A stretch of DNA of 64,000 bases. It comes from Pelagomonas calceolata (lineage: Eukaryota; Sar; Pelagophyceae; Pelagomonadales; Pelagomonadaceae). The stretch is taken from contig CAKKNE010000003.1 of NCBI GenBank assembly GCA_918797485.1, forward strand, positions 1,922,001 through 1,986,000. Reading direction: 5' to 3'. Below are positions 1 to 64,000 of this stretch, piece after piece. Below the pieces are notes generated by a model. It made no database searches, was not told the DNA's origin, and was given only the letters and a program-made list of their open reading frames with translations. A program made the translations under genes and the position numbers. Within the stretch, counting starts at the first letter, position 1; every line of letters begins with the position of its first letter.

Positions 1-888
1 GTCGCCGTCGCGGCGGACCGGGCGCACTACGTCGGACTGATAGCCTGTATCGGGTCCGTCTTCGCGGCAGCCAGGGACCCCTACCGGCTCCGCGTCTCGG
101 CAATCATACCAAGTAGAGGCGCGCGCGACGCCATGGCCCTGAAGCGCGCGCTGAAGTGCCGAGTACGGGGCCACGTGGCCGTCGTCGAGTTCGACGCGCG
201 GCAATTTTTGAGGAGCGTCGAGGTGCGCGCGCCGCGGGGCCCGGGCTACGGCAATTTAAGGAGCGTCGCGAACTTCGCGCGCTTCTTCCTGGATGAGTTG
301 CTGCCGGGCGCGGACCGCGTCGTCTACCTCGACGCGGATGCGATCGTCGTGAGAGATATTGCTACCTTGTACGACTCGAAGCCGGAGGCCGTCGTCGCCG
401 GCGTGCCGCGCAATCAAAAGGCCTGCTACGACGCCAAGGACCAGCGGCCGGGCATGTTCTTTTGTGATAACAACGATCTGGGAACGTTCGCCGACGCGTC
501 CGCGCTGAAGACGTTCAACGCCGGAGTAGTTCTTATCGATCTTAAACAGTGGCGCGCCTTGAAACTCGGCGACAAATTCATCGAAATGACGCGCGCCCAT
601 GCGAGGAAGAAGCTCTGGCGCCTCGGGTCGAACCCGCCGCTCGTATTATTGGCGCACGGCCGCTTCGAGGCGCTTGATCAGAGATGGAACTGCGACGGCC
701 TCGGCTGGAAGAAGCCCACGGATTTGGAGGAGACGTGTCTGAGGGACGGCGCCTTCGTCTGGCACTGGTCGGGGCCGAGGAAGCCGTGGCTCGCGGACGG
801 CCTCTACCCGCAGCTCTGGTGGCCGCACGTGCGCGACGCGCGGTGTTTACTGGGGCTGCCGGGCGTGCCGCTAAATGTGACTCGTTAG
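1..888 (+). CDS. Family-8-type glycosyltransferase, 5' end outside window
   Basis: The frame is open from base 1 to the stop at 886-888, so the gene begins left of the window; the ATG at 133 is internal. The first codons already read like the N-terminal part of a GT8 domain (HYVGLIACIGSVFAAARDP). The GT-A fold's metal-binding DxD motif is seen in RVVYLDADAIVVRD, followed by a typical FNAGVVLIDLKQW segment and a C-terminal WHWSGPRKPW motif, which in GT8 enzymes closes over the nucleotide sugar. By family it moves a sugar from a nucleotide donor, probably in the Golgi; the acceptor cannot be told. Its stop lies 78 bases from the stop of the convergent TAF8-like gene. Confidence 0.85.
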   Translation, partial: VAVAADRAHYVGLIACIGSVFAAARDPYRLRVSAIIPSRGARDAMALKRALKCRVRGHVAVVEFDARQFLRSVEVRAPRGPGYGNLRSVANFARFFLDELLPGADRVVYLDADAIVVRDIATLYDSKPEAVVAGVPRNQKACYDAKDQRPGMFFCDNNDLGTFADASALKTFNAGVVLIDLKQWRALKLGDKFIEMTRAHARKKLWRLGSNPPLVLLAHGRFEALDQRWNCDGLGWKKPTDLEETCLRDGAFVWHWSGPRKPWLADGLYPQLWWPHVRDARCLLGLPGVPLNVTR

Positions 889-966
889 TATTTTCTCCGT
901 TCGCCCCGTGCGTGTAGTCGTACTCTAGGGCTACCCCTCGGCACGCCATCGACGCGGCACTACAAC

Positions 967-1572
967 TTACGCGCTCGCCTTCGCCCGGTCGAGGCGCTCC
1001 TGGAGCGGCAAGGCGCCGCCGTCCTCGCGCGGCGGCGGGCTCGCGATGCGGTTCAGCGCGAGCTGGAGCGCCTCCGCGTCGCGCGCGTCGTCCTCGGCGC
1101 CGCGCTTCCGTTTTTTGGGGGGCGCGTCCGCGGCGAGCACCTTCTCCGGGAAGGGCGGGAGGAACGCGGGCACGTGCGCGCGCCGCGTCGTCGTCGCGCC
1201 GGCGCCGAGGACGCCGTAGCGGCTCGAGCGCTTCGGCGCCGGCAGCGTGGACCCCGGCTGGGCGGGAAGGCGCCAGCCGTGGCCCTCCCGCGGAAAGAAG
1301 AAGTCCCGTAATTCTTGCCACGCGACTCGGTTCGCGGGACTTTGCTTCAAAGCCGACAGCACATCATTTAAAGCGAGCTCCGACCGCGTCGCGTGCCGCG
1401 CGTTCGCCGCGGCGCGCCGCGCCAGCGCGCGCACCGAGGCCCGCACGACGTCCGCGAGCGCTTCGAGGGCGCCCTCGTCGGCCGCGGCGAAGCCTCTCTC
1501 TCTAGCTATCCTCGCCGCGGCGACGATGCAGGCGTCGCGCGCAAGGGACTGGGAGGTGGGTTGCTGGGCCAT
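967..1572 (-). CDS. TAF8: TAF8-like TFIID subunit (histone fold)
   Basis: This 201-residue protein begins with a Bromo_TP-type histone fold (about residues 8-75, containing ALEALADVVRASVRALARRAA), the domain that pairs with another TAF in TFIID. A short TAF8 hallmark follows: VPAFLPPFPEK around residues 133-143 matches the PDFLPPFPDPHTY-like segment of TAF8. The tail has a basic PPKKRKRG stretch that could be a nuclear localisation signal. It would act in the nucleus in general transcription initiation. The ATG at 1572 is the only good start. It is divergent from the glutaredoxin gene, and a palindromic element at 1811-1831 lies between them. TAF3 is an alternative, but the FLPPFP motif favours TAF8. 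Confidence 0.72.
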   Translation of the reverse strand: MAQQPTSQSLARDACIVAAARIARERGFAAADEGALEALADVVRASVRALARRAAANARHATRSELALNDVLSALKQSPANRVAWQELRDFFFPREGHGWRLPAQPGSTLPAPKRSSRYGVLGAGATTTRRAHVPAFLPPFPEKVLAADAPPKKRKRGAEDDARDAEALQLALNRIASPPPREDGGALPLQERLDRAKASA

Positions 1573-1810
1573 GGCTGCAAAAATCGCCAGTTGGCGCTCG
1601 GGGATTCACTTCCTCCCAGAAACTGGCTATTAACCCTCAAAAATCGCCGCTGGCAAAGGATGGGTGTGTGAAGCGCCTGCCGGGTCTCAGAGACCGCTGT
1701 TTTTTTGCTCAGGCTCAAGGCGCAGTCAGTAAGGCCGCGTTGTGAAACGTTCAGCACCGATAGGCTCGGAGCAGCCGAGGTAGTAGCGCTCTTTTTCAGC
1801 CCTTTGCTTC

Positions 1811-1831
1811 CTAGTGCCTTTCGACGCTAGC
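1811..1831. promoter_or_regulatory. CTAG palindrome, divergent TAF8/glutaredoxin intergene
   Basis: The arms CTAGTG and CGCTAGC flank an internal CCTTTCGA. This is a copy of the recurrent intergenic palindrome (consensus GCTAGTG, TCTTAC, short spacer, CGCTAGC). It lies 128 bases before the glutaredoxin ATG and 238 bases before the TAF8 ATG. Confidence 0.6.
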
Positions 1832-1959
1832 TGCGCTTTCCTCTCCCAACATCAAACTCGCTTGCGCGGCCGGCTCTGAGCTTTATACGTGGCTGCGAGC
1901 TGCTTTAAACTGCACTTGACACACGCCGCCGCAGAACAACTTCGCTGCTTACGATAGAA

Positions 1960-2513
1960 ATGCGTGTGCTCCGAGTTGCTGCCTTGGTGGCTGCGGCCAA
2001 TGCATTCGTGGGCACCCGCGCGCGAATTCAAGCCGCAGGACTCCACGCCGTCGACGCGAAGTGACGATTTCGCACACAGGTGGCACCGCTCGCCGCGCGG
2101 CGGCCGGTCGCGGTCCGCGGCGCGCCCGAGGACGCCGCCGACGCAAAGATCGACTCCTTCGTCAAGGATAATAAGGTGCTAAAAACGGCGTCCGAGGCGA
2201 CGCACGCCCCCCAAACACGCCATCGACGCGCCCCGCGCAGGTCATGCTCTTCATGAAGGGCACGAAGATCTTCCCCCAGTGCGGTTTTAGCAATATGGCC
2301 GTGCAGATCCTCAACGCGATCGGCGCCGATTTTGAAACGTGCGACGTTTTGAGCGACGACTTCATCCGCCAGCAGATCAAGGTCTACTCGGACTGGCCGA
2401 CGATCCCGCAGCTTTATGTGGACGGCGAGTTCGTGGGCGGGTCCGACATCATGCTGGAGATGTACCAGGCCGGGGAGCTGCAGGAGATGATCGAGGTCGC
2501 GGCGGCTTCCTAA
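1960..2513 (+). CDS. Plastid-targeted monothiol glutaredoxin (three exons)
   Basis: Proposed exons are 1960-2007, 2080-2175 and 2241-2513, all joined in phase 0, giving 138 residues. The N-terminus [19 protein letters not shown] is a signal peptide followed by an ASAFAP-like site, the bipartite plastid presequence of red-lineage secondary plastids. The mature part is a CGFS-type glutaredoxin: [10 protein letters not shown], then VMLFMKGTK, the active site PQCGFSN, the glutathione-binding [19 protein letters not shown], and a normal C-terminus. CGFS glutaredoxins bind and pass on [2Fe-2S] clusters; plant GRXS14 is the plastid counterpart. The first exon cannot be read through because an in-frame TGA lies at 2062-2064, inside the first intron. 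The splice choice was made by frame and by the targeting motif. Confidence 0.82.
2008..2079 (+). other. Intron 1 of glutaredoxin, introner-like
   Basis: This 72-base GT-AG intron starts GTGGGCAC and the next exon starts GTGGCACC, a near-copy that could be an old 8-base target duplication. Inside it, the left end CCGCGCGCGAATTCAA and the reverse complement of the right end (CTGTGTGCGAAATCG) resemble each other and the terminal repeats of the introners at 10599-10754 and 46119-46194. It also holds CACGCCGTCGACGCG at 2044-2058, one base from a 15-mer found in other introns. Confidence 0.55.
2176..2240 (+). other. Intron 2 of glutaredoxin
   Basis: A 65-base intron runs from GTGCTAAA to CCGCGCAG and splits KDNK from VMLFMKG in phase 0. 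It carries the exact 15-mer CACGCCATCGACGCG at 2216-2230. No clear terminal inverted repeats are seen. Confidence 0.75.
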
Positions 2514-2557
2514 GGTATGGGTCTTTGTCTAATTAGTTCTTGCCATGTTTATCTAGA

Positions 2558-2810
2558 CTAGCTCGTCGACGGCGTCTCGCGGGCGCAGAGCGCGGCTCGC
2601 GCGTTTTGCAGGGACCCCTCGATGTTCTTTGTGAGGGGATGCGCGCCACCAAACACGCGCCGCGCGGTCCGTTCCGTTTCCTCGAGCGTTGTTGCGGCCT
2701 CGCGGAGGTCGTCGAGCGTGGTGGCGGCGTCGTGGTAGAGCGACTGCGCGTAAGGCTCCCGGCGGCTCGTCAGTCTCCCGACCCCACTATCTCGATTATT
2801 CGGACTTTAG
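2558..2810 (-). pseudogene. C-terminal fragment of a TPR-repeat protein
   Basis: On the minus strand an open frame without a start codon encodes about 80 residues: LYHDAATTLDDLREAATTL, then EETERTARRVFGGAHPLTK and NIEGSLQNARAALCARE, ending at a stop in 2558-2560. The RRVFGGAHPLT motif is typical of kinesin-light-chain-like TPR repeats, and the same pattern (RAKRVFGPSHEIT) occurs at 35276-35794. Upstream the frame closes near 2815 and no further repeats are visible, so this is probably the broken end of a larger gene. A last exon of a gene with distant upstream exons cannot be excluded. Confidence 0.6.
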
Positions 2811-3362
2811 AACTGAACCTGCGACCATCAGCCCGTGTACCATCCCCATGGACCTTGACGCGATCATTTGTTCCATGATCGATTGACTTGCGCGAGGTCC
2901 AGATCAAGATGTTCACGTCCCGAGCGTGGGCAGCCAAAAGTACCCTTCTTATAATGTAGATGTCATATACTTGTAATTGACTATCGCTGGGGTAGTATGG
3001 GGTCCAACGAGACCGCTACGGCGACTACTGGGGGCCCTCGGGTAATTGACGGTTTTGACGGGAACGGGGTGCCATTGGCCAATAGAGGTATAGCGCTGAG
3101 AGATGTATGTTAATTTGGAAGCGGCGGCGTAGGCGGCGTAGGCGATTGCACATGTGGAGTACCGACCCAAAACGACTTCCGGAAGGCTTCTGGGCCGCCC
3201 ATCGACAGGATTCCACCGATGCGCCCGCCATGGCGGCGTCGTCAATATCGCGAATAAAAAAAAATATTTTTTTCGCCCCCCAGTATGTGCCCCATTGATC
3301 TCTTTGGACCATTAGCGAACTGAACTGTACTAAGACGGCTGCATGCGGGCGCTCGAGTGCTT
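2811..3362. other. Intergenic stretch, no gene recognised
   Basis: About 550 bases with lower GC than the surroundings. It contains a short repeat of GGCGTAGGC near 3125-3150 and an A/T run near 3256-3275. Minus-strand open frames of 95-98 codons (for example 2949-3245) show no recognisable domain. It may be decayed gene sequence upstream of the TPR fragment. Confidence 0.5.
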
Positions 3363-3386
3363 GCTAGTGTCTTACGTGCCGCTAGC
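3363..3386. promoter_or_regulatory. CTAG palindrome upstream of lumen-protein gene
   Basis: GCTAGTGTCTTAC followed by a four-base spacer and CGCTAGC is a near-consensus copy of the recurrent element. It is 188 bases before the ATG at 3575. To its left is only the minus-strand TPR fragment. Confidence 0.65.
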
Positions 3387-3574
3387 TAACAGCAAGCACA
3401 GCACGGACTCGACAGCCTTGTAGACGGCCTTGCAGGACGCACAAGGATTTGCGAGCACGGCCGCACATCTGAAGCGAGAGACCGCAGTGGCGATCGATCG
3501 CTGCGACCAGTTGTCATCATCAGTAGCAGCCAGTAGCCAGCCTCAGCACTGCCAGCAGCACAGCCGCAATAACC

Positions 3575-4141
3575 ATGCGCCGCATCGCTCTGCTGGCGGC
3601 ATGCAACGCCGTCGCCGCGTTGCGACTCTCGCGGAGGCACGCCCTCGCCGGCATCGCTGCCGCACCGCTCGTGCCGGCGAACGCCTACGCGGCGGGCAAC
3701 CTGGGCGCGGCGCTCGCCGTGTTTTCCGCGTCCAATCCGACGGTGTCGCCGTTCACCGGCTTCTACAAAGACCCGGAGCACCTCGAGGGCTACCGAACGA
3801 TCAAGGCCGACAACTACGCGGGCACGCTGCAGGTGCGCGGCCGGGACAGCGCGGACGGCTCGGAGTTTGTCTTGGACGGCGAGATCATCTCTCAGTTCGA
3901 CGCCGTGATTGACTTCTCGCCGAAGGGCGGGCCGAAACGCCTCGCGGCGCGGTTCAGACTGCTACCGGGCGGCCGGCCAATACTGGAATTCCCGGACGGA
4001 AATGCCTGGGCACGCTTGTCCGACAAGCCCGACCCGAACGTGATGGCCGAGATCGAGCGCGACCGTATCGCGAACAGACCAATGTCGGCCGACACGCGGT
4101 CGGGCTTCGCAAAAGTGATGGGGGCTTTGTCGGAGAAGTAG
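3575..4141 (+). CDS. Putative thylakoid-lumen protein of unknown function
   Basis: The 188-residue product starts with MRRIALLAACNAVAALRL, which reads as a signal peptide. It is followed by SRRHALAGIAAAPLVPANAYA, a second hydrophobic segment headed by twin arginines and ending in an AYA signal-peptidase site. This layered presequence is what a nuclear-encoded Tat substrate of the thylakoid lumen would carry in a secondary plastid. The mature part (about 150 residues) has a beta-rich look (NYAGTLQVRGRDSADGSEFV, EIISQFDAVIDFSPKGG, RLLPGGRPILEFPDGNAWAR), but I do not recognise a family. It may be a photosystem- or stress-related lumen protein; that is inference from targeting only. Confidence 0.7.
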   Translation: MRRIALLAACNAVAALRLSRRHALAGIAAAPLVPANAYAAGNLGAALAVFSASNPTVSPFTGFYKDPEHLEGYRTIKADNYAGTLQVRGRDSADGSEFVLDGEIISQFDAVIDFSPKGGPKRLAARFRLLPGGRPILEFPDGNAWARLSDKPDPNVMAEIERDRIANRPMSADTRSGFAKVMGALSEK

Positions 4142-4240
4142 TTGTTTGGCGCGTAAGTGTGGGTAGGACTGTCTCGGGGTCTTGTCGCAGGATCAATCAG
4201 GATCCGGCCTTTTCGCGTATGCGCGCGCGCGCGCCCCTCC

Positions 4241-4260
4241 AAAAAAAACGGGTTTTTCAC
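4241..4260. promoter_or_regulatory. AAAACGGGTTTT motif upstream of RING gene
   Basis: The sequence AAAACGGGTTTTTC occurs here, 125 bases before the ATG at 4385. The same core recurs at 16978, 41538 and 50793, each time upstream of a gene that lacks the CTAG palindrome. Confidence 0.4.
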
Positions 4261-4384
4261 CCTAAGTTTTTCGCAGCGTGCGCGGCGTTGCCACTGTTTT
4301 TGCGACTTTGAGTGAAGGCTTCCAGTTCGCCCGAGCGGCGCCACGACCGCTCGTCCAATTTGCGGGGCCGAGCGGCGAGCGGCC

Positions 4385-5249
4385 ATGGACTTCGACCTGG
4401 CTCTCGAGTGTGTGGACCCGACGACGAGAGAGAGTACGACGAGACGCGGCGACGGCGAATCCGCGTGGACCCCGACCCGAGCAGCCTGTAAACTATGTGG
4501 CGACGAACAGTCGGACCCGCGCGACGCGCCGTGTTGCGGCGCGACGCTTTGCGCCGCGTGCATAGTCTCTTCGGCGGCCGCGGGCGCCATGCGCGAGCGT
4601 GAGGGCGCACGTGGTTCATTTTCGAGCGAGCAACGGGACGTGCCGGTGCGACGTGTGCCAGGCCTTCGCGAAGTTGGTCGCGCAACACGCTCTGAAGTGC
4701 AGCCGAGAGACGTGCCCCATTCCCGGTTGCACACGGGCTCGTGGTTTGGCCGCGAGCATGCCCACGACGCCGCCTCCGCGGGAAACTGCAACTACAGCGC
4801 AGCTTGCTATGCGTGCAGCCGCAATTCGGACTTGGAGGACGGCTCCGCAACAGCCGGCTCCCGAGTTCGTTCTGCCGCCGGCGCCGCCGCCGCGGGAAAC
4901 TGCGCCGACGACGCAAGCCGCGGTCCCGTCCGTGCCGCCGCCGCCCGTCGCTTCCGCGGAGCAAGCCGCACCTCCCGCGCCGCCGCCCGCCGAGCCGGGA
5001 TCGCGCGACCTCTTCGACGAAAGTAGTGACGAGGAGGACGCGACGTGCGCCATCTGCCTCGAACCGCTCGGCGACGCGCCGCGGATGCCCGGCTGCGCGC
5101 ATCGGTTCCACGCCGCGTGCGTTCTTGGGCCGGACTCGCTCGCGTCTCACGCTTGGGCCGACGGCGTGATGCCGTCGACGCGGCGCGGCCAGCGGGTCCT
5201 ATGCCCTCTGTGTAGGGCCCCGTCGCTGATTCCGCCAGGCTTCCTTTAA
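4385..5249 (+). CDS. RING-finger protein, frame change suggests a short intron
   Basis: Two open frames give one sensible protein. The first (from the ATG at 4385) has CKLCGDEQ and CCGATLCAACIV, a Cys-rich half-RING. The second frame continues with CRCDVCQ and CSRETCPIPGC, a Pro-rich linker holding a duplicated PPPRETA motif, an acidic DESSDEED stretch, and a C-terminal RING-H2 finger: CAICLEPLG, MPGCAHRFHAAC and LCPLCRAP with an unusually long spacer between the zinc-ligand pairs. By family it would be an E3 ubiquitin ligase. The switch can be made by a 28-base GT-AG intron at 4599-4626, which is very short; an indel is the alternative. The exact junction is uncertain. Confidence 0.65.
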
Positions 5250-5272
5250 GTATCAAGCTTAGTCCACCTAAC

Positions 5273-7132
5273 TCACCCAGCCCGCTCCCGCAGCTTCTTC
5301 AGCCGGTCCGACACGGGCTTCCGCCCCCCACCGGCGGCCTTCTTCGCCTCGCGCTGGGCCATGTACTGCTGCAGCGACGCGTCGACGTTCGCGTCCGCGG
5401 CGCGTTGCGCGGCCTTTTCCTCTTTAGTTTTGGGCTGCGCGCGCGGCGCCACGGCGGTTCCACCGGGGACGGGCGCCGAAGGTCCGCCCCGGAAGTTCAT
5501 GAAGGCGGCGTCGGCGCCCGACGGGCTCGTCGGAGCCTTCACCGGGACGGCCTTCGGCGGCTTGGGCGGCGCCGGGGCCTTGGCCGCCGCGAGCGCGGCC
5601 TTGCCCTTGGCGGCGCGCTCGGGCGGGCACGCGGCCAATTGAGCAGCCTCGAACCAGGACGTCGTCGCGCGGGGGCCCTTGACCTCGTAGGGCACGCGAC
5701 TACGATCATCAGCTTTGATCTCGCCGACCTCGTTGCCTCTTATCGAAGGTTCCGCGCCGCCTTTCCGTTTCAAAGTGTCGACCGGCTCAGCGTCAGGTAA
5801 TGAGGCCGCCAGGACCACCAAAGTCCCGGGCTTGAAGCGCGTCGAGCGCACGTCCAACCCGCCCCGCTGGCCCGGCTTGGCCGGCGCCTTCAGGGCGCCG
5901 ACGGCCGTCAGTTTCGTGAGCCACGACGGCACCTTGGCCGGCGCCTTTTTCGTTTCAACAGCTTTGGCAACTTCGGGCGGCGGCGGCGCTTGCGTCGACA
6001 CGTCGTCGTCCTCGTCCGAAGAGACGTCGTCGACCGGCGACTTGCCGGAGCCGAAGCAGGCCACGCAGATGCACTTGGACCCGCTCGGCAGCGTCTTCCT
6101 ACCCGTACCTTCGCAGTCGCAGCACGGCCGCGGGCCCGGCGGTCTCGGTATCGTGCCGGCCTCCCAGACGCGCACCACCCGGTCCGAGCCGCAGGCGTAG
6201 ACGACGTCGTCGACGACGGACAGGGCCGTGGGTTTCTTGCCCGGGGCCCGCAATTCATCTAAGAGTGAACACGAGGTAGGATCCCACAACGCGACGCCGC
6301 CATCTTTGGACGCAGATAACACCCCTTTCGAGCACATCGCGAGAGCAACAGGAGCGTCCTGGTGCTTGCCGACCACTCGGGACTGATTGGGCTTGCGCGC
6401 GTCCCAGGCCAGCACTTGCGCGCGCCTCCCTCCCAGCGAGTAGATCGCGGACCCGTCCCGCGCGATGCCTCTGTTCGCGATCTCGGGGTGCTCTCCCAAC
6501 GCGACGGGCGTGCCTCCTCTTCTATCCCAGAGCTGCAGCCGGCCGGCGGCATCTACTAACGTGATGACGTTCGACTGGTCCGAGAGCACGCACTTGAGGC
6601 CGTAGTCTTCTGATTCTGACGGTGCTAACTTCGCGACGCAGGGCGCGTCTTCTCTCGATAAGTCGGACACCCGACAAAAGCCGTCGTCGCCGCCCGTCGC
6701 CACTCTATTGGTGGTGAAGCCGCTGACGCATCGAGTGGCGCCCTGGTGCCCTTGGAGCGACGCGACCTGGGCGCCGGTCGTCGCGTCCCAGGCCTTCGTC
6801 GCGAGGGCGCCCGCGCCCAGCAGCAGCTGGTCCTCGACGAGCTCCAAGTCATGCTGCCAGCCGTCGACCTCGATGGAACCGCGCTCGCCGAACTTGAGGG
6901 ACGGCCGTCCCGTGTCATTCGTCAAACACACGCGGCCGTCCGACGCCGTACTATAGACGCCGCCGTCCTTGCGCGCACAGATGCGCGTCACGGCGACGGC
7001 GTGGGGCAGCGCCGTGAGGCGCTTTAATGCGTTTTGGGGCTCGGTCGGGGGTGGGGCAGAGGCCATATTGCCTTGACTGGTCGTGGTGCACTTGTGGCCC
7101 GTCGCGGTGGCCTCCTTGGTCGTTCGGGGCAT
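5273..7132 (-). CDS. WD40-repeat protein with a Cys-rich zinc motif
   Basis: A 619-residue intronless protein. Residues about 40-330 form a WD40 propeller: repeats end in motifs such as LQLWDRRGG, VLAWDARKP, VALWDPTSC and VVRVWEAG. Next comes CCDCEGTGRKT with CICVACFGSGK, a DnaJ-like CxxCxG zinc motif. The second half is low-complexity (Ala, Pro, Lys) with a VDVRSTRFKPGTLVVL-like segment around residues 425-440 that may be a small SH3-like fold, and a charged C-terminal helix. The methionine at 7066 (MASAPPPTEP) is an equally good start. The propeller suggests a scaffold role; no specific partner can be named. It is divergent from the sulfotransferase gene, but no CTAG palindrome lies between them. 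Confidence 0.75.
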   Translation of the reverse strand: MPRTTKEATATGHKCTTTSQGNMASAPPPTEPQNALKRLTALPHAVAVTRICARKDGGVYSTASDGRVCLTNDTGRPSLKFGERGSIEVDGWQHDLELVEDQLLLGAGALATKAWDATTGAQVASLQGHQGATRCVSGFTTNRVATGGDDGFCRVSDLSREDAPCVAKLAPSESEDYGLKCVLSDQSNVITLVDAAGRLQLWDRRGGTPVALGEHPEIANRGIARDGSAIYSLGGRRAQVLAWDARKPNQSRVVGKHQDAPVALAMCSKGVLSASKDGGVALWDPTSCSLLDELRAPGKKPTALSVVDDVVYACGSDRVVRVWEAGTIPRPPGPRPCCDCEGTGRKTLPSGSKCICVACFGSGKSPVDDVSSDEDDDVSTQAPPPPEVAKAVETKKAPAKVPSWLTKLTAVGALKAPAKPGQRGGLDVRSTRFKPGTLVVLAASLPDAEPVDTLKRKGGAEPSIRGNEVGEIKADDRSRVPYEVKGPRATTSWFEAAQLAACPPERAAKGKAALAAAKAPAPPKPPKAVPVKAPTSPSGADAAFMNFRGGPSAPVPGGTAVAPRAQPKTKEEKAAQRAADANVDASLQQYMAQREAKKAAGGGRKPVSDRLKKLRERAG

Positions 7133-7363
7133 CGCTCGGGCAGCCCTTTGCCAGCTCCGATTCGAAGCCGCTGCCGGCCGGAACCCGAATTAAAATGTGA
7201 TTGTTCCGGCCGCCCGTCGAGGGCTTGCGAGCCCTCCGGCGAGTGCCAGACTGGTCCCAAGAGGCCAACGTTTTCGAAGCTGCCCGCATTAAATTTTCGT
7301 GTGACCGCGCATGCTCCGCGCGCGGGACGACACACCCGCGCACCCATCGAGGTATAGTGGCGC

Positions 7364-8389
7364 ATGGGCCGCCGTCAGCGCCTGCTCACCGCCTACAAGC
7401 ACTCCGCCGTCAAAACAGTGGTCCTCACCGCCATGCTGCTGGCACTCACTCAATGGCTCCTCCACAGCCAACCAAAGAAGGCTGCCCCACCGACACCACC
7501 GACACCACCAGAGCACAACTCCCACTTCATCGTCGTCACGACGCAGCGCTCCGGGAGCCGCTGGATGGTCGACGAGCTCCGGCGCGCGCGCTGCATCGAC
7601 TGCGGCGGCGAGTACTTCAACGCCAAGGACTTCTGGACGAGACCAAAGATGCGCACGGCGGTGGACGGGTTTTTGACACTCGCGCCGGGTAAAAATGTGA
7701 CAGTGGTCGGCAAGGCGTTCGAGGACATGCGCGACGTCTGGGCGCGCAAGGAAAAGGGTACGTCCCCGAAGCGCCGCCAGGGCTTCAAGTGGATGCTGAA
7801 CCAGCCCTTTGATATCGGCGCGGAAGAGGCTTTTGACTTGTGGCTACTGCCGGTGCTTAAACAAAGGCGGGCAAAGCTGATCTTTCTGGTGAGAAGACAC
7901 TTACTACGGCTCCTGGTCTCCAAAGTAACGAACGCGGACTCCAAGGGGACCAAAAAACACGTCCCGCACGCCCACACCACGGAAGAGGCTTCGAGCGTGG
8001 CCAAAAAGGTCGAGCTGCCCCGGCGGCGCGGGTTATTGCGAGCACTGGATCGGGAGAACCGGACCATGACTACCCTCAAAGCACTCTTCGAGACGTGCCA
8101 GAAGGCGGGCATCCCCTCGAAATTCCTGGTGTACGAAGACCTAGATAGGGACAACGCGCAGTTTAATGATATAAGGAGCTGGCTCGTCGATGGTGATTCC
8201 TGCGCCCAGGACTTCGACAAGCCGTCGAAGGACGTCAAGATCCATAGTCATCCGGATTTGCGGGAGTACGTCGCGAACTGGGAGCGCGTCAAGAATACGT
8301 TGAGGGGGACGGCCTACCAGCACCTGCTCTGCGACGATTTGCGGGACGCGCCGGAGAGCGATGTGGGGCGGGGGCGCGCTTGTGACTAG
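7364..8389 (+). CDS. Type II membrane sulfotransferase
   Basis: 341 residues. A short basic N-terminus is followed by one membrane segment (about residues 16-33, VKTVVLTAMLLALTQWLL), as in Golgi enzymes. The luminal part begins with the PAPS 5'-phosphosulfate-binding loop TTQRSGSRWMVDEL. It also has the 3'-phosphate-binding region (KLIFLVRRHLLRLLVSKV, where Arg and Ser bind the nucleotide) and a KFLVYEDLDRD motif. The family transfers sulfate from PAPS to carbohydrate or peptide acceptors; algae use such enzymes to sulfate cell-surface polysaccharides. The acceptor here is unknown. Its stop codon overlaps the stop of the convergent EF-hand gene in the four bases CTAG at 8386-8389. Confidence 0.82.
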   Translation: MGRRQRLLTAYKHSAVKTVVLTAMLLALTQWLLHSQPKKAAPPTPPTPPEHNSHFIVVTTQRSGSRWMVDELRRARCIDCGGEYFNAKDFWTRPKMRTAVDGFLTLAPGKNVTVVGKAFEDMRDVWARKEKGTSPKRRQGFKWMLNQPFDIGAEEAFDLWLLPVLKQRRAKLIFLVRRHLLRLLVSKVTNADSKGTKKHVPHAHTTEEASSVAKKVELPRRRGLLRALDRENRTMTTLKALFETCQKAGIPSKFLVYEDLDRDNAQFNDIRSWLVDGDSCAQDFDKPSKDVKIHSHPDLREYVANWERVKNTLRGTAYQHLLCDDLRDAPESDVGRGRACD

Positions 8390-9627
8390 GATTTCTTTAC
8401 TCGTCGGCCGGCGAACGCCTTTTCCTGGGACCCGCGCACCTTCTTCTTGCGCAGATCCGCCGCGTAGGCGTCGTGGGTAGAATCCAACGAGAAGCCGGCG
8501 ACGGCCGAACTCTTCCTAACGTTGCCGTCCTTATGTTCGGAACCGCCGCCCTGCTCGATGTAGGCGTAGATTTCTTTGGCCTTCTCCAGGTCACCTCGTT
8601 GATAGGCCGCGGCGGCATGATCTAATACTTTATCTGGATCTGATTCCCGCATGTAGGCCTCGCCCTCGCCGACTTTCTCGTCGCTGCTACGACCACCACC
8701 AATCTCCGGTATGAGCCGAGCGACGTCGTCGACGACTTGCTGGATACTTCTCGTACCCACAACGCGCTTCCGCTTCGTTTCGATCTTTTCCCAATTGAAC
8801 GTCATCCCGAACGCCCGTTCTCTGACAGATCTCTGGATGGAAAAGGCCGGCATGAGCAGGTGGTGGTGCTGGTGCGAAAACGCGACGAATTCATCCCGCG
8901 AGATGTTCCCGTTCCCATTTGCATCTAACGTGTTCATCACTCGCGTGAGTTTCGAATCTAAGGGTTTGGTCCCGTCGATGAGCCTCGGCCCCGTGTTGTG
9001 CACGGAGTAGATCTGGGCCACCGCGAGTCGCACCTCGCCGCGGTTCAGGTAGCCCTTGTGGTCGCGGTCCATCATGTAAAAAGCTAGGGTCCCGAGGTCG
9101 AAGGCGCAGAGGAGCCACACCGCCAAGGCAAATTCAGCGAAACTGAAGCAGACTTTTTCTACCTCTTTGGCACTTAAGCCTTCGATGGGGATCTTCTTGG
9201 GCATGAGCAGGATCTGCGTGCAGAAGATCGAGGTCTCGAGCCGGAAAAAACGGTAGAAGTCCGCCACCGTCGGATACCTCGTCTTGGCGTTTTTGGCCTT
9301 GTGTCGATGCCCATCTTTGGCCCTTATCTTATTATACGCCGCGTAGAGCTTCTCGGTCTCCTTGGCGTCCCATAGACCGGCATCCACCAACCGCATCGCC
9401 GCCATGCGGTCCATCGGGTTCGTGTCGTTATCTTTCAGTGTACCTTTCTCCATCCTCTTAAAATAGGCCTCCTTCATGGTCATGGACTTCTTCGGGCTGT
9501 CGTCCTGCTCTTTTGGCTCCTTGGGGGTGCGGGTCGTGGCCTTCTTGTACGCGTTTCTCGCATAAATCTTGGCCTCCTCATATTTCACAGCCATGTTGGT
9601 CTTGAACTCGGCGCTGAGGAGCGGCAT
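8386..9627 (-). CDS. EF-hand calcium-binding protein
   Basis: From the ATG at 9627 (MPLLSAEFKTNMAVKYEE) the protein has 413 residues. The open frame reaches further upstream, but only to a GTG. Two EF-hands are clear: FYMMDRDHKGYLNRGEV (loop DRDHKGYLNRGE) and MNTLDANGNGNISRDEF (loop DANGNGNISRDE), about residues 190-265. Before them is a helical, Lys-rich region and a hydrophobic stretch (FSFAEFALAVWLLCAFDLG) that may pack against the EF-hands. The C-terminus is basic and partly disordered. It probably senses calcium in the cytosol; the target is unknown. A diverged palindrome copy at 9851-9869 lies 224 bases upstream. Confidence 0.75.
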   Translation of the reverse strand: MPLLSAEFKTNMAVKYEEAKIYARNAYKKATTRTPKEPKEQDDSPKKSMTMKEAYFKRMEKGTLKDNDTNPMDRMAAMRLVDAGLWDAKETEKLYAAYNKIRAKDGHRHKAKNAKTRYPTVADFYRFFRLETSIFCTQILLMPKKIPIEGLSAKEVEKVCFSFAEFALAVWLLCAFDLGTLAFYMMDRDHKGYLNRGEVRLAVAQIYSVHNTGPRLIDGTKPLDSKLTRVMNTLDANGNGNISRDEFVAFSHQHHHLLMPAFSIQRSVRERAFGMTFNWEKIETKRKRVVGTRSIQQVVDDVARLIPEIGGGRSSDEKVGEGEAYMRESDPDKVLDHAAAAYQRGDLEKAKEIYAYIEQGGGSEHKDGNVRKSSAVAGFSLDSTHDAYAADLRKKKVRGSQEKAFAGRRVKKS

Positions 9628-9850
9628 CCTTTGTCTTGCTGGCAGCCTTATCTTCGTCTTGCTGGCGGCTGGCGGCGTGGGGTTTCGACAGCCTTTTGGT
9701 GGCTGTTGTCCAGGGGCGCCGTGGACGGTCAAAGGGCTGCTCGGTTCGGCTGCGGGGCAGCCGTTGGCGATCGCTGCGGCGGTTTGGCGCCGTCTTCGTC
9801 CTGGGGCGCTGCGGTATCGGACAAAGCTTCGATCCCGTTGGGCCGTAATC

Positions 9851-9869
9851 CTAGTGTCTGTATACACTA
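9851..9869. promoter_or_regulatory. Diverged CTAG palindrome upstream of EF-hand gene
   Basis: CTAGTGTCTGTATACACTA matches, with a two-base gap and changed ends, the reverse complement of the copy at 37932-37955. It precedes the EF-hand gene only; the neighbour on the right ends here. Confidence 0.4.
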
Positions 9870-9926
9870 ACTCTGTCCACGGAAGATGTCAAATCCTGCG
9901 CTCCACTGACTCACATACAAGGCTCC

Positions 9927-11230
9927 TTAGCCGGCGGGGTAGTGGCTCTTGCCCACGACGTGGCCGCGGCGCGCCGGCACCACGGTGTGCCGCCGCGCCG
10001 CGCGCGCCGTGAGCAGGAACGGCTTTTCTATCAACTCCTGGTGAAGCGCGTCGTCGAGCGTCACGTTGTGCAGGATGCCCTCCAGTTTGTCCGTTCTGAG
10101 CCCCTCTAAGAAGGCGTCGACGAAGAGTCCCACGTACCACTCCCTTCGATCCTGCGGGAGAAGAGCCACGACGCTGCCCAGAAAACCTCGATTCTCGTCC
10201 GTCGCGGGGTCGCAGGCCGCGCGCAGGTTCCGCCGCAGTCGGTCCGTGAACGGCTGCTCGTTGGGCGCGACTCCTTCCGCGGCCAACCTCGCATAATCCC
10301 GGTAGATGTCGGTCGCGAGAAGGTGCTCGTTGTACGTATGAATTAGTACCGGAGTGACCTTCTCGGTAGCCAGGGCGCAGAATTTGTCGATCGCGTGCGA
10401 CAAGAGCGGCGCGGGCAGGAAGGGGATCGACGACGCGTAGCCTTCTATTCGGGCTCCGAGTTCCTTGCGCTGCGCCGGGTCCGAGAACACGTCTAACGTG
10501 CTCTTCACGAAGACATCTAGAATAAGCTCGTGCGTCTCCCGTTCCGTCAGATCGCCCACGTCTCGGGAACAGTGCCGCATGGACCGCATCACCAAGACCT
10601 GTGCACAAATCAACCCGTGAGTCGGTGCGCGACGATGCCGCCGTGCTGGCTCCGTCGATTGGTGATGAACCGGCACCGCCACGCCATCGAGCAGGCGTCG
10701 CGTCGATGGCGTGGAGGTCCGAGAAGGCGCAGTGACATGTTGATTTACGCACGGACCAAGACAAGCAGACAATGGACCACATGCCTCCGGTCCAATTCAT
10801 CCAACAACGGCATCTGCCACGTGTCCACGAGCCACGCGTGCAACCGCTTCTCCAGCTCGGCCGCGGGCAACCGCGGCAGCGACTGGTCGCTGTGAATCAT
10901 ATTGATCACTTCGTTGGGCAGGACTTGCGCCAGCCGCTCCACCAGTCGACAGACGGAAAATTCGAAGATCTCTTGCTCTTGCTCTTCCGTGAAGAACGGC
11001 AGGTCCACGAAGTTATTGATGATCTCGGCGCACTGCACTACCTCGGCATCTGTCAAGCAGCCTCGTCCTCGTGCCTCCCGTGCCGCCGCGGTACCCTTGT
11101 ACCGCCGGTCCAATGGCACCTCGAAGCCGGGGCAGGCCCGCCGCTCGGCACAGCTCGCAGTGGTGACTGTGGCAGCCGCGGCGACGCCGACGCCGCGCAG
11201 CCGGGCAGCCCTTGCGATTGCTGCTCGCAT
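9927..11230 (-). CDS. Unknown helical protein, two exons split by an introner
   Basis: Exon 1 is 11230-10763 and exon 2 is 10598-9927, joined in phase 0 to give 379 residues. The N-terminus MRAAIARAARLRGVGVAAAATVTTA is hydrophobic and could be a mitochondrial presequence or membrane anchor. The rest looks all-helical (VVQCAEIINNFVDLPFFTEE, ICRLVERL-type helices, ERETHELILDVFVKSTLDVF, LLSHAIDKFCALATEKVTP). I do not recognise a family. An ATG at 11440 would add about 70 low-complexity residues; the start at 11230 was chosen because the protein-like composition begins there. The intron at 10599-10762 has the structure of a transposon-derived introner. It is divergent from the first SET-domain gene. 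Confidence 0.6.
10599..10754 (-). mobile_element. Introner element (156 bp) forming an intron
   Basis: The 8-base sequence GTCTTGGT occurs on both sides (minus-strand copies at 10755-10762 and 10591-10598), as a target-site duplication would. The ends form inverted repeats of 19 bases, 14 of them matching (CCGTGCGTAAATCAACATG at 10754-10736 against CTGTGCACAAATCAACCCG at 10599-10617). Splicing from the GT that opens the first duplicate to the AG at the element's end removes one duplicate plus the element and restores the uninterrupted reading LLVLVMRS exactly. Inside is a perfect 12-bp inverted repeat, CCACGCCATCGA at 10679-10690 and its complement at 10703-10714. It is a non-autonomous element with no coding capacity. 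Confidence 0.85.
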
Positions 11231-11512
11231 CTGTATGCTTTTCAGTGGCGACTCCGAGGCAGCCTGTCCAAAATGCGCGTCGTGTACGGCGGCTCCGCGC
11301 AGTTGTCGTGGTGCGGGGCAGCCTGGCTCAAATGCGTGCGTAGTGTACGCGTTTTCGATTGATTTTCGCGCGCCTCGCGTCGAGGCACTGGCGCTCTGCT
11401 CGGCGCTGCTGCTGCTTGGAGCCGATCGTGCGGGAGCCATTGCGGGCACCCGGTCTAGGCGTCACACCGGGAGGGCTGCGATCCTTATCTGCACGCGTCG
11501 CAGAACGATTGA

Positions 11513-11535
11513 GCTAGCGTCATAGAGGCGCTAGC
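11513..11535. promoter_or_regulatory. CTAG palindrome between divergent genes
   Basis: Perfectly inverted GCTAGCG and CGCTAGC arms with a nine-base spacer TCATAGAGG; the TCTTAC core is lost in this copy. It is 189 bases before the SET gene ATG at 11725 and 282 bases before 11230 on the other side. Confidence 0.6.
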
Positions 11536-11724
11536 ATACGCAAGCCCCTACGGAGCTGTGGCTCAAGACACGGTGCGGCGCCGTCTCGTGCCGCTGTCGT
11601 TGAGTTTTGATAATTTCACATGTTGTGTGAGACCAGTGCGTGGAACACTGCCGCTAATTTGCGCGAATTGCGCTGTGCCGATCATATTTTGCTCTGCTGA
11701 CGACAGGCTGTGCACTCCGTAGCG

Positions 11725-12372
11725 ATGCGACTCGGCGGACCGGAGCCGGCAATAAAGGCCGCGACGCGCGCGGGCGACGACGCATTCTTCCTGCAAGCGC
11801 GGCTCGCCTGCATCTCGGTCGCGACGGTGTGCTTCGCCGCCGCTGCCGGGCTCGAGGGCCAAAAATTGGGCAGTCCACTCGTGGCCGCGTTACCCGGCGT
11901 CGCCGCCGCGGGCGCGCTTGCGTATCGTGCGAGGCCAGCCCTCGCGCTGACGCCACCGCTCGGTCTCGACGGCGACGTGGAGATCCGCGAGGCGCCGGGC
12001 AAGGGCGAAGGCCTGTTCGCTTCGAGACGAATCAAAGAGGGCAAATTCATCATGGATTACTTGGGTGAGGAGATGTCCGCTGAAGAACTTGACGAACGCT
12101 ACGAGAACTTGCTCGAGGCGAGGTACGCGCTGGAACTCACGGGCCCGCTCGGCCTGAATCCGAGCTACATCGACGCCGTGAATCCAGAACGTTCGAATCT
12201 CGGGCGGTATATCAACCACTGCTCGCGCCCGACATGCCGCAAAGTACGGCAGCGCTTCCCCGACCGGCGGCTCCGATTCTTCGCCGCGCGGGACATCGAT
12301 CCCGGCGAGGAGCTGACGTTTGATTATGGCGAAAGCTACTGGATAGGAAGAGAGAATGAGCTTGTTGAGTGA
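11725..12372 (+). CDS. Membrane-anchored SET-domain methyltransferase, copy 1
   Basis: 215 residues from the ATG at 11725; an upstream GTG at 11710 is not needed. Two hydrophobic segments (about residues 24-38, ARLACISVATVCFAAAAG, and 50-68, VAALPGVAAAGALAY) precede a compact SET domain. Visible SET motifs are GKGEGLFASRRIKEGKFIMDY (the SAM-site start), DAVNPERSNLGRYINHCSRP (the NHS/NHC substrate and SAM motif) and PGEELTFDYGESYW (the catalytic Tyr region). The family methylates lysines with SAM. Membrane segments ahead of a SET domain are unusual, so the substrate may not be a histone. Copy 2 lies 251 bases downstream on the same strand. Confidence 0.8.
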   Translation: MRLGGPEPAIKAATRAGDDAFFLQARLACISVATVCFAAAAGLEGQKLGSPLVAALPGVAAAGALAYRARPALALTPPLGLDGDVEIREAPGKGEGLFASRRIKEGKFIMDYLGEEMSAEELDERYENLLEARYALELTGPLGLNPSYIDAVNPERSNLGRYINHCSRPTCRKVRQRFPDRRLRFFAARDIDPGEELTFDYGESYWIGRENELVE

Positions 12373-12388
12373 GTAATCTTCCATGTTA

Positions 12389-12413
12389 GCTAGCGGGCCT
12401 GTAAGACACTAGC
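12389..12413. promoter_or_regulatory. CTAG palindrome between tandem SET genes
   Basis: GCTAGCG, a short spacer, and TGTAAGACACTAGC form a reverse-orientation copy of the element. It begins 16 bases after the stop of SET copy 1 and lies 210 bases before the ATG of copy 2. It is the only good copy located in a head-to-tail arrangement. Confidence 0.6.
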
Positions 12414-12623
12414 AAGCCACACGACTGCGCCGTGACTGAGACGCGTCATCGATCCCAATTGGGGAGTGCAACTTGGCAAAAGCTCTTGCAATTTGCACCG
12501 AGTCGCAAAGCACAGCAGTTGCAGCCACTCGCACAGCAAATACGCGTCGATTGTTGGGAGAGCAGCTCACATTGAAACTGGCTCTCCCTGCTAAAAAAGC
12601 GGCACGCCGCGCCTAACTCGAAA

Positions 12624-13335
12624 ATGCAGCCGCTGTCGACGAACCGCGCGACCGTCTCGCCGCCGGCGGGCGCCGACCAGCCGTTCATCGCCGCGCGGTT
12701 CGCCTGCTTGGCATTGGCGACGGTGTGCTTCAGCGCGGCGGCTGGCTTGGAGGGTTCGAAGATGGGTCAGCCCCTCGTCGCCGCGCTGCCGGGCACCTTG
12801 GCCGCGGCCGCGCTTGCGTATCGCGCGAAGCCCGCCCTCGCGCTGACGCCGCCGCTGACATTAGACGACGTATCAATAAAAGAGGCGCCCGGCAAAGGCG
12901 AGGGCCTCTTCGCGCGGCGACGGATAGAAAAGGGCGAGTTCGTCATGGTACGCGGCCGGCGTCCTCGATTGGTTTTTCGTGGTCAGCGTTTGATCACCTG
13001 CGTTGATGTCAACACAGGACTACCTCGGCGAAGAAATGGACGACGCCGCCGTGAACGAGCGGTACCGGGACCTCATCGAGGCGCGGTACTTGTTGGGTTT
13101 GCGGGGGCCACTCGGTCTCGATCAAACGTGGGTCGACGCCGTGAATCCTGAGAAATCGAACCTGGGCCGCTACATCAACCACGGCCGGCCGGCGTCGTTG
13201 AGGAAGGTGCGGCAGCGCTTCCCGGATAGACGGTTGCGCTTCTTCGCGGCGCGGGATCTCGAAGTTGGCGACGAGCTGACTTTTGACTATGGCGACGACT
13301 ACTGGCTCGGGCGGGAAAATGAGCTCCGGGAGTAA
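12624..13335 (+). CDS. Membrane-anchored SET-domain protein, copy 2, with intron
   Basis: Exons 12624-12947 and 13018-13335 give 213 residues closely similar to copy 1 along the whole length, including both hydrophobic N-terminal segments, so the pair is a tandem duplication. A 70-base intron (12948-13017) interrupts FVM|DYLGEE, exactly where copy 1 is uninterrupted. In the key motif copy 2 reads YINHGRPASLRKV where copy 1 has YINHCSRPTCRKV, so the residue after NH and a later Cys are lost. DELTFDYGDDYW is kept. Methyltransferase activity may therefore be weakened or changed. It converges with the ArgRS gene, ending 31 bases from its stop. Confidence 0.8.
12948..13017 (+). other. Intron present only in SET copy 2
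   Basis: A GT-AG intron running from GTACGCGGCC to GTTGATGTCAACACAG. The 3' end resembles the right ends of the introners nearby (GTTGATTTGTGCACAG). No target duplication is evident. Confidence 0.8.
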
Positions 13336-13365
13336 GAAGAGCCACACAAATAACTACCAATCAAC

Positions 13366-15966
13366 TTAAATCTGCATGAGGTACTCGATGCCCAGCAAAT
13401 CGAAGCACGCGCGCATGACGACGCCGGTCGCCTCGCAGAGCACGACGCGCTCCGCCATGCGCGCGTCGTCCAGGACCTTGCACTCCGTGACGAACTCCGT
13501 GAATTTACAGGAGACCTTGTACAGGTAGTCGCACACCCTCACGGGAAGGAACTCCTCCGCCACCGACGCGACCACTCCGGAAAACTGCGTCAATTCAAAA
13601 GCCAGGGCTCGCTCTTTCGGGTGCGCGCACAGGTCCATCTTGTTGGAAGCCGCTTTCTTCGCATCCACACCCTTCGCGGAGGCCTTCCGCACGATCGAGG
13701 CTAACCGAGCGTGCGCGAATAACAAATACACGGCGGTGTTGCCCGACGTACTCAGCATCTTATCATACGAAAACTTGTAGTTCGTCGCCGGGTGCTGGTG
13801 GAGGTCGGCGTACTTGACCGCACCATACCCAATCTTCTCGGCGGCGGACTTGACCTCGTCGGGAGACAAAGCGCACTTGCCCTCGGCCACGCGATCCTTC
13901 AGCGACTTCTCCATGCGCGTCACGGACTCATCCAACAAGTCCACGAGCCTAACGGTCTCGCCGGACCTAGTTTTGAAACGCTTGCCGTCCTCTCCCTGCA
14001 CGACGCCAAAGCCCACGTGGCACAATCTACCTTCACTAGATGTCCAGCCGGCCTTTTCCGCGGCCTCGAAGCACATGTGGAAGTGCTCGGCCTGGCCCAA
14101 GTCCGTGACGTAGACGACCCAGTCCACGCCGAGCGTTTTGAGGCGGTGGTGGATCGCCGCGATGTCCGTCGAATCATAACCAAAACCACCGTCCGACTTC
14201 TTCACGATCAAAGGAAAGGAGTGGCCCTCGAGGAAGACCGTCGTAGCCCCGTCGGAGTCCGTCGTTAACCCCGCCTTCTCCAGGAGCGAGATCGCGTTCG
14301 GGATCATCGAGTTGTAGTGGCTCTCGCCGACCTCTTCGAGCGTCACACCGAGTCGTTTGTAGACCCTCGCAAATTCTTTGCGAGAAATGTCACAGAGCAA
14401 GGCCCAGATTTCTCTGCAACGAGGATCCCCTGCTTGTAAAGCGACGACCGTTTCCCGCGACTTCTTCTTGAACGCTTCGTCGTCGTCAAATCTTTTCTTC
14501 GCGTTCTTGTAGAACACCGTTAAATCCGTGATGTTGGGAGGATTCGACGTAAAGTCGGGGTAGGCCTCCTCCATGTGGGAGATGAGCATCCCGAACTGCG
14601 TGCCCCAGTCGCCGACATGATTAATTCGGTGCACGTCGTGGCCGCAGTACTCGAGGACGCGACAGATCGTATCTCCGATAATGGTACTGCGTAAATGGCC
14701 GACGTGCATCTCCTTGGCGATGTTCGGCGACGAGAAGTCCACTAAAACCTTGCGCTTGCCGCCGAAGGCCTTGATCGGCGGCGGCGGCGCCTTGCCCTTT
14801 TGGGCTACTTCACGGCAGAAGTCTCCGAGGAGTGCGTTGTCTATTTTCGCATTCACGAAGCCCGCCGGCGCGACCGAGGCCGACACCAGGACACTGTTCG
14901 GAGGGAGGTTATCAGCAATGGCCGCGCCGACGGCGCGCGGCGAGTTGTAGGACGTGTCGCCCTGCCCTTTCAACGCTTTAAAAATGCCCATGGGCGCGTT
15001 GCACTGAAAATCCCCGAACGACGCGATGGCGCAGCGCTGGACGACGGGGTCCTGATCTTTCAGGGAGGGCGCGGCGCGCTTGATGGCCTCGGCGAACAAA
15101 CGCGTGACGAACTCCAGCGTCGACTCATCTTGCGCGGGACTCCAGGGCTTCTCCTCGCCGGCGACCTCGTTGGCCAGCGCCGTCACGGCGGGCGAGCCCT
15201 TGGCCGACTTGAGGGCGACCTTGCAGTCGCACGCGACGAGGATCCTCGCTAGAGTGCCTTTTGCTAACCCTGGATCGTTCTTCGCGAGCGCCTTACCGAC
15301 CTCGTCCAGCACACTGGCAGCCTGGGCCTCGGCGTCGGCGCGGCCGGACCAGTCGCACCAGCCGTCCGCGGCCGGCGTGTCGGCAGAAAACGCCGCCGAC
15401 GCGAACGCGAGGAGCCGGCACGCGTTCGCTGCGCCGCCGACGGGCCCGTCCGGCGTATCTAAGACGCAGCCGTCGCTGGGTTGCGGCGCGTAGGCGGCCG
15501 CCGCACCCTTCGCCACGGTGACCTTGCAGGCCTTGGCGACGGCCGCGACCTTCGCGCGGGCGGCCGCCGAGGCGCCGGGCCGCAGCGCGAAGCCCTTCGT
15601 CGGCGCGGCGGCCGCGGCGGCCGTCGGTGGTGCCCCGGCGCCGCCCTCCTTGTGTTGCTTCTTCTTCGCGTCTTTCAGAGCTTTTTTAGCTGCTGCTTTC
15701 TGGGCGTTCTTGGACATGGGCTTGTCGCCGCCGCCCTCCGCGGGCTTCTCCGCGGGCTTGGCCGCGGCGGCGGCGGCCTTGGCCTTCTTTTTTGCCGCTT
15801 TCTTGTCCACTATCGCCATCGGGTGCGCCGGGTCCAGTTTGGTGATCTGTTCCTTGATGGCCACTAGTTTAGCCACCGCCTCGGCGATGACCGCCTTGTC
15901 GCCGCCGCCCTTGGCCGTCTTGACCGCTTCGCCGGCGGCCTCGCACTGCTTGACGAGGGCGTCCAT
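13366..15966 (-). CDS. RARS: Arginyl-tRNA synthetase, eukaryotic cytosolic type
   Basis: 866 residues, intronless. It charges tRNA-Arg with arginine using ATP. Residues about 1-50 are helical with a WHEP-like look, then a Lys/Ala-rich linker (about 50-140). The ArgRS N-terminal additional domain follows. The catalytic Rossmann fold starts at VLVDFSSPNIAKEMHVGHLR, where HVGHL is the HIGH motif, and continues with INHVGDWGTQFGMLI. The KMSKS region is the relaxed eukaryotic form KRFKTRSGETVRL. The anticodon-binding helical domain ends in the usual hydrophobic ...LLGIEYLMQI-type terminus, where the last residues matter for activity. The ATG at 15966 is the start. It is divergent from the DUF3119-like gene, with a palindrome between. 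Confidence 0.95.
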   Translation of the reverse strand: MDALVKQCEAAGEAVKTAKGGGDKAVIAEAVAKLVAIKEQITKLDPAHPMAIVDKKAAKKKAKAAAAAAKPAEKPAEGGGDKPMSKNAQKAAAKKALKDAKKKQHKEGGAGAPPTAAAAAAPTKGFALRPGASAAARAKVAAVAKACKVTVAKGAAAAYAPQPSDGCVLDTPDGPVGGAANACRLLAFASAAFSADTPAADGWCDWSGRADAEAQAASVLDEVGKALAKNDPGLAKGTLARILVACDCKVALKSAKGSPAVTALANEVAGEEKPWSPAQDESTLEFVTRLFAEAIKRAAPSLKDQDPVVQRCAIASFGDFQCNAPMGIFKALKGQGDTSYNSPRAVGAAIADNLPPNSVLVSASVAPAGFVNAKIDNALLGDFCREVAQKGKAPPPPIKAFGGKRKVLVDFSSPNIAKEMHVGHLRSTIIGDTICRVLEYCGHDVHRINHVGDWGTQFGMLISHMEEAYPDFTSNPPNITDLTVFYKNAKKRFDDDEAFKKKSRETVVALQAGDPRCREIWALLCDISRKEFARVYKRLGVTLEEVGESHYNSMIPNAISLLEKAGLTTDSDGATTVFLEGHSFPLIVKKSDGGFGYDSTDIAAIHHRLKTLGVDWVVYVTDLGQAEHFHMCFEAAEKAGWTSSEGRLCHVGFGVVQGEDGKRFKTRSGETVRLVDLLDESVTRMEKSLKDRVAEGKCALSPDEVKSAAEKIGYGAVKYADLHQHPATNYKFSYDKMLSTSGNTAVYLLFAHARLASIVRKASAKGVDAKKAASNKMDLCAHPKERALAFELTQFSGVVASVAEEFLPVRVCDYLYKVSCKFTEFVTECKVLDDARMAERVVLCEATGVVMRACFDLLGIEYLMQI

Positions 15967-16120
15967 GGTGTGGCTGCTGAGGAGTGCTTACGACTACTGC
16001 TACTGCAGTGCTTACGTTGCTGGCTGCTGCGGCTTGCTGCTGCAGGAGTCCTTACGATCGCTGGCTGCCTCTGATGCACACGCGAGGCGAGCTAACTCCA
16101 AAATGCGGCTTCGCTTTTTT

Positions 16121-16143
16121 CTAGTGTCTTACATTACGCTAGC
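16121..16143. promoter_or_regulatory. CTAG palindrome between ArgRS and DUF3119 genes
   Basis: CTAGTGTCTTAC, a four-base spacer, and CGCTAGC form a near-consensus copy. It is 154 bases before the ArgRS ATG and 80 bases before the DUF3119-like ATG. Confidence 0.65.
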
Positions 16144-16223
16144 TCTCTGAGAGCACGAGCAGTGGCGAGCGATTCGCTGCCCATTTGAAGCGTGGCCGCG
16201 GTCGCACAGCAGTCACAGAGAGG

Positions 16224-16886
16224 ATGCTCTCCCAGCGCGCCGCCCAGCTCCTCCTGCTTGCAGGCCTCGCGGCCGCCTTCCAGCGCCCAGCGCTGCGGAG
16301 CGTCGCCGCGCCGCCGCGGACAGCGCTGCGAGCGTCCGCCAGCGATGTGACCATCGACAAGGACTTCCGATTAGCATTGGGGACGTGCGGCGTCGCGCTC
16401 GTCCTCGACCAGATTCCCATTATCAAGTGGCTGCCGGGCCTGCCCCTGACGCTTTTAGGACTACTCTTCCTCATCCAGACGTGAGTGACGGCGTCCACCG
16501 TCGACGCGACCGCGAGAGTATCGGAGCCCGGGCGCGCACGCAGGTTCCGCCTCGACTTTACCTTTGATGATGAGGCCTTCGAGCTCAAGTCGGGCGAGGA
16601 GGACATCGGCGAGAACGTTGTTGTGGGGGGAGCGAACCGGTGGGCGTACAACACGTTCGTCAATTACGAGACCTTCCCGAAGGGCTGGGACGTGCCCATC
16701 TTGGTGTATTTCAAGGAGACGCAGACGCCCGAGTCGCAGTGGGGCGTCGGGCCGGGCGAGATGGCGAATTCTGCCGAAGCGATTGCGAACGGCGCTGTAC
16801 GTGGACAAGTGCACTTCTTCCCGGCGATCTGCAACGCGAAGCAGATCACGGACGAGTTCGCGCGGCGGGGGTGCGGGAAGCTGTGA
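16224..16886 (+). CDS. DUF3119-like plastid membrane protein
   Basis: Exons 16224-16480 and 16544-16886 (intron 16481-16543, donor GTGAGT) give 199 residues. The N-terminus MLSQRAAQLLLLAGLAAAF|QRPA is a signal peptide plus ASAFAP-like plastid site. A hydrophobic pair of segments follows (LALGTCGVALVLDQIPII, LPGLPLTLLGLLFLIQT), then FRLDFTFDDEAFELKSGEE, ENVVVGGANRWAYNTFVNY and GQVHFFPAICNAKQITDEF. This pattern matches the DUF3119 family of cyanobacteria and plastids, whose function I do not know. It is likely a thylakoid or envelope membrane protein. The intron carries CCACCGTCGACGCG, close to the 15-mer seen in other introns here. Confidence 0.75.
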
Positions 16887-17203
16887 TGGCGTACTACCGG
16901 GAGCTGGCTAGCTACCTTCACAGAAGCAAATCGGATTAAGAGCAATAACTAGTGTGGGGGCGCTCCTCGCTGGCTTGGGCAAAACGGGTTTTTCATTGCC
17001 AGCAGGTGTGAAGTTTGTATGCCGCCGCATTAATGCGTTTAGAGCTTAACAATAGACGCGAAACCTAGAGATATTGCCGGAAAAAAACTCACAGCCATTG
17101 TAAAGAGAGTACTTAAGCGGTCACATTGTGAGAGACGCACAGACATGAGCCTCAATCTACCGAGGGAAACCGTCGTCGAAACCTTCTGCCACAGACCTTC
17201 GCC
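16887..17203. promoter_or_regulatory. Intergenic region with AAAACGGGTTTT motif
   Basis: No gene is seen in most of this stretch. GCAAAACGGGTTTTTC occurs at 16979-16994, about 210 bases before the ATG at 17204. A short open segment from an ATG at 17145 (MSLNLPRET) could be a first exon of the next gene if a 23-base intron (17169-17191) were spliced; this is uncertain. Confidence 0.35.
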
Positions 17204-17932
17204 ATGCAAACTTCCGGTAATCCGCGGCGCCTCAAGCGCGTCGTGAACGTGTTCCAGTTAGCCGTGGCCTACGCGAAGCGGCAAATGGACGAGAAGGACC
17301 CGATGCAGACCGTGTATCTCGACCCGCGCTGGCCCTTATTCGCGCTCAAGCTCGTGAAGCTCATTATCCTGTGCGAGGAGCATCCAATAAGAATGTCGCT
17401 TCTTATCTCGCAAGTCGAGGACGCTCACCAAAAGGCGGAAGTCAACAGCGTCTGTACGTCGGACATGTTCCAATACCTCGACGATCAGCATGTGCCGGCG
17501 AAACCGTTGGATTCTGGGATGTTACTCGCCACTTTTTACTACAAACACGTGGACCCGCTCTACTACCTGCAACGGGACTGCGCGCGCAATCTTATGCAGG
17601 ACGGCGACCCCGAGAACTTCGCTATGATACTGAGCATGAAGTTACCCGACGAAGCGATTAAGGGGCTCCCAGAAGAGAGGCCCATGTTTGATGACGCTGG
17701 AGACTTCGACCTCGTCGTACGCGACCTCACTGGTCAAGACGAAGCCCTCTCATTACTAGATTACGCCCTGAATCTGAGCCCGGCGCTGCGTGACACGATC
17801 ACGAGAGACGTCGCGCAGAACGTCTCCGCATTCGAGCTGCGACGCCCGACTGCTGATCTGTCTGATCAGCGCGAAAGTTCGGTCCAGTCCAAGGCGTCTT
17901 ATCTGCTGAAGCCTCCAAAGGCTGCCGTGTGA
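17204..17932 (+). CDS. KAP-type P-loop NTPase C-terminal part (truncated)
   Basis: 242 residues. The start SGNPRRLKRVVNVFQLAVAY matches the conserved NPRxxKRxxN segment near the end of the KAP ATPase domain, which in full proteins follows Walker A and B motifs. Neither motif is present here. The rest is helical, including LFALKLVKLIILCEEHPIRM and DEALSLLDYALNLSPALRD. KAP NTPases belong to the STAND-like P-loop group and are often membrane-associated. It may be a fragment that kept its C-terminal half, or a gene adapted from such a fragment. It converges on the NACHT-LRR gene, with 101 bases between stops. Confidence 0.5.
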   Translation: MQTSGNPRRLKRVVNVFQLAVAYAKRQMDEKDPMQTVYLDPRWPLFALKLVKLIILCEEHPIRMSLLISQVEDAHQKAEVNSVCTSDMFQYLDDQHVPAKPLDSGMLLATFYYKHVDPLYYLQRDCARNLMQDGDPENFAMILSMKLPDEAIKGLPEERPMFDDAGDFDLVVRDLTGQDEALSLLDYALNLSPALRDTITRDVAQNVSAFELRRPTADLSDQRESSVQSKASYLLKPPKAAV

Positions 17933-18033
17933 GCGCGTGGACTACGAGCTAGCTCTTGCAATCGAGCACCACCCCCCGAGCCGGTGCTGGAAAATTCGAA
18001 CCCCCAATCGCGTAAGAAAACCAACAGATATAC

Positions 18034-21000
18034 TTAATCCTCCCCCCCAGCCGTCACGTCCATCCCATCATCCTCCTCGTCATCGGAAGAAGACGAGTCC
18101 TCCGAGTCGTCCGGCGGCCCCTCGTTCGCGAAGGCGTCGAAGTCCTCCGGCGGGTGTTCTCTAGCACGCAAGACCCAGTAGGCCCGCGTGACCGACCGCT
18201 GGTCGCGCTCGTCGAGGCGCGAGAGGAGCGTGTTGATCTCGGCCAAGTCCTCGTCGTCATCATGGTCGAACTCGCCCGCGTCCAAGCGATCGACCAGGCT
18301 GCGCGCCTCCGCCGACCGCAGCGGGAACAAGTCGGCCAACGCTTCGGCCTCGTCATTGAGCAAAAGTTGCCGTCGCCGGCGCGCGAAGCCGAAGACCACA
18401 TTTAGTGCATCCTCGTCGCAGCGCAGGCCGTTCCGATTGAGGCATAGTAGGAGCGTGGTCCAGACTTCCGGTTGCGGGGCGACCGTGGGCCGCTTCTCCA
18501 CAGTGCGTCGTAAACCTCTAGCGAGTTGTGCCGGCGTCCGCGCACCGCGTAGGTCCAGCGTAACTAACCCAACATTGGCCTCGAAAGCAAGACCAAATTC
18601 CGACATGGCCCTAGTAGTAGAGCGAGGTAGATGACACCCGCGCAACTGCAACGTTTCCAAGCGAGCGTCATCTCTCAAATGCCTCGCCAACGCGTGCATG
18701 CCCACATCACCAATATCGTTCCTTTCTAAGTTCAACACGCGGGGGTTCACGTCGCGCCGCGGCGGATCGCCCGAGCGCCTCCTGGAGAGGCCGTGCAATA
18801 TGGCCGCGATGCCAGCAGGGCCAAGAGAACAGTCTCTCAAGTCAAGACTCTCGAGCGCGTGCCGCGACCGCTCCAAATCTCGACCTAACGCCAACGCGCC
18901 GGCATCCCCAATACGCCGCCGCGCGAAACTTAGGTGCGGCGTCGGCGGGGCGTCTGTGCTGACGCCATTCAACTTGCGTAGAGATAGATGCCTTCTAGCA
19001 GCTGCAGCGACGTCCGAGGCGGCTTCGCCCAATGCTACTCCTCTACAGTCCACTTCGACGATTCGCGCGGCCGTCGTGATGGCCGCGGCCACGAGCCGCC
19101 CACAGCACTTGGACCCTTCCAGCGCGGAGCGCTCTCTGCGAGCCGCCGTGACGCCTTCCGCTTCCCCCTCTAAAGCCGGCCAGCGCTTCTCGAGCCGTTC
19201 CACGGAGACGTCCAGGGTGGAGGTCGCGCCGTCGCGTAGTGCTTTGAGTTCTAAATCAAGCGACCCCACCTCCAGGACATCCAACGCGTCGAACAGATCC
19301 AACAGGCACTGCTGGCCCGCCTCGTGGCAGAGCGGTGGTAAGGCGTGCAGTCTACAGATCAAGTGGCGCGGGTATTCTGACCGTTGAGCGAGCTGCTTGA
19401 ACGCCTCGGAGAACAGCCGGACATTCGCCAAGCGAGCGAGAGGATAGATCGCCGCCGTCCTCGGGTCCGTGGCGTTCTGCGACCCGACGTGGATGGCTCG
19501 ATAGTCAGTGGTGTCCGGTCCCACAAAACAAGCCTCGGCCTCTATAGTTGTACCGGAAGAAGCTCGTAAGGCAGCCAAATCCAAGGCCCAAGGGCCATCG
19601 ACTGAACATCTTTGTAAAGAAGGCGCCTTGGCCAGACCACGAGCAATCGCTGGAAACCCGGCGGCCAGAGGGATGCGCTGCCTCGAGTAGGCCCTATCTA
19701 CCGCATCATCGTTCGCGTCGTCCGCATCAGAAGACGACGCCTCGGCGTCGACAGCTCGAGCCCACTGCCGCGCCCTTCGATGCCACCGCGCGTCCGCGGC
19801 GTCGCCCTCGTCATCATCGTTGGCCGGAGGATCATCAGCAGCGTCGTCCATCAGCGATTCCGCGCACCACCTCGTTAATCTAGGAGCGGACCACTCGTTC
19901 TCCGACAGGTCTATGCTTTCTAAGGTAAGCATATCGTCCCCTAGCACTTGTCCCAAGTGTTCAAAGGGCTTGACCGCGATGGGACCGTCCATCATCCCAA
20001 AACAACAATTCTTCAGCGATAAGTGTTTCAAGTGCGTGCCGAGCTTCGACAGGGCATCCGCCAAATCGTCGACGACGTCCCTCGATCTCCAGGCCGCCCC
20101 GCACGTGTCGTGGTCACACACTCTACAAGCCAAGTTCAAATCAACCGCCAGGCCATGGTGCGACGCGCAGGCATTGCACAAATGACCAGAACCAAAGACC
20201 TCGGGAGTCATCGGGTGCGGGTGTGCACAAGGCATCAGGTCGCTACCGTTAAAATTCAGCGTTTCCAACGACACGCAGCCTTCCAGCAGTCTAAGGACCA
20301 TGCGCGCCGTGGCTCGGTCCAACGACGCGTCGGAGAAATCTAGCGTTAAGAGTGTGGGTCCCTCGGCGCGGAACCGGGCGACATCGAGACCGTTGATCGT
20401 TGCTAACGTAGTGTGCTTGGCCTTGGCTACCAACCTCTCGAGACCGGCCGACGACACGCCCGCCGTCGACACTCGGAGCGACGTGACATTTTCTGCTAGG
20501 CGAGCGACGGCCCCGACGCCGCCGTCGCGCAACGCACCTCGCACCCTCAACGACTCCTCCTGCGATCGGATCGCCGCGACATCCAACAGAGCCGCACCCA
20601 AGCCCAGCGTGACCCAATTCCTCTCGACCGCAGCGGCCGCGAGCGCTTCCCCAACATGAGCGCCCGGATCCATACTATCCCTACAATCCACGACCTCCAC
20701 GCGAGGAAACGATGCTAAAGCCGCAATCAGCCGTTTGACGGGATTCGGGTTGATGCCCGTGCTATGACTTTTCGAATCTAAACAAGAGGGCGCATCCCAC
20801 GAGTCGAGGTCAAACGCCAAGGCCTGCCGCGCCAGTCGCAACTCTTTCAACGCACCCTTCGCGGCGGGGCCCGCCCTCTCAAGAGCCGCGGCTAAGACCA
20901 CACAGCCACCCGCTTCTAAACGACGAGGCGGCCCGGTGGTGGCCGGCCGGACCATCCTACGAGGTACCCTATCCTCTCTTCGTACGACGCGATCCTGCAA

Positions 21001-24000
21001 ATCCACATAAGCTAGGTCGACGTGGGCATCATTATGAGCACGAACGACAACCGCGGGATAGAACCGCCGCCCGCCTTGAAATCGGGCCTCGACGCGGTCG
21101 CCCGTCTCGAGTTGCCTTTGCTCTTCTTCACTTTCAGCTAACTCCCCGGCCGGCGCTAACAGTACACACCTACCAGTCCGCAACCTCTTCACGTCGATGC
21201 CGCAGACTTCTCGCACGTGCCTCGCGTCGTCGAACAACGACGCGAGTAGATTTCCGGCCTTTTCCGTGAGCCCGTTCGACCGCAGATCCAGAGCTCTCAG
21301 AGTTGTTGTACTCCGAGCGAGCTGGACGCAAGCTTCGACCCCCGACAGGTCGGGGACCCAGGCCGCGTGCATGTAGTCGAGGTAGAGTTTCGACTGGCCG
21401 GAGCCACCTCGCTTGCGGGAGTGAAAAGTTTCCTGGTCGAAGCCCTCTCGTTTCGTCTCGCCGACACATAAACGATTCGAGGCCAGGTCGAGGATCTGTA
21501 AGGGTGAGTTTGCAAGCGCATCACATAAGATTGTAGCAGCAGGTCCATCCAGCAAATTCCCAGCAAGATCTAAGACACGTAAGCGTCTTCCTACGCTCTG
21601 GATGCCCGGCGCCAATTGGGAAGCGCCGGCTCGGGCGATGCCTCCATCCGAAATACGTAACGATTCGAGAGCTCGACCAGGCGGTAATAGCGCCACGAGC
21701 GTGGCCACATTTCTGTCCCCGACACATGCGTCCAGGTCGACAGACTGCGCCCCACCCAGCGTAGCCTCCGCTAAAGCTTGGCGGTAGGCATCGGAAGCCA
21801 AGTCGCCGAACATCTGGACGACCTGCTGCCACCAGCCGCGCTCAAATAACGCGCCCGGTCGTCCTGAGGGATGCGTCGCCAGCCTTGCAACTCGAGAAGC
21901 GCAATCGTTATCATGCTCGAATTCCTTGACGACGTGCTCCGCCGCGAGGAATTCTTGGAAGGTCAAATGAGCGAATCTATACCTGTCTCTACCTCTCTCG
22001 GTAAACCAGGAGATCAGCGGCAATCGGCCCCGTTGCGCCGCGTCCGAGATGGTACTCCACGCTTCTAGAGCCGCATCAGAGTCATCTAGGGTCTGAGCTG
22101 CCGTTTTGGCCAGCGTGTCGCCGAAGTCCCGCGTGCCGCGGCCCCGCTCGTGGCTATGCGCGACCCACGCGATCCGCCGGAACAGTCTTCTAGCTAACAA
22201 AGCATCCACACCATCTAAGCGCCCGAGCATCGCCGTTAATGCGATTTCATAGACCCTACCTCTCGTTAACGAGTCGTCGCCCATGCTTTCTACAGATTCT
22301 TCGAAGACCGTTAACGTGACCGAGAGTAACAGGGGGTTCCGCGCCATCCTCGATAATGATGAATTAATGCGTAACTTCTCGAGGAAACTCGCCAGATCCT
22401 CTTCGTTCAGCCTTTGCTTAGCTATTGCTTTAACTTGCTCGTGATCTAACTGCAGCACTCGGACGCGCCGGAACCGCTGGAACGTGCTTCCGCGTAGACA
22501 CTTCATGTCCCGCGACGTCACCACGAGAGGATGGGCCATGTAGAACTCGCCGATTTCCCTCTCGAGGCGATCGCCCAAAACGCCTCCTTCGTCGAAGCCG
22601 TCTAGCAACAGTAACAGTCGCTTCTGCGTACGCGCCGTCTCGTAGAAGCGCCACGTCGTCTCGCCCGAACTGCGACGGAGATAGGCCCACACTAATGGCT
22701 CCGTGGCATCCGGTAGGTCTGATGCTAACAACCTCACGACGTCGCAGACCCGCACTAGCACGGGTACCAAGTAGGTTACTTCCTTACGAAGGGTCCAGGT
22801 CAACAGCTGCTTCGCGAAGGTCGTCTTGCCGCCCGCGGGATCGCCGATAACCAGTAACGGTTCAGCTGCTAGCTTCACTCGAGGCACATCTCTGAGAGTT
22901 TTGGCGTTCTCCTCGATGGGTTTCACGTCGTACGTGCCATCGCCATTCACTCTCACGACGTCGCAGGCTCTATCTCTGACACCATCGTGCACGAAGACTC
23001 TCGACCTAAGTGATACCTTTTCGGCGAAGGCCGACAGCGCATCTTCGAAGGCCGCGTCGTCCGCCAACCTCCGATCGCGCGCCTCCACGTGCAACCCCAC
23101 GCATTGGCGCATCACGTCCAATTCCTGGCCCGTTATTGGATTGACGATCATGCCGTGCGCCGCCAGAGCTAGCGAGGAGTAGCGTACACGCTCGTCCTCG
23201 AGGAAGCTGGGCTTGTCCCAGGGCTTCTCTAGTACCGACAGAGCATCTTTTGGCACTGGCACGAACTTCTTCTTTTGGAGGGCCTTGGCGAGGCCGTTGA
23301 CGAGGCGTTGCGCTATTGTTACAAGAGTCTTGCGCTCCCTATCTGTGCTACCAGCGGGTGGCTCCGACACATATGATAAAGCGGCCACGGCCAGCTCCCC
23401 CAGGATCAGCCAGGGCTGCACGTTCTCAAACCGCTCCGAGCCTCTTCGTACAACCATCACTAGGATCTCATCAGCGTGCGCCGCGGCTCTCCTGACCGAA
23501 GGCGTCTTTATTGTTTTGAGAGCCTCCGCGTCGACGACGGGCGTGTCGTAGCCTTGTCTACAGACCGAAGAGACGAGTGCCTCGGCTACTATCAACAAAT
23601 CTCGTGCTGCCGCGTCCGCTTCGCCTTCAGAAGACGCTACGTGCTGCCCCTGCATGAGCTGCTTTCTCAGATTTTGGGCCTCCTCGTCGGAGCCGACGCG
23701 CTTCGATAGAGCAGAAGCATCGAGCGCCAGCGCATCTCTCGCGGTGAGAGGCAAAGCGCAGTGCTCCAGCAACAACGACAGGGCGTAGTGGACGGGCTCC
23801 GCGAACACCGAAGAACCCGGCTTTGACAGCAACACGGGCCAGTGCGCGCCTCCATCAACGTCGACGAGGCACCTCATCAGATCGAGCGACGGGTCGGGCT
23901 GCGGGTACCAGGCGTCGTTCTCGACCTTCACACTTCGTAGTGCTTGTATCGTGCGCTTGACCTCGTCATTGTCGTAGTTTTCCAGAGTTGCTGCAAGTTG

Positions 24001-24447
24001 CTTGCGAGCACCCTTCTCGACCACGCCTCGCCTCCGCAGCTGCCGCTCGAAGTCGCCGCCCTCGCCTAGCACTTCGCCCATGGTCCGCGCAAACACGTCG
24101 TCGTTTTCCCGCCTAAATAACTCTATGGTGGAGGCGCACTCTCCACTACTACAAGCAGACGGCTTTAGGATCACACAGCCATTTTTTTCACTGGCGTCCG
24201 ACGCGTTGCCCAGGGACCCGGCCTCCTTGTGCGCCACCGCATATAAGCGCGCGGCTCTCGCACCGCATCTCACGAAGCGTCGCAGATGTGTCAATTCTCC
24301 GTTGTCGTCGTAGGCCGCGGCGACGTAGCATTCCTCCTCTTTGCTTGCGACGGCGAGCTGCGCGCCGCACCTCTTAACATTTTCGTCCTTGTAGAGGGCG
24401 CGGAGCGCGGGCTGCACGTAGCTCGGGGTCGTGCTGTCTAGCTCCAT
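18034..24447 (-). CDS. NACHT-LRR (NLR-like) receptor-type protein
   Basis: A 2,137-residue intronless protein from the ATG at 24447; the frame reaches a GTG at 24534. A long N-terminal region without a recognised effector domain covers residues 1-520. The NACHT domain follows: Walker A GDPAGGKTTFAKQLL near residue 533, Walker B LLLLLDGFDEGG near 610, sensor-like LVVTSRDMKCLRG, and the winged-helix end YRFAHLTFQEFLAAEHV near 820. From about 930 to 2080 there are leucine-rich repeats of the ribonuclease-inhibitor type (LRVLDLAGNLLDGPAA, ALESLDLRDCSLGPAG, VLNLERNDIGDVGMHAL). The LRRs are interrupted by an SH3/Tudor-like insert (GDRVEARFQGGRRFYPA) and a Cys/His cluster (CNACASHHG, CRVCDHDTC). The tail is acidic. 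Such proteins act as ATP-driven sensors; a role in cell death or immunity is inference. Confidence 0.85.
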   Translation of the reverse strand: MELDSTTPSYVQPALRALYKDENVKRCGAQLAVASKEEECYVAAAYDDNGELTHLRRFVRCGARAARLYAVAHKEAGSLGNASDASEKNGCVILKPSACSSGECASTIELFRRENDDVFARTMGEVLGEGGDFERQLRRRGVVEKGARKQLAATLENYDNDEVKRTIQALRSVKVENDAWYPQPDPSLDLMRCLVDVDGGAHWPVLLSKPGSSVFAEPVHYALSLLLEHCALPLTARDALALDASALSKRVGSDEEAQNLRKQLMQGQHVASSEGEADAAARDLLIVAEALVSSVCRQGYDTPVVDAEALKTIKTPSVRRAAAHADEILVMVVRRGSERFENVQPWLILGELAVAALSYVSEPPAGSTDRERKTLVTIAQRLVNGLAKALQKKKFVPVPKDALSVLEKPWDKPSFLEDERVRYSSLALAAHGMIVNPITGQELDVMRQCVGLHVEARDRRLADDAAFEDALSAFAEKVSLRSRVFVHDGVRDRACDVVRVNGDGTYDVKPIEENAKTLRDVPRVKLAAEPLLVIGDPAGGKTTFAKQLLTWTLRKEVTYLVPVLVRVCDVVRLLASDLPDATEPLVWAYLRRSSGETTWRFYETARTQKRLLLLLDGFDEGGVLGDRLEREIGEFYMAHPLVVTSRDMKCLRGSTFQRFRRVRVLQLDHEQVKAIAKQRLNEEDLASFLEKLRINSSLSRMARNPLLLSVTLTVFEESVESMGDDSLTRGRVYEIALTAMLGRLDGVDALLARRLFRRIAWVAHSHERGRGTRDFGDTLAKTAAQTLDDSDAALEAWSTISDAAQRGRLPLISWFTERGRDRYRFAHLTFQEFLAAEHVVKEFEHDNDCASRVARLATHPSGRPGALFERGWWQQVVQMFGDLASDAYRQALAEATLGGAQSVDLDACVGDRNVATLVALLPPGRALESLRISDGGIARAGASQLAPGIQSVGRRLRVLDLAGNLLDGPAATILCDALANSPLQILDLASNRLCVGETKREGFDQETFHSRKRGGSGQSKLYLDYMHAAWVPDLSGVEACVQLARSTTTLRALDLRSNGLTEKAGNLLASLFDDARHVREVCGIDVKRLRTGRCVLLAPAGELAESEEEQRQLETGDRVEARFQGGRRFYPAVVVRAHNDAHVDLAYVDLQDRVVRREDRVPRRMVRPATTGPPRRLEAGGCVVLAAALERAGPAAKGALKELRLARQALAFDLDSWDAPSCLDSKSHSTGINPNPVKRLIAALASFPRVEVVDCRDSMDPGAHVGEALAAAAVERNWVTLGLGAALLDVAAIRSQEESLRVRGALRDGGVGAVARLAENVTSLRVSTAGVSSAGLERLVAKAKHTTLATINGLDVARFRAEGPTLLTLDFSDASLDRATARMVLRLLEGCVSLETLNFNGSDLMPCAHPHPMTPEVFGSGHLCNACASHHGLAVDLNLACRVCDHDTCGAAWRSRDVVDDLADALSKLGTHLKHLSLKNCCFGMMDGPIAVKPFEHLGQVLGDDMLTLESIDLSENEWSAPRLTRWCAESLMDDAADDPPANDDDEGDAADARWHRRARQWARAVDAEASSSDADDANDDAVDRAYSRQRIPLAAGFPAIARGLAKAPSLQRCSVDGPWALDLAALRASSGTTIEAEACFVGPDTTDYRAIHVGSQNATDPRTAAIYPLARLANVRLFSEAFKQLAQRSEYPRHLICRLHALPPLCHEAGQQCLLDLFDALDVLEVGSLDLELKALRDGATSTLDVSVERLEKRWPALEGEAEGVTAARRERSALEGSKCCGRLVAAAITTAARIVEVDCRGVALGEAASDVAAAARRHLSLRKLNGVSTDAPPTPHLSFARRRIGDAGALALGRDLERSRHALESLDLRDCSLGPAGIAAILHGLSRRRSGDPPRRDVNPRVLNLERNDIGDVGMHALARHLRDDARLETLQLRGCHLPRSTTRAMSEFGLAFEANVGLVTLDLRGARTPAQLARGLRRTVEKRPTVAPQPEVWTTLLLCLNRNGLRCDEDALNVVFGFARRRRQLLLNDEAEALADLFPLRSAEARSLVDRLDAGEFDHDDDEDLAEINTLLSRLDERDQRSVTRAYWVLRAREHPPEDFDAFANEGPPDDSEDSSSSDDEEDDGMDVTAGGED

Positions 24448-24593
24448 TTTCCAGTCTGCCAGTCTAGGCAATCTTGGGAGCCGAGCGCGAGCAGCGACAG
24501 GAGTGCACCGCAGCGCTGGCGTCGCGCGGAGCACTCGTTCAACGCGCGCAGCACAGCGGTGTCGTGCACACGCTTTTTTTGGCGCCTCGCGCT

Positions 24594-24618
24594 GCTAGCG
24601 GCCTGGTAAGACACTAGC
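24594..24618. promoter_or_regulatory. CTAG palindrome between NLR-like and channel genes
   Basis: GCTAGCG, a short spacer, and GGTAAGACACTAGC form a reverse-orientation copy. It is 146 bases before the NLR-like ATG at 24447 and 423 bases before the channel ATG at 25042. Its position also argues against the longer GTG start at 24534. Confidence 0.6.
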
Positions 24619-25041
24619 AAGAAGTTGCCCACGGGTTTTTGCCCGTGGAAAACCGAGCCACCAATCCAAGCACTCGTCAACGCCGCCCCCGTACCCCTCG
24701 CGTGGCGCGTCGCGAGCCGCGGCGGACTGCACACTGTTTTGAGGCGCCCTGGCACCGCCGCTGGAACCGCGACGGCGGTAACGGCGCGCGCACGTACGGA
24801 GCGGGCGCAGTTGCGCATAGATCCGAGAAACGGCTCCCGTCCTCGGCACGCCCCACGCACGTATTCAGCTGCCCCCAGCGCAACAGCCTAGGCGGCGAGG
24901 GGCTGCCTCACCCTCCGCGACCCCGCGCAAGACGCGGAGCACGCGTACGGAGCTCGCCTCTCGCTCCCTAAACACGGCACGTCGTCCTTCGCCTCTCACA
25001 AATCACAAGTCGGTCGAAACGCCCGCGCCGCGTAGGACGGC
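24619..25041. other. Intergenic region upstream of the channel gene
   Basis: No gene is recognised. A small hairpin, CCACGGG at 24629-24635 and CCCGTGG at 24642-24648 with a T-rich loop, lies next to the palindrome. The rest is GC-rich with no coding pattern I trust. Confidence 0.45.
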
Positions 25042-27639
25042 ATGAGCAGCCCAAGGAGGCCCCAACTCAAGAACTCGAAGGACATCAAGGAGCCGCCCGC
25101 GGAACGGTTTCTAAGGGCGCTGTCCGGCGACCTCAGTGAGTCGCCCGCAGTATCGCCGGATTCGAAGGGCCCCACTCCGCAAGGCTCCAACCCAGCACGA
25201 TGGGATAGAAGGAGTTATGGCGAGAACGCGACGTCATCATCGCGACGGAGCGCTGGTTCTCGCACACCTTCTTCTGGCCGCCTCTCGACGGCATCGTCGC
25301 GACGACCATCGATGGCCCGACTCGAGAGGCAAAAAAGTATCCATACGCTAGTCCAAGAACAGCTCGAGGAGGAGGACGAGAACGAAGACGACGAGGACCC
25401 GGACCCGGCCAGTTGGGGCCACCAGATCCAGGGCTTTACGGAGGACTATCACCACAGGATCGTGATGCATCCCTCGGCGCCGTGGCGGGTCAACTGGGAC
25501 ATTTTCATGCTAGGGATGATCGTCTATGTCATGTTGGTGGCGCCCTTTGAATTGACATTTATCAGCGAGAGGATGTACAAGAACAATTCGAACATCACGC
25601 TGTTCGTGATCAATAGATTTGTTGATTTCCTATTCGTCGTGGACTTTGTCATGCAGTTCCTGACGGCTTATGTGGATGAGAAGGGCCAGTGGGTCAAGCA
25701 TTTGTTATTTGATGACCAGGGCGTCTGGAAGAAGTCTATCACGTGCAACTACTTGACGTCATGGTTCTTTATCGATCTGATCAGTATCTTCCCCTGGTGG
25801 TGTCTGGATGTGCGGCAGGGTGGGTTTTTGAGATTGGTGAGGTTAGCACGATTGTTTAAGCTTTTGAGAGTGGTCAAGTCGCCTAGAATAGTAGCGAGGG
25901 TGATGAAGCACCTGTCGATCTCGACGCGATCTCAAACCGTGTGCACCTACATAGCTTTGTTATTATTCACGATCCATCTCTCAGCATGTGGATTGAGACT
26001 CATCACGGGCATGGCCATGGAGAACCGCCAAGCAGACAATTGCTACAAAGAAGAAGATTCACCGAACGTCGACGGCGTCGACGGCTTCGGCCCCGACGAG
26101 GACTGCCCGAACACCTACCTCACGCACCAGAACACGTGGCGCGACGGCGTCTGGGCCCAGTACACGAGCGCGGTGGTCTGGTCCTTCACGGCGATGAACG
26201 GAGAAGCTGTTTTTGTCAATCACGCCGAGGGCGTGCTGGGCTTCGTCATGATGTTGGTGGGGTGCATCATGATCGCTTTTTTGCTCGGGGATTTAGCTAA
26301 TGTCATGAGCAACATGGACCCCGTGAAGAACATGCACAAGCAAACTCTAGACTCATTAAATGACTACATGCATGCCGCTGGGTATAGTAGGGAGACTCGC
26401 ATCCAATTGAGGGAATATGTGATGCTGAGCGAACCTATATTTAGATACAACTACTACAACCAGCTCCTAGATCGATTGAGTCCCTCTTTGCAAGCCTTGG
26501 TGGCCAAAAAGGACTATGGTAAGATCATTGATAAGATCCCGTTTTTCGCCTATGCCTGCCACAAGTTCTACGACATCAACCCCGGCGACATTGTCAGGGC
26601 ACGAGCGAAGCGCATCAAAGGCAAGACGGGCTTCGAGTGGTCCGATCGGAGGGCTGTCGTCGTGGCCGTTACTCCTGAATTGAAGTTTGACTTGAAGTAT
26701 ATTGACTTGCCCGGTGAGCCGGTGGAACGGGATGTGAAGTTCTCGCGGTTGCAGCTAGATGAGTACTTATTGGGTGAGGGGCCTTATCAAATTAGCATCA
26801 GTGAAAGAGTACAAAGGCTACCCTTCCAGAAGAACTTGATCATGTTCAAGATCGCTAGAAGTTTGAGGATGCAGCTGCGCATGGACGGCGAAGCTGTTGT
26901 GTTCTCCAATGTCTCTATAAATGACGTGCTCTATGCCGTCAAAAGTGGTTCAGTACTGCTATTCGGCCATGACCCCTTCAAGCCCTACAAACTCAAACGA
27001 GTAGGAGAAAAAGGCTTTTTTGGCGACGACATTGCCATGCTCATCTCCAGTGTGTCAGATAAACCCAACAAGTTCGTCACGCGAAAATACAGCGCCCATT
27101 GTACTCGTATTACACATGTCTACACGTTGCAAGCGCTGGACTTTCATAGCATCCTCATCGACAAGGACCAGTTTCCTACGTTTAGGAAGTATGTGGCGCG
27201 ATATGGCATCTGGACTAGACTACGGTACGAGATCCTGGACGTGGTCAAACGAAAGCGGGAAGACGACCGGAGGCGAGCAGGGGCGTACACCGCGGTACCT
27301 GGCGCCCACCACCAGAAGTTCTTCGACGCGGCGAACGTGACACGAAGCCCGAAGAAGGGCATGGACCTCTTCAAGACCGTGCAAGAAGGGGCTCGGGGCT
27401 TCCAATCGACGGTCGAAAAAACGGTCAAGCAGACGGTCGAGGGCGCGCGCGGCGTCGTGCGTTCGGTGGATCGGTCGGCGTCCGCGCCTTCCGTCACAGC
27501 TTCTGAAAGGCGCATCACGACGTCGCCGCCGCCGCCGCCGCCGCCGACGCCCGAGGAGACGTCGATCACGGGCCGGTCGTCGCCTTCTTCCATTCAAAGC
27601 GAGGACGACGGCTTCGCCGACCGCGGCGACAACGCCTAA
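25042..27639 (+). CDS. Voltage-gated-like cation channel with cyclic-nucleotide-binding fold
   Basis: 865 residues, intronless. The cytosolic N-terminus is Ser/Arg-rich and ends in an acidic stretch. The membrane core has S1 (DIFMLGMIVYVMLVAPFEL), S2-S3 and a charged S4, FLRLVRLARLFKLLRVVK, near residues 256-275. S5, a Cys-containing turret and a pore helix (SAVVWSFTAMNGEAVF, near 376) follow. The pore reads TAMNGEAVF where potassium channels have GYGD or GFGN, so selectivity cannot be assigned. After S6 come a C-linker (NDYMHAAGYSRETRIQLREY) and an SH3/Tudor-like insert (PGDIVRARAKRIKGKTGFEW). A cNMP-like barrel follows (DVLYAVKSGSVLLFG, EKGFFGDDIAML). It belongs to the EAG/CNG/HCN superfamily. 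The C-terminus is disordered with a poly-Pro run. Confidence 0.88.
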   Translation: MSSPRRPQLKNSKDIKEPPAERFLRALSGDLSESPAVSPDSKGPTPQGSNPARWDRRSYGENATSSSRRSAGSRTPSSGRLSTASSRRPSMARLERQKSIHTLVQEQLEEEDENEDDEDPDPASWGHQIQGFTEDYHHRIVMHPSAPWRVNWDIFMLGMIVYVMLVAPFELTFISERMYKNNSNITLFVINRFVDFLFVVDFVMQFLTAYVDEKGQWVKHLLFDDQGVWKKSITCNYLTSWFFIDLISIFPWWCLDVRQGGFLRLVRLARLFKLLRVVKSPRIVARVMKHLSISTRSQTVCTYIALLLFTIHLSACGLRLITGMAMENRQADNCYKEEDSPNVDGVDGFGPDEDCPNTYLTHQNTWRDGVWAQYTSAVVWSFTAMNGEAVFVNHAEGVLGFVMMLVGCIMIAFLLGDLANVMSNMDPVKNMHKQTLDSLNDYMHAAGYSRETRIQLREYVMLSEPIFRYNYYNQLLDRLSPSLQALVAKKDYGKIIDKIPFFAYACHKFYDINPGDIVRARAKRIKGKTGFEWSDRRAVVVAVTPELKFDLKYIDLPGEPVERDVKFSRLQLDEYLLGEGPYQISISERVQRLPFQKNLIMFKIARSLRMQLRMDGEAVVFSNVSINDVLYAVKSGSVLLFGHDPFKPYKLKRVGEKGFFGDDIAMLISSVSDKPNKFVTRKYSAHCTRITHVYTLQALDFHSILIDKDQFPTFRKYVARYGIWTRLRYEILDVVKRKREDDRRRAGAYTAVPGAHHQKFFDAANVTRSPKKGMDLFKTVQEGARGFQSTVEKTVKQTVEGARGVVRSVDRSASAPSVTASERRITTSPPPPPPPTPEETSITGRSSPSSIQSEDDGFADRGDNA

Positions 27640-27650
27640 CTAATTCATTT

Positions 27651-27851
27651 TTGAGACACACATTACAAGCTCGTGGTCCCACTCCTGCGCCGGCCCCGGC
27701 GCCGGCCCCGGCGCCCGCCGCGCCGACGGGCAAGGTCTCCGCGAAGGACACGCAGGTCGGCCTCTCCTCGGGGCTCGTGAACACGGCCGCCGGCGCCACT
27801 TCCGGCGACGACGTCGCGGGGGCGCTCCGGGCGGCGCGCCGCTCGAAGTGA
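27651..27851 (+). CDS. Short open frame, possibly a last exon of the channel gene
   Basis: In the gap between the channel stop and the FG-GAP gene, one plus-strand frame reads as a Pro/Ala repeat, then TGKVSAKDTQVGLSSGLV and GDDVAGALRAARRSK before a stop. This looks like a real protein tail, not random sequence, but no promoter or independent start context is seen. It could be joined to the channel by an unrecognised intron, or be a leftover exon. The Pro-Ala codons form a small repeat of CCGGCGCCGGCC units. Confidence 0.3.
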   Translation: MRHTLQARGPTPAPAPAPAPAPAAPTGKVSAKDTQVGLSSGLVNTAAGATSGDDVAGALRAARRSK

Positions 27852-27865
27852 GCGGTGCGCGGGGA

Positions 27866-30319
27866 CTAAGTGCTAATTGCGACAGCCTCATCATCGACAT
27901 AGTCGTCATCATACAAATACGAGTAGCTACTCGCGTTGCTAGGTGGCACAGTTGCGACATCACCATCATCATCATAGTCGTCATCATACAAATACGAGTA
28001 TGAGTATGAGTAGCTGTTTTTGTGGGAAAAATCCAGGAAAACAAACTCCGGCGCCGTAGATGTCCCCGTGTTTTCGATGTAGATGAGCTTGCCACTTTCT
28101 TTGCCCACCACGAGGTCCAGATCGCCTGCGAGAGACACGAAGGGTGCGGTGACAAATTTCTATCGATCGACGGACGCGGTTTGCGCGTGCCGTCGCCGTC
28201 GATGTCTCCGAGCGCGGGCTTGCTGTTATCGCCGCCGACGTCGATGCCGTGCAAGGGGTTCGCACTTCCGGTCCGTTGCACGAATTTGGGCGCCGTAGAC
28301 GTCCCGGTGTTCTCGATGTAGATGAGCGAGCCATACGAGTCGCCCACGACAAGGTCCAGATCGCCTGCGGGAGCCACAAAATTGTGCAGTCGCAGCTTAT
28401 CGGTCGATGGACGCGGGTTGCGTGTGCCGTCGCCGTCGAGATCTCCGAGCGCGGGGGCGCTGGCATCGCCGACGTCGATGCCGTCCAAGGGGTTCGCGCT
28501 TCCGGTCCTCGCCACGAAAACCGGCGCCGTAGTCGTCCCGGTGTTCTCGACGTAGTTGAGGTCGCCATCGGACGCTCCCCCTTCGCCCACTACGAGGTCC
28601 AGGTCGCCTGCGCGAGACACAAAACATGCGGTCGCAGTTTATCGATCGACGGACACGGTCTGCGCGTACCGTCGCCGTCCAGGTCTCCGAGCGCGGGGGC
28701 GCTGGAATCGCCGACGTCGATGCCGTCCAAGGGGTTCGCGCTTCCGGTCCGTTGCACGAACACCGGCACCGTTGACGTCCCGGTGTTCTCAATGTAGGTG
28801 AGCTTGCCACCTTCTTCGCCCACGACGAGGTCCAGGTCGCCTGCGGTAGACACAAAGCGTGCGGTTGCAGTTTATCGATCGACGGACGCGGTCGGAGCGT
28901 GCCGTCGTTGTCGAAATCTGCGAGCGCGGGGCGGCTGATATCGCCGACGTCGATGCCGGCGAAGGGATTCTTGCTTCCGGTCCTCTGCACGAAAACCGGC
29001 GCCGTAGACGTCCCGGTGTTCTCGATGTAGATGAGCAGGCCATTTATATTGCCAACTACGAGGTCCAGGTCACCTGCGGTAGACACAAAACGTGCGGTTG
29101 CAGTTTATCGATCGACGGACACGGTCTGAGCGTGCCGTCGTTGTCGATATCGGAGAACGCGGGGGCGCTGAATTGGCCGACGTCGATGCCGGCGAAGGGA
29201 TTCGCGCTTCCGATCCTTTGCACGAACACCGGCGCCGTAGACGTCCCGGTGTTCTCGATGTAGGTGAGCCAGGTATTCCATTCGCCCTCTACGTAGGTAG
29301 TCTCTCCCACTACGATGTCCAGGTCGCCTGCGCGAGAAACGTAAAGTGTGGTCGCAGTCTCTCGATCGACGGACGCAGTCTGAGCGTGCCGTCGCCGTCG
29401 ATGTCTCCGAGCGCGGGGGAGCTCCATTCGCTGACGTCGATGCCATCGAAGGGGTTCGCGCTTCCGGTCCTTGCCACAAACACCGGCGCCGTAGACGTCC
29501 CGGTGTTCTCCATGTAGGTGAGGGTGAGCTCGCCGTATCGTTCGCCCACCACGAGGTCCAGGTCGCCTGCGAGCGACACAAAACGTGAGATCGCAGTTTA
29601 TCGATTCATGGACACCGTCTGAGCGTGCCGTCACCGTCGAGGTCTCCGAGCGCTGGCCTGCTGAAAGAGCCAGCGTCGATGCCGTCGAAGGGCCCATTCG
29701 CCGTCACCGCCAGGAATCTGTGCGTGTTGCCCCAGCAGGCGGATGAAGTCTGAAGCCGGCAGTACGGCATCGCATCTACTGTCGGCGCGTACTCGTAGGG
29801 CAATGGCGTGGGCGTTGGCGCAAAGGTCATTGACGGAGCGGCAGTTGTTGGCGCTCCGGTTGGCGACTGCGTTGACGGCTCCGGCGTAGAGGGTGCTGCG
29901 GACGGCGCCGGCGTGATGGTCGGCGCGAACGTGCCACCAGCAAGACCACCACCGCACGCGCAACACTGCTCGCTCGCCGTGAAGTCCGTGTCGTCGTAGT
30001 CGCCGCAACCATCGGGGTTGTCGTCATACCAATCCGTGCACGTATCGCCGTACTCGTCTTCGGTCGAATCGTCGTTCCCGCAGTCGTCGAGCCGCCGCCG
30101 CGTCATCCCCGGGACATCGGCCCGAGGCCCTTTACTACTGAAGCGAGCAGCGCCTCGCGCCGCCGCCGCGCTGACCAAGCCCTCTGAGACTAGCAGATTG
30201 CCAACGACTGGCGTGTGCCAGGACGAGAACCCCACCGAGATGCCGCGCGCAGGGACTGCCGAAGTGAGAAGCAGCGCGCCGACGAGGCAGCATCGCAAAA
30301 TGGCTGCCCTGTTGCTCAT
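27866..30319 (-). CDS. Secreted FG-GAP/VCBS-repeat protein with seven equivalent introns
   Basis: Proposed exons (minus strand): 30319-29629, 29566-29390, 29327-29136, 29073-28903, 28840-28670, 28607-28428, 28364-28191 and 28125-27866, giving 671 residues. A signal peptide (MSNRAAILRCCLVGALLLTS) is followed by an acidic Cys-rich module (CGNDDSTEDEYGDTC, CGDYDD, EQCCACGGG), a Thr/Ala/Pro linker and seven or eight FG-GAP repeats of about 57-64 residues. Each has APVFVQRTGSANPFDGIDVG and GDLDGDGDLDLVVGE-type calcium loops. Every loop is split by an intron of 62-65 bases at the same codon. Six introns start with GC (GCACGC or GCACAC) and one with GT (GTACGC); all end in CAG. The tail has a YSYSYLYDDDYDDDG repeat. 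It probably works at the cell surface in adhesion. Confidence 0.78.
28126..29628 (-). repeat. Tandem array of an exon-intron unit (about 235-255 bp)
   Basis: The unit is one FG-GAP exon plus one intron. Introns lie at 28126-28190, 28365-28427, 28608-28669, 28841-28902, 29074-29135, 29328-29389 and 29567-29628. The intron sequences are themselves alike (shared GTCCGTCGATCGATAAACTG and TTTTGTGTC segments), so intron and exon were copied together. The array is the product of repeated tandem duplication inside the gene. Confidence 0.85.
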
Positions 30320-30630
30320 GGCAGCAGCACGTCTTAAAGCTGGGCTGCGACCGTCGTCGTGTGCGTGATGGGGAGTGAGTACTCCAACGCGTCGGTGCGC
30401 AGCGTTATTGGAATTTGTTGGGCAGCTCACGTTGCGGAGAGCAGCTAGCTCGCCGCTGCTCTCAAAAAAAAAAAACGGTTGAAGTTCAACGGCGCCAATG
30501 GCTCCCCGCGCGACACGCGATGTCTCTCCGCGCGGGACTCGGCCAAGTAGTCCTAGCACCGACGGGCATATTAAATCAGTCTCGATGCGACGCCGTCGGA
30601 GGTGACGTCGTGAGAGGCTACCGCACAGCA
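30320..30630. other. Intergenic region upstream of the FG-GAP gene
   Basis: 311 bases between two minus-strand genes. An A-run of 12 is at 30466-30477. Neither the CTAG palindrome nor AAAACGGGTTTT is present. No gene seen. Confidence 0.5.
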
Positions 30631-31674
30631 TTACACATATTCTATCCTCTCATGGTCCCACGCGTTTCCGAGGCGCGGCGACGGCGTGAGGCTCTTCGCG
30701 AGCCTCCGCAGGCACTTTGATTTGAGCACTACGGCGCGCGGTTCCAGGGCCGCGCCGAGCGATCGCGCGAGGGCGAGGGCGTCCAAAGTACCGTCCGCGC
30801 CGGAAAGGCCGCCGACGTCCACAAATACGGCATCCCAGGGGCCCTCTGCCGCGAGGCCGCCCACGCCCCAGGCGTCGCCGACCCTGAAGTCAATTGTCGG
30901 GTGTTGTCCCTTTGCCGACGCAATAATTGAGGGCCCAACGTCAACCCCCATCGCGTAGCCGCCGGGACCGACCGCCTCGGCGAGGATAGCAGTAGTGGTA
31001 CCGAAGTGGCACCCCAACTCTAGGATGCGATCTCCGGGCCGGACCACGGTCTCGATGCAGTTCCGGTACTCGCGCACGCCCCTCGCGCCGACTATCACGG
31101 GTTGCGCTTCGTAGATGCGTGTTTCGTCGAGGCTGGGCCGTTCGTCGTGCATTTGTAGTATGCGGGCGATGCGTTCCAAATCGTCTCCAGCGGCCAGTCT
31201 CCCGGCAAGTGTAGCTAGCGCTGAGGAGCGAACGAGGACTGTGGGCGGCGTTTCTTGGCGCCGCCGCAGCGCCTCGCAGAGCGCCAGCGTATCGAGCGGC
31301 AGGTCGAAGCCGAGCAGAGCCGCCGCGTCGACGACGACGCAATCGAAGCATTCGTCTGGTCGCAGGACTGCCGTGACGTCGCCAGCACGCGTCAGTGGGC
31401 GAAAGTCGGTCACCGCATCGCTCTGAAAGAGCTCTCGCCTGCTCCGCGACTCTTTGCGCGGCACGTCCACACTCACGACGCGATTCGCGAGACGGTTGAG
31501 CATCTCAATTTGACTTCCAAGCGCCAGCCCGGCACACAGCACACGGTCACCATCACTTATCAGCTGTGGAGCCACCCGTTCGAGCTCGCGCGCCGACGGT
31601 GCTGCAATTATGCCTGTCGGAGCGTGCAAAGCTGCAGCGAGGCCTAGCGCGCAAAGGAGTAGCGCATGCATCAT
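30631..31674 (-). CDS. SAM-dependent methyltransferase-like protein with N-terminal targeting sequence
   Basis: 347 residues from the double ATG at 31674/31671. The N-terminus MMHALLLCALGLAAALHAPTG is a signal peptide whose end resembles a plastid ASAFAP site (ALHAPT), so a plastid or secreted location is possible. Residues about 210-340 form a class I methyltransferase fold: GDRILELGCHFGTTTAILAE (SAM-binding loop), AMGVDVGPSIIASAK and WDAVFVDVGGLSGADGTLD. The first half (RVLCAGLALGSQIEMLNRL, DCVVVDAAALLGFDLPLD) looks like a second, degenerate copy of the same fold. The family transfers methyl groups from SAM; the acceptor cannot be told. It is divergent from the GH95 gene. Confidence 0.72.
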   Translation of the reverse strand: MMHALLLCALGLAAALHAPTGIIAAPSARELERVAPQLISDGDRVLCAGLALGSQIEMLNRLANRVVSVDVPRKESRSRRELFQSDAVTDFRPLTRAGDVTAVLRPDECFDCVVVDAAALLGFDLPLDTLALCEALRRRQETPPTVLVRSSALATLAGRLAAGDDLERIARILQMHDERPSLDETRIYEAQPVIVGARGVREYRNCIETVVRPGDRILELGCHFGTTTAILAEAVGPGGYAMGVDVGPSIIASAKGQHPTIDFRVGDAWGVGGLAAEGPWDAVFVDVGGLSGADGTLDALALARSLGAALEPRAVVLKSKCLRRLAKSLTPSPRLGNAWDHERIEYV

Positions 31675-31764
31675 GGGGCGGAAGCAGGCATCAGTACGAG
31701 TGCACGAGAGCGTCTGGGCGAGCGTTGCGCTGGTCTAGGGCCCTTTCAGCAGGCCTGGCTGCTT

Positions 31765-31787
31765 GCTAGTGTGTTACAGCCGCTAGC
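31765..31787. promoter_or_regulatory. CTAG palindrome between methyltransferase and GH95 genes
   Basis: GCTAGTGTGTTAC followed by AGC and CGCTAGC. It is 90 bases before the methyltransferase ATG and 165 bases before the GH95 ATG at 31953. Confidence 0.65.
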
Positions 31788-31952
31788 TACGTTTTTTGTT
31801 TTTGCGGTTTTGCTGCCGACCAGCGGCTGTGTGCATAGCAGGCATGCTCAGAAGGAAGCACTGATGCTCAAGGAGGCGTAGAGTTGTGCTCACCCAGTTC
31901 TAGCCCTCTGGCAGCGGTGCTCGCAGCTAGTTCGACAGGGAGCAAAGCCGGT

Positions 31953-34900
31953 ATGAAGCGCCGCGCAAGCGACGAGCGCTCGAAGCCGGTGTCGAGGCAG
32001 CAACGCCGCCGCCGATCAGGGCGGACAGGCCGCCTGTCATGCTTCCTCGCCGTATTAGCCTGCGGCCTCGTCTGCTACCTCGTCTCGGTCCTGCACCTCT
32101 TCCGCGCGCACGCCCCGCCGCCGCGCTACGTTGGTGCCGGGACCGCGGCGAAGATGCTGAGCGGCGCGTACGACGACGAACCCAAGCCGAAGCCGAAGCC
32201 ATCGATCATCCGACCGCCGCAGCCGAAGCAACCGCAGCCGCCGGCCGACACTTGTGATACGAAAAGATGGCGCAACGACACGGATCTCAAAGGTGGCGAC
32301 CTCAAGGGCGGCATGCGCGCCGCTTCCAATCCAGCGGCGTGCTGCGCCCTGTGTCTGCGAAACAAGGACTGCGTCGCGTGGACCATGGCCGAGCACTGCT
32401 GGTTGAAGGGTGTCGTCGTGCCGATGCGGGGAGGACACAACGGCCTCGTCTCCGGCTTGATACCGAACCGCAAGCCGACGCAGCGCAAACCGCCGGCCCC
32501 GTGGGTCGGCACGACGCCGCAGGAGCGGCGAAGAGCGCGCAAGCAACCCTATGCATGCGACACGACCAGTACGGAGTTCGATGGCGAGCGCTACCTCACA
32601 GCAACAACACCGGCGCTCGACTGGTCCGAGGCCTATCCATTAGGCGACGGGTCCCTCGGGTCTTTGATTGGGGGCGAGCCGTTCGTCGGTCGAATACCTC
32701 TCGCGGAAGAGGGCCTCGTGCAGACCAGAAAATTCGTGGAGGGGCGCCACGCGGCCGAGCGCGCCCAGGGCGACAAATTACGGGCGCAGCGCAAGCAGCA
32801 AAAGAAGGAGACGGCCGAGGACCGGCTCTGGGCCGCGCGGCCCGCGACGCCGTTGCTAGCCTTTGGCGAGGCTCGCGCCGCGTTACTCGCCGGTGATAGT
32901 GTGAAGGCCCACCAATTGTCACGGTGGCTCGACGGGGGCCCCGTCGCGGCCTTCGAGGGGCTGGCGACGCTGTGGTATCTGGTTGATGTTCCCACGGTCA
33001 CAATGCCAGTCCTGCCTACACCCAAAGTCACGGGGAAGAACCGCAAACCGGCGCCGCCGAGGAAGCCTTCCCTGTCACAGATCTTCGCACACAACGGCCG
33101 GCAGAAGACCTTCGAGGGATTTGAGAGAAGCCTGGACGTGGACCAAGGTGTGTATCACAGTACTTTCGCCACAAATACGTCACAACATGCAAGGGAGGGC
33201 TGGGCGTCGCGACCCGACCGCGTCACTGTTTTAAAATTTGACTGTTCGACGACATGCGCGTTGCATTTCGGCCTTGATCGTTCTACAAGAGCGGTCCCGA
33301 AATTGTATCAGGCACCCGAGGCCGACGTTTTTGTATTAGCGAGTCCCCCATCTGTCGATGACGTGGCCTTCGCGGCGTGCGCCGTCGCCGTCGGTCCCGA
33401 ACCTATCATTCTTGATTTGCAAGAGAAGCCACTCGAGACGTACGTGTCGCGCTCAGCTTCTGATACGACGGTGTTACTCATCGCGGGCGTGACCGGAAAT
33501 GACCCCGAGAACGAGTGTTTGGACAGACTAGTCAAGGCGGCGTCGCTCGGCTATACTGAACTGAAAAGACGAAGAGACTACGACATGCAACAAACTCTGG
33601 CCAAGGCCACGCTCTCATTGCATGACACGAGGGGAGGCGACACTTTGAATAGAATAGAGCGCTTGGGCCAAGCATGCGACAATGCCACTACCATAAAAGA
33701 TCCAGGCTTGTTCGCCCTCGCCTTCAGGCACGCTAGGTACCTACTCTGGTCGTCCTCAAGGCAGGACTCCCTACCAGCGAACCTCCAGGGCGTCTGGGCC
33801 GACGGTCTACGCGCCCCTTGGAACGGCGACTACCATTTAAATATAAATCTCCAGATGACTTATTGGGCGTCGTCTTCATCTAACTTAGGTGACAGCGCTT
33901 CGGTGTTGGCGCCGTTTTTGAAGGGTCTCGTGTCCAAGGGCGAAACGACGGCCAAAGACTGGTATGGTGTAGAGAAAGGGTGGGTCGCCCACGGCTATAC
34001 GGATAGGTGGCGCGATTCAAGAGCTTTGGGCGAGAACAAGTGGGCGTTGTGTGTCACCTGCGGCGCCTGGGCGGCGTTGCAGTTAGTTGATGTTTCTGAG
34101 GACGACCCTGCATCCACCGAAAAGTTGCGGGACGCTTTGTCTGTTCTACAAGGTGTGCTGGAGTTTTTTGACGACTATGCTATTGCTATTGATGATAAAA
34201 CGGCGGCAAAATTGGGACTACCATCGGCTTGTAAATTGACGGGGCCAACCACCTCTCCCGAGAACTCCTACCGCGTGTTATTGCAGAATGCATCACTACC
34301 AGGAGCCAAGAAGAAGTTCCCCGCTCGTTATAGGTGGGGCTTCGTTACTTTATCTCCTGCCATCGATATCGCTATTCTCAAACGGGTCTGCGACGCGTAC
34401 CGTGAGCTCTGCATGAGGTCAACTTGTGACAAAGCTTACGACGTCTGCGCGGCGCTGCCGAACGGCGGCCTACCCATGGTGCGAGATAAGCTGCTCGTCG
34501 AGTATCCAACGGAAAGCGGTCAAGCTGCGGACGGCGCCCACCGCCACTTTTCGGGCCTGTGGGCCCTCTACCCCGGGCGCCAGCTCTCGCCCTTCGATGC
34601 TTCCAGGGACACGTGGGACGCGGCCGTGCGGACCCTTCACTCAAAGCTCGCGGCGGGCTCGGGCCACACGGGCTGGTCCCGGGCCTGGGCGGCTTGTTTA
34701 GCGGCGCGGAGCTTGGACGGAGCATTGGTAGAAAAGCAGCTCGTCGCTCTTGTGTCGGACTTTTTTACCGCGTCGCTCTTCGGCACGCACCCGCCCCTGA
34801 AACCGACGTACAAGGACCAGGGCTGCCAGACGTGCTTTGTCCGGGACGAGCCGCCGCCAAGGCCTTTAGTCGGTGATATTGGCATGGTCACGAAGAGTGG

Positions 34901-35255
34901 CGACGTCTTTCAGTTGGACGGCAATCTGGGACTCTTGGCGGCGATTGTCGAGGCGTTATTACAGTCGCATCGGGGTTCGTTGACAGATGTGGAGCTTCAC
35001 TTACTACCGGCGCTGCCGCCGTCGTGGCGCGAGGGGTCCGTGAACGGGTTGCGGGCGCGCGGCGGCTTCGAGGTTGATTTATCGTGGTCCGACGGCGCGC
35101 CCACGAAAGTGCGGCTGCGCGGGTCGGGGACTGTGCGGTTGCGCTGGACTGGCCCTGAATTAGTTGGGGGCGACCACGCTTCCGTTGTTGATTTGAGGGG
35201 GACGCGGGTTCAGACTGTATCGGTGCGCGGGGAGGTTGTGTTGACTGTTGTGTAA
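31953..35255 (+). CDS. Membrane-anchored GH95-type glycosidase with PAN-like domain
   Basis: 1,100 residues from the ATG at 31953; the frame extends upstream only to a TTG. A basic cytosolic tail and a type II anchor ([21 protein letters not shown], about residues 30-50) are followed by a Lys/Pro linker. A Cys-rich PAN/Apple-like module spans about 98-150 ([20 protein letters not shown]). The rest is GH95: [19 protein letters not shown] near 220, [32 protein letters not shown] near 626 (the Asn pair that acts in catalysis in bacterial AfcA), TSPENSY near 766 (probable general-acid Glu), [17 protein letters not shown] near 903 and [20 protein letters not shown] near 986. GH95 enzymes are mainly alpha-L-fucosidases or alpha-galactosidases. 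Here it would act in the Golgi or at the surface on algal glycans. Confidence 0.85.
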
Positions 35256-35275
35256 CTTGTTTGGAATTTAAGTGC

Positions 35276-35820
35276 CTACGCGTCGCCGTCCGGAGTGTTG
35301 GGCGCGGCGACCGGCTCGTCGCTCGTGTCCGAGGCGGTCGCCCGGATGCGACCATCATCCTTAATAACGTAGATCAGAGATCCATCGTCGAGCTCGACCT
35401 GGTACGGCGCGAAGACGCCGTGCTCCCAGCTCTCCTCGCAATAATGATGGCACAGCACAGTTCCTTTGTAATATTTCTCACCATCCATGCGGCATTCGAC
35501 ACGTGCCCCAATTTTGAAGCGCGGGACCGGGAGCGCATCATATAGCGACCTTCCCACACCGCGAGTGATTTCATGAGAAGGTCCGAAGACTCTCTTAGCC
35601 CGCCGCCACGTATCCTCGAGCATATCCCACCCCTCTCGATGGTCGCGGCCCATGGCCAGGCACTCGCCAAGGACCCAACGGAGCCGAAGCGTGAGTTCGT
35701 GCTCGATTCCGAGCGCGTCTGCAACATTCGGAACCAATGGACGCAAGATACGGATTATCTCGGCATAACGCCCTAACTTGCGGAGTGAAGTCATAAGATT
35801 ATAAGCGGTCCCGCGGGCTT
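35276..35820 (-). pseudogene. C-terminal fragment of a TPR protein with Tudor-like module
   Basis: The first ATG is at 35794, but the frame is open and homologous a little further (AECEARGTAYNLMTSLRKLG), so the N-terminus is lost near 35820. The fragment has TPR helices (LGRYAEIIRILRPLVP, EDTWRRAKRVFGPSHEI), then an SH3/Tudor-like module (KIGARVECRMDGEKYYKGTV, YQVELDDGSLIYV) and an acidic tail. It is related to the fragment at 2558-2810. It could still be expressed as a 172-residue protein from 35794. Just beyond its broken end an ankyrin-protein fragment starts on the other strand. Confidence 0.6.
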
Positions 35821-35834
35821 CACATTCTGCCTGG

Positions 35835-36035
35835 ATGAATTCTATTTACCCGCAAGCGCAAGCGGCGCGCCGATACGTCGCAAAAATCGCGGCGGCCGGC
35901 TCCTGGGCTGCGTATGAAAAGGCGCACACCAGGGATCTCGTGCCCGTGTTCGAGAAAATATTCCCGCGGCCGCGCCTCCCGCACGAAATCGCGTCGCACG
36001 TCGTGCGTTTCTGCTTCCACACGGGCGACTACTAG
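35835..36035 (+). pseudogene. C-terminal fragment of an ankyrin-family protein
   Basis: 66 codons: RRYVAKIAAAGSWAAYEKAH, TRDLVPVFEKIFPRP and LPHEIASHVVRFCFHTGDY. The C-terminus of the intact ankyrin gene at 49882-50691 reads KIDAAGGFKAYEKAH, LLAIFAPKF and LVPPELVARFLEFSFHVGFY, so this is the same family's tail without its ankyrin repeats. The frame has an ATG but no room for repeats, because a TPR fragment on the opposite strand starts about 15 bases away. Confidence 0.65.
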
Positions 36036-36052
36036 TGAGTAAAATTGCATAC

Positions 36053-37675
36053 TTAACACACAGGCAACGGCTCCGCCAAGTCCGGGTCCACGCGGTGCAG
36101 CCGCGCCGCCCCGAGCACGCGCTCCGGCAGCTCCGCCTCCGTCGTGCCCTCGACGACGAGCGCTAGATCGAGCACGAGCCCCGACGTTCCCGACCGCACC
36201 ACCGACAGGATGCGCCGCGCCGTCGCCGAGCCGCACAAATCGGCCGAGACCTCGACATATCCATTGCCTTTGGAGTACTTGAGTTCGATGGTCTCCGCCA
36301 GTTTCGCGGCTTTGGAGCCCGGCCCGACGGCGCGTCTTACCAACCAGTTGCCCTCGACGACGCGCGGGATGAGCTTGAGCCGCGCGTCCCGATACGCGTC
36401 ATCATCTGAATCAAGAAACTGTTGTAAGACGTCATGCTCTTCCTCCGGCGCCGCCCAGTACAGCGCGAAGTTGCCCCACGGCAAACAAAAGTTCAGGGCG
36501 ATGATGAGTGGAGGCGCGTCGCTCCCCACGCGCTGCGCGAAGGACTCCTTCCGCCGACACAAATTTGACTCCGGCGTGTCCGTACTGAAGAGGTCAACGC
36601 CGATCAACCGACACAAGGCGCTGTCCGACGGCTCCTTGATCCGATCCGTCAAGTAGGTCGGCCCGCGCACCCTAAACAGAGCGGCTCGGGGCTCGGACCA
36701 GCAGTGCCCGCCCACCCTAGGCCATCTAGGTAGCGTGCACGTGCCGCCGTCTTCAGTAGCCTTCTCCACGCGTTGTACTGGTACAACACCAGCACAGGCC
36801 AAGCCCGTCGCCGCGCCCGCCGCGAAGATGGCCACGACCAACCCATTCGGGACGCCGTACGCGCGGCTGACGACGCCGCACAGCACGGCGCCACATAAAG
36901 CTGCGATTCTAGGGTCCGGCAGCAGCGGCACGAGCCAGGCGACGTCGCGCTGTTGTGGTGGAGGCGGTTCCTCCGGAGGAACGTCCTCGTCGTCCTCGGT
37001 CACGAAGGCGCGAAAGTCGGGCGATGTCATAACTCGCGAGAGTAATGAATTGACGAGGGCAACGCGCCTACGCAACCGAGAGGCCAGGAACCGCCGCGGA
37101 TCTAGCGCGCGGTCCTTGGCGCACTCCTCATCTAACTGCGAGAGATCGCACTGCGTACGCAGCAGACTTCGTAATGCATTGTGACTACGTCGGACGGACC
37201 ACGGCTCGCCCCGTTCACCTTGGACGAGGATGTGGTAGGCGAACTCCAGCTGCAGATGGTGTCTCGACACGGAACAGTCATACACCGTAGCGTTCCGGAT
37301 ATCACCCGCATCCGTATTGTGAGTCGCGTCCTCCCAAACGTCGTCGTCCGGCTCGAAGCTTTCCGATGGGAGTGATGCCTTTTGGAGGGCTGTGACCCAC
37401 CTATCGCGTTCATGGAGCGAATCTAACGCTAACCACTCGTCGTAGGCGTTCGCGGCTCTCACTACTAATCCAAAAGGCTCGTCCTTGTCATCTAGAGGTG
37501 ATGCGCCGCGTACTCTGATGGCGCCCCTCGGTTTTTGATTGGCCTCCTTGTCCTCGCGGCTCTCCCAATAATCTAAGCGCGACTGGGCCGCATTCAACAC
37601 AAAATAGCGCGCGCGCCAGGCGCCGCGGTACTGGCCGCGCTTGCGGGCGGTGCCTTCGAGTACCGTGTCGGCCAT
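36053..37675 (-). CDS. PH-PX-EDR2-like lipid-binding membrane protein
   Basis: 540 residues from the ATG at 37675. Residues about 3-100 are a PH domain (GTARKRGQYRGAWRARYFVL, ending in the conserved Trp of RDRWVTALQKA). A PX-like domain follows (HLQLEFAYHILVQ, then DPRRFLASRLRRRVALVNSLL). Two hydrophobic segments near 265-300 (IAALCGAVLCGVVSRAYGV, GLVVAIFAAGAATGLACAGV) may form a membrane hairpin. The C-terminal half is EDR2_C/DUF1336: FRVRGPTYLTDRIKEPS, LIIALNFCLPWGNFALYW, RLKLIPRVVEGNWLVRRAVG and GYVEVSADLCGSATARRIL. Plant EDR2 proteins bind phosphoinositides and affect defence and vesicle traffic. A role in lipid sensing at an endomembrane is likely by family. Confidence 0.82.
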   Translation of the reverse strand: MADTVLEGTARKRGQYRGAWRARYFVLNAAQSRLDYWESREDKEANQKPRGAIRVRGASPLDDKDEPFGLVVRAANAYDEWLALDSLHERDRWVTALQKASLPSESFEPDDDVWEDATHNTDAGDIRNATVYDCSVSRHHLQLEFAYHILVQGERGEPWSVRRSHNALRSLLRTQCDLSQLDEECAKDRALDPRRFLASRLRRRVALVNSLLSRVMTSPDFRAFVTEDDEDVPPEEPPPPQQRDVAWLVPLLPDPRIAALCGAVLCGVVSRAYGVPNGLVVAIFAAGAATGLACAGVVPVQRVEKATEDGGTCTLPRWPRVGGHCWSEPRAALFRVRGPTYLTDRIKEPSDSALCRLIGVDLFSTDTPESNLCRRKESFAQRVGSDAPPLIIALNFCLPWGNFALYWAAPEEEHDVLQQFLDSDDDAYRDARLKLIPRVVEGNWLVRRAVGPGSKAAKLAETIELKYSKGNGYVEVSADLCGSATARRILSVVRSGTSGLVLDLALVVEGTTEAELPERVLGAARLHRVDPDLAEPLPVC

Positions 37676-37931
37676 TCTTAGCGCTGCGACTGCGTTGTGC
37701 ACCCCTTGTCTCGAGCCTTAAGCCTTGTCGTACGTTGTTTGGTGCGTACGGCCACGCGAAGCCAAAAATGCGCTGCGGGGCGCACTGGGCAGGGCGGTGT
37801 TAAAGCGCCGGAAATTCGGGCCCGCCAAGTTCAAGCGCTGGCCGGTACCCGCTGGAAGGTATAAGCCGGGTACGAGGCGCCCGTTTGTGGCGTGTATGAG
37901 CGCTTTGAATAAAGTGCGTTCTCCGCACTTA
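37676..37931. other. Intergenic half-region upstream of the PH-PX-EDR2 gene
   Basis: No supported gene. Open frames on both strands (for example 37718-38077 on the minus strand) have no domain and overlap the palindrome, so they are probably not coding. Confidence 0.45.
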
Positions 37932-37955
37932 GCTAGTGTATACAGACACACTAGC
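37932..37955. promoter_or_regulatory. CTAG palindrome (GCTAGTGT...ACACTAGC) between divergent genes
   Basis: The most symmetric copy: GCTAGTGT and ACACTAGC arms with ATACAGAC between. It is 148 bases before the SEL1-like ATG at 38104 and 256 bases before the ATG at 37675. Confidence 0.6.
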
Positions 37956-38103
37956 AATTTGAGAGCCGGCAAAAATCGGCAGCCCGGGCGTCCAGACTGC
38001 ACCGGGCAGCCCGCGGCAGCGTCAAAAACGGCCGGCGTGCCGGTCGCATTGCGCCGGCGCCGCAGCCAGGCACGCATTGGTCTGGCCTTGGAGCATCACA
38101 ACC

Positions 38104-41100
38104 ATGCTCAAATTCGCAGTGCTCGTAGCTGTCGCGCGAGCCGCCGACGCGTCCAACGCCACGAGCAGCGCATTGCTCCTCGACAAGAATGTCTGCGCCT
38201 ACGACCGAATACGCGTCAACTGGACGCTAGCGACGCCGCCGAGTGATCCGCACCTCGCTTTGTATGAGACCACACCAGTAATCGGCAACGAAGCGCCGCG
38301 GCCGCGCGCGAAGATACTTTTGACATTACCGCCGCTGCCGCCCGTCGACGCGGACCTGCCGCGGGAGCTCCACGACTTGTCTGGTGGTGTGGCCGTCGAG
38401 CCGCTGCTGACAGCCATGCGCTGGAACGCCGACAGCTGGACCATGACGTTGGAATTCGAGAAGGCGACGAACGCGCCACCTATCAAAGATGTGAGGGCCT
38501 TCGACCGCCTCATCTCGACGAACATTGAACTGCGAGCACTGACCGCGTCCTGGGAAGCGAATGGCCAGCACCTCGCTATTCATATCAACGCGCCGAACGA
38601 CGCCGACGCGGTACAAGAAGCGTTTGATTCAAGAAGCTTCTGGGCCGCGTGCGCGCCGTGGCCGCCTCCCTCACGACATCCTCCGGTCTTATCTGGTGAA
38701 GCGGTCATGCGCGTGCCCGTGGCCTCTTCATACGAAGTCGCATTAGTGAACGATGGCAGAGTGGAGTCCAATGCCGGTTCTATACTAGTGGAGGCCTGCG
38801 ACGGCACCTTCGTATCTGACATCGACCGCGTCGACGACACACTCACCGAATCAATTGATGCTGATGACGTATGGCTAGAATTACCGGGCGTCTACGCGTC
38901 GTCCGGTCAAAGGCATATCTCATTACCGCCGGAAGAATTACCGTTGCAAGCTCAGCAGGACTGGGGCCTCGAGTTCTGGATTTACATCGAGGACGCGCCG
39001 ACGGGCGCCCATAGAGGCCTGTTCTTCAAGGGCGACGTCGATAGACTGGGCGGCCAGAGAACGCCGTCGGCGTGGCTCGCCCCGGACTCGAACAAAGTGG
39101 CCCTACGCGTCTCGACGGACAAGGGCTTAGATATTGGCGCCGACACGGACACACCACTACCTGTAAAGAAGTGGACCCACCTCCAGTTCGGCTTCCACAA
39201 CTTATCCGATGCTTCTGATGTTAAATATTTATTAACGCTGGACGTGGATGGTGCTAGAGACGCGACCCTGGAAATCTTCGACCAAGTGACCTGGAACGAC
39301 GGGCCTTTGCAGCTGTTCCGGGATCCGGATCGTCGTGGCGTTCGGGGGTTCATTGCCGACATTAAGGTTAGAGCGAGGGCGCCGTCGCGCGAGCATGCGC
39401 AAAAGAACTACCAGGCTGCGGATCGCGACAAGCCCGACCTGCATCGCCCTGATGTCGAGGCCACGGACGCGTTAGTACCAATGGAGGACCCCTGGGCCGT
39501 CGCTTTAGCATCAACGGAAAACTGCGCTTCATTCAATGAGCGCCTCGCGAACTACGAGGCCGCCTCTCCCATAAACAAAGATGCTTCCAGGATCGCGGCC
39601 GAACTATTGCTGTTCGGCGCCGAGCGGCTGGCCACAGGTCCCAAGTTCTGCGAGGACGCCGACGCGCCTCCTCCCTTAACTGGGGAAGCTTTGAGGAAAG
39701 GCGTATCATATCTAGAGCGCGCCGTCGCCATGGGAGACGCGGCCGCATCGAGGATGCTCGCTTCCTTAACGCTGGCCGGCTTCGTCTCCACTGAAACGAA
39801 GGACCTGAAGGCTATTGCGCCTCCACATACGATGGGACCCGTCGTCGCTTCACGATTAGGCGACGCCGTCCACACGAACAACACGGAACGGGCCGTGCAG
39901 TTGCTCTACCAAGCGGCGATGCACGGCGACGCCAGAGCTTGTTTGGCACTATCGAACCGCTACCGATTTGGAAGGGGCACTTCCCAGTCCCAAGAAGCGG
40001 CGGCGTGGTACGCGAAATGTGCGGCTGCAATAGCGAAGGAGGAATTTCATACCCCTGGAGAACAAACTTTTGTCGAACTCAACCGCATCACGGACGAGAC
40101 CGTGGCCGATGGTTCCGTCGATGATAATCAGCGCGGCGACGAGGACGCGCAGCTGCAGGCCCAGATGCAAAGGGCGGAAGAGGGCGACATTGATGCCTGT
40201 GTGGCTTCGGGCGACTTGTTATATTGGGGAGCTAGAGGCTTCCAGCGAGACCACGTCCGTGCGCGACGGTTCTTCAAGGTGGCGGCGGATGCGGACCATG
40301 CGCATGCGAGATGTCTATATGCTTCTATGTTGCTAAGGGGCGAGGGCGGTGACACGGACCACGCCGAAGCGGTACGACAGTACGAAGTAGCCGCTTCAGC
40401 CGGTTCGGCGAAGGCGTTGAACGGTCTAGGATACGAGTACTTCTACGGCAACCACCTCCCGAAGAACTCCACGAAAGCCTACGGCTACTTCGCCGAGGCG
40501 GCGAGGCTCGACGCCGACGGGGACTCGAACTTTAATGCCGCGCACTGTTTAGCCCACGGCATCGGCGTCGAGAAGAATGTGAAAGAGGCGGCTCGATTGT
40601 ACGAAAGAGCGGCGACGCGCCACGGCCACTTCGACGCGGCGTTTGAAATTGCATTGGTGAAACACGGAGGCTCGGGTCGGACGGGCCGCGACGTGAATCG
40701 AGCAAGGGAGTTCTTCGAAGCCTGTGCGCGGGCGGGCTGGGCCGCACGCGACGTGCGCGCGGGCTTCGATGCCTATCTACGGGGGGATGCCGGCCGAGCG
40801 TTACTGTGGTACGCGGAAGCGGCGGAGACCGGCACGGACGTGGCCGCGGCGAACGCGGCCTGGCTGCTCGATCGTGATTCTGATGTCAGAGCGCTGGTCG
40901 GAAATACGATGCCCCTGGCTATCCGGTTTCATCGGTTGGCTTCTACATTAGATGGAGGCGGCGACGGCTACGCCGCGCTGGGCGACGCGGTGTTACATGG
41001 CGCGCTCGTCGTGCCGCCGGGCGTCGACGAAGGTCGAGCGGTGAGTGATGACACGATCTCCCGACTCCTGGAGACGCGCCACGCCCGGGCTTTATCTTAC

Positions 41101-41502
41101 TACTCCAGGGCCGCTCAAAAAGGCTCCGCTAGAGGTGCCTTCGCGGCGGCGCGCGTGCGCGCCCGGGGCGCGCCGGGCGTGCCGCGCGACCGGAAGTTGG
41201 CGCACAAACTGTTCGACGACGCCCTACGCGCGGACCCCGAGCGCATGCGCTGGCCGGTGTTCGCGGCGCGGGCCCAGTTGCGATGTGAAGAGTTGTGGGA
41301 CGACCTGCGCGGGTTTGCGTCGGCCTCTCCACAAAAGCGGCGTTCCCACCGCGGGAAGCTCTCGGTCGGTGTGGCGGTGCTTGTGGTCGTCGTGTCGGTC
41401 GTGCGCGCGGTGGCGTCTTCTGGCGGTGGTGCTGCCCCCGTCGTCCCGGAGGCGGTCGTGCCCCCGTCTACTACGCCTGTAGCTGTCGAGCCTGCGTCTT
41501 AA
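38104..41502 (+). CDS. SEL1-repeat membrane protein with a LamG-like domain
   Basis: 1,132 residues from the ATG at 38104; upstream in-frame sequence begins at a TTG. A signal peptide (MLKFAVLVAVARAADA) leads to a luminal part. About residues 255-430 look like a laminin-G/concanavalin fold (DWGLEFWIYIEDAPTGAHRG, WTHLQFGFHN, GVRGFIADIKVRAR). From about 490 onward there are many SEL1 repeats (AVQLLYQAAMHGDARACLA, AVRQYEVAASAGSAKALNGL, YFYGNHLPKNSTKAYGYFAE). One membrane segment lies near the C-terminus (LSVGVAVLVVVVSVVRAVAS). SEL1L/Hrd3 of the ER-associated degradation ligase has this signal-SEL1-anchor plan, so a role in ER quality control is possible. The LamG-like part is not typical of Hrd3. 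Confidence 0.78.
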   Translation: MLKFAVLVAVARAADASNATSSALLLDKNVCAYDRIRVNWTLATPPSDPHLALYETTPVIGNEAPRPRAKILLTLPPLPPVDADLPRELHDLSGGVAVEPLLTAMRWNADSWTMTLEFEKATNAPPIKDVRAFDRLISTNIELRALTASWEANGQHLAIHINAPNDADAVQEAFDSRSFWAACAPWPPPSRHPPVLSGEAVMRVPVASSYEVALVNDGRVESNAGSILVEACDGTFVSDIDRVDDTLTESIDADDVWLELPGVYASSGQRHISLPPEELPLQAQQDWGLEFWIYIEDAPTGAHRGLFFKGDVDRLGGQRTPSAWLAPDSNKVALRVSTDKGLDIGADTDTPLPVKKWTHLQFGFHNLSDASDVKYLLTLDVDGARDATLEIFDQVTWNDGPLQLFRDPDRRGVRGFIADIKVRARAPSREHAQKNYQAADRDKPDLHRPDVEATDALVPMEDPWAVALASTENCASFNERLANYEAASPINKDASRIAAELLLFGAERLATGPKFCEDADAPPPLTGEALRKGVSYLERAVAMGDAAASRMLASLTLAGFVSTETKDLKAIAPPHTMGPVVASRLGDAVHTNNTERAVQLLYQAAMHGDARACLALSNRYRFGRGTSQSQEAAAWYAKCAAAIAKEEFHTPGEQTFVELNRITDETVADGSVDDNQRGDEDAQLQAQMQRAEEGDIDACVASGDLLYWGARGFQRDHVRARRFFKVAADADHAHARCLYASMLLRGEGGDTDHAEAVRQYEVAASAGSAKALNGLGYEYFYGNHLPKNSTKAYGYFAEAARLDADGDSNFNAAHCLAHGIGVEKNVKEAARLYERAATRHGHFDAAFEIALVKHGGSGRTGRDVNRAREFFEACARAGWAARDVRAGFDAYLRGDAGRALLWYAEAAETGTDVAAANAAWLLDRDSDVRALVGNTMPLAIRFHRLASTLDGGGDGYAALGDAVLHGALVVPPGVDEGRAVSDDTISRLLETRHARALSYYSRAAQKGSARGAFAAARVRARGAPGVPRDRKLAHKLFDDALRADPERMRWPVFAARAQLRCEELWDDLRGFASASPQKRRSHRGKLSVGVAVLVVVVSVVRAVASSGGGAAPVVPEAVVPPSTTPVAVEPAS

Positions 41503-41537
41503 CTACTTGTTGTCTGTGTCGTCGAGGCTCTAGCTTG

Positions 41538-41555
41538 GGAAACCCGTTTTGACCC
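41538..41555. promoter_or_regulatory. AAAACGGGTTT motif upstream of F-box-like gene
   Basis: The minus-strand reading is GGGTCAAAACGGGTTTCC. It lies 137 bases before the ATG at 41692, in a head-to-tail gap with no CTAG palindrome. Confidence 0.4.
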
Positions 41556-41691
41556 TGGCACCACACTTTTTGTGGCCCGCGCGAGTCCTCTACGCGTGCG
41601 CTGGGGCAACGGACCTCCTTCGTCGTGTTCCTCGTGTGCTATAGTGGCTCCGTGCCGAATCCGAACGGTCGTGGGCCCACACACAAAAAGC

Positions 41692-42762
41692 ATGGCCACC
41701 AAGTCAAGGCCCACGCTACTCCCTCTCGAACTCGCGGCCTCTTTCTTGGTGCCGCACACGGCATCCCTGGGGCGCACATGCAAGCGATTACTCCTAGCCA
41801 CCACCTCACCCAAACAGTGCAACGCGGCGTGGATTGATTTATTTCGGCGACGCTTCCCTTGCCTGGCGACCCTGGGAAAATTTAAGCATCCGGCGGACGC
41901 GCGGAAACTCGTCGAAGAGCTGCTCGCCGCGACTCCGTCGCGGATGTGGCGCTCCCTGGTAGCGTCTGGCCCCCTGAGTGGCCAGCCGATGCACGTCGCC
42001 GGACAGCACGGTGAATTCTACTCGCACCCGATACTTGCCTTGCCTCCGTGCCCACGCGACGAGGAAGGGAGTCCCCTACCGCTGTCCCGAGACGTCACGA
42101 TTGCGGTGCAGTTGATAGCGCGGGGCGCGACCGCCGTGGCAAGCGCGCCTCAGCTATACGGCGCCGTCTGCCTCGACGAACTGAATATAGGAAATGCAAC
42201 TGAATTCATGCCGTCTGGTGTATTGAATCCACAGGACCGGTCGAATACATGCATGCCGCTCAAAAGGGTCAACGAGGCCGCCTCCTATTTTCCGGACGAG
42301 ATTCAAGTAGACCCGGATAATCAGACGACAACGCCGTCTTACGGTGCAGTAGTAGCAAGTCATAAGGCCGTACGTAAACAGCAGGAGTTGTACGCGGTTG
42401 TGGGCGACGATGTTTATTTGTTACTGAACCGTCGCGATGCTCCCAACCCCATGTTCTCTGTCGACGAGCAACTCGAGGAACTTTATACCAAAGTCAGATA
42501 CTGCCTCCAATTAGGAGTCGAAAACATGCCCTTCGTCTCGAGTTGGTCGTCCGAGGTCAAAAGGGGCGACACTGGCGAGTCCGACTCTGTGTGGCGTTTT
42601 GGCTGTTACAATCTCGACAACGACGGCAAACTAATCTGGGACGACAAAAGCTGGGTCTGGATTCACTTCGATCTTCCGGAGCCGCAAACTGACGCGGACG
42701 TCAGCTTTTGCCGGGCCCTCGCCGCGACCCGGCCCGTTCGCTTCCAGCGCGCCCCGGGCTAG
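41692..42762 (+). CDS. F-box-like protein of unknown function
   Basis: 356 residues from the ATG at 41692; upstream in-frame codons start at a non-ATG. The N-terminus LPLELAASFLVPHTASLGRT followed by CKRLLLATTSPKQCNAAWIDLF resembles an F-box (LPxEL...LxxxCKRxxxL...WxxLF), which would recruit an SCF ubiquitin ligase. The remaining 300 residues have no motif I recognise. Segments such as KVRYCLQLGVENMPFVSSW, SVWRFGCYNLDNDGKLIWDD and WVWIHFDLPEPQTDADVSF suggest a folded beta-rich substrate-binding part. It converges with the VTT gene, 43 bases apart. Confidence 0.5.
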   Translation: MATKSRPTLLPLELAASFLVPHTASLGRTCKRLLLATTSPKQCNAAWIDLFRRRFPCLATLGKFKHPADARKLVEELLAATPSRMWRSLVASGPLSGQPMHVAGQHGEFYSHPILALPPCPRDEEGSPLPLSRDVTIAVQLIARGATAVASAPQLYGAVCLDELNIGNATEFMPSGVLNPQDRSNTCMPLKRVNEAASYFPDEIQVDPDNQTTTPSYGAVVASHKAVRKQQELYAVVGDDVYLLLNRRDAPNPMFSVDEQLEELYTKVRYCLQLGVENMPFVSSWSSEVKRGDTGESDSVWRFGCYNLDNDGKLIWDDKSWVWIHFDLPEPQTDADVSFCRALAATRPVRFQRAPG

Positions 42763-42805
42763 TAGTTCTAACATACGTTAAGCACACAAGAGATCAGCAG
42801 AGGGG

Positions 42806-43738
42806 CTAGACGAGGCGCCCGGGCGAGGAGGAGCCCTCCGTAGACGAATAGCGCGGCGTCAGGCTCGGCCGCCCAGGCGTGACGGCTGTACTCGCGGAGG
42901 GCGAGGCCGGAGGACTCAGCTGCCGCTGCAGGTCGGCGAAGCGCCGCAACGTGCGCTGCGTGTTCCAGTGGATCAATCCAAACACGCAGCCCAGCCCCAA
43001 CGCCCCGAAGCACAGGAACGCGGTCTTTTCGGGCGTCATGCGTCTTTCTGTCGCACTGAGCTCGGCGACGTCGCCAATAGAAGCGCCGAGGTTCGCCCAG
43101 AGCGCCGCGTAGACGGCGCTGCCGCCCGTCGTCGCCAAGAGAAATGGTATGAACGGGGCGTCGAAAATTGCCGGCACGTAATTTTGAATCGCTTCGGGCA
43201 CATACGCCAGTCTGAGAGCCAAACACGTCCGGCCCGGCTCCTCGGTCATCGCGATTTCTAAGCCTCGCAAATAGCCGTGCTCCTTGCTCGTGTCGTCCGG
43301 GAGGATCAGGCGTCTTACAGAAGATCGTGCACACCGGCCTATCCAGTAACTCAGGACGCTTCCTGCGACCTTGCCGACCGTCGACCATACCGTAGCCCAG
43401 AAAAACCCGAAGACAAACCCAGCCGCGATCTCCAGGAGAGAGGTAGGTAACAAACACGTGAGCCAGAGCGCTAGTAGTCCAGAGAATAGCAGGCCGCCGG
43501 CCACCGGCGGCAGCCGGCCTATGCGGTAGCAGGCCGCGAGCACTTGTTTTCTAAAAACAACAGCCAAGGCCGAGCCAAGCGCGCACAGACTGATGACAGC
43601 GAGCGCAAGCATCCAGCGCGACCGGCGGCGGCGTTTCGCAGAGCCCGCGCTGTCGTCGTTTTCCAGCGTCGAATAGTCATCGCTGCCTGCTGCTCGCAGG
43701 GGATTGGCCACCGGGCGATCCTTGGGCGAGGCAGCCAT
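42806..43738 (-). CDS. VTT-domain (TVP38/TMEM64-like) membrane protein
   Basis: 310 residues. The acidic, basic-flanked N-terminus is followed by about five membrane segments (RWMLALAVISLCALGSALAV, GGLLFSGLLALWLTCLLPT, and so on). The VTT core is clear: EIAAGFVFGFFWATVWSTVG, AGSVLSYWIGRCARSS, LRLAYVPEAIQNYVPAIFD and FLLATTGGSAVYAALWANLG. This family includes TMEM41B, VMP1 and TVP38, ER and Golgi proteins that act as lipid scramblases or in vesicle formation. The tail is Ser/Pro-rich. It is divergent from the gene at 44099. Confidence 0.85.
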   Translation of the reverse strand: MAASPKDRPVANPLRAAGSDDYSTLENDDSAGSAKRRRRSRWMLALAVISLCALGSALAVVFRKQVLAACYRIGRLPPVAGGLLFSGLLALWLTCLLPTSLLEIAAGFVFGFFWATVWSTVGKVAGSVLSYWIGRCARSSVRRLILPDDTSKEHGYLRGLEIAMTEEPGRTCLALRLAYVPEAIQNYVPAIFDAPFIPFLLATTGGSAVYAALWANLGASIGDVAELSATERRMTPEKTAFLCFGALGLGCVFGLIHWNTQRTLRRFADLQRQLSPPASPSASTAVTPGRPSLTPRYSSTEGSSSPGRLV

Positions 43739-43917
43739 CGCTTCGGCGCTGTGCTGCCTATGCTGCCAATGCAGTGGATATGGCGCTGTTTCGAGTTTGA
43801 GCTAGCGCAGCCAGCTATTCGCGGTGAGAGCAATGCGTGCGTTCAGGAATGATGGCAGCTCGCGTCGCAGCGTTCGCATGCGGCCAATTTCCACAGCGCC
43901 TTCGCGCATCGAGCAAG

Positions 43918-43941
43918 GCTAGTGCCTTACAGGCCGCTAGC
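43918..43941. promoter_or_regulatory. CTAG palindrome between VTT gene and gene at 44099
   Basis: GCTAGTGCCTTAC followed by AGGC and CGCTAGC. It is 179 bases before the VTT ATG and 157 bases before the ATG at 44099, close to the middle. Confidence 0.65.
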
Positions 43942-44098
43942 GAGCGTACCCGTCCAAACCTCACGGGCCGCAGCACACCGCTCCTGAAGACTCGCCCCGC
44001 GATGATTCGCGGGCCCGACCCAGGCAGGCCAAACCGTTTGGGAGCGCTGCACACCAGCTGGTAAATCGGCTGCCCCTCGCAGCCGCCGCGCCGCAGCC

Positions 44099-44932
44099 AT
44101 GGAGCAGTCCATGTGGCAGGAGGAGCAGCGCCTGTCGCGCTTCGACGACGGCGCCGTGCGCATGCGCCGCCAGAACGAAGCCGTGCACTCCAATGTCGCC
44201 GCGGCGCGCGCCCAGGACGTCGTACGGAGCCGCGTCGACGCCTACTACGACCCGAGCCACCCCGACGCGGACTGGAGTGGCTTGGTCGAGAACAGGGGCA
44301 AGAAGAAGGCCGACCCGGGCAGGGGCCGGGAGCACATCCAGCGCACCGAGGAGGGCGGCATCGTGGCCGCGGCCCCCTACTTCGCGGAGCGGTCCGTGGG
44401 CAAGAAGCACTATAATGAAGACGGCCGCTTCACGACGGAGCCGCAGCGCACGCGCACGGAGATTCAGGAACAGGACTCGCCCTACGTCACGGCCGCGCAG
44501 CTCGCGCAAAGAGGCGTCGCGACGGACCACGAGTTCCGGGGTGCCCAAACAAGACGACGGGGCAAGAAGCACGTCAACCCGAGCTTCAACCGGGCGCCGC
44601 ACGCGCACCCGCTCGCGGGCGATTACGTCGAACCTGAGGCTCCTCGAGTGCTGACGCAGTCGAACGTGCTCATGGGCGCCACGGCTACTGCCGACAAGCA
44701 GCCCTTTCGCGCCGGGTCCCTGGCGGGGTATCGGTCCAGACAGTTCGCGCCCGGGGCAAAATCGATGATCTCGGCGACGATCAGCGGCCTCGCGAAGGCC
44801 ATGCCGCCTCCCGAGCGCACGACGAAGAGCGACAACGGGTCCTGGACGAGCCACAACAAGGAGATTTTAGATAGGGACAACTATCGCCCCGACGGCGTCC
44901 TGCCGGGCTTCACGGGCACCTTTAGACGCTAG
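44099..44932 (+). CDS. Conserved-looking charged protein of unknown function
   Basis: 277 residues, no membrane segment or signal. The sequence is charged and extended (QEEQRLSRFDDGAVRMRRQN, YFAERSVGKKHYNEDGRF, RAGSLAGYRSRQFAPGAKSM) and ends in RPDGVLPGFTGTFRR. Short motifs of the PGFTG kind are seen in microtubule inner proteins of cilia, but that is a weak resemblance and I do not assign a family. It converges with the STI1-repeat gene, whose stop is 28 bases away. Confidence 0.55.
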   Translation: MEQSMWQEEQRLSRFDDGAVRMRRQNEAVHSNVAAARAQDVVRSRVDAYYDPSHPDADWSGLVENRGKKKADPGRGREHIQRTEEGGIVAAAPYFAERSVGKKHYNEDGRFTTEPQRTRTEIQEQDSPYVTAAQLAQRGVATDHEFRGAQTRRRGKKHVNPSFNRAPHAHPLAGDYVEPEAPRVLTQSNVLMGATATADKQPFRAGSLAGYRSRQFAPGAKSMISATISGLAKAMPPPERTTKSDNGSWTSHNKEILDRDNYRPDGVLPGFTGTFRR

Positions 44933-44960
44933 GCCACGCACAAGTAGTAAATTGAAACAA

Positions 44961-46391
44961 CTATAACTCCCCCTCGACCGCGAACTCGTCCTCCTCCGTG
45001 ACTGCGGCCGCCACGACCGTCTCTGCCGCCTCCTTGAGCGCGTCCAAGCCATCCGGCGCCTCCTCACCTCCAGAGAACCGCCTCGCAATAGAACGAACAA
45101 ATAACGCCACCGCCGCGACCCCCAGCACCTGGAGCAACCGACCACCACACAGCCGATTCAACCGAGAATACCCAAGAATAAACGGCTTGAAAATCCCATG
45201 AATCTTCTTCGCGACCCCGACGAATTTTTTGAGCGTCTCGTCGTCGATGTTCTGCAAGGCTTGCACCTGCTGATCCAACTGCTCCTCGGTCAAGTTCGCG
45301 GCCATGGGAGACGACTTCATCATCTCCTTGATCATGGTCGGGTTCTGCTTCATCGCGCCGACCATTTCTTGCACGGCGTCCTCGTCGAGGGCTTCCATCA
45401 TCTTCGACGCGGCCTCCGCGTCCGGCGGTTTCCCCGCGGCCATGTCCTTGGCGAGCTGCTCCATGTCCCCGTTTGCGGCCATCTTCTTCGCGGCATTTTG
45501 GAGTTTAGCCTGTTGGTCGGGCGACATCTGCGAGACCATGCGCATCTGTTCTTCCAGCGCTTCCGGCGACATGCCCGCGAGTTGTTGCTGGGCCATCTTG
45601 ATCATCTCGGGGTTGGCCGCCATGGCCTCCATCTGGTCCGCACTGGCTTTTATCGCTTCGTCGGACAGGTTGGCCATGGCCGGGTTCATTTTACGAATGG
45701 TATCCGGGTCCATGTTCCGCATCGCCGCCGCTTGGGCCTTCAGTTGTTCCGGGTCGGCCTGGCTCATGGCCTCCATGCCCTTGCGCATCGTCGTCGCGTC
45801 GGGCAAGGCTACGGGTTCCTCTGTCGTCTCAAGTTTTGTTAGATTCGTTACTTTGAGGGCTAGCGTCTTGGACTCGGAGTCATCTAACAGTACCTTGACT
45901 CTTTCACCCTGGGGACCGACGACCGTACCCTGCTTGCCGTTGTGCTCGGCCGCGCCCTTCAGCGAATGCAATTCAACTCTATCACCTTTTCTATAGCCGC
46001 CAGCCATCGTAGGCTTGGCCATGCCACTCCTAGCTTGATTGACTTTGCGCGTCGCTTCTTTATGGTCCATGCCGCCCATCATCTGCATCGCGCTCTTCAT
46101 CATTTGTGGATTCGAGGCCTGTGTGGAAATCAAAACTTTACGGCGCGTTCACCGCTCGACGGACCACCCGACACACTGGTTGATTTCCACACAGGTCGCC
46201 ACCATCATCTCCATCTGCGTCGCCATCATGTCTAATTCTTGGTCGGACATATTGGCGAACTGCGGGTTCATCCGTCTTACGGTATTCTTGTCCATGTTCT
46301 TCATCATGCGCGCCTGCGCCTTCAGTTGTTCGGGGTCGGCGTCGGCCATCTGGCTCTGGGCGGCCTTCCACTCCTGTTCCGAGAAGTTCAT
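44961..46391 (-). CDS. STI1-repeat, tail-anchored protein (OEP61-like), two exons
   Basis: Exon 1 46391-46203 and exon 2 46118-44961 give 448 residues. The sequence is a series of STI1-type helical repeats rich in Met, Asn and Pro (DPEQLKAQARMMKNMDKNT, ASNPQMMKSAMQMMGGMD, NPEMIKMAQQQLAGMSPEAL, DEDAVQEMVGAMKQNPTMIK). An SH3/KOW-like module lies near residues 95-145 (GYRKGDRVELHSLKGAAEHN). One membrane segment near the end (LLQVLGVAAVALFVRSIARR) and an acidic tail suggest a tail anchor. STI1 repeats bind hydrophobic client segments; plant OEP61 is a chaperone receptor on ER/plastid membranes. The TPR domain of OEP61 is missing. The intron is a 76-bp introner plus 8 bases. Confidence 0.75.
46119..46194 (-). 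mobile_element. Introner element (76 bp) with perfect 15-bp inverted repeats
   Basis: The ends are CTGTGTGGAAATCAA (46119-46133) and its exact complement (46180-46194). On the minus strand the intron runs from GTGGCGAC (46202-46195) through the element to CACACAG and joins QMEMM to ASNPQMM in frame. The flanking 8-mers GTGGCGAC and GCCTCGAA agree at four of eight places, so a target duplication is not clear. The terminal repeat matches those of 10599-10754 (GTG.G/C..AAATCAA), marking one family. Confidence 0.85.
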
Positions 46392-47085
46392 CGTGCGAGT
46401 GTGACCGCGGCGACTTCCTTATGCGTGTGCGCGCGGCGCTGGCGGCGACTGGTGCTGTTGGCGTGCGACTGGCGTGTTGTGCGTGCGCTGACGACGGCTG
46501 AGTCTCGCGCTGCGGTCCTCAAGTGCTCGCACAATGCAATGTGCAAGGGTCTCCTGAGCGGTGCTAAGTATCGTCGGCGCTGTCGCAGTTCTCGCTGCGT
46601 GCTTGCTGCGAGTCGGCTCTACGTTACCGAATGTGAACCGCAGCGATTTAGGCACGTATCGCGGTCGTCGTCGCGAGAGACAACGCGGCCGAACTCTAGA
46701 GTCCTTGTGACTCTAGTGATCAGCCCCTCCGGAGTCGTCCACCGGCGCCCGAGGCGTCGGGAACGCCGCCCCAGAAGCATGGATCAAGCTCCGAGCGCGG
46801 CGCCGGGTCGGGACATCCCGCTTGGCGCTGCAAAGCAGCACTGCCCAGCACGTAGGAAGCGGGGCAGCACGAGCGGAACGCCCGCGGGAGCGACCGAGGA
46901 GAGGCTCGGACACGCACGGCGCGAACTGACACCGCGGCGTGCGGCTCAGCTCTGAGCAGAGGCAGCCCAAGCCAGAGGCAGCCCCACACACGCCGCGGCA
47001 GCGGCCGATCAGGCGAAGCGACGCCGAGGACGCGGCGCAAGAGGACCGCCCAACCGCACAAAGCTAGAGAGCCAGACCAAGGACC
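46392..47085. promoter_or_regulatory. Long divergent intergene with a variant CTAG palindrome
   Basis: 694 bases between the STI1-repeat and IQ-WW genes. CTAGAGTC and GACTCTAG (46696-46716) form an 8-bp inverted repeat with a 5-base spacer; it has CTAG arms but not the GCTAGYG consensus. GAGGCAGCC occurs twice near 46965-46985. No gene is supported; small open frames here are low-complexity. Confidence 0.4.
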
Positions 47086-49848
47086 ATGGGCACGCGCGCC
47101 GAGGACGCGGCGATGTACGCCAAGTCCCGGAAGGTCACGTCAGGCCTGAACAGTGCCATCCGGAACCTCGAAAAGAGAATCAAGGACATCGACGAGATCT
47201 CCGGCGAGCTGGGCTACGACATGGCCTACGAGAAGTTGTTACAACAGCCCGAGTTCGCCGACGAGGCCCAAGCTAGGATCGACGCCGAAAAGCAGAAGAT
47301 GCAGCGTATTAGGGATGTGCGACGGAGGAAGGCCGAGGCCTACCGGAAGAAGAAGGACGCCGAGGAGGCGGCGAAGAAGCCTGCTCCTAAGGTGAGAAAG
47401 AAGAAGAAACGTAGGATGATTGGTGCGGCTGGTAGTGGAGCTGTGGCTTCGAGAAAACTGAAGGAGCGGAGCGAGGACGCGGCTCAGCTTGTGCTTGGTA
47501 TGGAGAATAGCAATGCGGAGCCCTTGGAGGCGCCGGCACCCATTGAAGTGCCCTCATCTCCCATCAATGTTGACGACCCCCTCACGCAAGCCTTTTTTAG
47601 TGGAGAACCTCCTGTCCCAAAGAGAAGGCCGAAGATGGCCCAACCAAAAAAGACGCACTACGACCGGACGCGAAGACCTAGATCTGCGGCATTCAGGATA
47701 ATTGCCAACGACAACCCGTTCAGTAATGTGGACGAGCTGTTCGCGGCGGAGGCCGAGCGGCAAAAGCAGCAGTCGGACAAGATGAAAAGATTGGCGAGCC
47801 CGTGGGGCATTCTGGATAGCGATCCGCGAGCGGGCCGACCTTCCTCGGCACCGCATCATCGACCGAAGCCTCTACCGTTGGCGACGCTAGGCAAAGGAGC
47901 TTCTGAAGTTGTGGAAACTCTTAGGGCAGTGGTAGAATTCCGGAGGAAGACCAAGAAGTACGGCCCCGTGCTTGTGAGTGTCGGTAGAAAAGACTCGCCT
48001 CGTAGAAGGACCTATGACGACTTGCACGCGCAAGCGCCGGCACCCGCACGAGGCCGACCACGACGGCGGAAGAGCGCTCCGGCCACGCCAGAACGACCGC
48101 AGACCGCCTCGCAAAAAAGGCTGCAGGAACGCTTCGACTCCCTGTCAAGGCCCAAGTCCGCTCCTGCCCAGAGATCGCCCTCACCTTCATCAAAATATGC
48201 GCCCTGGGACAATTCATCGGGATGGGACACCATACTGAGAAGACCAGTATCGCCACCACCGCACCAGGCCCCAAATCCCGAGGGCTGGTGCCCGAACGAC
48301 AAGGCCTTTGTCCACGTCACTCATGAGGTGACCATGCTCGGTGGGAGGAAACCTTTGAGACATCCGGTGTGGATCCGCGTGAAGATCACGGAGGTGCGCG
48401 AGTCGGTGAATGAGGTGGACGAGCGCGTCGTCCCGCGGGGCATGCTCATCCTCACCTGTCGCACACAACGTTCTAGGAAGTTAGAATTACCGAAGGAGTA
48501 CTGGCGGCCCTTCGACATCGACGCTCGACGCGTCGTTCGGAAAGTACCTTCCGAGTTAATTGATACGGGGAAACGGCCGCCGTACCGGGGCAAGCCAATA
48601 CCTCGAGTGCAGCCCGTCGGCCCCGGCGAGCCAATTCCGGAGCCGTCGGAATCAGAACCCGAGCCCGAGCCCGAGCCCGAGCCCGTGAAGAAGCCGGGCA
48701 TGCTCTCGAAGATGGGCCAATCGGCTCGTAGCCTCTCCCCGGTGAACGCCGCCGCCGCGACGCACTCCGCGGGCAAGGCGGCCGCTTCATCAGCAGTGTC
48801 CGCCGCGAAGAGCGTGCACGGCGGCATGAAGAGCATGCACGGCGGCCTGAAGAAAGGATTAGGGAGCATGGGGTCTTCCATGCGGAACCTCGGGGGGAGT
48901 ATGAGTCCCCCCAAGATGCCGTCGTTCAAACGGCCGTCTTCGCCCTTCGGGCGCAAATCACCTACGCCCGTCGAGGAGGCTCCTTCGGAAGAGCCAGAGG
49001 TCAACGAGCGGACCGTGGTGTTTAGTCCGGAGCCGGAGGCGGCGCCGGCGCCGGAGCCGGAACCTGAAGTGGCGCCAGAACCCGCGGCGGAACCCGCCAT
49101 CCCGGAGACGGACGAGACGCACCTCGCGGCCGCCAAGCTCCAGGCCTCCGTGCGCGGCCGCAACGCCCGCAAGAAGACGAAGCGGCGGAAGGGTCCCCGA
49201 GATTCCGCCGCGATCCGCCAGGAGATCGCGGAGCTTGACGAAGAGGGTTTTCGCGAGGACGCGGCGCGCAACGCGCAAGCCGCGAAAATCCAGGCGCGCA
49301 TCCGCGGGCGCAAGGCGCGCCGCGAGGCGGCTCCAAAACGTGCAGCTTTGCAGCGGGCCCGGGCCGACGCGCGGGCGCTCGCCGATAAAGTGGCTGCCTT
49401 GGAGGCGGAAAACGCGCGCCTGCGCCGGGCGGCGTCGCCGGAACCCGCGAAGACGCCGAATACGGAGGACGACTGGGAACAGTGCGTCGACGAGGCGACC
49501 GGCCACACGTACTACTATAGCTCGAGCCGCGACGCTTCGCGGTGGGAAGTTCCGTCGGCGTGGAAGGAGGGCGGCCCCAAGGACGACTGGGAGCAGTGCG
49601 TCACCGACGAGGGCCACACGTACTATTTTTCCGCCTCTAGGAACGCCAGCGTATGGGACGCGCCGCGCGCCGCGAAGACCCCGTCGGACAAGCGCACGCC
49701 GCGCCGCTGGACGCCGTCGACCCAGAAACGGCCGACGCCGGCGCCGCGGTCGCCGGGCACGCAGCTCTTCGCCGTCCCAGAAGCGGTCACGCCGTCGGAC
49801 GACTACGAGTCCGAAGCATTCGACGACTACGAAACGCCGAGTAAATGA
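47086..49848 (+). CDS. IQ-motif and WW-domain protein
   Basis: 920 residues, intronless. The N-terminal 100 residues are a charged coiled coil (SGLNSAIRNLEKRIKDIDEI, DVRRRKAEAYRKKKDAEEAA). A long, disordered, Pro/Ser/Arg-rich middle has repeated RRPRSAAF / RPKSAPAQRS elements. A more folded segment near 420-500 (VHVTHEVTMLGGRKPLRHPV, WIRVKITEVRESVNEVDERV) follows. Near 680-760 are two IQ motifs (AAKLQASVRGRNARKKTKR, AAKIQARIRGRKARREA) that would bind calmodulin. Then come a coiled coil and two WW domains (DDWEQCVDEATGHTYYYSSS, DDWEQCVTDEGHTYYFSASR), which bind Pro-rich peptides. It looks like a cytoskeletal or ciliary scaffold; this is inference. Confidence 0.75.
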   Translation: MGTRAEDAAMYAKSRKVTSGLNSAIRNLEKRIKDIDEISGELGYDMAYEKLLQQPEFADEAQARIDAEKQKMQRIRDVRRRKAEAYRKKKDAEEAAKKPAPKVRKKKKRRMIGAAGSGAVASRKLKERSEDAAQLVLGMENSNAEPLEAPAPIEVPSSPINVDDPLTQAFFSGEPPVPKRRPKMAQPKKTHYDRTRRPRSAAFRIIANDNPFSNVDELFAAEAERQKQQSDKMKRLASPWGILDSDPRAGRPSSAPHHRPKPLPLATLGKGASEVVETLRAVVEFRRKTKKYGPVLVSVGRKDSPRRRTYDDLHAQAPAPARGRPRRRKSAPATPERPQTASQKRLQERFDSLSRPKSAPAQRSPSPSSKYAPWDNSSGWDTILRRPVSPPPHQAPNPEGWCPNDKAFVHVTHEVTMLGGRKPLRHPVWIRVKITEVRESVNEVDERVVPRGMLILTCRTQRSRKLELPKEYWRPFDIDARRVVRKVPSELIDTGKRPPYRGKPIPRVQPVGPGEPIPEPSESEPEPEPEPEPVKKPGMLSKMGQSARSLSPVNAAAATHSAGKAAASSAVSAAKSVHGGMKSMHGGLKKGLGSMGSSMRNLGGSMSPPKMPSFKRPSSPFGRKSPTPVEEAPSEEPEVNERTVVFSPEPEAAPAPEPEPEVAPEPAAEPAIPETDETHLAAAKLQASVRGRNARKKTKRRKGPRDSAAIRQEIAELDEEGFREDAARNAQAAKIQARIRGRKARREAAPKRAALQRARADARALADKVAALEAENARLRRAASPEPAKTPNTEDDWEQCVDEATGHTYYYSSSRDASRWEVPSAWKEGGPKDDWEQCVTDEGHTYYFSASRNASVWDAPRAAKTPSDKRTPRRWTPSTQKRPTPAPRSPGTQLFAVPEAVTPSDDYESEAFDDYETPSK

Positions 49849-49881
49849 AGTATAGACAACTCTAGAGGACAAGCACATTCG

Positions 49882-50691
49882 TTAGTAGAAGCCTACGTGA
49901 AACGAGAACTCGAGGAAGCGCGCCACGAGCTCCGGCGGAACGAGATGCGTGAACTTTGGTGCGAATATCGCCAGGAGCTGCGTGAGGTGCGCTTTCTCGT
50001 ACGCCTTGAAGCCGCCCGCTGCATCTATTTTCAGCAAGTAGGGGTCTGTCCGGTGAGTCTCGTCGTAATAACTATTCTCACCATAGGGGTGAATTGGCAG
50101 AATCGAGCCTGCCCGCAGTAATAGCGGCCAGATGCGGCGTCGATTATAGTTGATTGCCATCTGCATGACGGTCTTTCTACCCCATTTTGGCGGGTTCGCG
50201 TCCGCGCCCGCCTTGAGAAGCATTTCGATGATGGCATAGGACCCACTTGCATATCTTTGATCAACAAACACGGCCATGACCAATGCCGACCAGGTGCGCT
50301 CATCATCTGGATTTTCAATCGGGATTAACGCATTAGCGTCGGCGCCGGCAGATAGTAAAATTTTGGCAACTTCCGGATTGCCTCGCAAAGCTGCGTACAT
50401 GAGCGGTGTCAAATTCGCAGAAGAGTCAGAGCCCGGGTTTCCCGGAACCCCCGCCTCCAGCGAAGCCCCGCGCGCGAGCAACAATCTGACACAGGCGACC
50501 CGGTCCTCGAGCGGAACAACTTTGTCAGCTTCCCCGCGACACACCAGCTGTAGAGGCGTAAGGTTTGGGTAGGGTTCCGTATAATCGACGGCGACGCCCC
50601 TCGATAAGAGCTCGCGCAGTGCGTCTACGTCGCAGTCAAGCGCAGCTAGTGAAATCTCTGGAATCTCTACGCCTTCACCGGCCGCCGCCAT
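49882..50691 (-). CDS. Ankyrin-repeat protein
   Basis: 269 residues from the ATG at 50691 (MAAAGEGVEIPEISL); upstream in-frame codons run only to a GTG. About five ankyrin repeats are visible (DVDALRELLSRGVAVDYTEP, NLTPLQLVCRGEADKVV, NLTPLMYAALRGNPEVAKIL, LSAGADANALIPI, IIEMLLKAGADANPPKWG). The C-terminal 50 residues (KIDAAGGFKAYEKAH, FLEFSFHVGFY) form a family-specific tail also found in the fragment at 35835-36035. Ankyrin repeats bind other proteins; the partner is unknown. The AAAACGGGTTTT motif lies 102 bases upstream. Confidence 0.8.
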   Translation of the reverse strand: MAAAGEGVEIPEISLAALDCDVDALRELLSRGVAVDYTEPYPNLTPLQLVCRGEADKVVPLEDRVACVRLLLARGASLEAGVPGNPGSDSSANLTPLMYAALRGNPEVAKILLSAGADANALIPIENPDDERTWSALVMAVFVDQRYASGSYAIIEMLLKAGADANPPKWGRKTVMQMAINYNRRRIWPLLLRAGSILPIHPYGENSYYDETHRTDPYLLKIDAAGGFKAYEKAHLTQLLAIFAPKFTHLVPPELVARFLEFSFHVGFY

Positions 50692-50792
50692 GAATGGTCG
50701 CAAGTCGATTAAACAAGAACAGGGAGATTTCTGGGAAGACTGTCTATTGGGGTCCTGTTTGCGGCCGTTCACACGCGCGACTTGCGAGCCCT

Positions 50793-50810
50793 GGTCAAAA
50801 CGGGTTTTAC
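50793..50810. promoter_or_regulatory. AAAACGGGTTTT motif upstream of ankyrin gene
   Basis: GGTCAAAACGGGTTTTAC is almost identical to the copy at 41538-41555 (GGTCAAAACGGGTTTCC on the minus strand). It sits in the gap between two minus-strand genes, 102 bases upstream of the ankyrin ATG. Confidence 0.4.
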
Positions 50811-50847
50811 GCGATTTTGATGGACATATCTAGACAGACAAAGCACA

Positions 50848-52188
50848 TTAGTCGCGTTGCTTCAAGCTACCAACGGACTCCACAGCCCGCGCAACATCTT
50901 GCAAAGGTAGCGACTTCTCGGAAAACCGCGCGCACTTGGCGAGCCGCGATCCCAAACAACCCTCGATCGCCGCGAGGTAGGCCAAATCGGACTGCGTGAT
51001 CAGCGACACGGCGAGGCCGTGGTGCCCGTTGCGCGCGCACCGCCCGACGCGGTGGATGTAGTCGTCGGGGTCGCGCGGCACGTCGAAATTGATCACGAGG
51101 TCGATGGCCGGCAAATCCAGGCCCCGCGACGCGACGTCCGTGCACACTAAAATTTGCGAGCGCCGCTGCTGGAACGCTTCCAAAGCTTTGGTCCGGTCGT
51201 ACTGCGGCAGCTGCGAGTGCAGCGCGCGCGCGTCTATCGATTGATGCGCCAACACGGCGTGGACCTCATGGACCCGTCGGCACGTCTGCGCGAAGACGAG
51301 AGCGCTCCGAGGCCGCCAGTCGCGGTCGGCGGGCGTGCCCCGTGATTCCTCGTCGCGCTTGTCGGCGAGGTCGAAGCCGAGTAAAACTTGGGCTAGATGC
51401 GCTAATTTCACGCGCTTCGGGCAGAAGACGTATTCTTGTACTAAAGTTTTGGGGATACTTGCTTTCGAGCCTTCGACCTTGATGCATTTTAATGCTCCTG
51501 AAAACGTTTCGAGCGGCTTGGTCGATGTCGCCGAGTAGAGGAGGACCTGCGGCTTCTTCAGGGCTCCAAACACGGCTTTGACGTCGTCCCGCGCGTTCTC
51601 CAAGAGTCTATCAGCTTCATCTAGCACGAGGCAGCGCAAATTACCAATCATCTCCCGCAGACCGCTATCAAGACATTCCACTAATCTCCCGGGCGTGCCC
51701 ACGACGATGTGCGGCCGTTGGTTTGTTAATTCAAGCGACTGGCGCACGACGTCCTCGCCCCCGATGACGCATTGCACGCGCAGCTTTTGCGCCTCGCCAA
51801 TGATCCTCAGGAACTTGGCGATCTGCGCCGCGAGCTCTCGACTTGGCGTCAATATTAATGAAAAAACACCGTAGGGGTCCTCGAAGAGTCTGTGGAGTAT
51901 CGGTAGCGAGAAGGCCGCGGTCTTGCCGGATCCAGTTTCTGCTAAGCCGAGCACGTTGCTTCCTGCCAACGCCGGCGGGATGGCGAGGCGCTGGATGGCG
52001 CTCGGCCGCTTTAGGCCGAGTGCGTCGCAGGCCTGGACGAGCCAGCCCGCTAATCCTAAGTCGCCGAAGGTCAGGACCGGCTTGTCCGGCTGCTTGTGCT
52101 CTGGCGCGGCGGCGGCGGGCGGCGTCACAGCCTTGTCGGGCGGCGCGACTTTTGCTTTCTTCTTGCGTCGCTTGAACAGATCGTTCAT
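50848..52188 (-). CDS. DDX49: DEAD-box RNA helicase, DDX49/Dbp8 type
   Basis: 446 residues with all helicase motifs: Q-motif (LGLKRPSAIQRLAIPPALAG), I AETGSGKT, Ia PSRELAAQ, Ib TPGR, II DEAD (LVLDEADRLLENARDD), III SAT, IV ALVFAQTCRR, V TDVASRGLDLPAIDLVINFD and VI HRVGRCARNG. The compact size and the short basic N-terminus (FKRRKKKAKV) fit DDX49/Dbp8, which unwinds RNA during early 40S ribosome assembly in the nucleolus. It is divergent from the EF-hand membrane-protein gene. Confidence 0.88.
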   Translation of the reverse strand: MNDLFKRRKKKAKVAPPDKAVTPPAAAAPEHKQPDKPVLTFGDLGLAGWLVQACDALGLKRPSAIQRLAIPPALAGSNVLGLAETGSGKTAAFSLPILHRLFEDPYGVFSLILTPSRELAAQIAKFLRIIGEAQKLRVQCVIGGEDVVRQSLELTNQRPHIVVGTPGRLVECLDSGLREMIGNLRCLVLDEADRLLENARDDVKAVFGALKKPQVLLYSATSTKPLETFSGALKCIKVEGSKASIPKTLVQEYVFCPKRVKLAHLAQVLLGFDLADKRDEESRGTPADRDWRPRSALVFAQTCRRVHEVHAVLAHQSIDARALHSQLPQYDRTKALEAFQQRRSQILVCTDVASRGLDLPAIDLVINFDVPRDPDDYIHRVGRCARNGHHGLAVSLITQSDLAYLAAIEGCLGSRLAKCARFSEKSLPLQDVARAVESVGSLKQRD

Positions 52189-52380
52189 TTTTTACTCGCG
52201 TTGGCCAGAGCAGGTGAGGTGCTGCAGTGTGCAGCAGTCCTGATATCGATTTTAACGGCAGTAGCAGTCGACAGCTGTCCTCAGCGGAATCACAGAGATG
52301 CTCCGCACAGCAATGCAAAGCGGCAAACTTACCTATGCGAGTTGCACGCCCACTAGAACGCCACGCCAAAAAATAATCGA

Positions 52381-52403
52381 GCTAGCGTTCTGTAAGACAC
52401 TAG
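52381..52403. promoter_or_regulatory. CTAG palindrome between helicase and EF-hand genes
   Basis: GCTAGCGTTCTGTAAGACACTAG, read as GCTAGCG arm, spacer, and GTAAGACACTAG arm. It is 192 bases before the helicase ATG and 92 bases before the ATG at 52496. Confidence 0.65.
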
Positions 52404-52495
52404 GAATCTAGGCATCGTGTGCGGCGGGCTGCCTCCAGGCTTCCTTCCCCGAGACTAGACCTGCGCCACGCATCGCGGGAGGGGCGAGGGCAGCC

Positions 52496-54265
52496 ATGCT
52501 GTCGATCACGCTGCCCGCCGGCGCCGTGCCCGGGACCGTCGTCCGGGCGCCGGACGGGCGCGGGGGGACGGTGCAGGTGCAGCTGCCGCACGGCTGCGCG
52601 CCCGGGGCGACGGTGCAGGTGCCGCTGCCGGCCGCGCCGGCCGCGCCGGTCGTCGCGCCCGTCGCGCCGATCGCGCCGATCGCGCCCGTCGCGCCCGTCC
52701 TGCCGGTCGCGCCCGTCCTGCCGGTCGCGCCCGCGCCCGCGCCGGCGCCCGCGGGAACCGACTTGACGGCGGAGCAGCGCGCCGCGCTGGATGCGTTCGC
52801 CGCCATGGACGCGGACGGCGACGGCGAACTGACCGCCGACGAGATATACCAGGCGCTCTCGAAGAATGACGCGGACGTGACCCTCGCGCGCGTCCAGGAG
52901 ATTGTTGCCAAGGCCGACGCCGACGGCAACGGCACCGTGTCTCGCCAGGAGTACCTCGACGCGGTCGCCGCTGACATCGTTCCGGGAAGCTGGCTCGGCG
53001 GCCTCGGCCGGCGCCTGGGCGCGCTCTTCGCCGAGCCGGCGGCCGCGGCGGCCGCCGCGCCGCCACGCGAGGAGGCGACGCCCCCGCCGCCGCCGGACCC
53101 CGCGTCGCCGGCGGTCGTCGTGACCGAGCCCGAGCCCGCGGTGGCACCGGACCCCGCGTCCCCGGTCGTCGCGGCCGAGCCCGCGGCGGCAGGCAAACCG
53201 GGGCGGAAGCTGTCGCTCAAGGAGAAGGCGGCTAGAAAGAAGAAGCAGCTCGGGAAGGCCGCCGCCCGCGCGAAGGAGGCGGCGCTGGAGACGACGCGCA
53301 TCAAGGACCCCTTCGTCGAGCGCCTCTTCGACGGGTGCGTCGTCTGGTCGCAGGACTGGAAGCGGGACCTCTGGCTCTACCTCAAGACCGAGAATCCCTT
53401 CATCTCGACGCTGTTCTCGCACCCGGACCACCCGTACAGCCCGGCGGAGCGCCGGACCGGCCTCGTGCTCGCGACCTTATATGCGATCGGCATAGCCTTT
53501 ATTTTTGAGGCGAATGCCGCGAACGCCAGAACCGCGTTGATTCGGGCTTTGATCATCGGAGGCATGCTCAACTGGTTCTTCGACTACTTCTACAAGTACT
53601 CGGTCGAGTGCCCGTGCGTGCAGCGGGACTCGGCCGCCTGCGTCAAGTGGTGCGCCGAAAAGTTCGGACAGTGCATCTGCCTGATCATGACCACGATCGC
53701 CGGGGCGATCCTCTTGAACGGGATTATCTTTATGACGCACCCAAAGGAACGGACAGACGGGAGCAAAAAAGGATCGGTCGGCGCCGCCTTCTGGAAGTTC
53801 GCGGTGGGTATGCTTGAATCCATCCTCTTCTACTCGCTCGTCTGTTCGTGCGTCGAGTTCGCGATCGCCCGCCGCGGCCAGATGAAGCCCGCGGACCCGA
53901 AGAAGCTCCCGGTCTGGTCCGGCAAGAAGCGCGTCCGGGGCCTTTGCGGCTGCGGGTGGAAGAGCCCGCCGGGCGAGCTCTGGCTCAAGTGGGTCGGCGA
54001 GGACAAGGGCTTCGAGGACCTCCCGCCGCGCCCCCCCACCTACTTCATCAAGCCGGGCCGCTGCTACGCCTGCTGCGCCTGCTTGAACTGCTGCTGCGTC
54101 TGCTGCGCCACGGGCGTCGCCACGTGGCTCGCGCGGCGCGAGACGGGCGACGCGGGCGTCGACGCGACCGACGAGCGCACGCTGGCCAAATACAAGTACC
54201 TCGCCGTCTACGGCGAGGACGCGCGCGACCGGACCGACGTCGAGGCTCCCGCGGCACCGGCGTAG
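52496..54265 (+). CDS. EF-hand polytopic membrane protein
   Basis: 589 residues. The N-terminus has two beta-type repeats (ITLPAGAVPGTVVRAPDG, VQLPHGCAPGATVQVPLP), then a Val/Ala/Pro low-complexity run (52623-52755). Two EF-hands follow: FAAMDADGDGELTADEI and VAKADADGNGTVSRQEY. After another Ala/Pro linker and a basic helix, the C-terminal 270 residues carry about four membrane segments (RRTGLVLATLYAIGIAFIF, ALIRALIIGGMLNWFFDYF, CICLIMTTIAGAILLNGIIF, FWKFAVGMLESILFYSLVC) and a Cys cluster (CYACCACLNCCCVCCATGV). The segment PFISTLFSHPDHPYSPAERR recalls the start of the polycystin-1 membrane region, but only weakly. Likely a calcium-responsive membrane protein. Confidence 0.7.
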   Translation: MLSITLPAGAVPGTVVRAPDGRGGTVQVQLPHGCAPGATVQVPLPAAPAAPVVAPVAPIAPIAPVAPVLPVAPVLPVAPAPAPAPAGTDLTAEQRAALDAFAAMDADGDGELTADEIYQALSKNDADVTLARVQEIVAKADADGNGTVSRQEYLDAVAADIVPGSWLGGLGRRLGALFAEPAAAAAAAPPREEATPPPPPDPASPAVVVTEPEPAVAPDPASPVVAAEPAAAGKPGRKLSLKEKAARKKKQLGKAAARAKEAALETTRIKDPFVERLFDGCVVWSQDWKRDLWLYLKTENPFISTLFSHPDHPYSPAERRTGLVLATLYAIGIAFIFEANAANARTALIRALIIGGMLNWFFDYFYKYSVECPCVQRDSAACVKWCAEKFGQCICLIMTTIAGAILLNGIIFMTHPKERTDGSKKGSVGAAFWKFAVGMLESILFYSLVCSCVEFAIARRGQMKPADPKKLPVWSGKKRVRGLCGCGWKSPPGELWLKWVGEDKGFEDLPPRPPTYFIKPGRCYACCACLNCCCVCCATGVATWLARRETGDAGVDATDERTLAKYKYLAVYGEDARDRTDVEAPAAPA

Positions 54266-54621
54266 ACGGAACTCGTCACGGCGCGCGGCCCGCTCCTCGC
54301 CACCGCCATCCTCGAGGACCGGCGCCACGCAATAGGCCACTCTAGGCCGGACAGCCCAATTCACTTCCCCCCATCGTCATGTTCATGATCGCTCTCCGAG
54401 TCGCTCGGGACGGACCTACTCCGCCCTTCGACCGCTGGCTCCCCTCCTCCCTGAACCGCTCGGGCCTCCGCCCTTGACCATGGACTTCATCAAACATACT
54501 AGCGTTCTGTAAGACACTAGCTAGCGTTCTGTTGCAGCTCGACCAGCCTAGACACCCGCACGACTAGCGCAATACCGCCCCGACGCTCTCATCGAGGGTT
54601 CCGAATGCACACATGAATATT
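54266..54621. other. Convergent intergene holding palindrome copies
   Basis: No gene is supported. A full palindrome copy (54498-54521; ACTAGCG arm, then TGTAAGACACTAGC) is directly followed by a partial one (54520-54535; GCTAGCGTTCTGT), sharing the bases GC. A 51-codon minus-strand frame (54497-54342) starts next to the palindrome; two other minus frames are also open nearby, so coding is doubtful. Confidence 0.5.
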
Positions 54622-55614
54622 TTAGCTATCCGAATCGAGACGCGCAAACAGCGCACGAACCGCGTCCCGCGGCGGCGCCGTCCGCGCGAGGTCGAGGACG
54701 CGGTCGTCGTCGCGGGACCGATGGCGGATCATATGCTCAAAAACGGTCGGCGCGTCGCGGCGCCCGCAGAACTGGGACGCGACGGCGCAGGACGGCTCGA
54801 GGGCGTAGGTCTGGTGCCACGACTTTGGCGGCACAATCACCACATCGCCGGCGAATTGCAGCGCCGTGCAGAAGCGCCCCGGTACTTGCGTCGATGGCGT
54901 AAAGTTCTCCGGTCCCGCTTTGGCCTTGACGAGGTCCCGGTCGTCTTCGAAGTCGGCCGCGTCGGGCCAGTCGCCTTCCTGAACACAATACAGGTCGATG
55001 TCGGACTGCGTGCCAGCACTATCGTCCCCAAAGGCCTCGCTCGGCAGTTTGTAGGCCTCGAGATCGGCGTCGTCGACGTCGAGCAGGAACCGCCAGACCT
55101 TGGAGCCCTCCAGGCAGAGCGACGTGCCCGTCCAGTCGTAGGGGTCCCTGTGGAGCGGTGATCGCGCGCCTGCGCCCGCGCAGACCACACAGGCGTCCGC
55201 CGGCCGCCGCTCCGCTGGAAACGCGTCGAGCCACGACTCCTCTCCTTCGAAAATGGCGCGCTGCGGCGCGATTGCGGCGGCGCGTAAGTTGCCCTCGAGC
55301 AGTGCCTCGTCGAAGAGGAAATGTGGCGTTTCGTGGGTCGACGCCAGCGCGTCGTAAAAGAACTCCGCGAGCGGCGCGTCGAAGGGGTCGCCCGCGATCT
55401 GCTGGGTCACGATGGCGTCGCCGAACCCCTCCATGAGGTTACCAGTCCACGCGTCGCAAGCCTCAGGGCTCAATGCTCCTGCCGCGACAAATGGTTGTCC
55501 GCTATCTAGCGCCGCACGGATGGCCGGCGCATCTTTGGCATCGATGCGTGCGGCCCACGAGTGCGCATTCGCCGTCGCCGCGATGGCGTGAAGCGCGAGC
55601 GCGGTGCGGCGCAT
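54622..55614 (-). CDS. JmjC-domain (cupin-like) oxygenase
   Basis: 330 residues. The N-terminus MRRTALALHAIAATANAHSW could be a weak signal peptide. The JmjC/cupin core has the iron-binding HxD in RSPLHRDPYDWTGTSLCLEG and the distal His in GDVVIVPPKSWHQTYALEPS, with SKVWRFLLDVDD between. These are 2-oxoglutarate and Fe(II) dependent hydroxylases or demethylases. The small size and lack of chromatin-reader domains suggest a protein hydroxylase of the JMJD6/JMJD8-like group. The start codon lies directly after, and in frame with, the stop of the upstream small zinc-ribbon frame (TAG GCC ATG), so the two may share one mRNA. Confidence 0.78.
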   Translation of the reverse strand: MRRTALALHAIAATANAHSWAARIDAKDAPAIRAALDSGQPFVAAGALSPEACDAWTGNLMEGFGDAIVTQQIAGDPFDAPLAEFFYDALASTHETPHFLFDEALLEGNLRAAAIAPQRAIFEGEESWLDAFPAERRPADACVVCAGAGARSPLHRDPYDWTGTSLCLEGSKVWRFLLDVDDADLEAYKLPSEAFGDDSAGTQSDIDLYCVQEGDWPDAADFEDDRDLVKAKAGPENFTPSTQVPGRFCTALQFAGDVVIVPPKSWHQTYALEPSCAVASQFCGRRDAPTVFEHMIRHRSRDDDRVLDLARTAPPRDAVRALFARLDSDS

Positions 55615-55617
55615 GGC

Positions 55618-55869
55618 CTACTGACCCGGGAGGTCAAAGCCGACGAACGTCAGGATTTTTTTTGCGACTTCCGCCCGGTTTGCTGCGTGCTTCCGCAGGA
55701 GATCAGCGAGTTGCGGTTTCAGCTTGCGGCGCCGCGCCTGCCTTGCTTTCAGGTCCGCTGTCTGTTCCTCTGCTGTACGTGCAAATAGGGACTCATTATA
55801 GCACTGGCCGCAGGTTCCCGTAAAAGATAAACCAGGAATTGGTAGGTGGCAATTAATGCAGCGTGGCAT
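55618..55869 (-). CDS. Small zinc-ribbon protein upstream of JmjC gene
   Basis: 83 residues: MPRCINCHLPIPGLSFTGTC begins a CxxC...CxxC zinc ribbon (CINC, CGQC), followed by a basic helical region (KARQARRRKLKPQLADLL) and KKILTFVGFDLPGQ. The family is not recognised. It ends 3 bases before the JmjC ATG in the same reading frame, separated only by TAG and GCC. This could be a two-cistron transcript, a leaky-stop fusion, or a sequencing error in a fused gene. Confidence 0.55.
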   Translation of the reverse strand: MPRCINCHLPIPGLSFTGTCGQCYNESLFARTAEEQTADLKARQARRRKLKPQLADLLRKHAANRAEVAKKILTFVGFDLPGQ

Positions 55870-55914
55870 GGCGCGAGTGGCGCCCGCGTCGCCGCCGCTC
55901 GACCGCGATGCGAA

Positions 55915-55935
55915 TTAGCGTACTAACATACTAGC
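55915..55935. promoter_or_regulatory. Weak CTAG palindrome between zinc-ribbon and J-domain genes
   Basis: TTAGCGTACTAACATACTAGC resembles the GCTAGCGTTCTGTAAGACACTAGC form with several changes. It is in a divergent gap, 45 bases from the ATG at 55869 and 136 from the ATG at 56072. Confidence 0.35.
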
Positions 55936-56071
55936 CCTCATTTACACCCAGCCCAACGTCGAGCCCAAGGGCAGCCCGTACGCCACAACTCGCTCATCAT
56001 CTGGGCGCAAACGAGCCCACCGGTCGAGCTAAGGCAGCGAACGAAACGATGGCAGGCAGCCCCAGCTGACA

Positions 56072-57553
56072 ATGCAGGCGGACACCGTCGAGGCCCTCTG
56101 GGCGCGGGCCCTCGAGCTGTCCGAGGACGGTAGTGTGCACGAGGCCGTGTTGACGTTTGAGCAGGCCGCCCAGTTGCTTGAAAAGCAAAAGGACCAAGCC
56201 ATGCGAACGAAAGGCGCCGAGCGCGTCCTCAAACTATTGGAGGAGCTCATAGCCAAACTCGGAAGAGAGATTGAGTCGCACCTCAACTATCTGAGGGGGA
56301 ACCTCTGGGCGGCCCTCGATTTGGCACCCGGGGCCGCGTCGGGCGACGTGACGCGCGCCTATAAAAAACTCGCGCTGAAGTATCATCCCGACAAGTCGCG
56401 CGTGTCGCCGAAGATCTTCACGATCGTGGGCCGCGCGCGCGAGGTTTTGGGTGACGTTGACAGGCGGAAGTACTACACACCGGAGCGCGACGCGGCGGGC
56501 TGGCGCCAATACCGGCGAGAGCACGCCGACGAGTTTCGGGTCGTGGCCACACCGGCGCCGCGGCGGCGCCGCGCCGGCGACATGACCGGGAGCGCTCCTG
56601 CGGATCACGACCGGCGGCGCGACGACGCGGACGCGGCGCGGCGAAGAAGACCGTCGGCCGACGACGCGAAGAAAAGTAGTGCGGCCGCTGCGAAAACGCG
56701 CTACGGTTCACAAAGAGACGGCCCCGGCGCGGCGGCCGCGCGCGCCTTCGCGACGGGTACCAAAGAAAGGGCGGAGCCGCTCTCGGAGGATCGGGTAAGA
56801 CGCATGAACATCGGCGAGCTCAAGGCGTCTTTACGAAGAAGCGGCCTGCCGGCGACGGGCGAGCGCCGGGACTTGGAGAGGGACGTGCTCCGCGCCGCGG
56901 GGCTCCGGCCGAAGACGCCCGTCCCGAAGCATGTGGTGGCCGCGCAGCTGCGCGCGGCGTCGCCGGCGTCGCGCGCGCGGCGCGCGGCACAAATACCGGA
57001 GGACGTGCTGCGCGATTTGTTGAGAGAGGAAGGCGTAGCCGTGGACGGCGACCTGGTCCAGGCCGCCGTCGACGCGTTCGGCGACGACAAGGCGGACGAG
57101 GACTCTTTCTTCGACGACCGGTCGGACGGGCCCGGCCCTGAGCCCGGCGTCGCCTTCGCGCGCCCGGCGTCGCCCGACTCGGAGGATAATGACAGACGGC
57201 CGCGGGACCCGCGCGACGACCGGTCGGAACGGGCCGTCTATGAGCCGGCCTCGGATACTGAACGGCGGCCGCGGGACCCGCGCTTCGTCCGGCCCCACGC
57301 GTCATCTTCCTCCTCGGATTCGGACGACAGCGGGATCTTGCCCGGCGCCGCGCCGGCCCGGGGCGGCTTCGTGGGCGCGTTGAGAGGAAGGACGTCGCAA
57401 CACAACCTGGGGGACCTCGGCCCGACGCACGTGGCCGGGGCGGCGCCGGGCGTCCAGGACGAGGTCGAGTTCTGGTTGGATGGTGCGGCGCGCGCGCGGA
57501 CACCGCGTGTACCCGAGCCGCCGCCCGAGGGCGCGTGGTTTTGGGGCAACTAA
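56072..57553 (+). CDS. J-domain protein with SAP-like motif
   Basis: 493 residues. An N-terminal helical region (ALWARALELSEDGSVHEAVL, a MIT/TPR-like pair) comes before a J domain near 80-140: NLWAALDLAPGAASGDVTRA, then YKKLALKYHPDKS with the essential HPD, and REVLGDVDRRKYY. Middle and C-terminal parts are charged and disordered, with a SAP-like helix-turn-helix (MNIGELKASLRRSGLPATGE, then RRDLERDVLRAAG) near 235-275, a second similar helix pair (IPEDVLRDLLREEGVAVDGD) and repeated RRPRDPRDDRS / RRPRDPRFVRP elements. J domains stimulate Hsp70; SAP motifs bind DNA or RNA, so a nuclear co-chaperone is possible. It converges tightly with the next gene (stops 2 bases apart). Confidence 0.78.
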   Translation: MQADTVEALWARALELSEDGSVHEAVLTFEQAAQLLEKQKDQAMRTKGAERVLKLLEELIAKLGREIESHLNYLRGNLWAALDLAPGAASGDVTRAYKKLALKYHPDKSRVSPKIFTIVGRAREVLGDVDRRKYYTPERDAAGWRQYRREHADEFRVVATPAPRRRRAGDMTGSAPADHDRRRDDADAARRRRPSADDAKKSSAAAAKTRYGSQRDGPGAAAARAFATGTKERAEPLSEDRVRRMNIGELKASLRRSGLPATGERRDLERDVLRAAGLRPKTPVPKHVVAAQLRAASPASRARRAAQIPEDVLRDLLREEGVAVDGDLVQAAVDAFGDDKADEDSFFDDRSDGPGPEPGVAFARPASPDSEDNDRRPRDPRDDRSERAVYEPASDTERRPRDPRFVRPHASSSSSDSDDSGILPGAAPARGGFVGALRGRTSQHNLGDLGPTHVAGAAPGVQDEVEFWLDGAARARTPRVPEPPPEGAWFWGN

Positions 57554-57555
57554 CT

Positions 57556-58608
57556 TCACACTGTTACTACGGGGTGCAGGATGCCCAGGCCACCCGATAA
57601 ATAGCGACTTGTCGTCCGCGGCCGGCCCCTTAACGCCTCAAGGTCGCGCACGAACTGGACCTTGGCTAATAAGACGACGCCGATGAGCACGAGCGCCAAT
57701 GATGCATTGTCCAGGGCCGTATAAGCAACGTAGCCGACCAGCGCCAACAACGGCAGGAGCCGCCTGAAAACTGTGTCATATTCCATCGCGCCGTGCGCCA
57801 TGGCCGCGAACGCCGTCGCCGTCGCCGCAGCCAAAGCCGCGACTTCTGGTGCTCCAAAGGAGTAGAGGGCGGCACCGACGGCCGCGCCCAGGCCGACCAC
57901 TTTCGCGAAGATTCTGAACATCTCCGGCGCGATCAGGTACATGCGGTACCATACGTATATCGACAGGGCCAGCATCGCGATGGTCCCTCCATACAATAAC
58001 CCGCCGGCGACGCGCGACGCCGCTGCCGAAGTGTCGAAGTCGCCCGTGTCTCTACCTAAAGGTTGCGCCGACAAAGCTTCGAACTCGAGCCGATCCGCGA
58101 ATTTATATAGAGCGGGCAGCCCCCAGTACGTCCCCGCTATTAAGATAACGAACAATTGCCTTTGAAATTTGGGAAAACCGAACTGGATCATATCTGTCGT
58201 TGGTCTTCTCCACCCCATGGCCTCGACCGCATACGCAAAGACGCAGACCCACTTCCAGCACGCCTCGATCTGATCTCGCGACGCGTACGACGCGAGGACG
58301 CAGCTTATTGATGCTAATAAAACTTGGAGCCAGGGCGCCGGTTGCCTTCGTTCCCTCTGCGCGCTCAAGGCTAGTGACGCGTTGCCCCACACGAGTGCCA
58401 AAGCTAGAGAACGCCATTCGTCCCCGACGCAATACACGCAAGAAGCTAATAAAAGTGCCGTGGTCTGCACGGCGACCTGCACTCTCGCCTCGTCCGTCCA
58501 CGCGAAGGTGTCGTCTATCGTTTGAGGCGGCTCGACGAGGCGCATGCGCTGCTGCGGGTCCGGCGCTCTGACAGCGTTCTCTTCGTCCGGTGCGGCGCTG
58601 CGGGCCAT
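57556..58608 (-). CDS. Polytopic membrane protein of unknown function
   Basis: 350 residues with eight or nine hydrophobic segments (VQVAVQTTALLLASCVYCVG, LALALVWGNASLALSA, WLQVLLASISCVLASYAS, LFVILIAGTYWGLPALY, VAGGLLYGGTIAMLALSIYV, VVGLGAAVGAALYSFGAPEV, LLPLLALVGYVAYTALD, LALVLIGVVLLAKVQF). The N-terminus is cytosolic-like and acidic. No transporter signature is recognised. It is divergent from the winged-helix-repeat gene at 59045. Confidence 0.7.
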   Translation of the reverse strand: MARSAAPDEENAVRAPDPQQRMRLVEPPQTIDDTFAWTDEARVQVAVQTTALLLASCVYCVGDEWRSLALALVWGNASLALSAQRERRQPAPWLQVLLASISCVLASYASRDQIEACWKWVCVFAYAVEAMGWRRPTTDMIQFGFPKFQRQLFVILIAGTYWGLPALYKFADRLEFEALSAQPLGRDTGDFDTSAAASRVAGGLLYGGTIAMLALSIYVWYRMYLIAPEMFRIFAKVVGLGAAVGAALYSFGAPEVAALAAATATAFAAMAHGAMEYDTVFRRLLPLLALVGYVAYTALDNASLALVLIGVVLLAKVQFVRDLEALRGRPRTTSRYLSGGLGILHPVVTV

Positions 58609-58856
58609 CGTCTTTGCTGTGTTTTTTTGTTGCTCAGCTGATAGCCTTCCCGGTGAAATTCGACCTGTTCACGCAGCGTGATATTTTTTGCTGTGCTCTG
58701 TTTTTGCTGTGAGGGCTGCTCAGCTGCTGGTATGCTGAAACTCGAGCTTTTCTCGCTGCGCGCGACGCGTGCGATATCACGATCGCTCTGGTTCTTGCGA
58801 AACGCGCTCCCACAGGCGACTGGGCAGCTTTTTTTGCTTGCAAAGCCAAGGCATCC

Positions 58857-58875
58857 CTAGTGTCTTACCGCTAGC
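58857..58875. promoter_or_regulatory. Short-spacer CTAG palindrome between divergent genes
   Basis: CTAGTGTCTTACCGCTAGC: the two arms with no bases between TCTTAC and CGCTAGC. It is 248 bases before the ATG at 58608 and 169 before 59045. It lies inside the long open frame that starts at 58769, which argues that coding starts at 59045. Confidence 0.65.
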
Positions 58876-59044
58876 GTGGTCACCACTCCCGCAAACGATC
58901 GAGCACCATCCCGGCTGCCCGCATAAACACAGGGAGAGGTCTCGCCGGCCTCAAGTTTCGTTGAAGAATGAAGGCCCAAGTTTTTCAGATGCATCACTGT
59001 GCCTCGACTGCACGGCACCGCGCCATGGGCGCGCCGCCCGGAGG

Positions 59045-60388
59045 ATGCTGACGCAACCCGCCCTGGGGGGCGCGGCCGGGGGCTACAGCCTCTTCAGCGG
59101 CGCCGCGGCGCCGCCGCCCCCCCAGCCCCATGCGCTCCCAGGTTCGCTGGCGAATATGCCGGGCGCGGCGGCGCCGCCGCCTATACCAAACCGCAGCCCC
59201 CATCCTGTAGCTTCGCCGAACCTACAAGATGCGCCGCGAAGCGGCACGTCAAGCCTCGACACCACGCCCAAGCTCGGGGACCGCGCCACCCTCTTCGCGA
59301 GCCCGTCCAATGAACCATCAACCATGTTCGACGGCGACACGAAGCTCATGCCCTACGTCGACTGGGTCGCGGCCCGCATCCGAGCGCTGGGTGGCGTCGC
59401 GACGTCGGCCTCGCTCGGTAGCACGCTCGCCGTCGAAAGCGCGGAAAATTACAATATGATCAAGGTCCACTTCGGTGGTTTATGTGGTCTGTTGTCGCGG
59501 TACCCCGAGCGGTTTCGGTTGCTGCACGACAAGCCCCTGAACCACGTCGCGGTGGTCGGTCCTGCGGCGGTCTCGTCGTCAGATGACGATGTTCCGCAAG
59601 TAGAACCGCGGTGGCTGCGGCAGCAACGGAGAGCGGCTCCTGTGGAAAGAGCGACGCGGGAAGACGAAGCTGCCGTGGTGCGCGAAGTGGTCAACATTTT
59701 GGCATCGGCGTCGGAGAACGCTTTAACCGCCGTGGACCTGTCGAACGCCCTACGAGCTCGATTAGGCGTCGGTGCGCTTAGTCGTGTTAGAGCGTCGCAC
59801 GGCGGTTTGTTGACCTTCCTCGAGAAATCAGCTGGTAGGGTCCGAGTGGTACGTGTCCCGAAGCATGACGTCGTAACACTGGCGCCCGTCGAGTCAACAC
59901 CGGTCATGCCCGGGGCTTTGCGAGCGGAGGCGGCGGTCTTCTCTCCGCAATTCGTGGAACCTGCGGTGCCTGTGGTGGACGACGGAAAACCGGCCCCGAA
60001 GCAGTGCATCGGGCCCGCGCGCCAGAAGCCCATGGGCGCCTCGTCGTTGTTTCCAGCGCCGCCACTCTTCCCGCAGCAGCTTTCACAAGGTTGTCAGCGG
60101 CAATTGGCGCGCTTAGCGGCGGAGGACTACGCGCCGACGATGCCGTGGCCTAGGGATGCGGTCCATGATCAAGGCATCGTGCGGACGGTCTTGGAGTGTC
60201 TGCGGGCGCAGTCGCCGCGACCGTCGACGCTCCACAAGATCCGGGCGTACTTGAGACGCGTCTACGCCCTGCAAAGTTCGGTCAAGTCCGTTCCCCTCAG
60301 AGCGTTACTGACGGCGTACCCGCAGCTTTTCGTGATCGACGGGACGTCCGTCGCCGAGCGCTCTCACGTCAAAGTGCCGTCTTTTTGA
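59045..60388 (+). CDS. Protein with three winged-helix (LOTUS/OST-HTH-like) repeats
   Basis: 447 residues from the ATG at 59045 (MLTQPALGGAAGG). After a Pro/Ala-rich start come three similar helical units. Unit 1 (about 105-165): VDWVAARIRALGGVATSASL, then KVHFGGLCGLLSRYPERFRL. Unit 2 (about 215-275): VREVVNILASASENALTAVD, then RASHGGLLTFLEKSAGRVRV. Unit 3 (about 375-435): VRTVLECLRAQSPRPSTLHK, then VPLRALLTAYPQLFVI. The pattern of a variable three-helix core plus GGLxxLLxxYPxxFxL resembles LOTUS/OST-HTH domains, which bind RNA or helicases. An RNA-related role is inference. Linkers are acidic or Pro-rich. Confidence 0.6.
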   Translation: MLTQPALGGAAGGYSLFSGAAAPPPPQPHALPGSLANMPGAAAPPPIPNRSPHPVASPNLQDAPRSGTSSLDTTPKLGDRATLFASPSNEPSTMFDGDTKLMPYVDWVAARIRALGGVATSASLGSTLAVESAENYNMIKVHFGGLCGLLSRYPERFRLLHDKPLNHVAVVGPAAVSSSDDDVPQVEPRWLRQQRRAAPVERATREDEAAVVREVVNILASASENALTAVDLSNALRARLGVGALSRVRASHGGLLTFLEKSAGRVRVVRVPKHDVVTLAPVESTPVMPGALRAEAAVFSPQFVEPAVPVVDDGKPAPKQCIGPARQKPMGASSLFPAPPLFPQQLSQGCQRQLARLAAEDYAPTMPWPRDAVHDQGIVRTVLECLRAQSPRPSTLHKIRAYLRRVYALQSSVKSVPLRALLTAYPQLFVIDGTSVAERSHVKVPSF

Positions 60389-60863
60389 CGGTCTTGTTCA
60401 TTATCCCCCTGTATGTGTGCCTCCCTTACCGACGCACACACACCGTCCATAGTATCTGAAGTAAGTTTGTACATAACCTGGTTCTTGTCCATCTCGGCCC
60501 GTCGCGCCGCGATGCCATCGATGCGGGAATTCACCCTGGTTAGACACCCTGGTAGTAGCGGTGGCCCGGATCCACTCGCGGCGCGACGGCGGCCCGCGTG
60601 CGATGGCCGCGGCGACGGCGTGACGGCGAGATGTACGCCCGTCGCGGCGACGGCGTGCCCACAGGATTATGCCGCCCCCACGCCGTCGACGAGACGCGTA
60701 CCCACGCAGGGCCGGGGAATACGGAACGGACCTCTGGCCTGCGGCTGCCCGCAGCGGCCTGCCTAAATACGGTCTCGTGGGCTGCCACCGTCGCGCCGCC
60801 ACGCAGCAAGAGCGGGAACACACGCACTCCATCCACAGCAGTATATATATATAGCAGCGCACG
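60389..60863. promoter_or_regulatory. Upstream region of thioredoxin gene with TATA-like run
   Basis: No gene is supported in these 475 bases. TATATATATATA at 60842-60853 ends 10 bases before the ATG at 60864, too close to be a normal TATA box but the only such run in the window. Neither recurrent promoter motif is present. Confidence 0.35.
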
Positions 60864-61259
60864 ATGGCCACCGCCCCGGTGGAAGCCATTGCCGACGCCG
60901 AGGCCTTCGGCGCCTACCTCGAGAAGTCCGAGACGGTCCTGGTGGTCATGGACGTGCACCAGAACTGGTGCGGCCCCTGCGACACGATGAAGCCGACGTA
61001 CAACTCCATCTTCAACGAGATCGACAATTGCGAGGACAAGGTCGCGTTTACGACGGCCGACATCAAAACTCTCACGCCGCAGCTCGTGGAGCTCATGGCC
61101 ACCAAGCCGTCAGACTTGGACCTGGCGAACCACGGCTGCATGCCCTTCTTCCTGCTGGTGAAGAACAAGGCCGTCGTGGCCATCGTCCTCGGCGCGGACG
61201 TGCCCACTCTCAGAGATAACGTCGTCCTCTACGCGCCGGAGGACGAGGCGGCAGAGTAA
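60864..61259 (+). CDS. Thioredoxin-domain protein (TXNDC3/dynein-type)
   Basis: 131 residues with a thioredoxin fold: VLVVMDVHQNWCGPCDTMKP carries the WCGPC active site, then DKVAFTTADIKTL and the cis-Pro loop HGCMPFFLLVKNKAVVAIVL. VDVHQNWCGPC resembles the thioredoxin domains of TXNDC3/TXNDC6 and outer-arm dynein light chains more than housekeeping thioredoxins. The C-terminus is acidic and there is no targeting signal. It would reduce disulfides in the cytosol or at cilia. It converges with the next gene, 6 bases between stops. Confidence 0.78.
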   Translation: MATAPVEAIADAEAFGAYLEKSETVLVVMDVHQNWCGPCDTMKPTYNSIFNEIDNCEDKVAFTTADIKTLTPQLVELMATKPSDLDLANHGCMPFFLLVKNKAVVAIVLGADVPTLRDNVVLYAPEDEAAE

Positions 61260-61265
61260 TCTTTT

Positions 61266-61901
61266 TTATAGTAGTCCTAGGCCCGCGCGGAGCGATGGTT
61301 CGAGTGATCGGGGCACGGCTATGGATGCGTCGCACGCGTAGAGGACCTCGCGTCCATCTCGGATGCAGTCCGCGAGGCCCTCGTCGACGCGGAGGCTCTC
61401 TGCTACGGTTATCGCGCGGTCCTTCGTGGGCCAGAAGGCGGTGGGGCCCCACGCATATGAGATAGAGCCGAGGGGCCAGATGGATGCTGCGGTGCCCCAC
61501 TGCGCCGCGGCTTCCGCGTTGGCGACGGCGAGGTGCGCCGTTCTCGCACGTGGTCCGGGCGCTTTGATTTTGTCTAATGCCGCGTCGAGCGACCGGAAAT
61601 AGGTTGCTGCCCGTGCCGAATTGTACGTAGCAGGGGAGTAGAGATCATACGGGTCGCGGCGCAGCGTCGGGCTCGCCTCGGCGACGCCGCGGTAGATGAA
61701 ACCGGCCTGGACGACCGCGCGGACCCAGTCGGGGTTTCCATCGGTTATTATTGCTTTGACCGCTTCTCCCAGTGAGATCTCTCGCACGGCGCCGTCGGTC
61801 GATGCACTCGCACTTGCTGCTCCGCCGGCGGTCGCGACGAGAAATGTTCGTCGATTCGGTGCGAGCGCTTGAACGCTCACGAGCAAGAGTAGCGCACGCA
61901 T
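61266..61901 (-). CDS. Putative thylakoid-lumen or plastid protein, unknown function
   Basis: 211 residues from the ATG at 61901; the longer frame upstream runs through the 22-bp tandem repeat and is unlikely to be coding. The N-terminus MRALLLLVSVQALAPNRRTF is a signal peptide with an ASAFAP-like ALAP site, followed by a twin-Arg hydrophobic segment, NRRTFLVATAGGAASASAS, typical of Tat-exported lumen proteins. The mature part is helical (SLGEAVKAIITDGNPDWVRA, SARAATYFRSLDAALDKIKA, RDRAITVAESLRVDEGLADC). I do not recognise a family; the size and layout recall small PsbQ-like lumen proteins, which is speculation. Confidence 0.65.
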   Translation of the reverse strand: MRALLLLVSVQALAPNRRTFLVATAGGAASASASTDGAVREISLGEAVKAIITDGNPDWVRAVVQAGFIYRGVAEASPTLRRDPYDLYSPATYNSARAATYFRSLDAALDKIKAPGPRARTAHLAVANAEAAAQWGTAASIWPLGSISYAWGPTAFWPTKDRAITVAESLRVDEGLADCIRDGREVLYACDASIAVPRSLEPSLRAGLGLL

Positions 61902-62025
61902 CACCAGTCGCGTGCTGGCAGCACTGGTGCTCTTGTCGTGAGCGCGAGCCACAGCGGCACGCCGACGACTACGACGAGTAGCACAACGCCCTCCAGTGGT
62001 GACATTGACCACACAGTGGCTGGGC

Positions 62026-62113
62026 CTCTCAGGCAATGGCTCACAAGCTCTCAGGCAATGGCTCACAAGCTCTCAGGCTATGGCTCACAAGCTCTCAGGC
62101 TATGGCTCACAAG
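62026..62113. repeat. Tandem repeat, four units of 22 bp
   Basis: The unit is CTCTCAGGC, A or T, ATGGCTCACAAG. Units 1-2 have A and units 3-4 have T at the variable place, so the array grew by two doubling steps or by pairwise copying. It lies in the divergent gap between the lumen-protein and glycosyltransferase genes, 90 bases from the palindrome at 62203. Confidence 0.95.
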
Positions 62114-62202
62114 CTTTGCATACGTGCCAGAAAATGTTCTTGCGTACCAATTCAATCCCTTTGCAAGTCTGAACCAAAAAAGCACCGCGGGAAGCAGGCT
62201 TA

Positions 62203-62223
62203 GCTAGCGGTGAGACATACTAG
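62203..62223. promoter_or_regulatory. CTAG palindrome between lumen-protein and glycosyltransferase genes
   Basis: GCTAGCGGTGAGACATACTAG is a reverse-orientation copy close to the short form at 58857. It is 163 bases before the ATG at 62387 and 301 bases before the ATG at 61901. Confidence 0.55.
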
Positions 62224-62386
62224 GCTTGCTTAAGCTTTTGCAAAAAGAAAGAGCATTATAAACCGAGGCAGCCAACCAGTAGCCTCGTGTAACTCTCTGG
62301 GCCTCCCCGGGGCAGCCCCGGCCGAAGCCAGCATGCATGCGTGCGGTGCAGCCGAGAGCCACTCACGATGATGACAGAGCACAATA

Positions 62387-63367
62387 ATGCGTAGCATCGC
62401 GGTCGCCGCAGCAATCCTCGCGCGATGTCTCGCCGACGACGCAGTCAACGTATCGCGTGTCGCGGCCTGGGCGCTGCAGCGCCGGGAAGAACGCATTAGG
62501 CGCTGGCTGCCCTCTCAGCCGTTCAATCGCACCGGATTCCGCCTCGTGCCCGTCCCTCCGAAGCTCGAGCGCGGCTTTTTGCTGGTCGCGACGAAGTCGC
62601 CCGTCGAACGCCTCCGCCGCAACGAGTCGACCAACGACAACCTCGGGGCTATACTGAGGGACGTGTGCGCCACGCCGTACCCCGCTCGCTTAGTCGTGAG
62701 GACGCCGTCGGAGAAGGCGCGCGCCGAGCGATTTCGGCCCTGCCCCAAGATCGAGATCGTGGCCCTCGAGGCGACGGACGCGCCGATGGAAAGGCTGGCG
62801 CGCGCGACGTCGCTGCGGCTGTTCAAGGTCGGCGCGCTGGCCGCGAATCTACCCTTGTACAAAGACGGCACCTTGTATCTCGACAACGACATAGCCATTC
62901 GACGGGACCGCGCGGACGTGCTGATGGGTTTATTTGATGAAGTGCGGAAGCGGCACAAGGCGCTGGGCGTCACGAAGAGTCATCTCTGCATTCCGCGGGG
63001 CCACTGGACGTCCGAGGTGCCGCCGGGCTACTGCGAGCGGAACGGTGGCATACTCTTCTTCAGTGCGGCAAATCGGTCCGCGGCGCTGGCACGAGAATGG
63101 CTCGAGGAGATGCGGCAAGGCACGTCCAAGGACGGCCGAGACCAGATGCCGTTGCGCAAGGTGCTCTGGCGCCACCGCGACGACGAGGTGTTTGACCTAC
63201 CCGTAGGGATCCAGTGCGGCCCGTACTGCGACCCTTGCAGTACCGACGACCCCCCCTTACTCTGGCACACGAAGCGCATAGACCGAGTGAGATGGGCGCA
63301 GAAGATGCTTTTGAAATCAAGGCGCAAGGGCGTGAGCGCGCGATCCGTGTGCGGCTTCCAGCCATAG
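62387..63367 (+). CDS. GT-A type glycosyltransferase, secreted or Golgi
   Basis: 326 residues. A short signal peptide (MRSIAVAAAILARCLADDA) leads to a GT-A nucleotide-sugar domain: KDGTLYLDNDIAIRRDRADV has the DxD metal motif (DND), and CERNGGILFFSAANRSAALA with REWLEEM matches the GGxLFF region of nucleotide-diphospho-sugar transferases. A C-terminal Cys cluster (CGPYCDPCS) and WHTKRIDRVRW follow. It probably adds a sugar to a glycoprotein or polysaccharide in the Golgi lumen. It resembles the GT8 gene at 1-888 in plan but not closely in sequence. Confidence 0.7.
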   Translation: MRSIAVAAAILARCLADDAVNVSRVAAWALQRREERIRRWLPSQPFNRTGFRLVPVPPKLERGFLLVATKSPVERLRRNESTNDNLGAILRDVCATPYPARLVVRTPSEKARAERFRPCPKIEIVALEATDAPMERLARATSLRLFKVGALAANLPLYKDGTLYLDNDIAIRRDRADVLMGLFDEVRKRHKALGVTKSHLCIPRGHWTSEVPPGYCERNGGILFFSAANRSAALAREWLEEMRQGTSKDGRDQMPLRKVLWRHRDDEVFDLPVGIQCGPYCDPCSTDDPPLLWHTKRIDRVRWAQKMLLKSRRKGVSARSVCGFQP

Positions 63368-63376
63368 TTAAATGTT

Positions 63377-64000
63377 TTAAATCTTACTAGGACCCTCCTT
63401 GACGAGGATGAAAACGTTGCCGCGGTCGCCACGCGAGATCCGCATCTCGTCGTCGAGGTAGGTCGTCGTCAGCACGCCCCGCGCGCTCTTCGGCGCCGGC
63501 AATTTCAGCCAACCAATCCCGAACCGCTTGAAGATGACATCTACCGTCGCGCCGTCATCCCGCGGCTCGAGCTTCGCCCTCACAGAATTCCGCAGCAATC
63601 CGCCTAACACCCACTCCTCGTTCTTCGCCGTGAGCTTTCCCGCGTTAATGTCCTGCAGGATGCGTCGACGCGGCCGGAACGGCCTCATGCGGCGCGTGCC
63701 CAGGATCGATTCGGAGGTCGTGAAGACCAAGCGCCACCGCCCGGAGAGCAGCGGCGACTCGTTCGGTTTCGGCGTGGGGTTTTCTTTTTCGAGCGCCTCC
63801 ACGTGACTGAGCACCGCACCCCGACGCTTTTCGTCCCGGCCTTGCCTTGCCTCTCGCGCCTCTGCGATAAGGCGAATGCGCGGCCCGGCGCAGCCCAATT
63901 TTCGGAACTCCTCGTCGCTCGCATTCAATACCTCGCATAGGTCCACGTCGTCCTCGACGGTCGCGTGCAGGCGCGTCGCGCATCTCCTTGGTGTCGGTGC
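63377..64000 (-). CDS. PAP/fibrillin-type plastid lipid-associated protein, 5' end outside window
   Basis: The frame is open to the right edge, so the start (and any plastid presequence) lies outside; the first in-frame codon that could start inside is a GTG at 63946. The fibrillin signature is clear: LSGRWRLVFTTSESILGTRR, RRRILQDINAGKLTAKNEEW, NSVRAKLEPRDDGATVDVIF, and the ending TTYLDDEMRISRGDRGNVFI with LVKE. Plastid fibrillins bind lipids in plastoglobules and thylakoids. The stop is 10 bases from the convergent glycosyltransferase stop. Confidence 0.85.
   Translation of the reverse strand, partial: APTPRRCATRLHATVEDDVDLCEVLNASDEEFRKLGCAGPRIRLIAEAREARQGRDEKRRGAVLSHVEALEKENPTPKPNESPLLSGRWRLVFTTSESILGTRRMRPFRPRRRILQDINAGKLTAKNEEWVLGGLLRNSVRAKLEPRDDGATVDVIFKRFGIGWLKLPAPKSARGVLTTTYLDDEMRISRGDRGNVFILVKEGPSKI

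Follow-up and report, generated by a model that had tools for sequence, protein, structure and literature searches.

A 26-bp asymmetric sequence element upstream of Pelagomonas calceolata genes is a probable promoter site shared by divergent gene pairs

We found that a narrow element lies upstream of many genes of Pelagomonas calceolata, a very abundant ocean alga, and it is probably a composite factor site in nuclear promoters that works independently of orientation, with one copy per divergent pair serving both genes. Sequence comparison established its copy number, narrow extent, location and usual single occurrence, and showed that its direction is random, that its arms are asymmetric and that a relative has it in matching gaps; protein binding, the driving of transcription and the bidirectionality of that transcription are what we infer. 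A scan of the genome (32.4 Mb, 8 contigs) revealed 4,303 occurrences of the loose form of the element, compared with 134 for the reversed pattern used as a control, which corresponds to approximately one copy per 7.5 kb. The strict form occurred 954 + 935 times on the two strands, and its control 0 + 0 times.

The window is the whole 64-kb stretch of DNA given to a first-pass annotation, which had named 13 strong and two weak copies in it. All 15 were present, and a position-weight model built from 42 sites that lie elsewhere in the genome returned exactly these at a scan threshold of 8 bits, all with scores of at least about 11.3-12.5 bits; the reversed window, scanned as a control, gave two sites of 11.4 and 8.2 bits. 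The exact long pattern showed 7 matches at 6 places in the window, versus 0.02 expected. Five divergent gaps contained a plus-strand copy: 1808..1832 (gap 1573-2243; 33.9 bits), 16118..16144 (between a minus-strand arginyl-tRNA synthetase gene and a plus-strand gene from 16224; 43.3 bits), 31763..31788 (gap 31504-31952; 42.2 bits), 43916..43942 (gap 43739-44098; 34.6 bits) and 58854..58876 (gap 58609-59044; 35.8 bits), the last with a zero spacer (TCTTAC/CGCTAG). Minus-strand copies were found in divergent gaps at 11512..11537 (gap 11231-11724; CG/CG arms; 19.7 bits), 24593..24620 (gap 24448-25041; 40.9 bits), 37931..37957 (gap 37676-38103; TG/TG arms; 26.0 bits), 52380..52406 (between a minus-strand DEAD-box helicase gene and a plus-strand EF-hand gene; 44.6 bits), 55913..55937 (gap 55615-56071; weak, 14.5 bits) and 62202..62226 (gap 62006-62386; 19.9 bits). 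Tandem gaps held two plus-strand copies, at 3361..3387 (46.3 bits), with an ATG at 3575 located 188 bp downstream, and at 9848..9872 (gap 9628-9926; weak, 11.3 bits). The minus-strand copy at 12388..12415 (43.3 bits) was situated between tandem plus-strand ORFs at 11710-12372 and 12624-13151, which the gene finder fused into one gene, calling the gap an intron. An exception was the minus-strand copy at 54497..54523 (37.1 bits), located in a convergent gap; the nearby minus-strand gene at 54622-55614 has a JmjC match exceeding Pfam's cut-off.

Gap classes were counted in 314 kb that included the window, with genes taken from ab initio predictions. The model found 67 copies of at least 10 bits, compared with two in the reversed control, and these were distributed among divergent gaps (44), tandem gaps (10), predicted introns (10) and convergent gaps (3, of which only the copy at 54497 is strong). 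The absence of copies from genes, as claimed at first pass, was borne out, since none of the 67 lay in a predicted coding exon; laxer cut-offs placed three (8 bits) and five (6 bits) there. A copy was present in 43 of 68 divergent gaps versus 3 of 69 convergent gaps (Fisher p 2e-14), and five gene-finder settings gave 41/66 to 43/68, 3/66 to 3/69 and no exon copies. This enrichment in divergent gaps, combined with depletion in convergent gaps and coding DNA, is the distribution expected of a bidirectional-promoter element. The element thus withstood the refutation test set in advance, equal density in convergent gaps or coding DNA, and its proposed placement in promoter regions was supported by this depletion and by its central position between divergent starts.

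The earlier proposal that almost every divergent pair carries a copy was only partly sustained. In the window it had been given as 12 of 14 pairs, and the new gene calls yielded 11 of 13; the two pairs named as lacking a copy, 7132/7364 and 46391/47086, indeed lack one. The statement applies to the window only, because the share was lower in the other stretches (28/44, and 4/11 in C2). As 25 of the 68 divergent gaps, and all but four of the 11 in C2, contain no copy, the element is not required at every divergent gap. Nor is it a specific mark of divergent pairs, as had been suggested, because tandem gaps have copies at a similar distance from the ATG. Nine of 29 tandem gaps contained a copy, a share that varied with the gene-finder setting from 1/5 to 20/78, and further tandem junctions with a copy are concealed in predicted introns.

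The number and position of copies within gaps suggest a single site for two genes. Of the 43 divergent gaps with the element, 42 had exactly one copy, whereas a model of two independent promoters predicts about 7 double-copy gaps against the one seen (chi2 11.5, p 0.0007). The median distance to both predicted ATGs was 185 bp (88 distances), and copies lay nearer the middle of divergent gaps than under uniform placement (mean shorter distance 151 versus 102 bp). Tandem-gap copies (n=10) were a median of 184.5 bp upstream of the downstream ATG, as calculated by hand. A site of chromosome biology, such as a replication origin, an insulator or a recombination or domain boundary, located in promoters on account of their openness, could also account for a long composite site confined to non-coding gaps upstream of genes, with loose copies spaced ~7.5 kb apart on average. 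We consider it unlikely; given the similar start-codon distances in divergent and tandem gaps and the scarcity in convergent gaps, transcription is the simpler explanation.

The consensus from the aligned sites was TTGCTAGTGTCTTAC, a spacer of 0 to ~5 bases and CGCTAGCT. The first-pass annotation had seen in it a symmetry suited to a dimeric factor. This was not supported, because one side consists of a TG arm and then TCTTAC and the other of a CG arm, and such mixed TG/CG arms, in place of like half-sites, predominate genome-wide: approximately 4,116 loose matches were TG/CG (control ~43), 137 were TG/TG (control 12) and 50 were CG/CG, below the control value of 79. Among 28 exact left arms CTAGTGTCTTAC in the 314 kb, 26 were followed by the CGCTAG arm, one by a near arm and one by a poor arm. 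The element is therefore not a true palindrome, and one TG arm plus one CG arm is wanted. The copy at 11512 may be a chance match, because its CG/CG type is no commoner than the control genome-wide. The two sides did not differ in their distance to the ATG (TG side median 172 bp, CG side 195 bp; p 0.40, 43 sites).

Arms that are able to pair, together with TCTTACAG or GTAAGA in the element, which resemble splice sites, would suit an RNA element, that is, a 5' leader hairpin or splice-related signal. The 27-base consensus as RNA indeed folds at -10.4 kcal/mol (z -2.27). Direction, however, was even, with 10 in gene sense among 20 copies counted by hand in tandem gaps and predicted introns, and the better-pairing TG/TG and CG/CG types are the rare ones, which makes this explanation very improbable.

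The extent of the element bears on a further explanation. Approximately 26 bp were common to the copies, and in the flanks of 53 aligned sites (of 62; 9 were left out for a poor left half) no column was strongly conserved, the maximum being 0.39 bits. Sequence extending beyond the site with terminal repeats, as in a transposable element or introner, was thus not found. The element might nevertheless be a remnant of a dispersed mobile element, such as an introner end or MITE, that favours insertion into promoters and has no regulatory role. Copies number in the thousands, PMC9481584 reports that this genome has introns as long as introners (~210 bp), and of 13 occurrences, complete or partial, of a dispersed repeat of ~156 bp, 7 finish no more than 40 bp from an element copy, although 4 of those 7 are in loci selected for carrying the element. 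We regard such an origin as quite unlikely in view of the narrow common sequence, the usual single copy per divergent gap and two observations in a relative. In this relative, contig L038, blocks were 83-94% identical and several matching gaps contained the element; one copy was reversed at the matching place, and in another gap the element was kept while an adjoining dispersed repeat was present or absent. Among five L038 gaps, the copies in B and C were weak on one side and E was not comparable; gap D contained a weak copy only, and the matching gap here had none.

Viral contigs contained no strict copy. In a collection of genome contigs, the strict pattern occurred in 10 stretches. Three were from the MAG MED672 and are read as misbinned pelagophyte DNA because of their long matches to the P. 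calceolata genome; the other seven may be due to chance. In the eight whole assemblies to which these stretches belong, the loose pattern and its control occurred 11/40, 2/203, 2/60, 1/27, 1/3, 2/0, 4/45 and 6/6 times, mostly rarer than the control, so there was no overall enrichment; the 11 loose matches of MED672 were spread over 7 contigs.

We favour a site for a general regulatory factor, because the element is upstream of many genes and mostly single between divergent ones; it was also orientation-independent, and Pfam matches of the flanking genes point to differing functions. Either one sequence-specific factor or two factors together would contact the double-stranded element through its long asymmetric left half and short right half and act in either direction from ~185 bp before the start codon. 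The single copy near the middle of a divergent gap would serve both genes, and a copy at a tandem junction would serve the gene that follows it; its probable function is to hold the shared promoter open and to set the positions of both starts. Genes at divergent gaps that contain the element showed no difference in CDS length from those at gaps that lack it (p 0.46). Their per-base coding score was slightly lower (p 0.007). As an indirect sign of nucleosome arrays, periodic depletion in CpG observed/expected was sought around 62 sites and was not found; a single local dip was present at 150-170 bp. TATA-like words were not among the top-ranking words, and the 400-bp upstream regions of 167 genes contained 21 occurrences of TATAA. 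Rfam gave no match at gathering score in the window and none up to E 0.5 in L038, L003 or L045.

Somewhat short of an even chance, in our estimate, is a wider picture in which the genome would be a chain of shared two-way promoters: strands would alternate almost strictly, the 26-bp element of a lineage-specific factor would open the majority, and a second, sense-oriented element would mark the rarer tandem junctions. A degenerate example of the latter (7/26 mismatches) is at a tandem junction on the minus strand (30540..30565). The 26-bp element offers a handle for finding a main promoter factor of the lineage, and could be used for predicting starts from sequence and for two-gene expression cassettes. 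The combination of differing arms, a spacer of variable length, no preferred direction and a central position between divergent genes is unusual, and it makes the question of one site for two genes directly testable.

Among the literature matches listed, with subscription journals mostly outside the search, no such element or promoter grammar was described, and the Pelagomonas texts searched, including PMC9481584, contained zero uses of 'promoter' or 'motif'. Among the matches listed, the 12-base left arm occurred in one paper, on diphthamide in yeast. Three known systems invite comparison. The introners of Aureococcus and Pelagomonas resemble the element in being short, numerous and dispersed and in belonging to the same lineage, but they are ~210-bp introns within genes (PMC9481584), whereas the element is ~26 bp, lies in gaps upstream of genes and has unconserved flanks. 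The yeast factors Reb1, Abf1 and Rap1 likewise have sites that recur across the promoters of many genes with no relation to one another. Their sites are shorter than the alga element and of different sequence, and that of Abf1 is split. Yeast general regulatory factors are reported to limit divergent noncoding transcription (PMC9481977), in contrast to the central position of the alga element between two coding genes. The CGCG element TCTCGCGAGA of vertebrate CpG-island, TATA-less promoters is reported to activate transcription both ways from divergent starts (PMC6192621) and is, like ours, a short, repeated promoter element. The two are not identical, as the TCTCGCGAGA core is absent from the alga consensus TTGCTAGTGTCTTAC-N-CGCTAGCT. 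The CGCG element is a ten-base true palindrome with reported bidirectional activity, whereas the alga element, a putative bidirectional one, is ~26 bp long, with two differing arms, a spacer of variable length and a different sequence.

The assembled genome of Pelagomonas calceolata (32,445,274 bases in 8 contigs) was searched for the element, a motif of about 26 bp in which a TG arm and TCTTAC are joined by a short spacer to a CG arm. The published description of strain RCC100 (PMC9481584) gives six nuclear contigs totaling 32.4 Mb plus single plastid and mitochondrial contigs, and counts 16,667 genes with 0.45 introns per gene. All 15 copies reported for the window by the first-pass annotation were recovered: a position-weight model trained on 42 sites, all outside the window, returned exactly these copies at 8 bits, each scoring at least 12.5 bits, and the reversed window yielded two sites (11.4 and 8.2 bits) under the same model. 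The exact long pattern matched 7 times at 6 places in the window, against an expectation of 0.02. Genome-wide, the strict form CTAGTGTCTTACN{3,8}CGCTAG occurred 954 and 935 times on the two strands and 0 times as the reversed control, and the loose form CTAGYGN{4,14}CRCTAG was found at 4,303 places, compared with 134 for its control.

Gene context was taken from 314 kb comprising the window (C3:1,922,001-1,986,000), C1:1,000,001-1,200,000 and C2:2,000,001-2,050,000. A gene finder written for this analysis, which applied a fifth-order coding model to both strands and permitted introns, called 169 genes and 86 introns there, which are ab initio predictions independent of the published models. 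We found that gene strands alternate almost strictly and that predicted introns conceal some tandem junctions. In particular, 137 of 166 pairs of neighboring genes lay on opposite strands, an excess over one half that still has p about 6e-14 when ten same-strand junctions are added; the pairs from the window and loci L009-L028 and L029-L033 were 68 divergent, 69 convergent and 29 tandem, where random order would give 1:1:2.

The weight model used for gene context was built from sites in the 314 kb and eight further loci, and gene context played no part in it. At 10 bits, it revealed 67 copies versus 2 in the reversed sequence, distributed among divergent gaps (44), tandem gaps (10), predicted introns (10) and convergent gaps (3). 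None lay in a predicted coding exon, with 3 copies entering coding sequence at 8 bits and 5 at 6 bits. When density was compared by gap class, a copy was present in 43/68 divergent, 9/29 tandem and 3/69 convergent gaps (divergent versus convergent, p = 2e-14); the loose pattern alone gave 36/68, 7/29 and 3/69. The divergent and convergent shares were nearly constant across five gene-finder settings, and the tandem share ranged from 1/5 to 20/78 because what one setting calls a tandem gap another calls an intron. The element is thus enriched at divergent pairs, as proposed, but tandem gaps carry it too, and its presence at almost every divergent pair describes the window (11/13) rather than the C1 (28/44) or C2 (4/11) stretches. 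One strong copy, at window 54497-54523, lies in a convergent gap, and a further GCTAGCG overlaps its end; this copy may mark where a small gene missed by the predictions begins.

The ten "intron" copies mostly look like tandem junctions fused by the gene finder. In seven, the upstream frame ran into a stop no more than 14 bases from the supposed donor, and in the other three no more than 46, which is weak evidence alone since GTAA donors make stops; the downstream frame had an ATG ahead of the supposed acceptor in 7/10. The two sides were compared by Pfam for four of the ten copies, giving dihydrouridine synthase and a PapD-like match that fell short of Pfam's cut-off, methyltransferase 28 and WD40, glycosyl hydrolase 28 and a cold-shock domain, and no family and a ubiquitin-conjugating match.

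In divergent gaps, the median distance from a copy to the two predicted ATGs was 185 bp (88 distances), and copies were closer to the middle than by chance, with a mean shorter distance of 151 versus 102 bp. The corresponding median to the downstream ATG in tandem gaps was 184.5 bp (10 copies, measured by hand). Among positive divergent gaps, 42 had one copy and one had two, where independent placement predicts about seven with two (chi2 = 11.5, p = 0.0007); therefore, one copy seems to serve both genes of a divergent pair.

Because the 62 sites behind the consensus were collected with the loose pattern, their CTAGYG and CRCTAG columns were fixed by construction, and removing nine sites with a poor left half sharpened that half. 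The remaining 53 sites gave TTGCTAGTGTCTTAC, most often some four bases (for example AGGC), and then CGCTAGCT; information dropped close to background by about six bases beyond the element, with a maximum of 0.39 bits farther out. The CTAG-to-CTAG length was 22 in 38/62 sites (range 17 to 24). CGCTAG began within 10 bases of 26 of the 28 exact left 12-mers in the 314 kb; the other two had a near arm and a poor arm. Both halves seem to be needed. A symmetric site predicts common TG/TG and CG/CG arm pairs, and the genome-wide counts contradicted this: 137 TG/TG (control 12) and 50 CG/CG (control 79) versus about 4,116 mixed pairs among the 4,303 loose places (control about 43). The sequence of the element is directional and its direction in use is random, as copies followed the gene's own direction in 10/20 cases counted by hand (tandem gaps 6/10, predicted introns 4/10). 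The element is consistent with a composite site, working in either orientation, for a putative general promoter factor that would act on both flanking genes; we infer its binding, activity and bidirectional transcription from sequence.

A second word, GGCTGCC, characterizes promoter gaps whether or not they contain the 26-bp element. Its density was 2.38 per kb in divergent gaps with the element and 2.48 in those without, compared with 1.39 in tandem gaps, 0.32 in coding DNA and 0.10 in convergent gaps.

A second element, GTTACGGTGCTAGGACTAGTGGGCGG, had six copies in the 314 kb at up to 7 mismatches (window 30540-30565, L009:4897, L016:7492, L017:2879, L021:6261 and L023:2270) and none in the reversed control. 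Tandem gaps held four of the copies, and the other two fell in predicted introns, each likely a tandem junction; all six were in gene sense, and three were within about 50 bp before a promoter-element copy. Allowing 8 mismatches added one copy, which lay in a divergent gap, and the control then also had one; a 24-base form had 147 exact places genome-wide (control 0). Five further copies were found in other loci: those in L045 and one of two in L038 lay between ORFs of their own strand, that in L003 followed an own-strand ORF, that in L005 was in a convergent gap downstream of an own-strand ORF, and the other L038 copy preceded the first called ORF. This element is perhaps a terminator or boundary. 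It can head, and usually does head, a dispersed repeat of about 156 bp (L038:299-456, L045:3130-3285, L003:1345-1473, L005:2197-2352) with at least 39 matches genome-wide. At one gap, this repeat adjoins the promoter element in a relative and is absent in P. calceolata.

Three contigs of MAG MED672 (L034, L036 and L038; NZGT01), filed as marine Spirochaeta, look like misbinned pelagophyte DNA, as long stretches match the P. calceolata genome at 82-94%. The L034 alignment (83%) ends short of the element; L036 aligns in three blocks (82-88%), and a further stretch collinear with these, at 70% identity, spans the element's place. L038 aligns in order with C6:2,236,569-2,246,679 in blocks of 83-94% identity, which is why we take it to be misbinned and to come from a relative, probably of another species. 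It contains five copies of at least 9 bits, and four of the five gaps (A to D) could be compared with P. calceolata. Gap A aligns poorly and has strong copies in both genomes at the matching place in opposite directions. Gap C, also poorly aligned, has copies about 25 bp apart (16.3 bits in L038, 39.5 in P. calceolata), and gap D has a weak copy in L038 (19.7 bits) and none in P. calceolata. In gap B, the copy is kept, scoring 35.1 bits in L038 and 19.8 in P. calceolata, and a repeat of about 160 bp adjoins it in L038 only.
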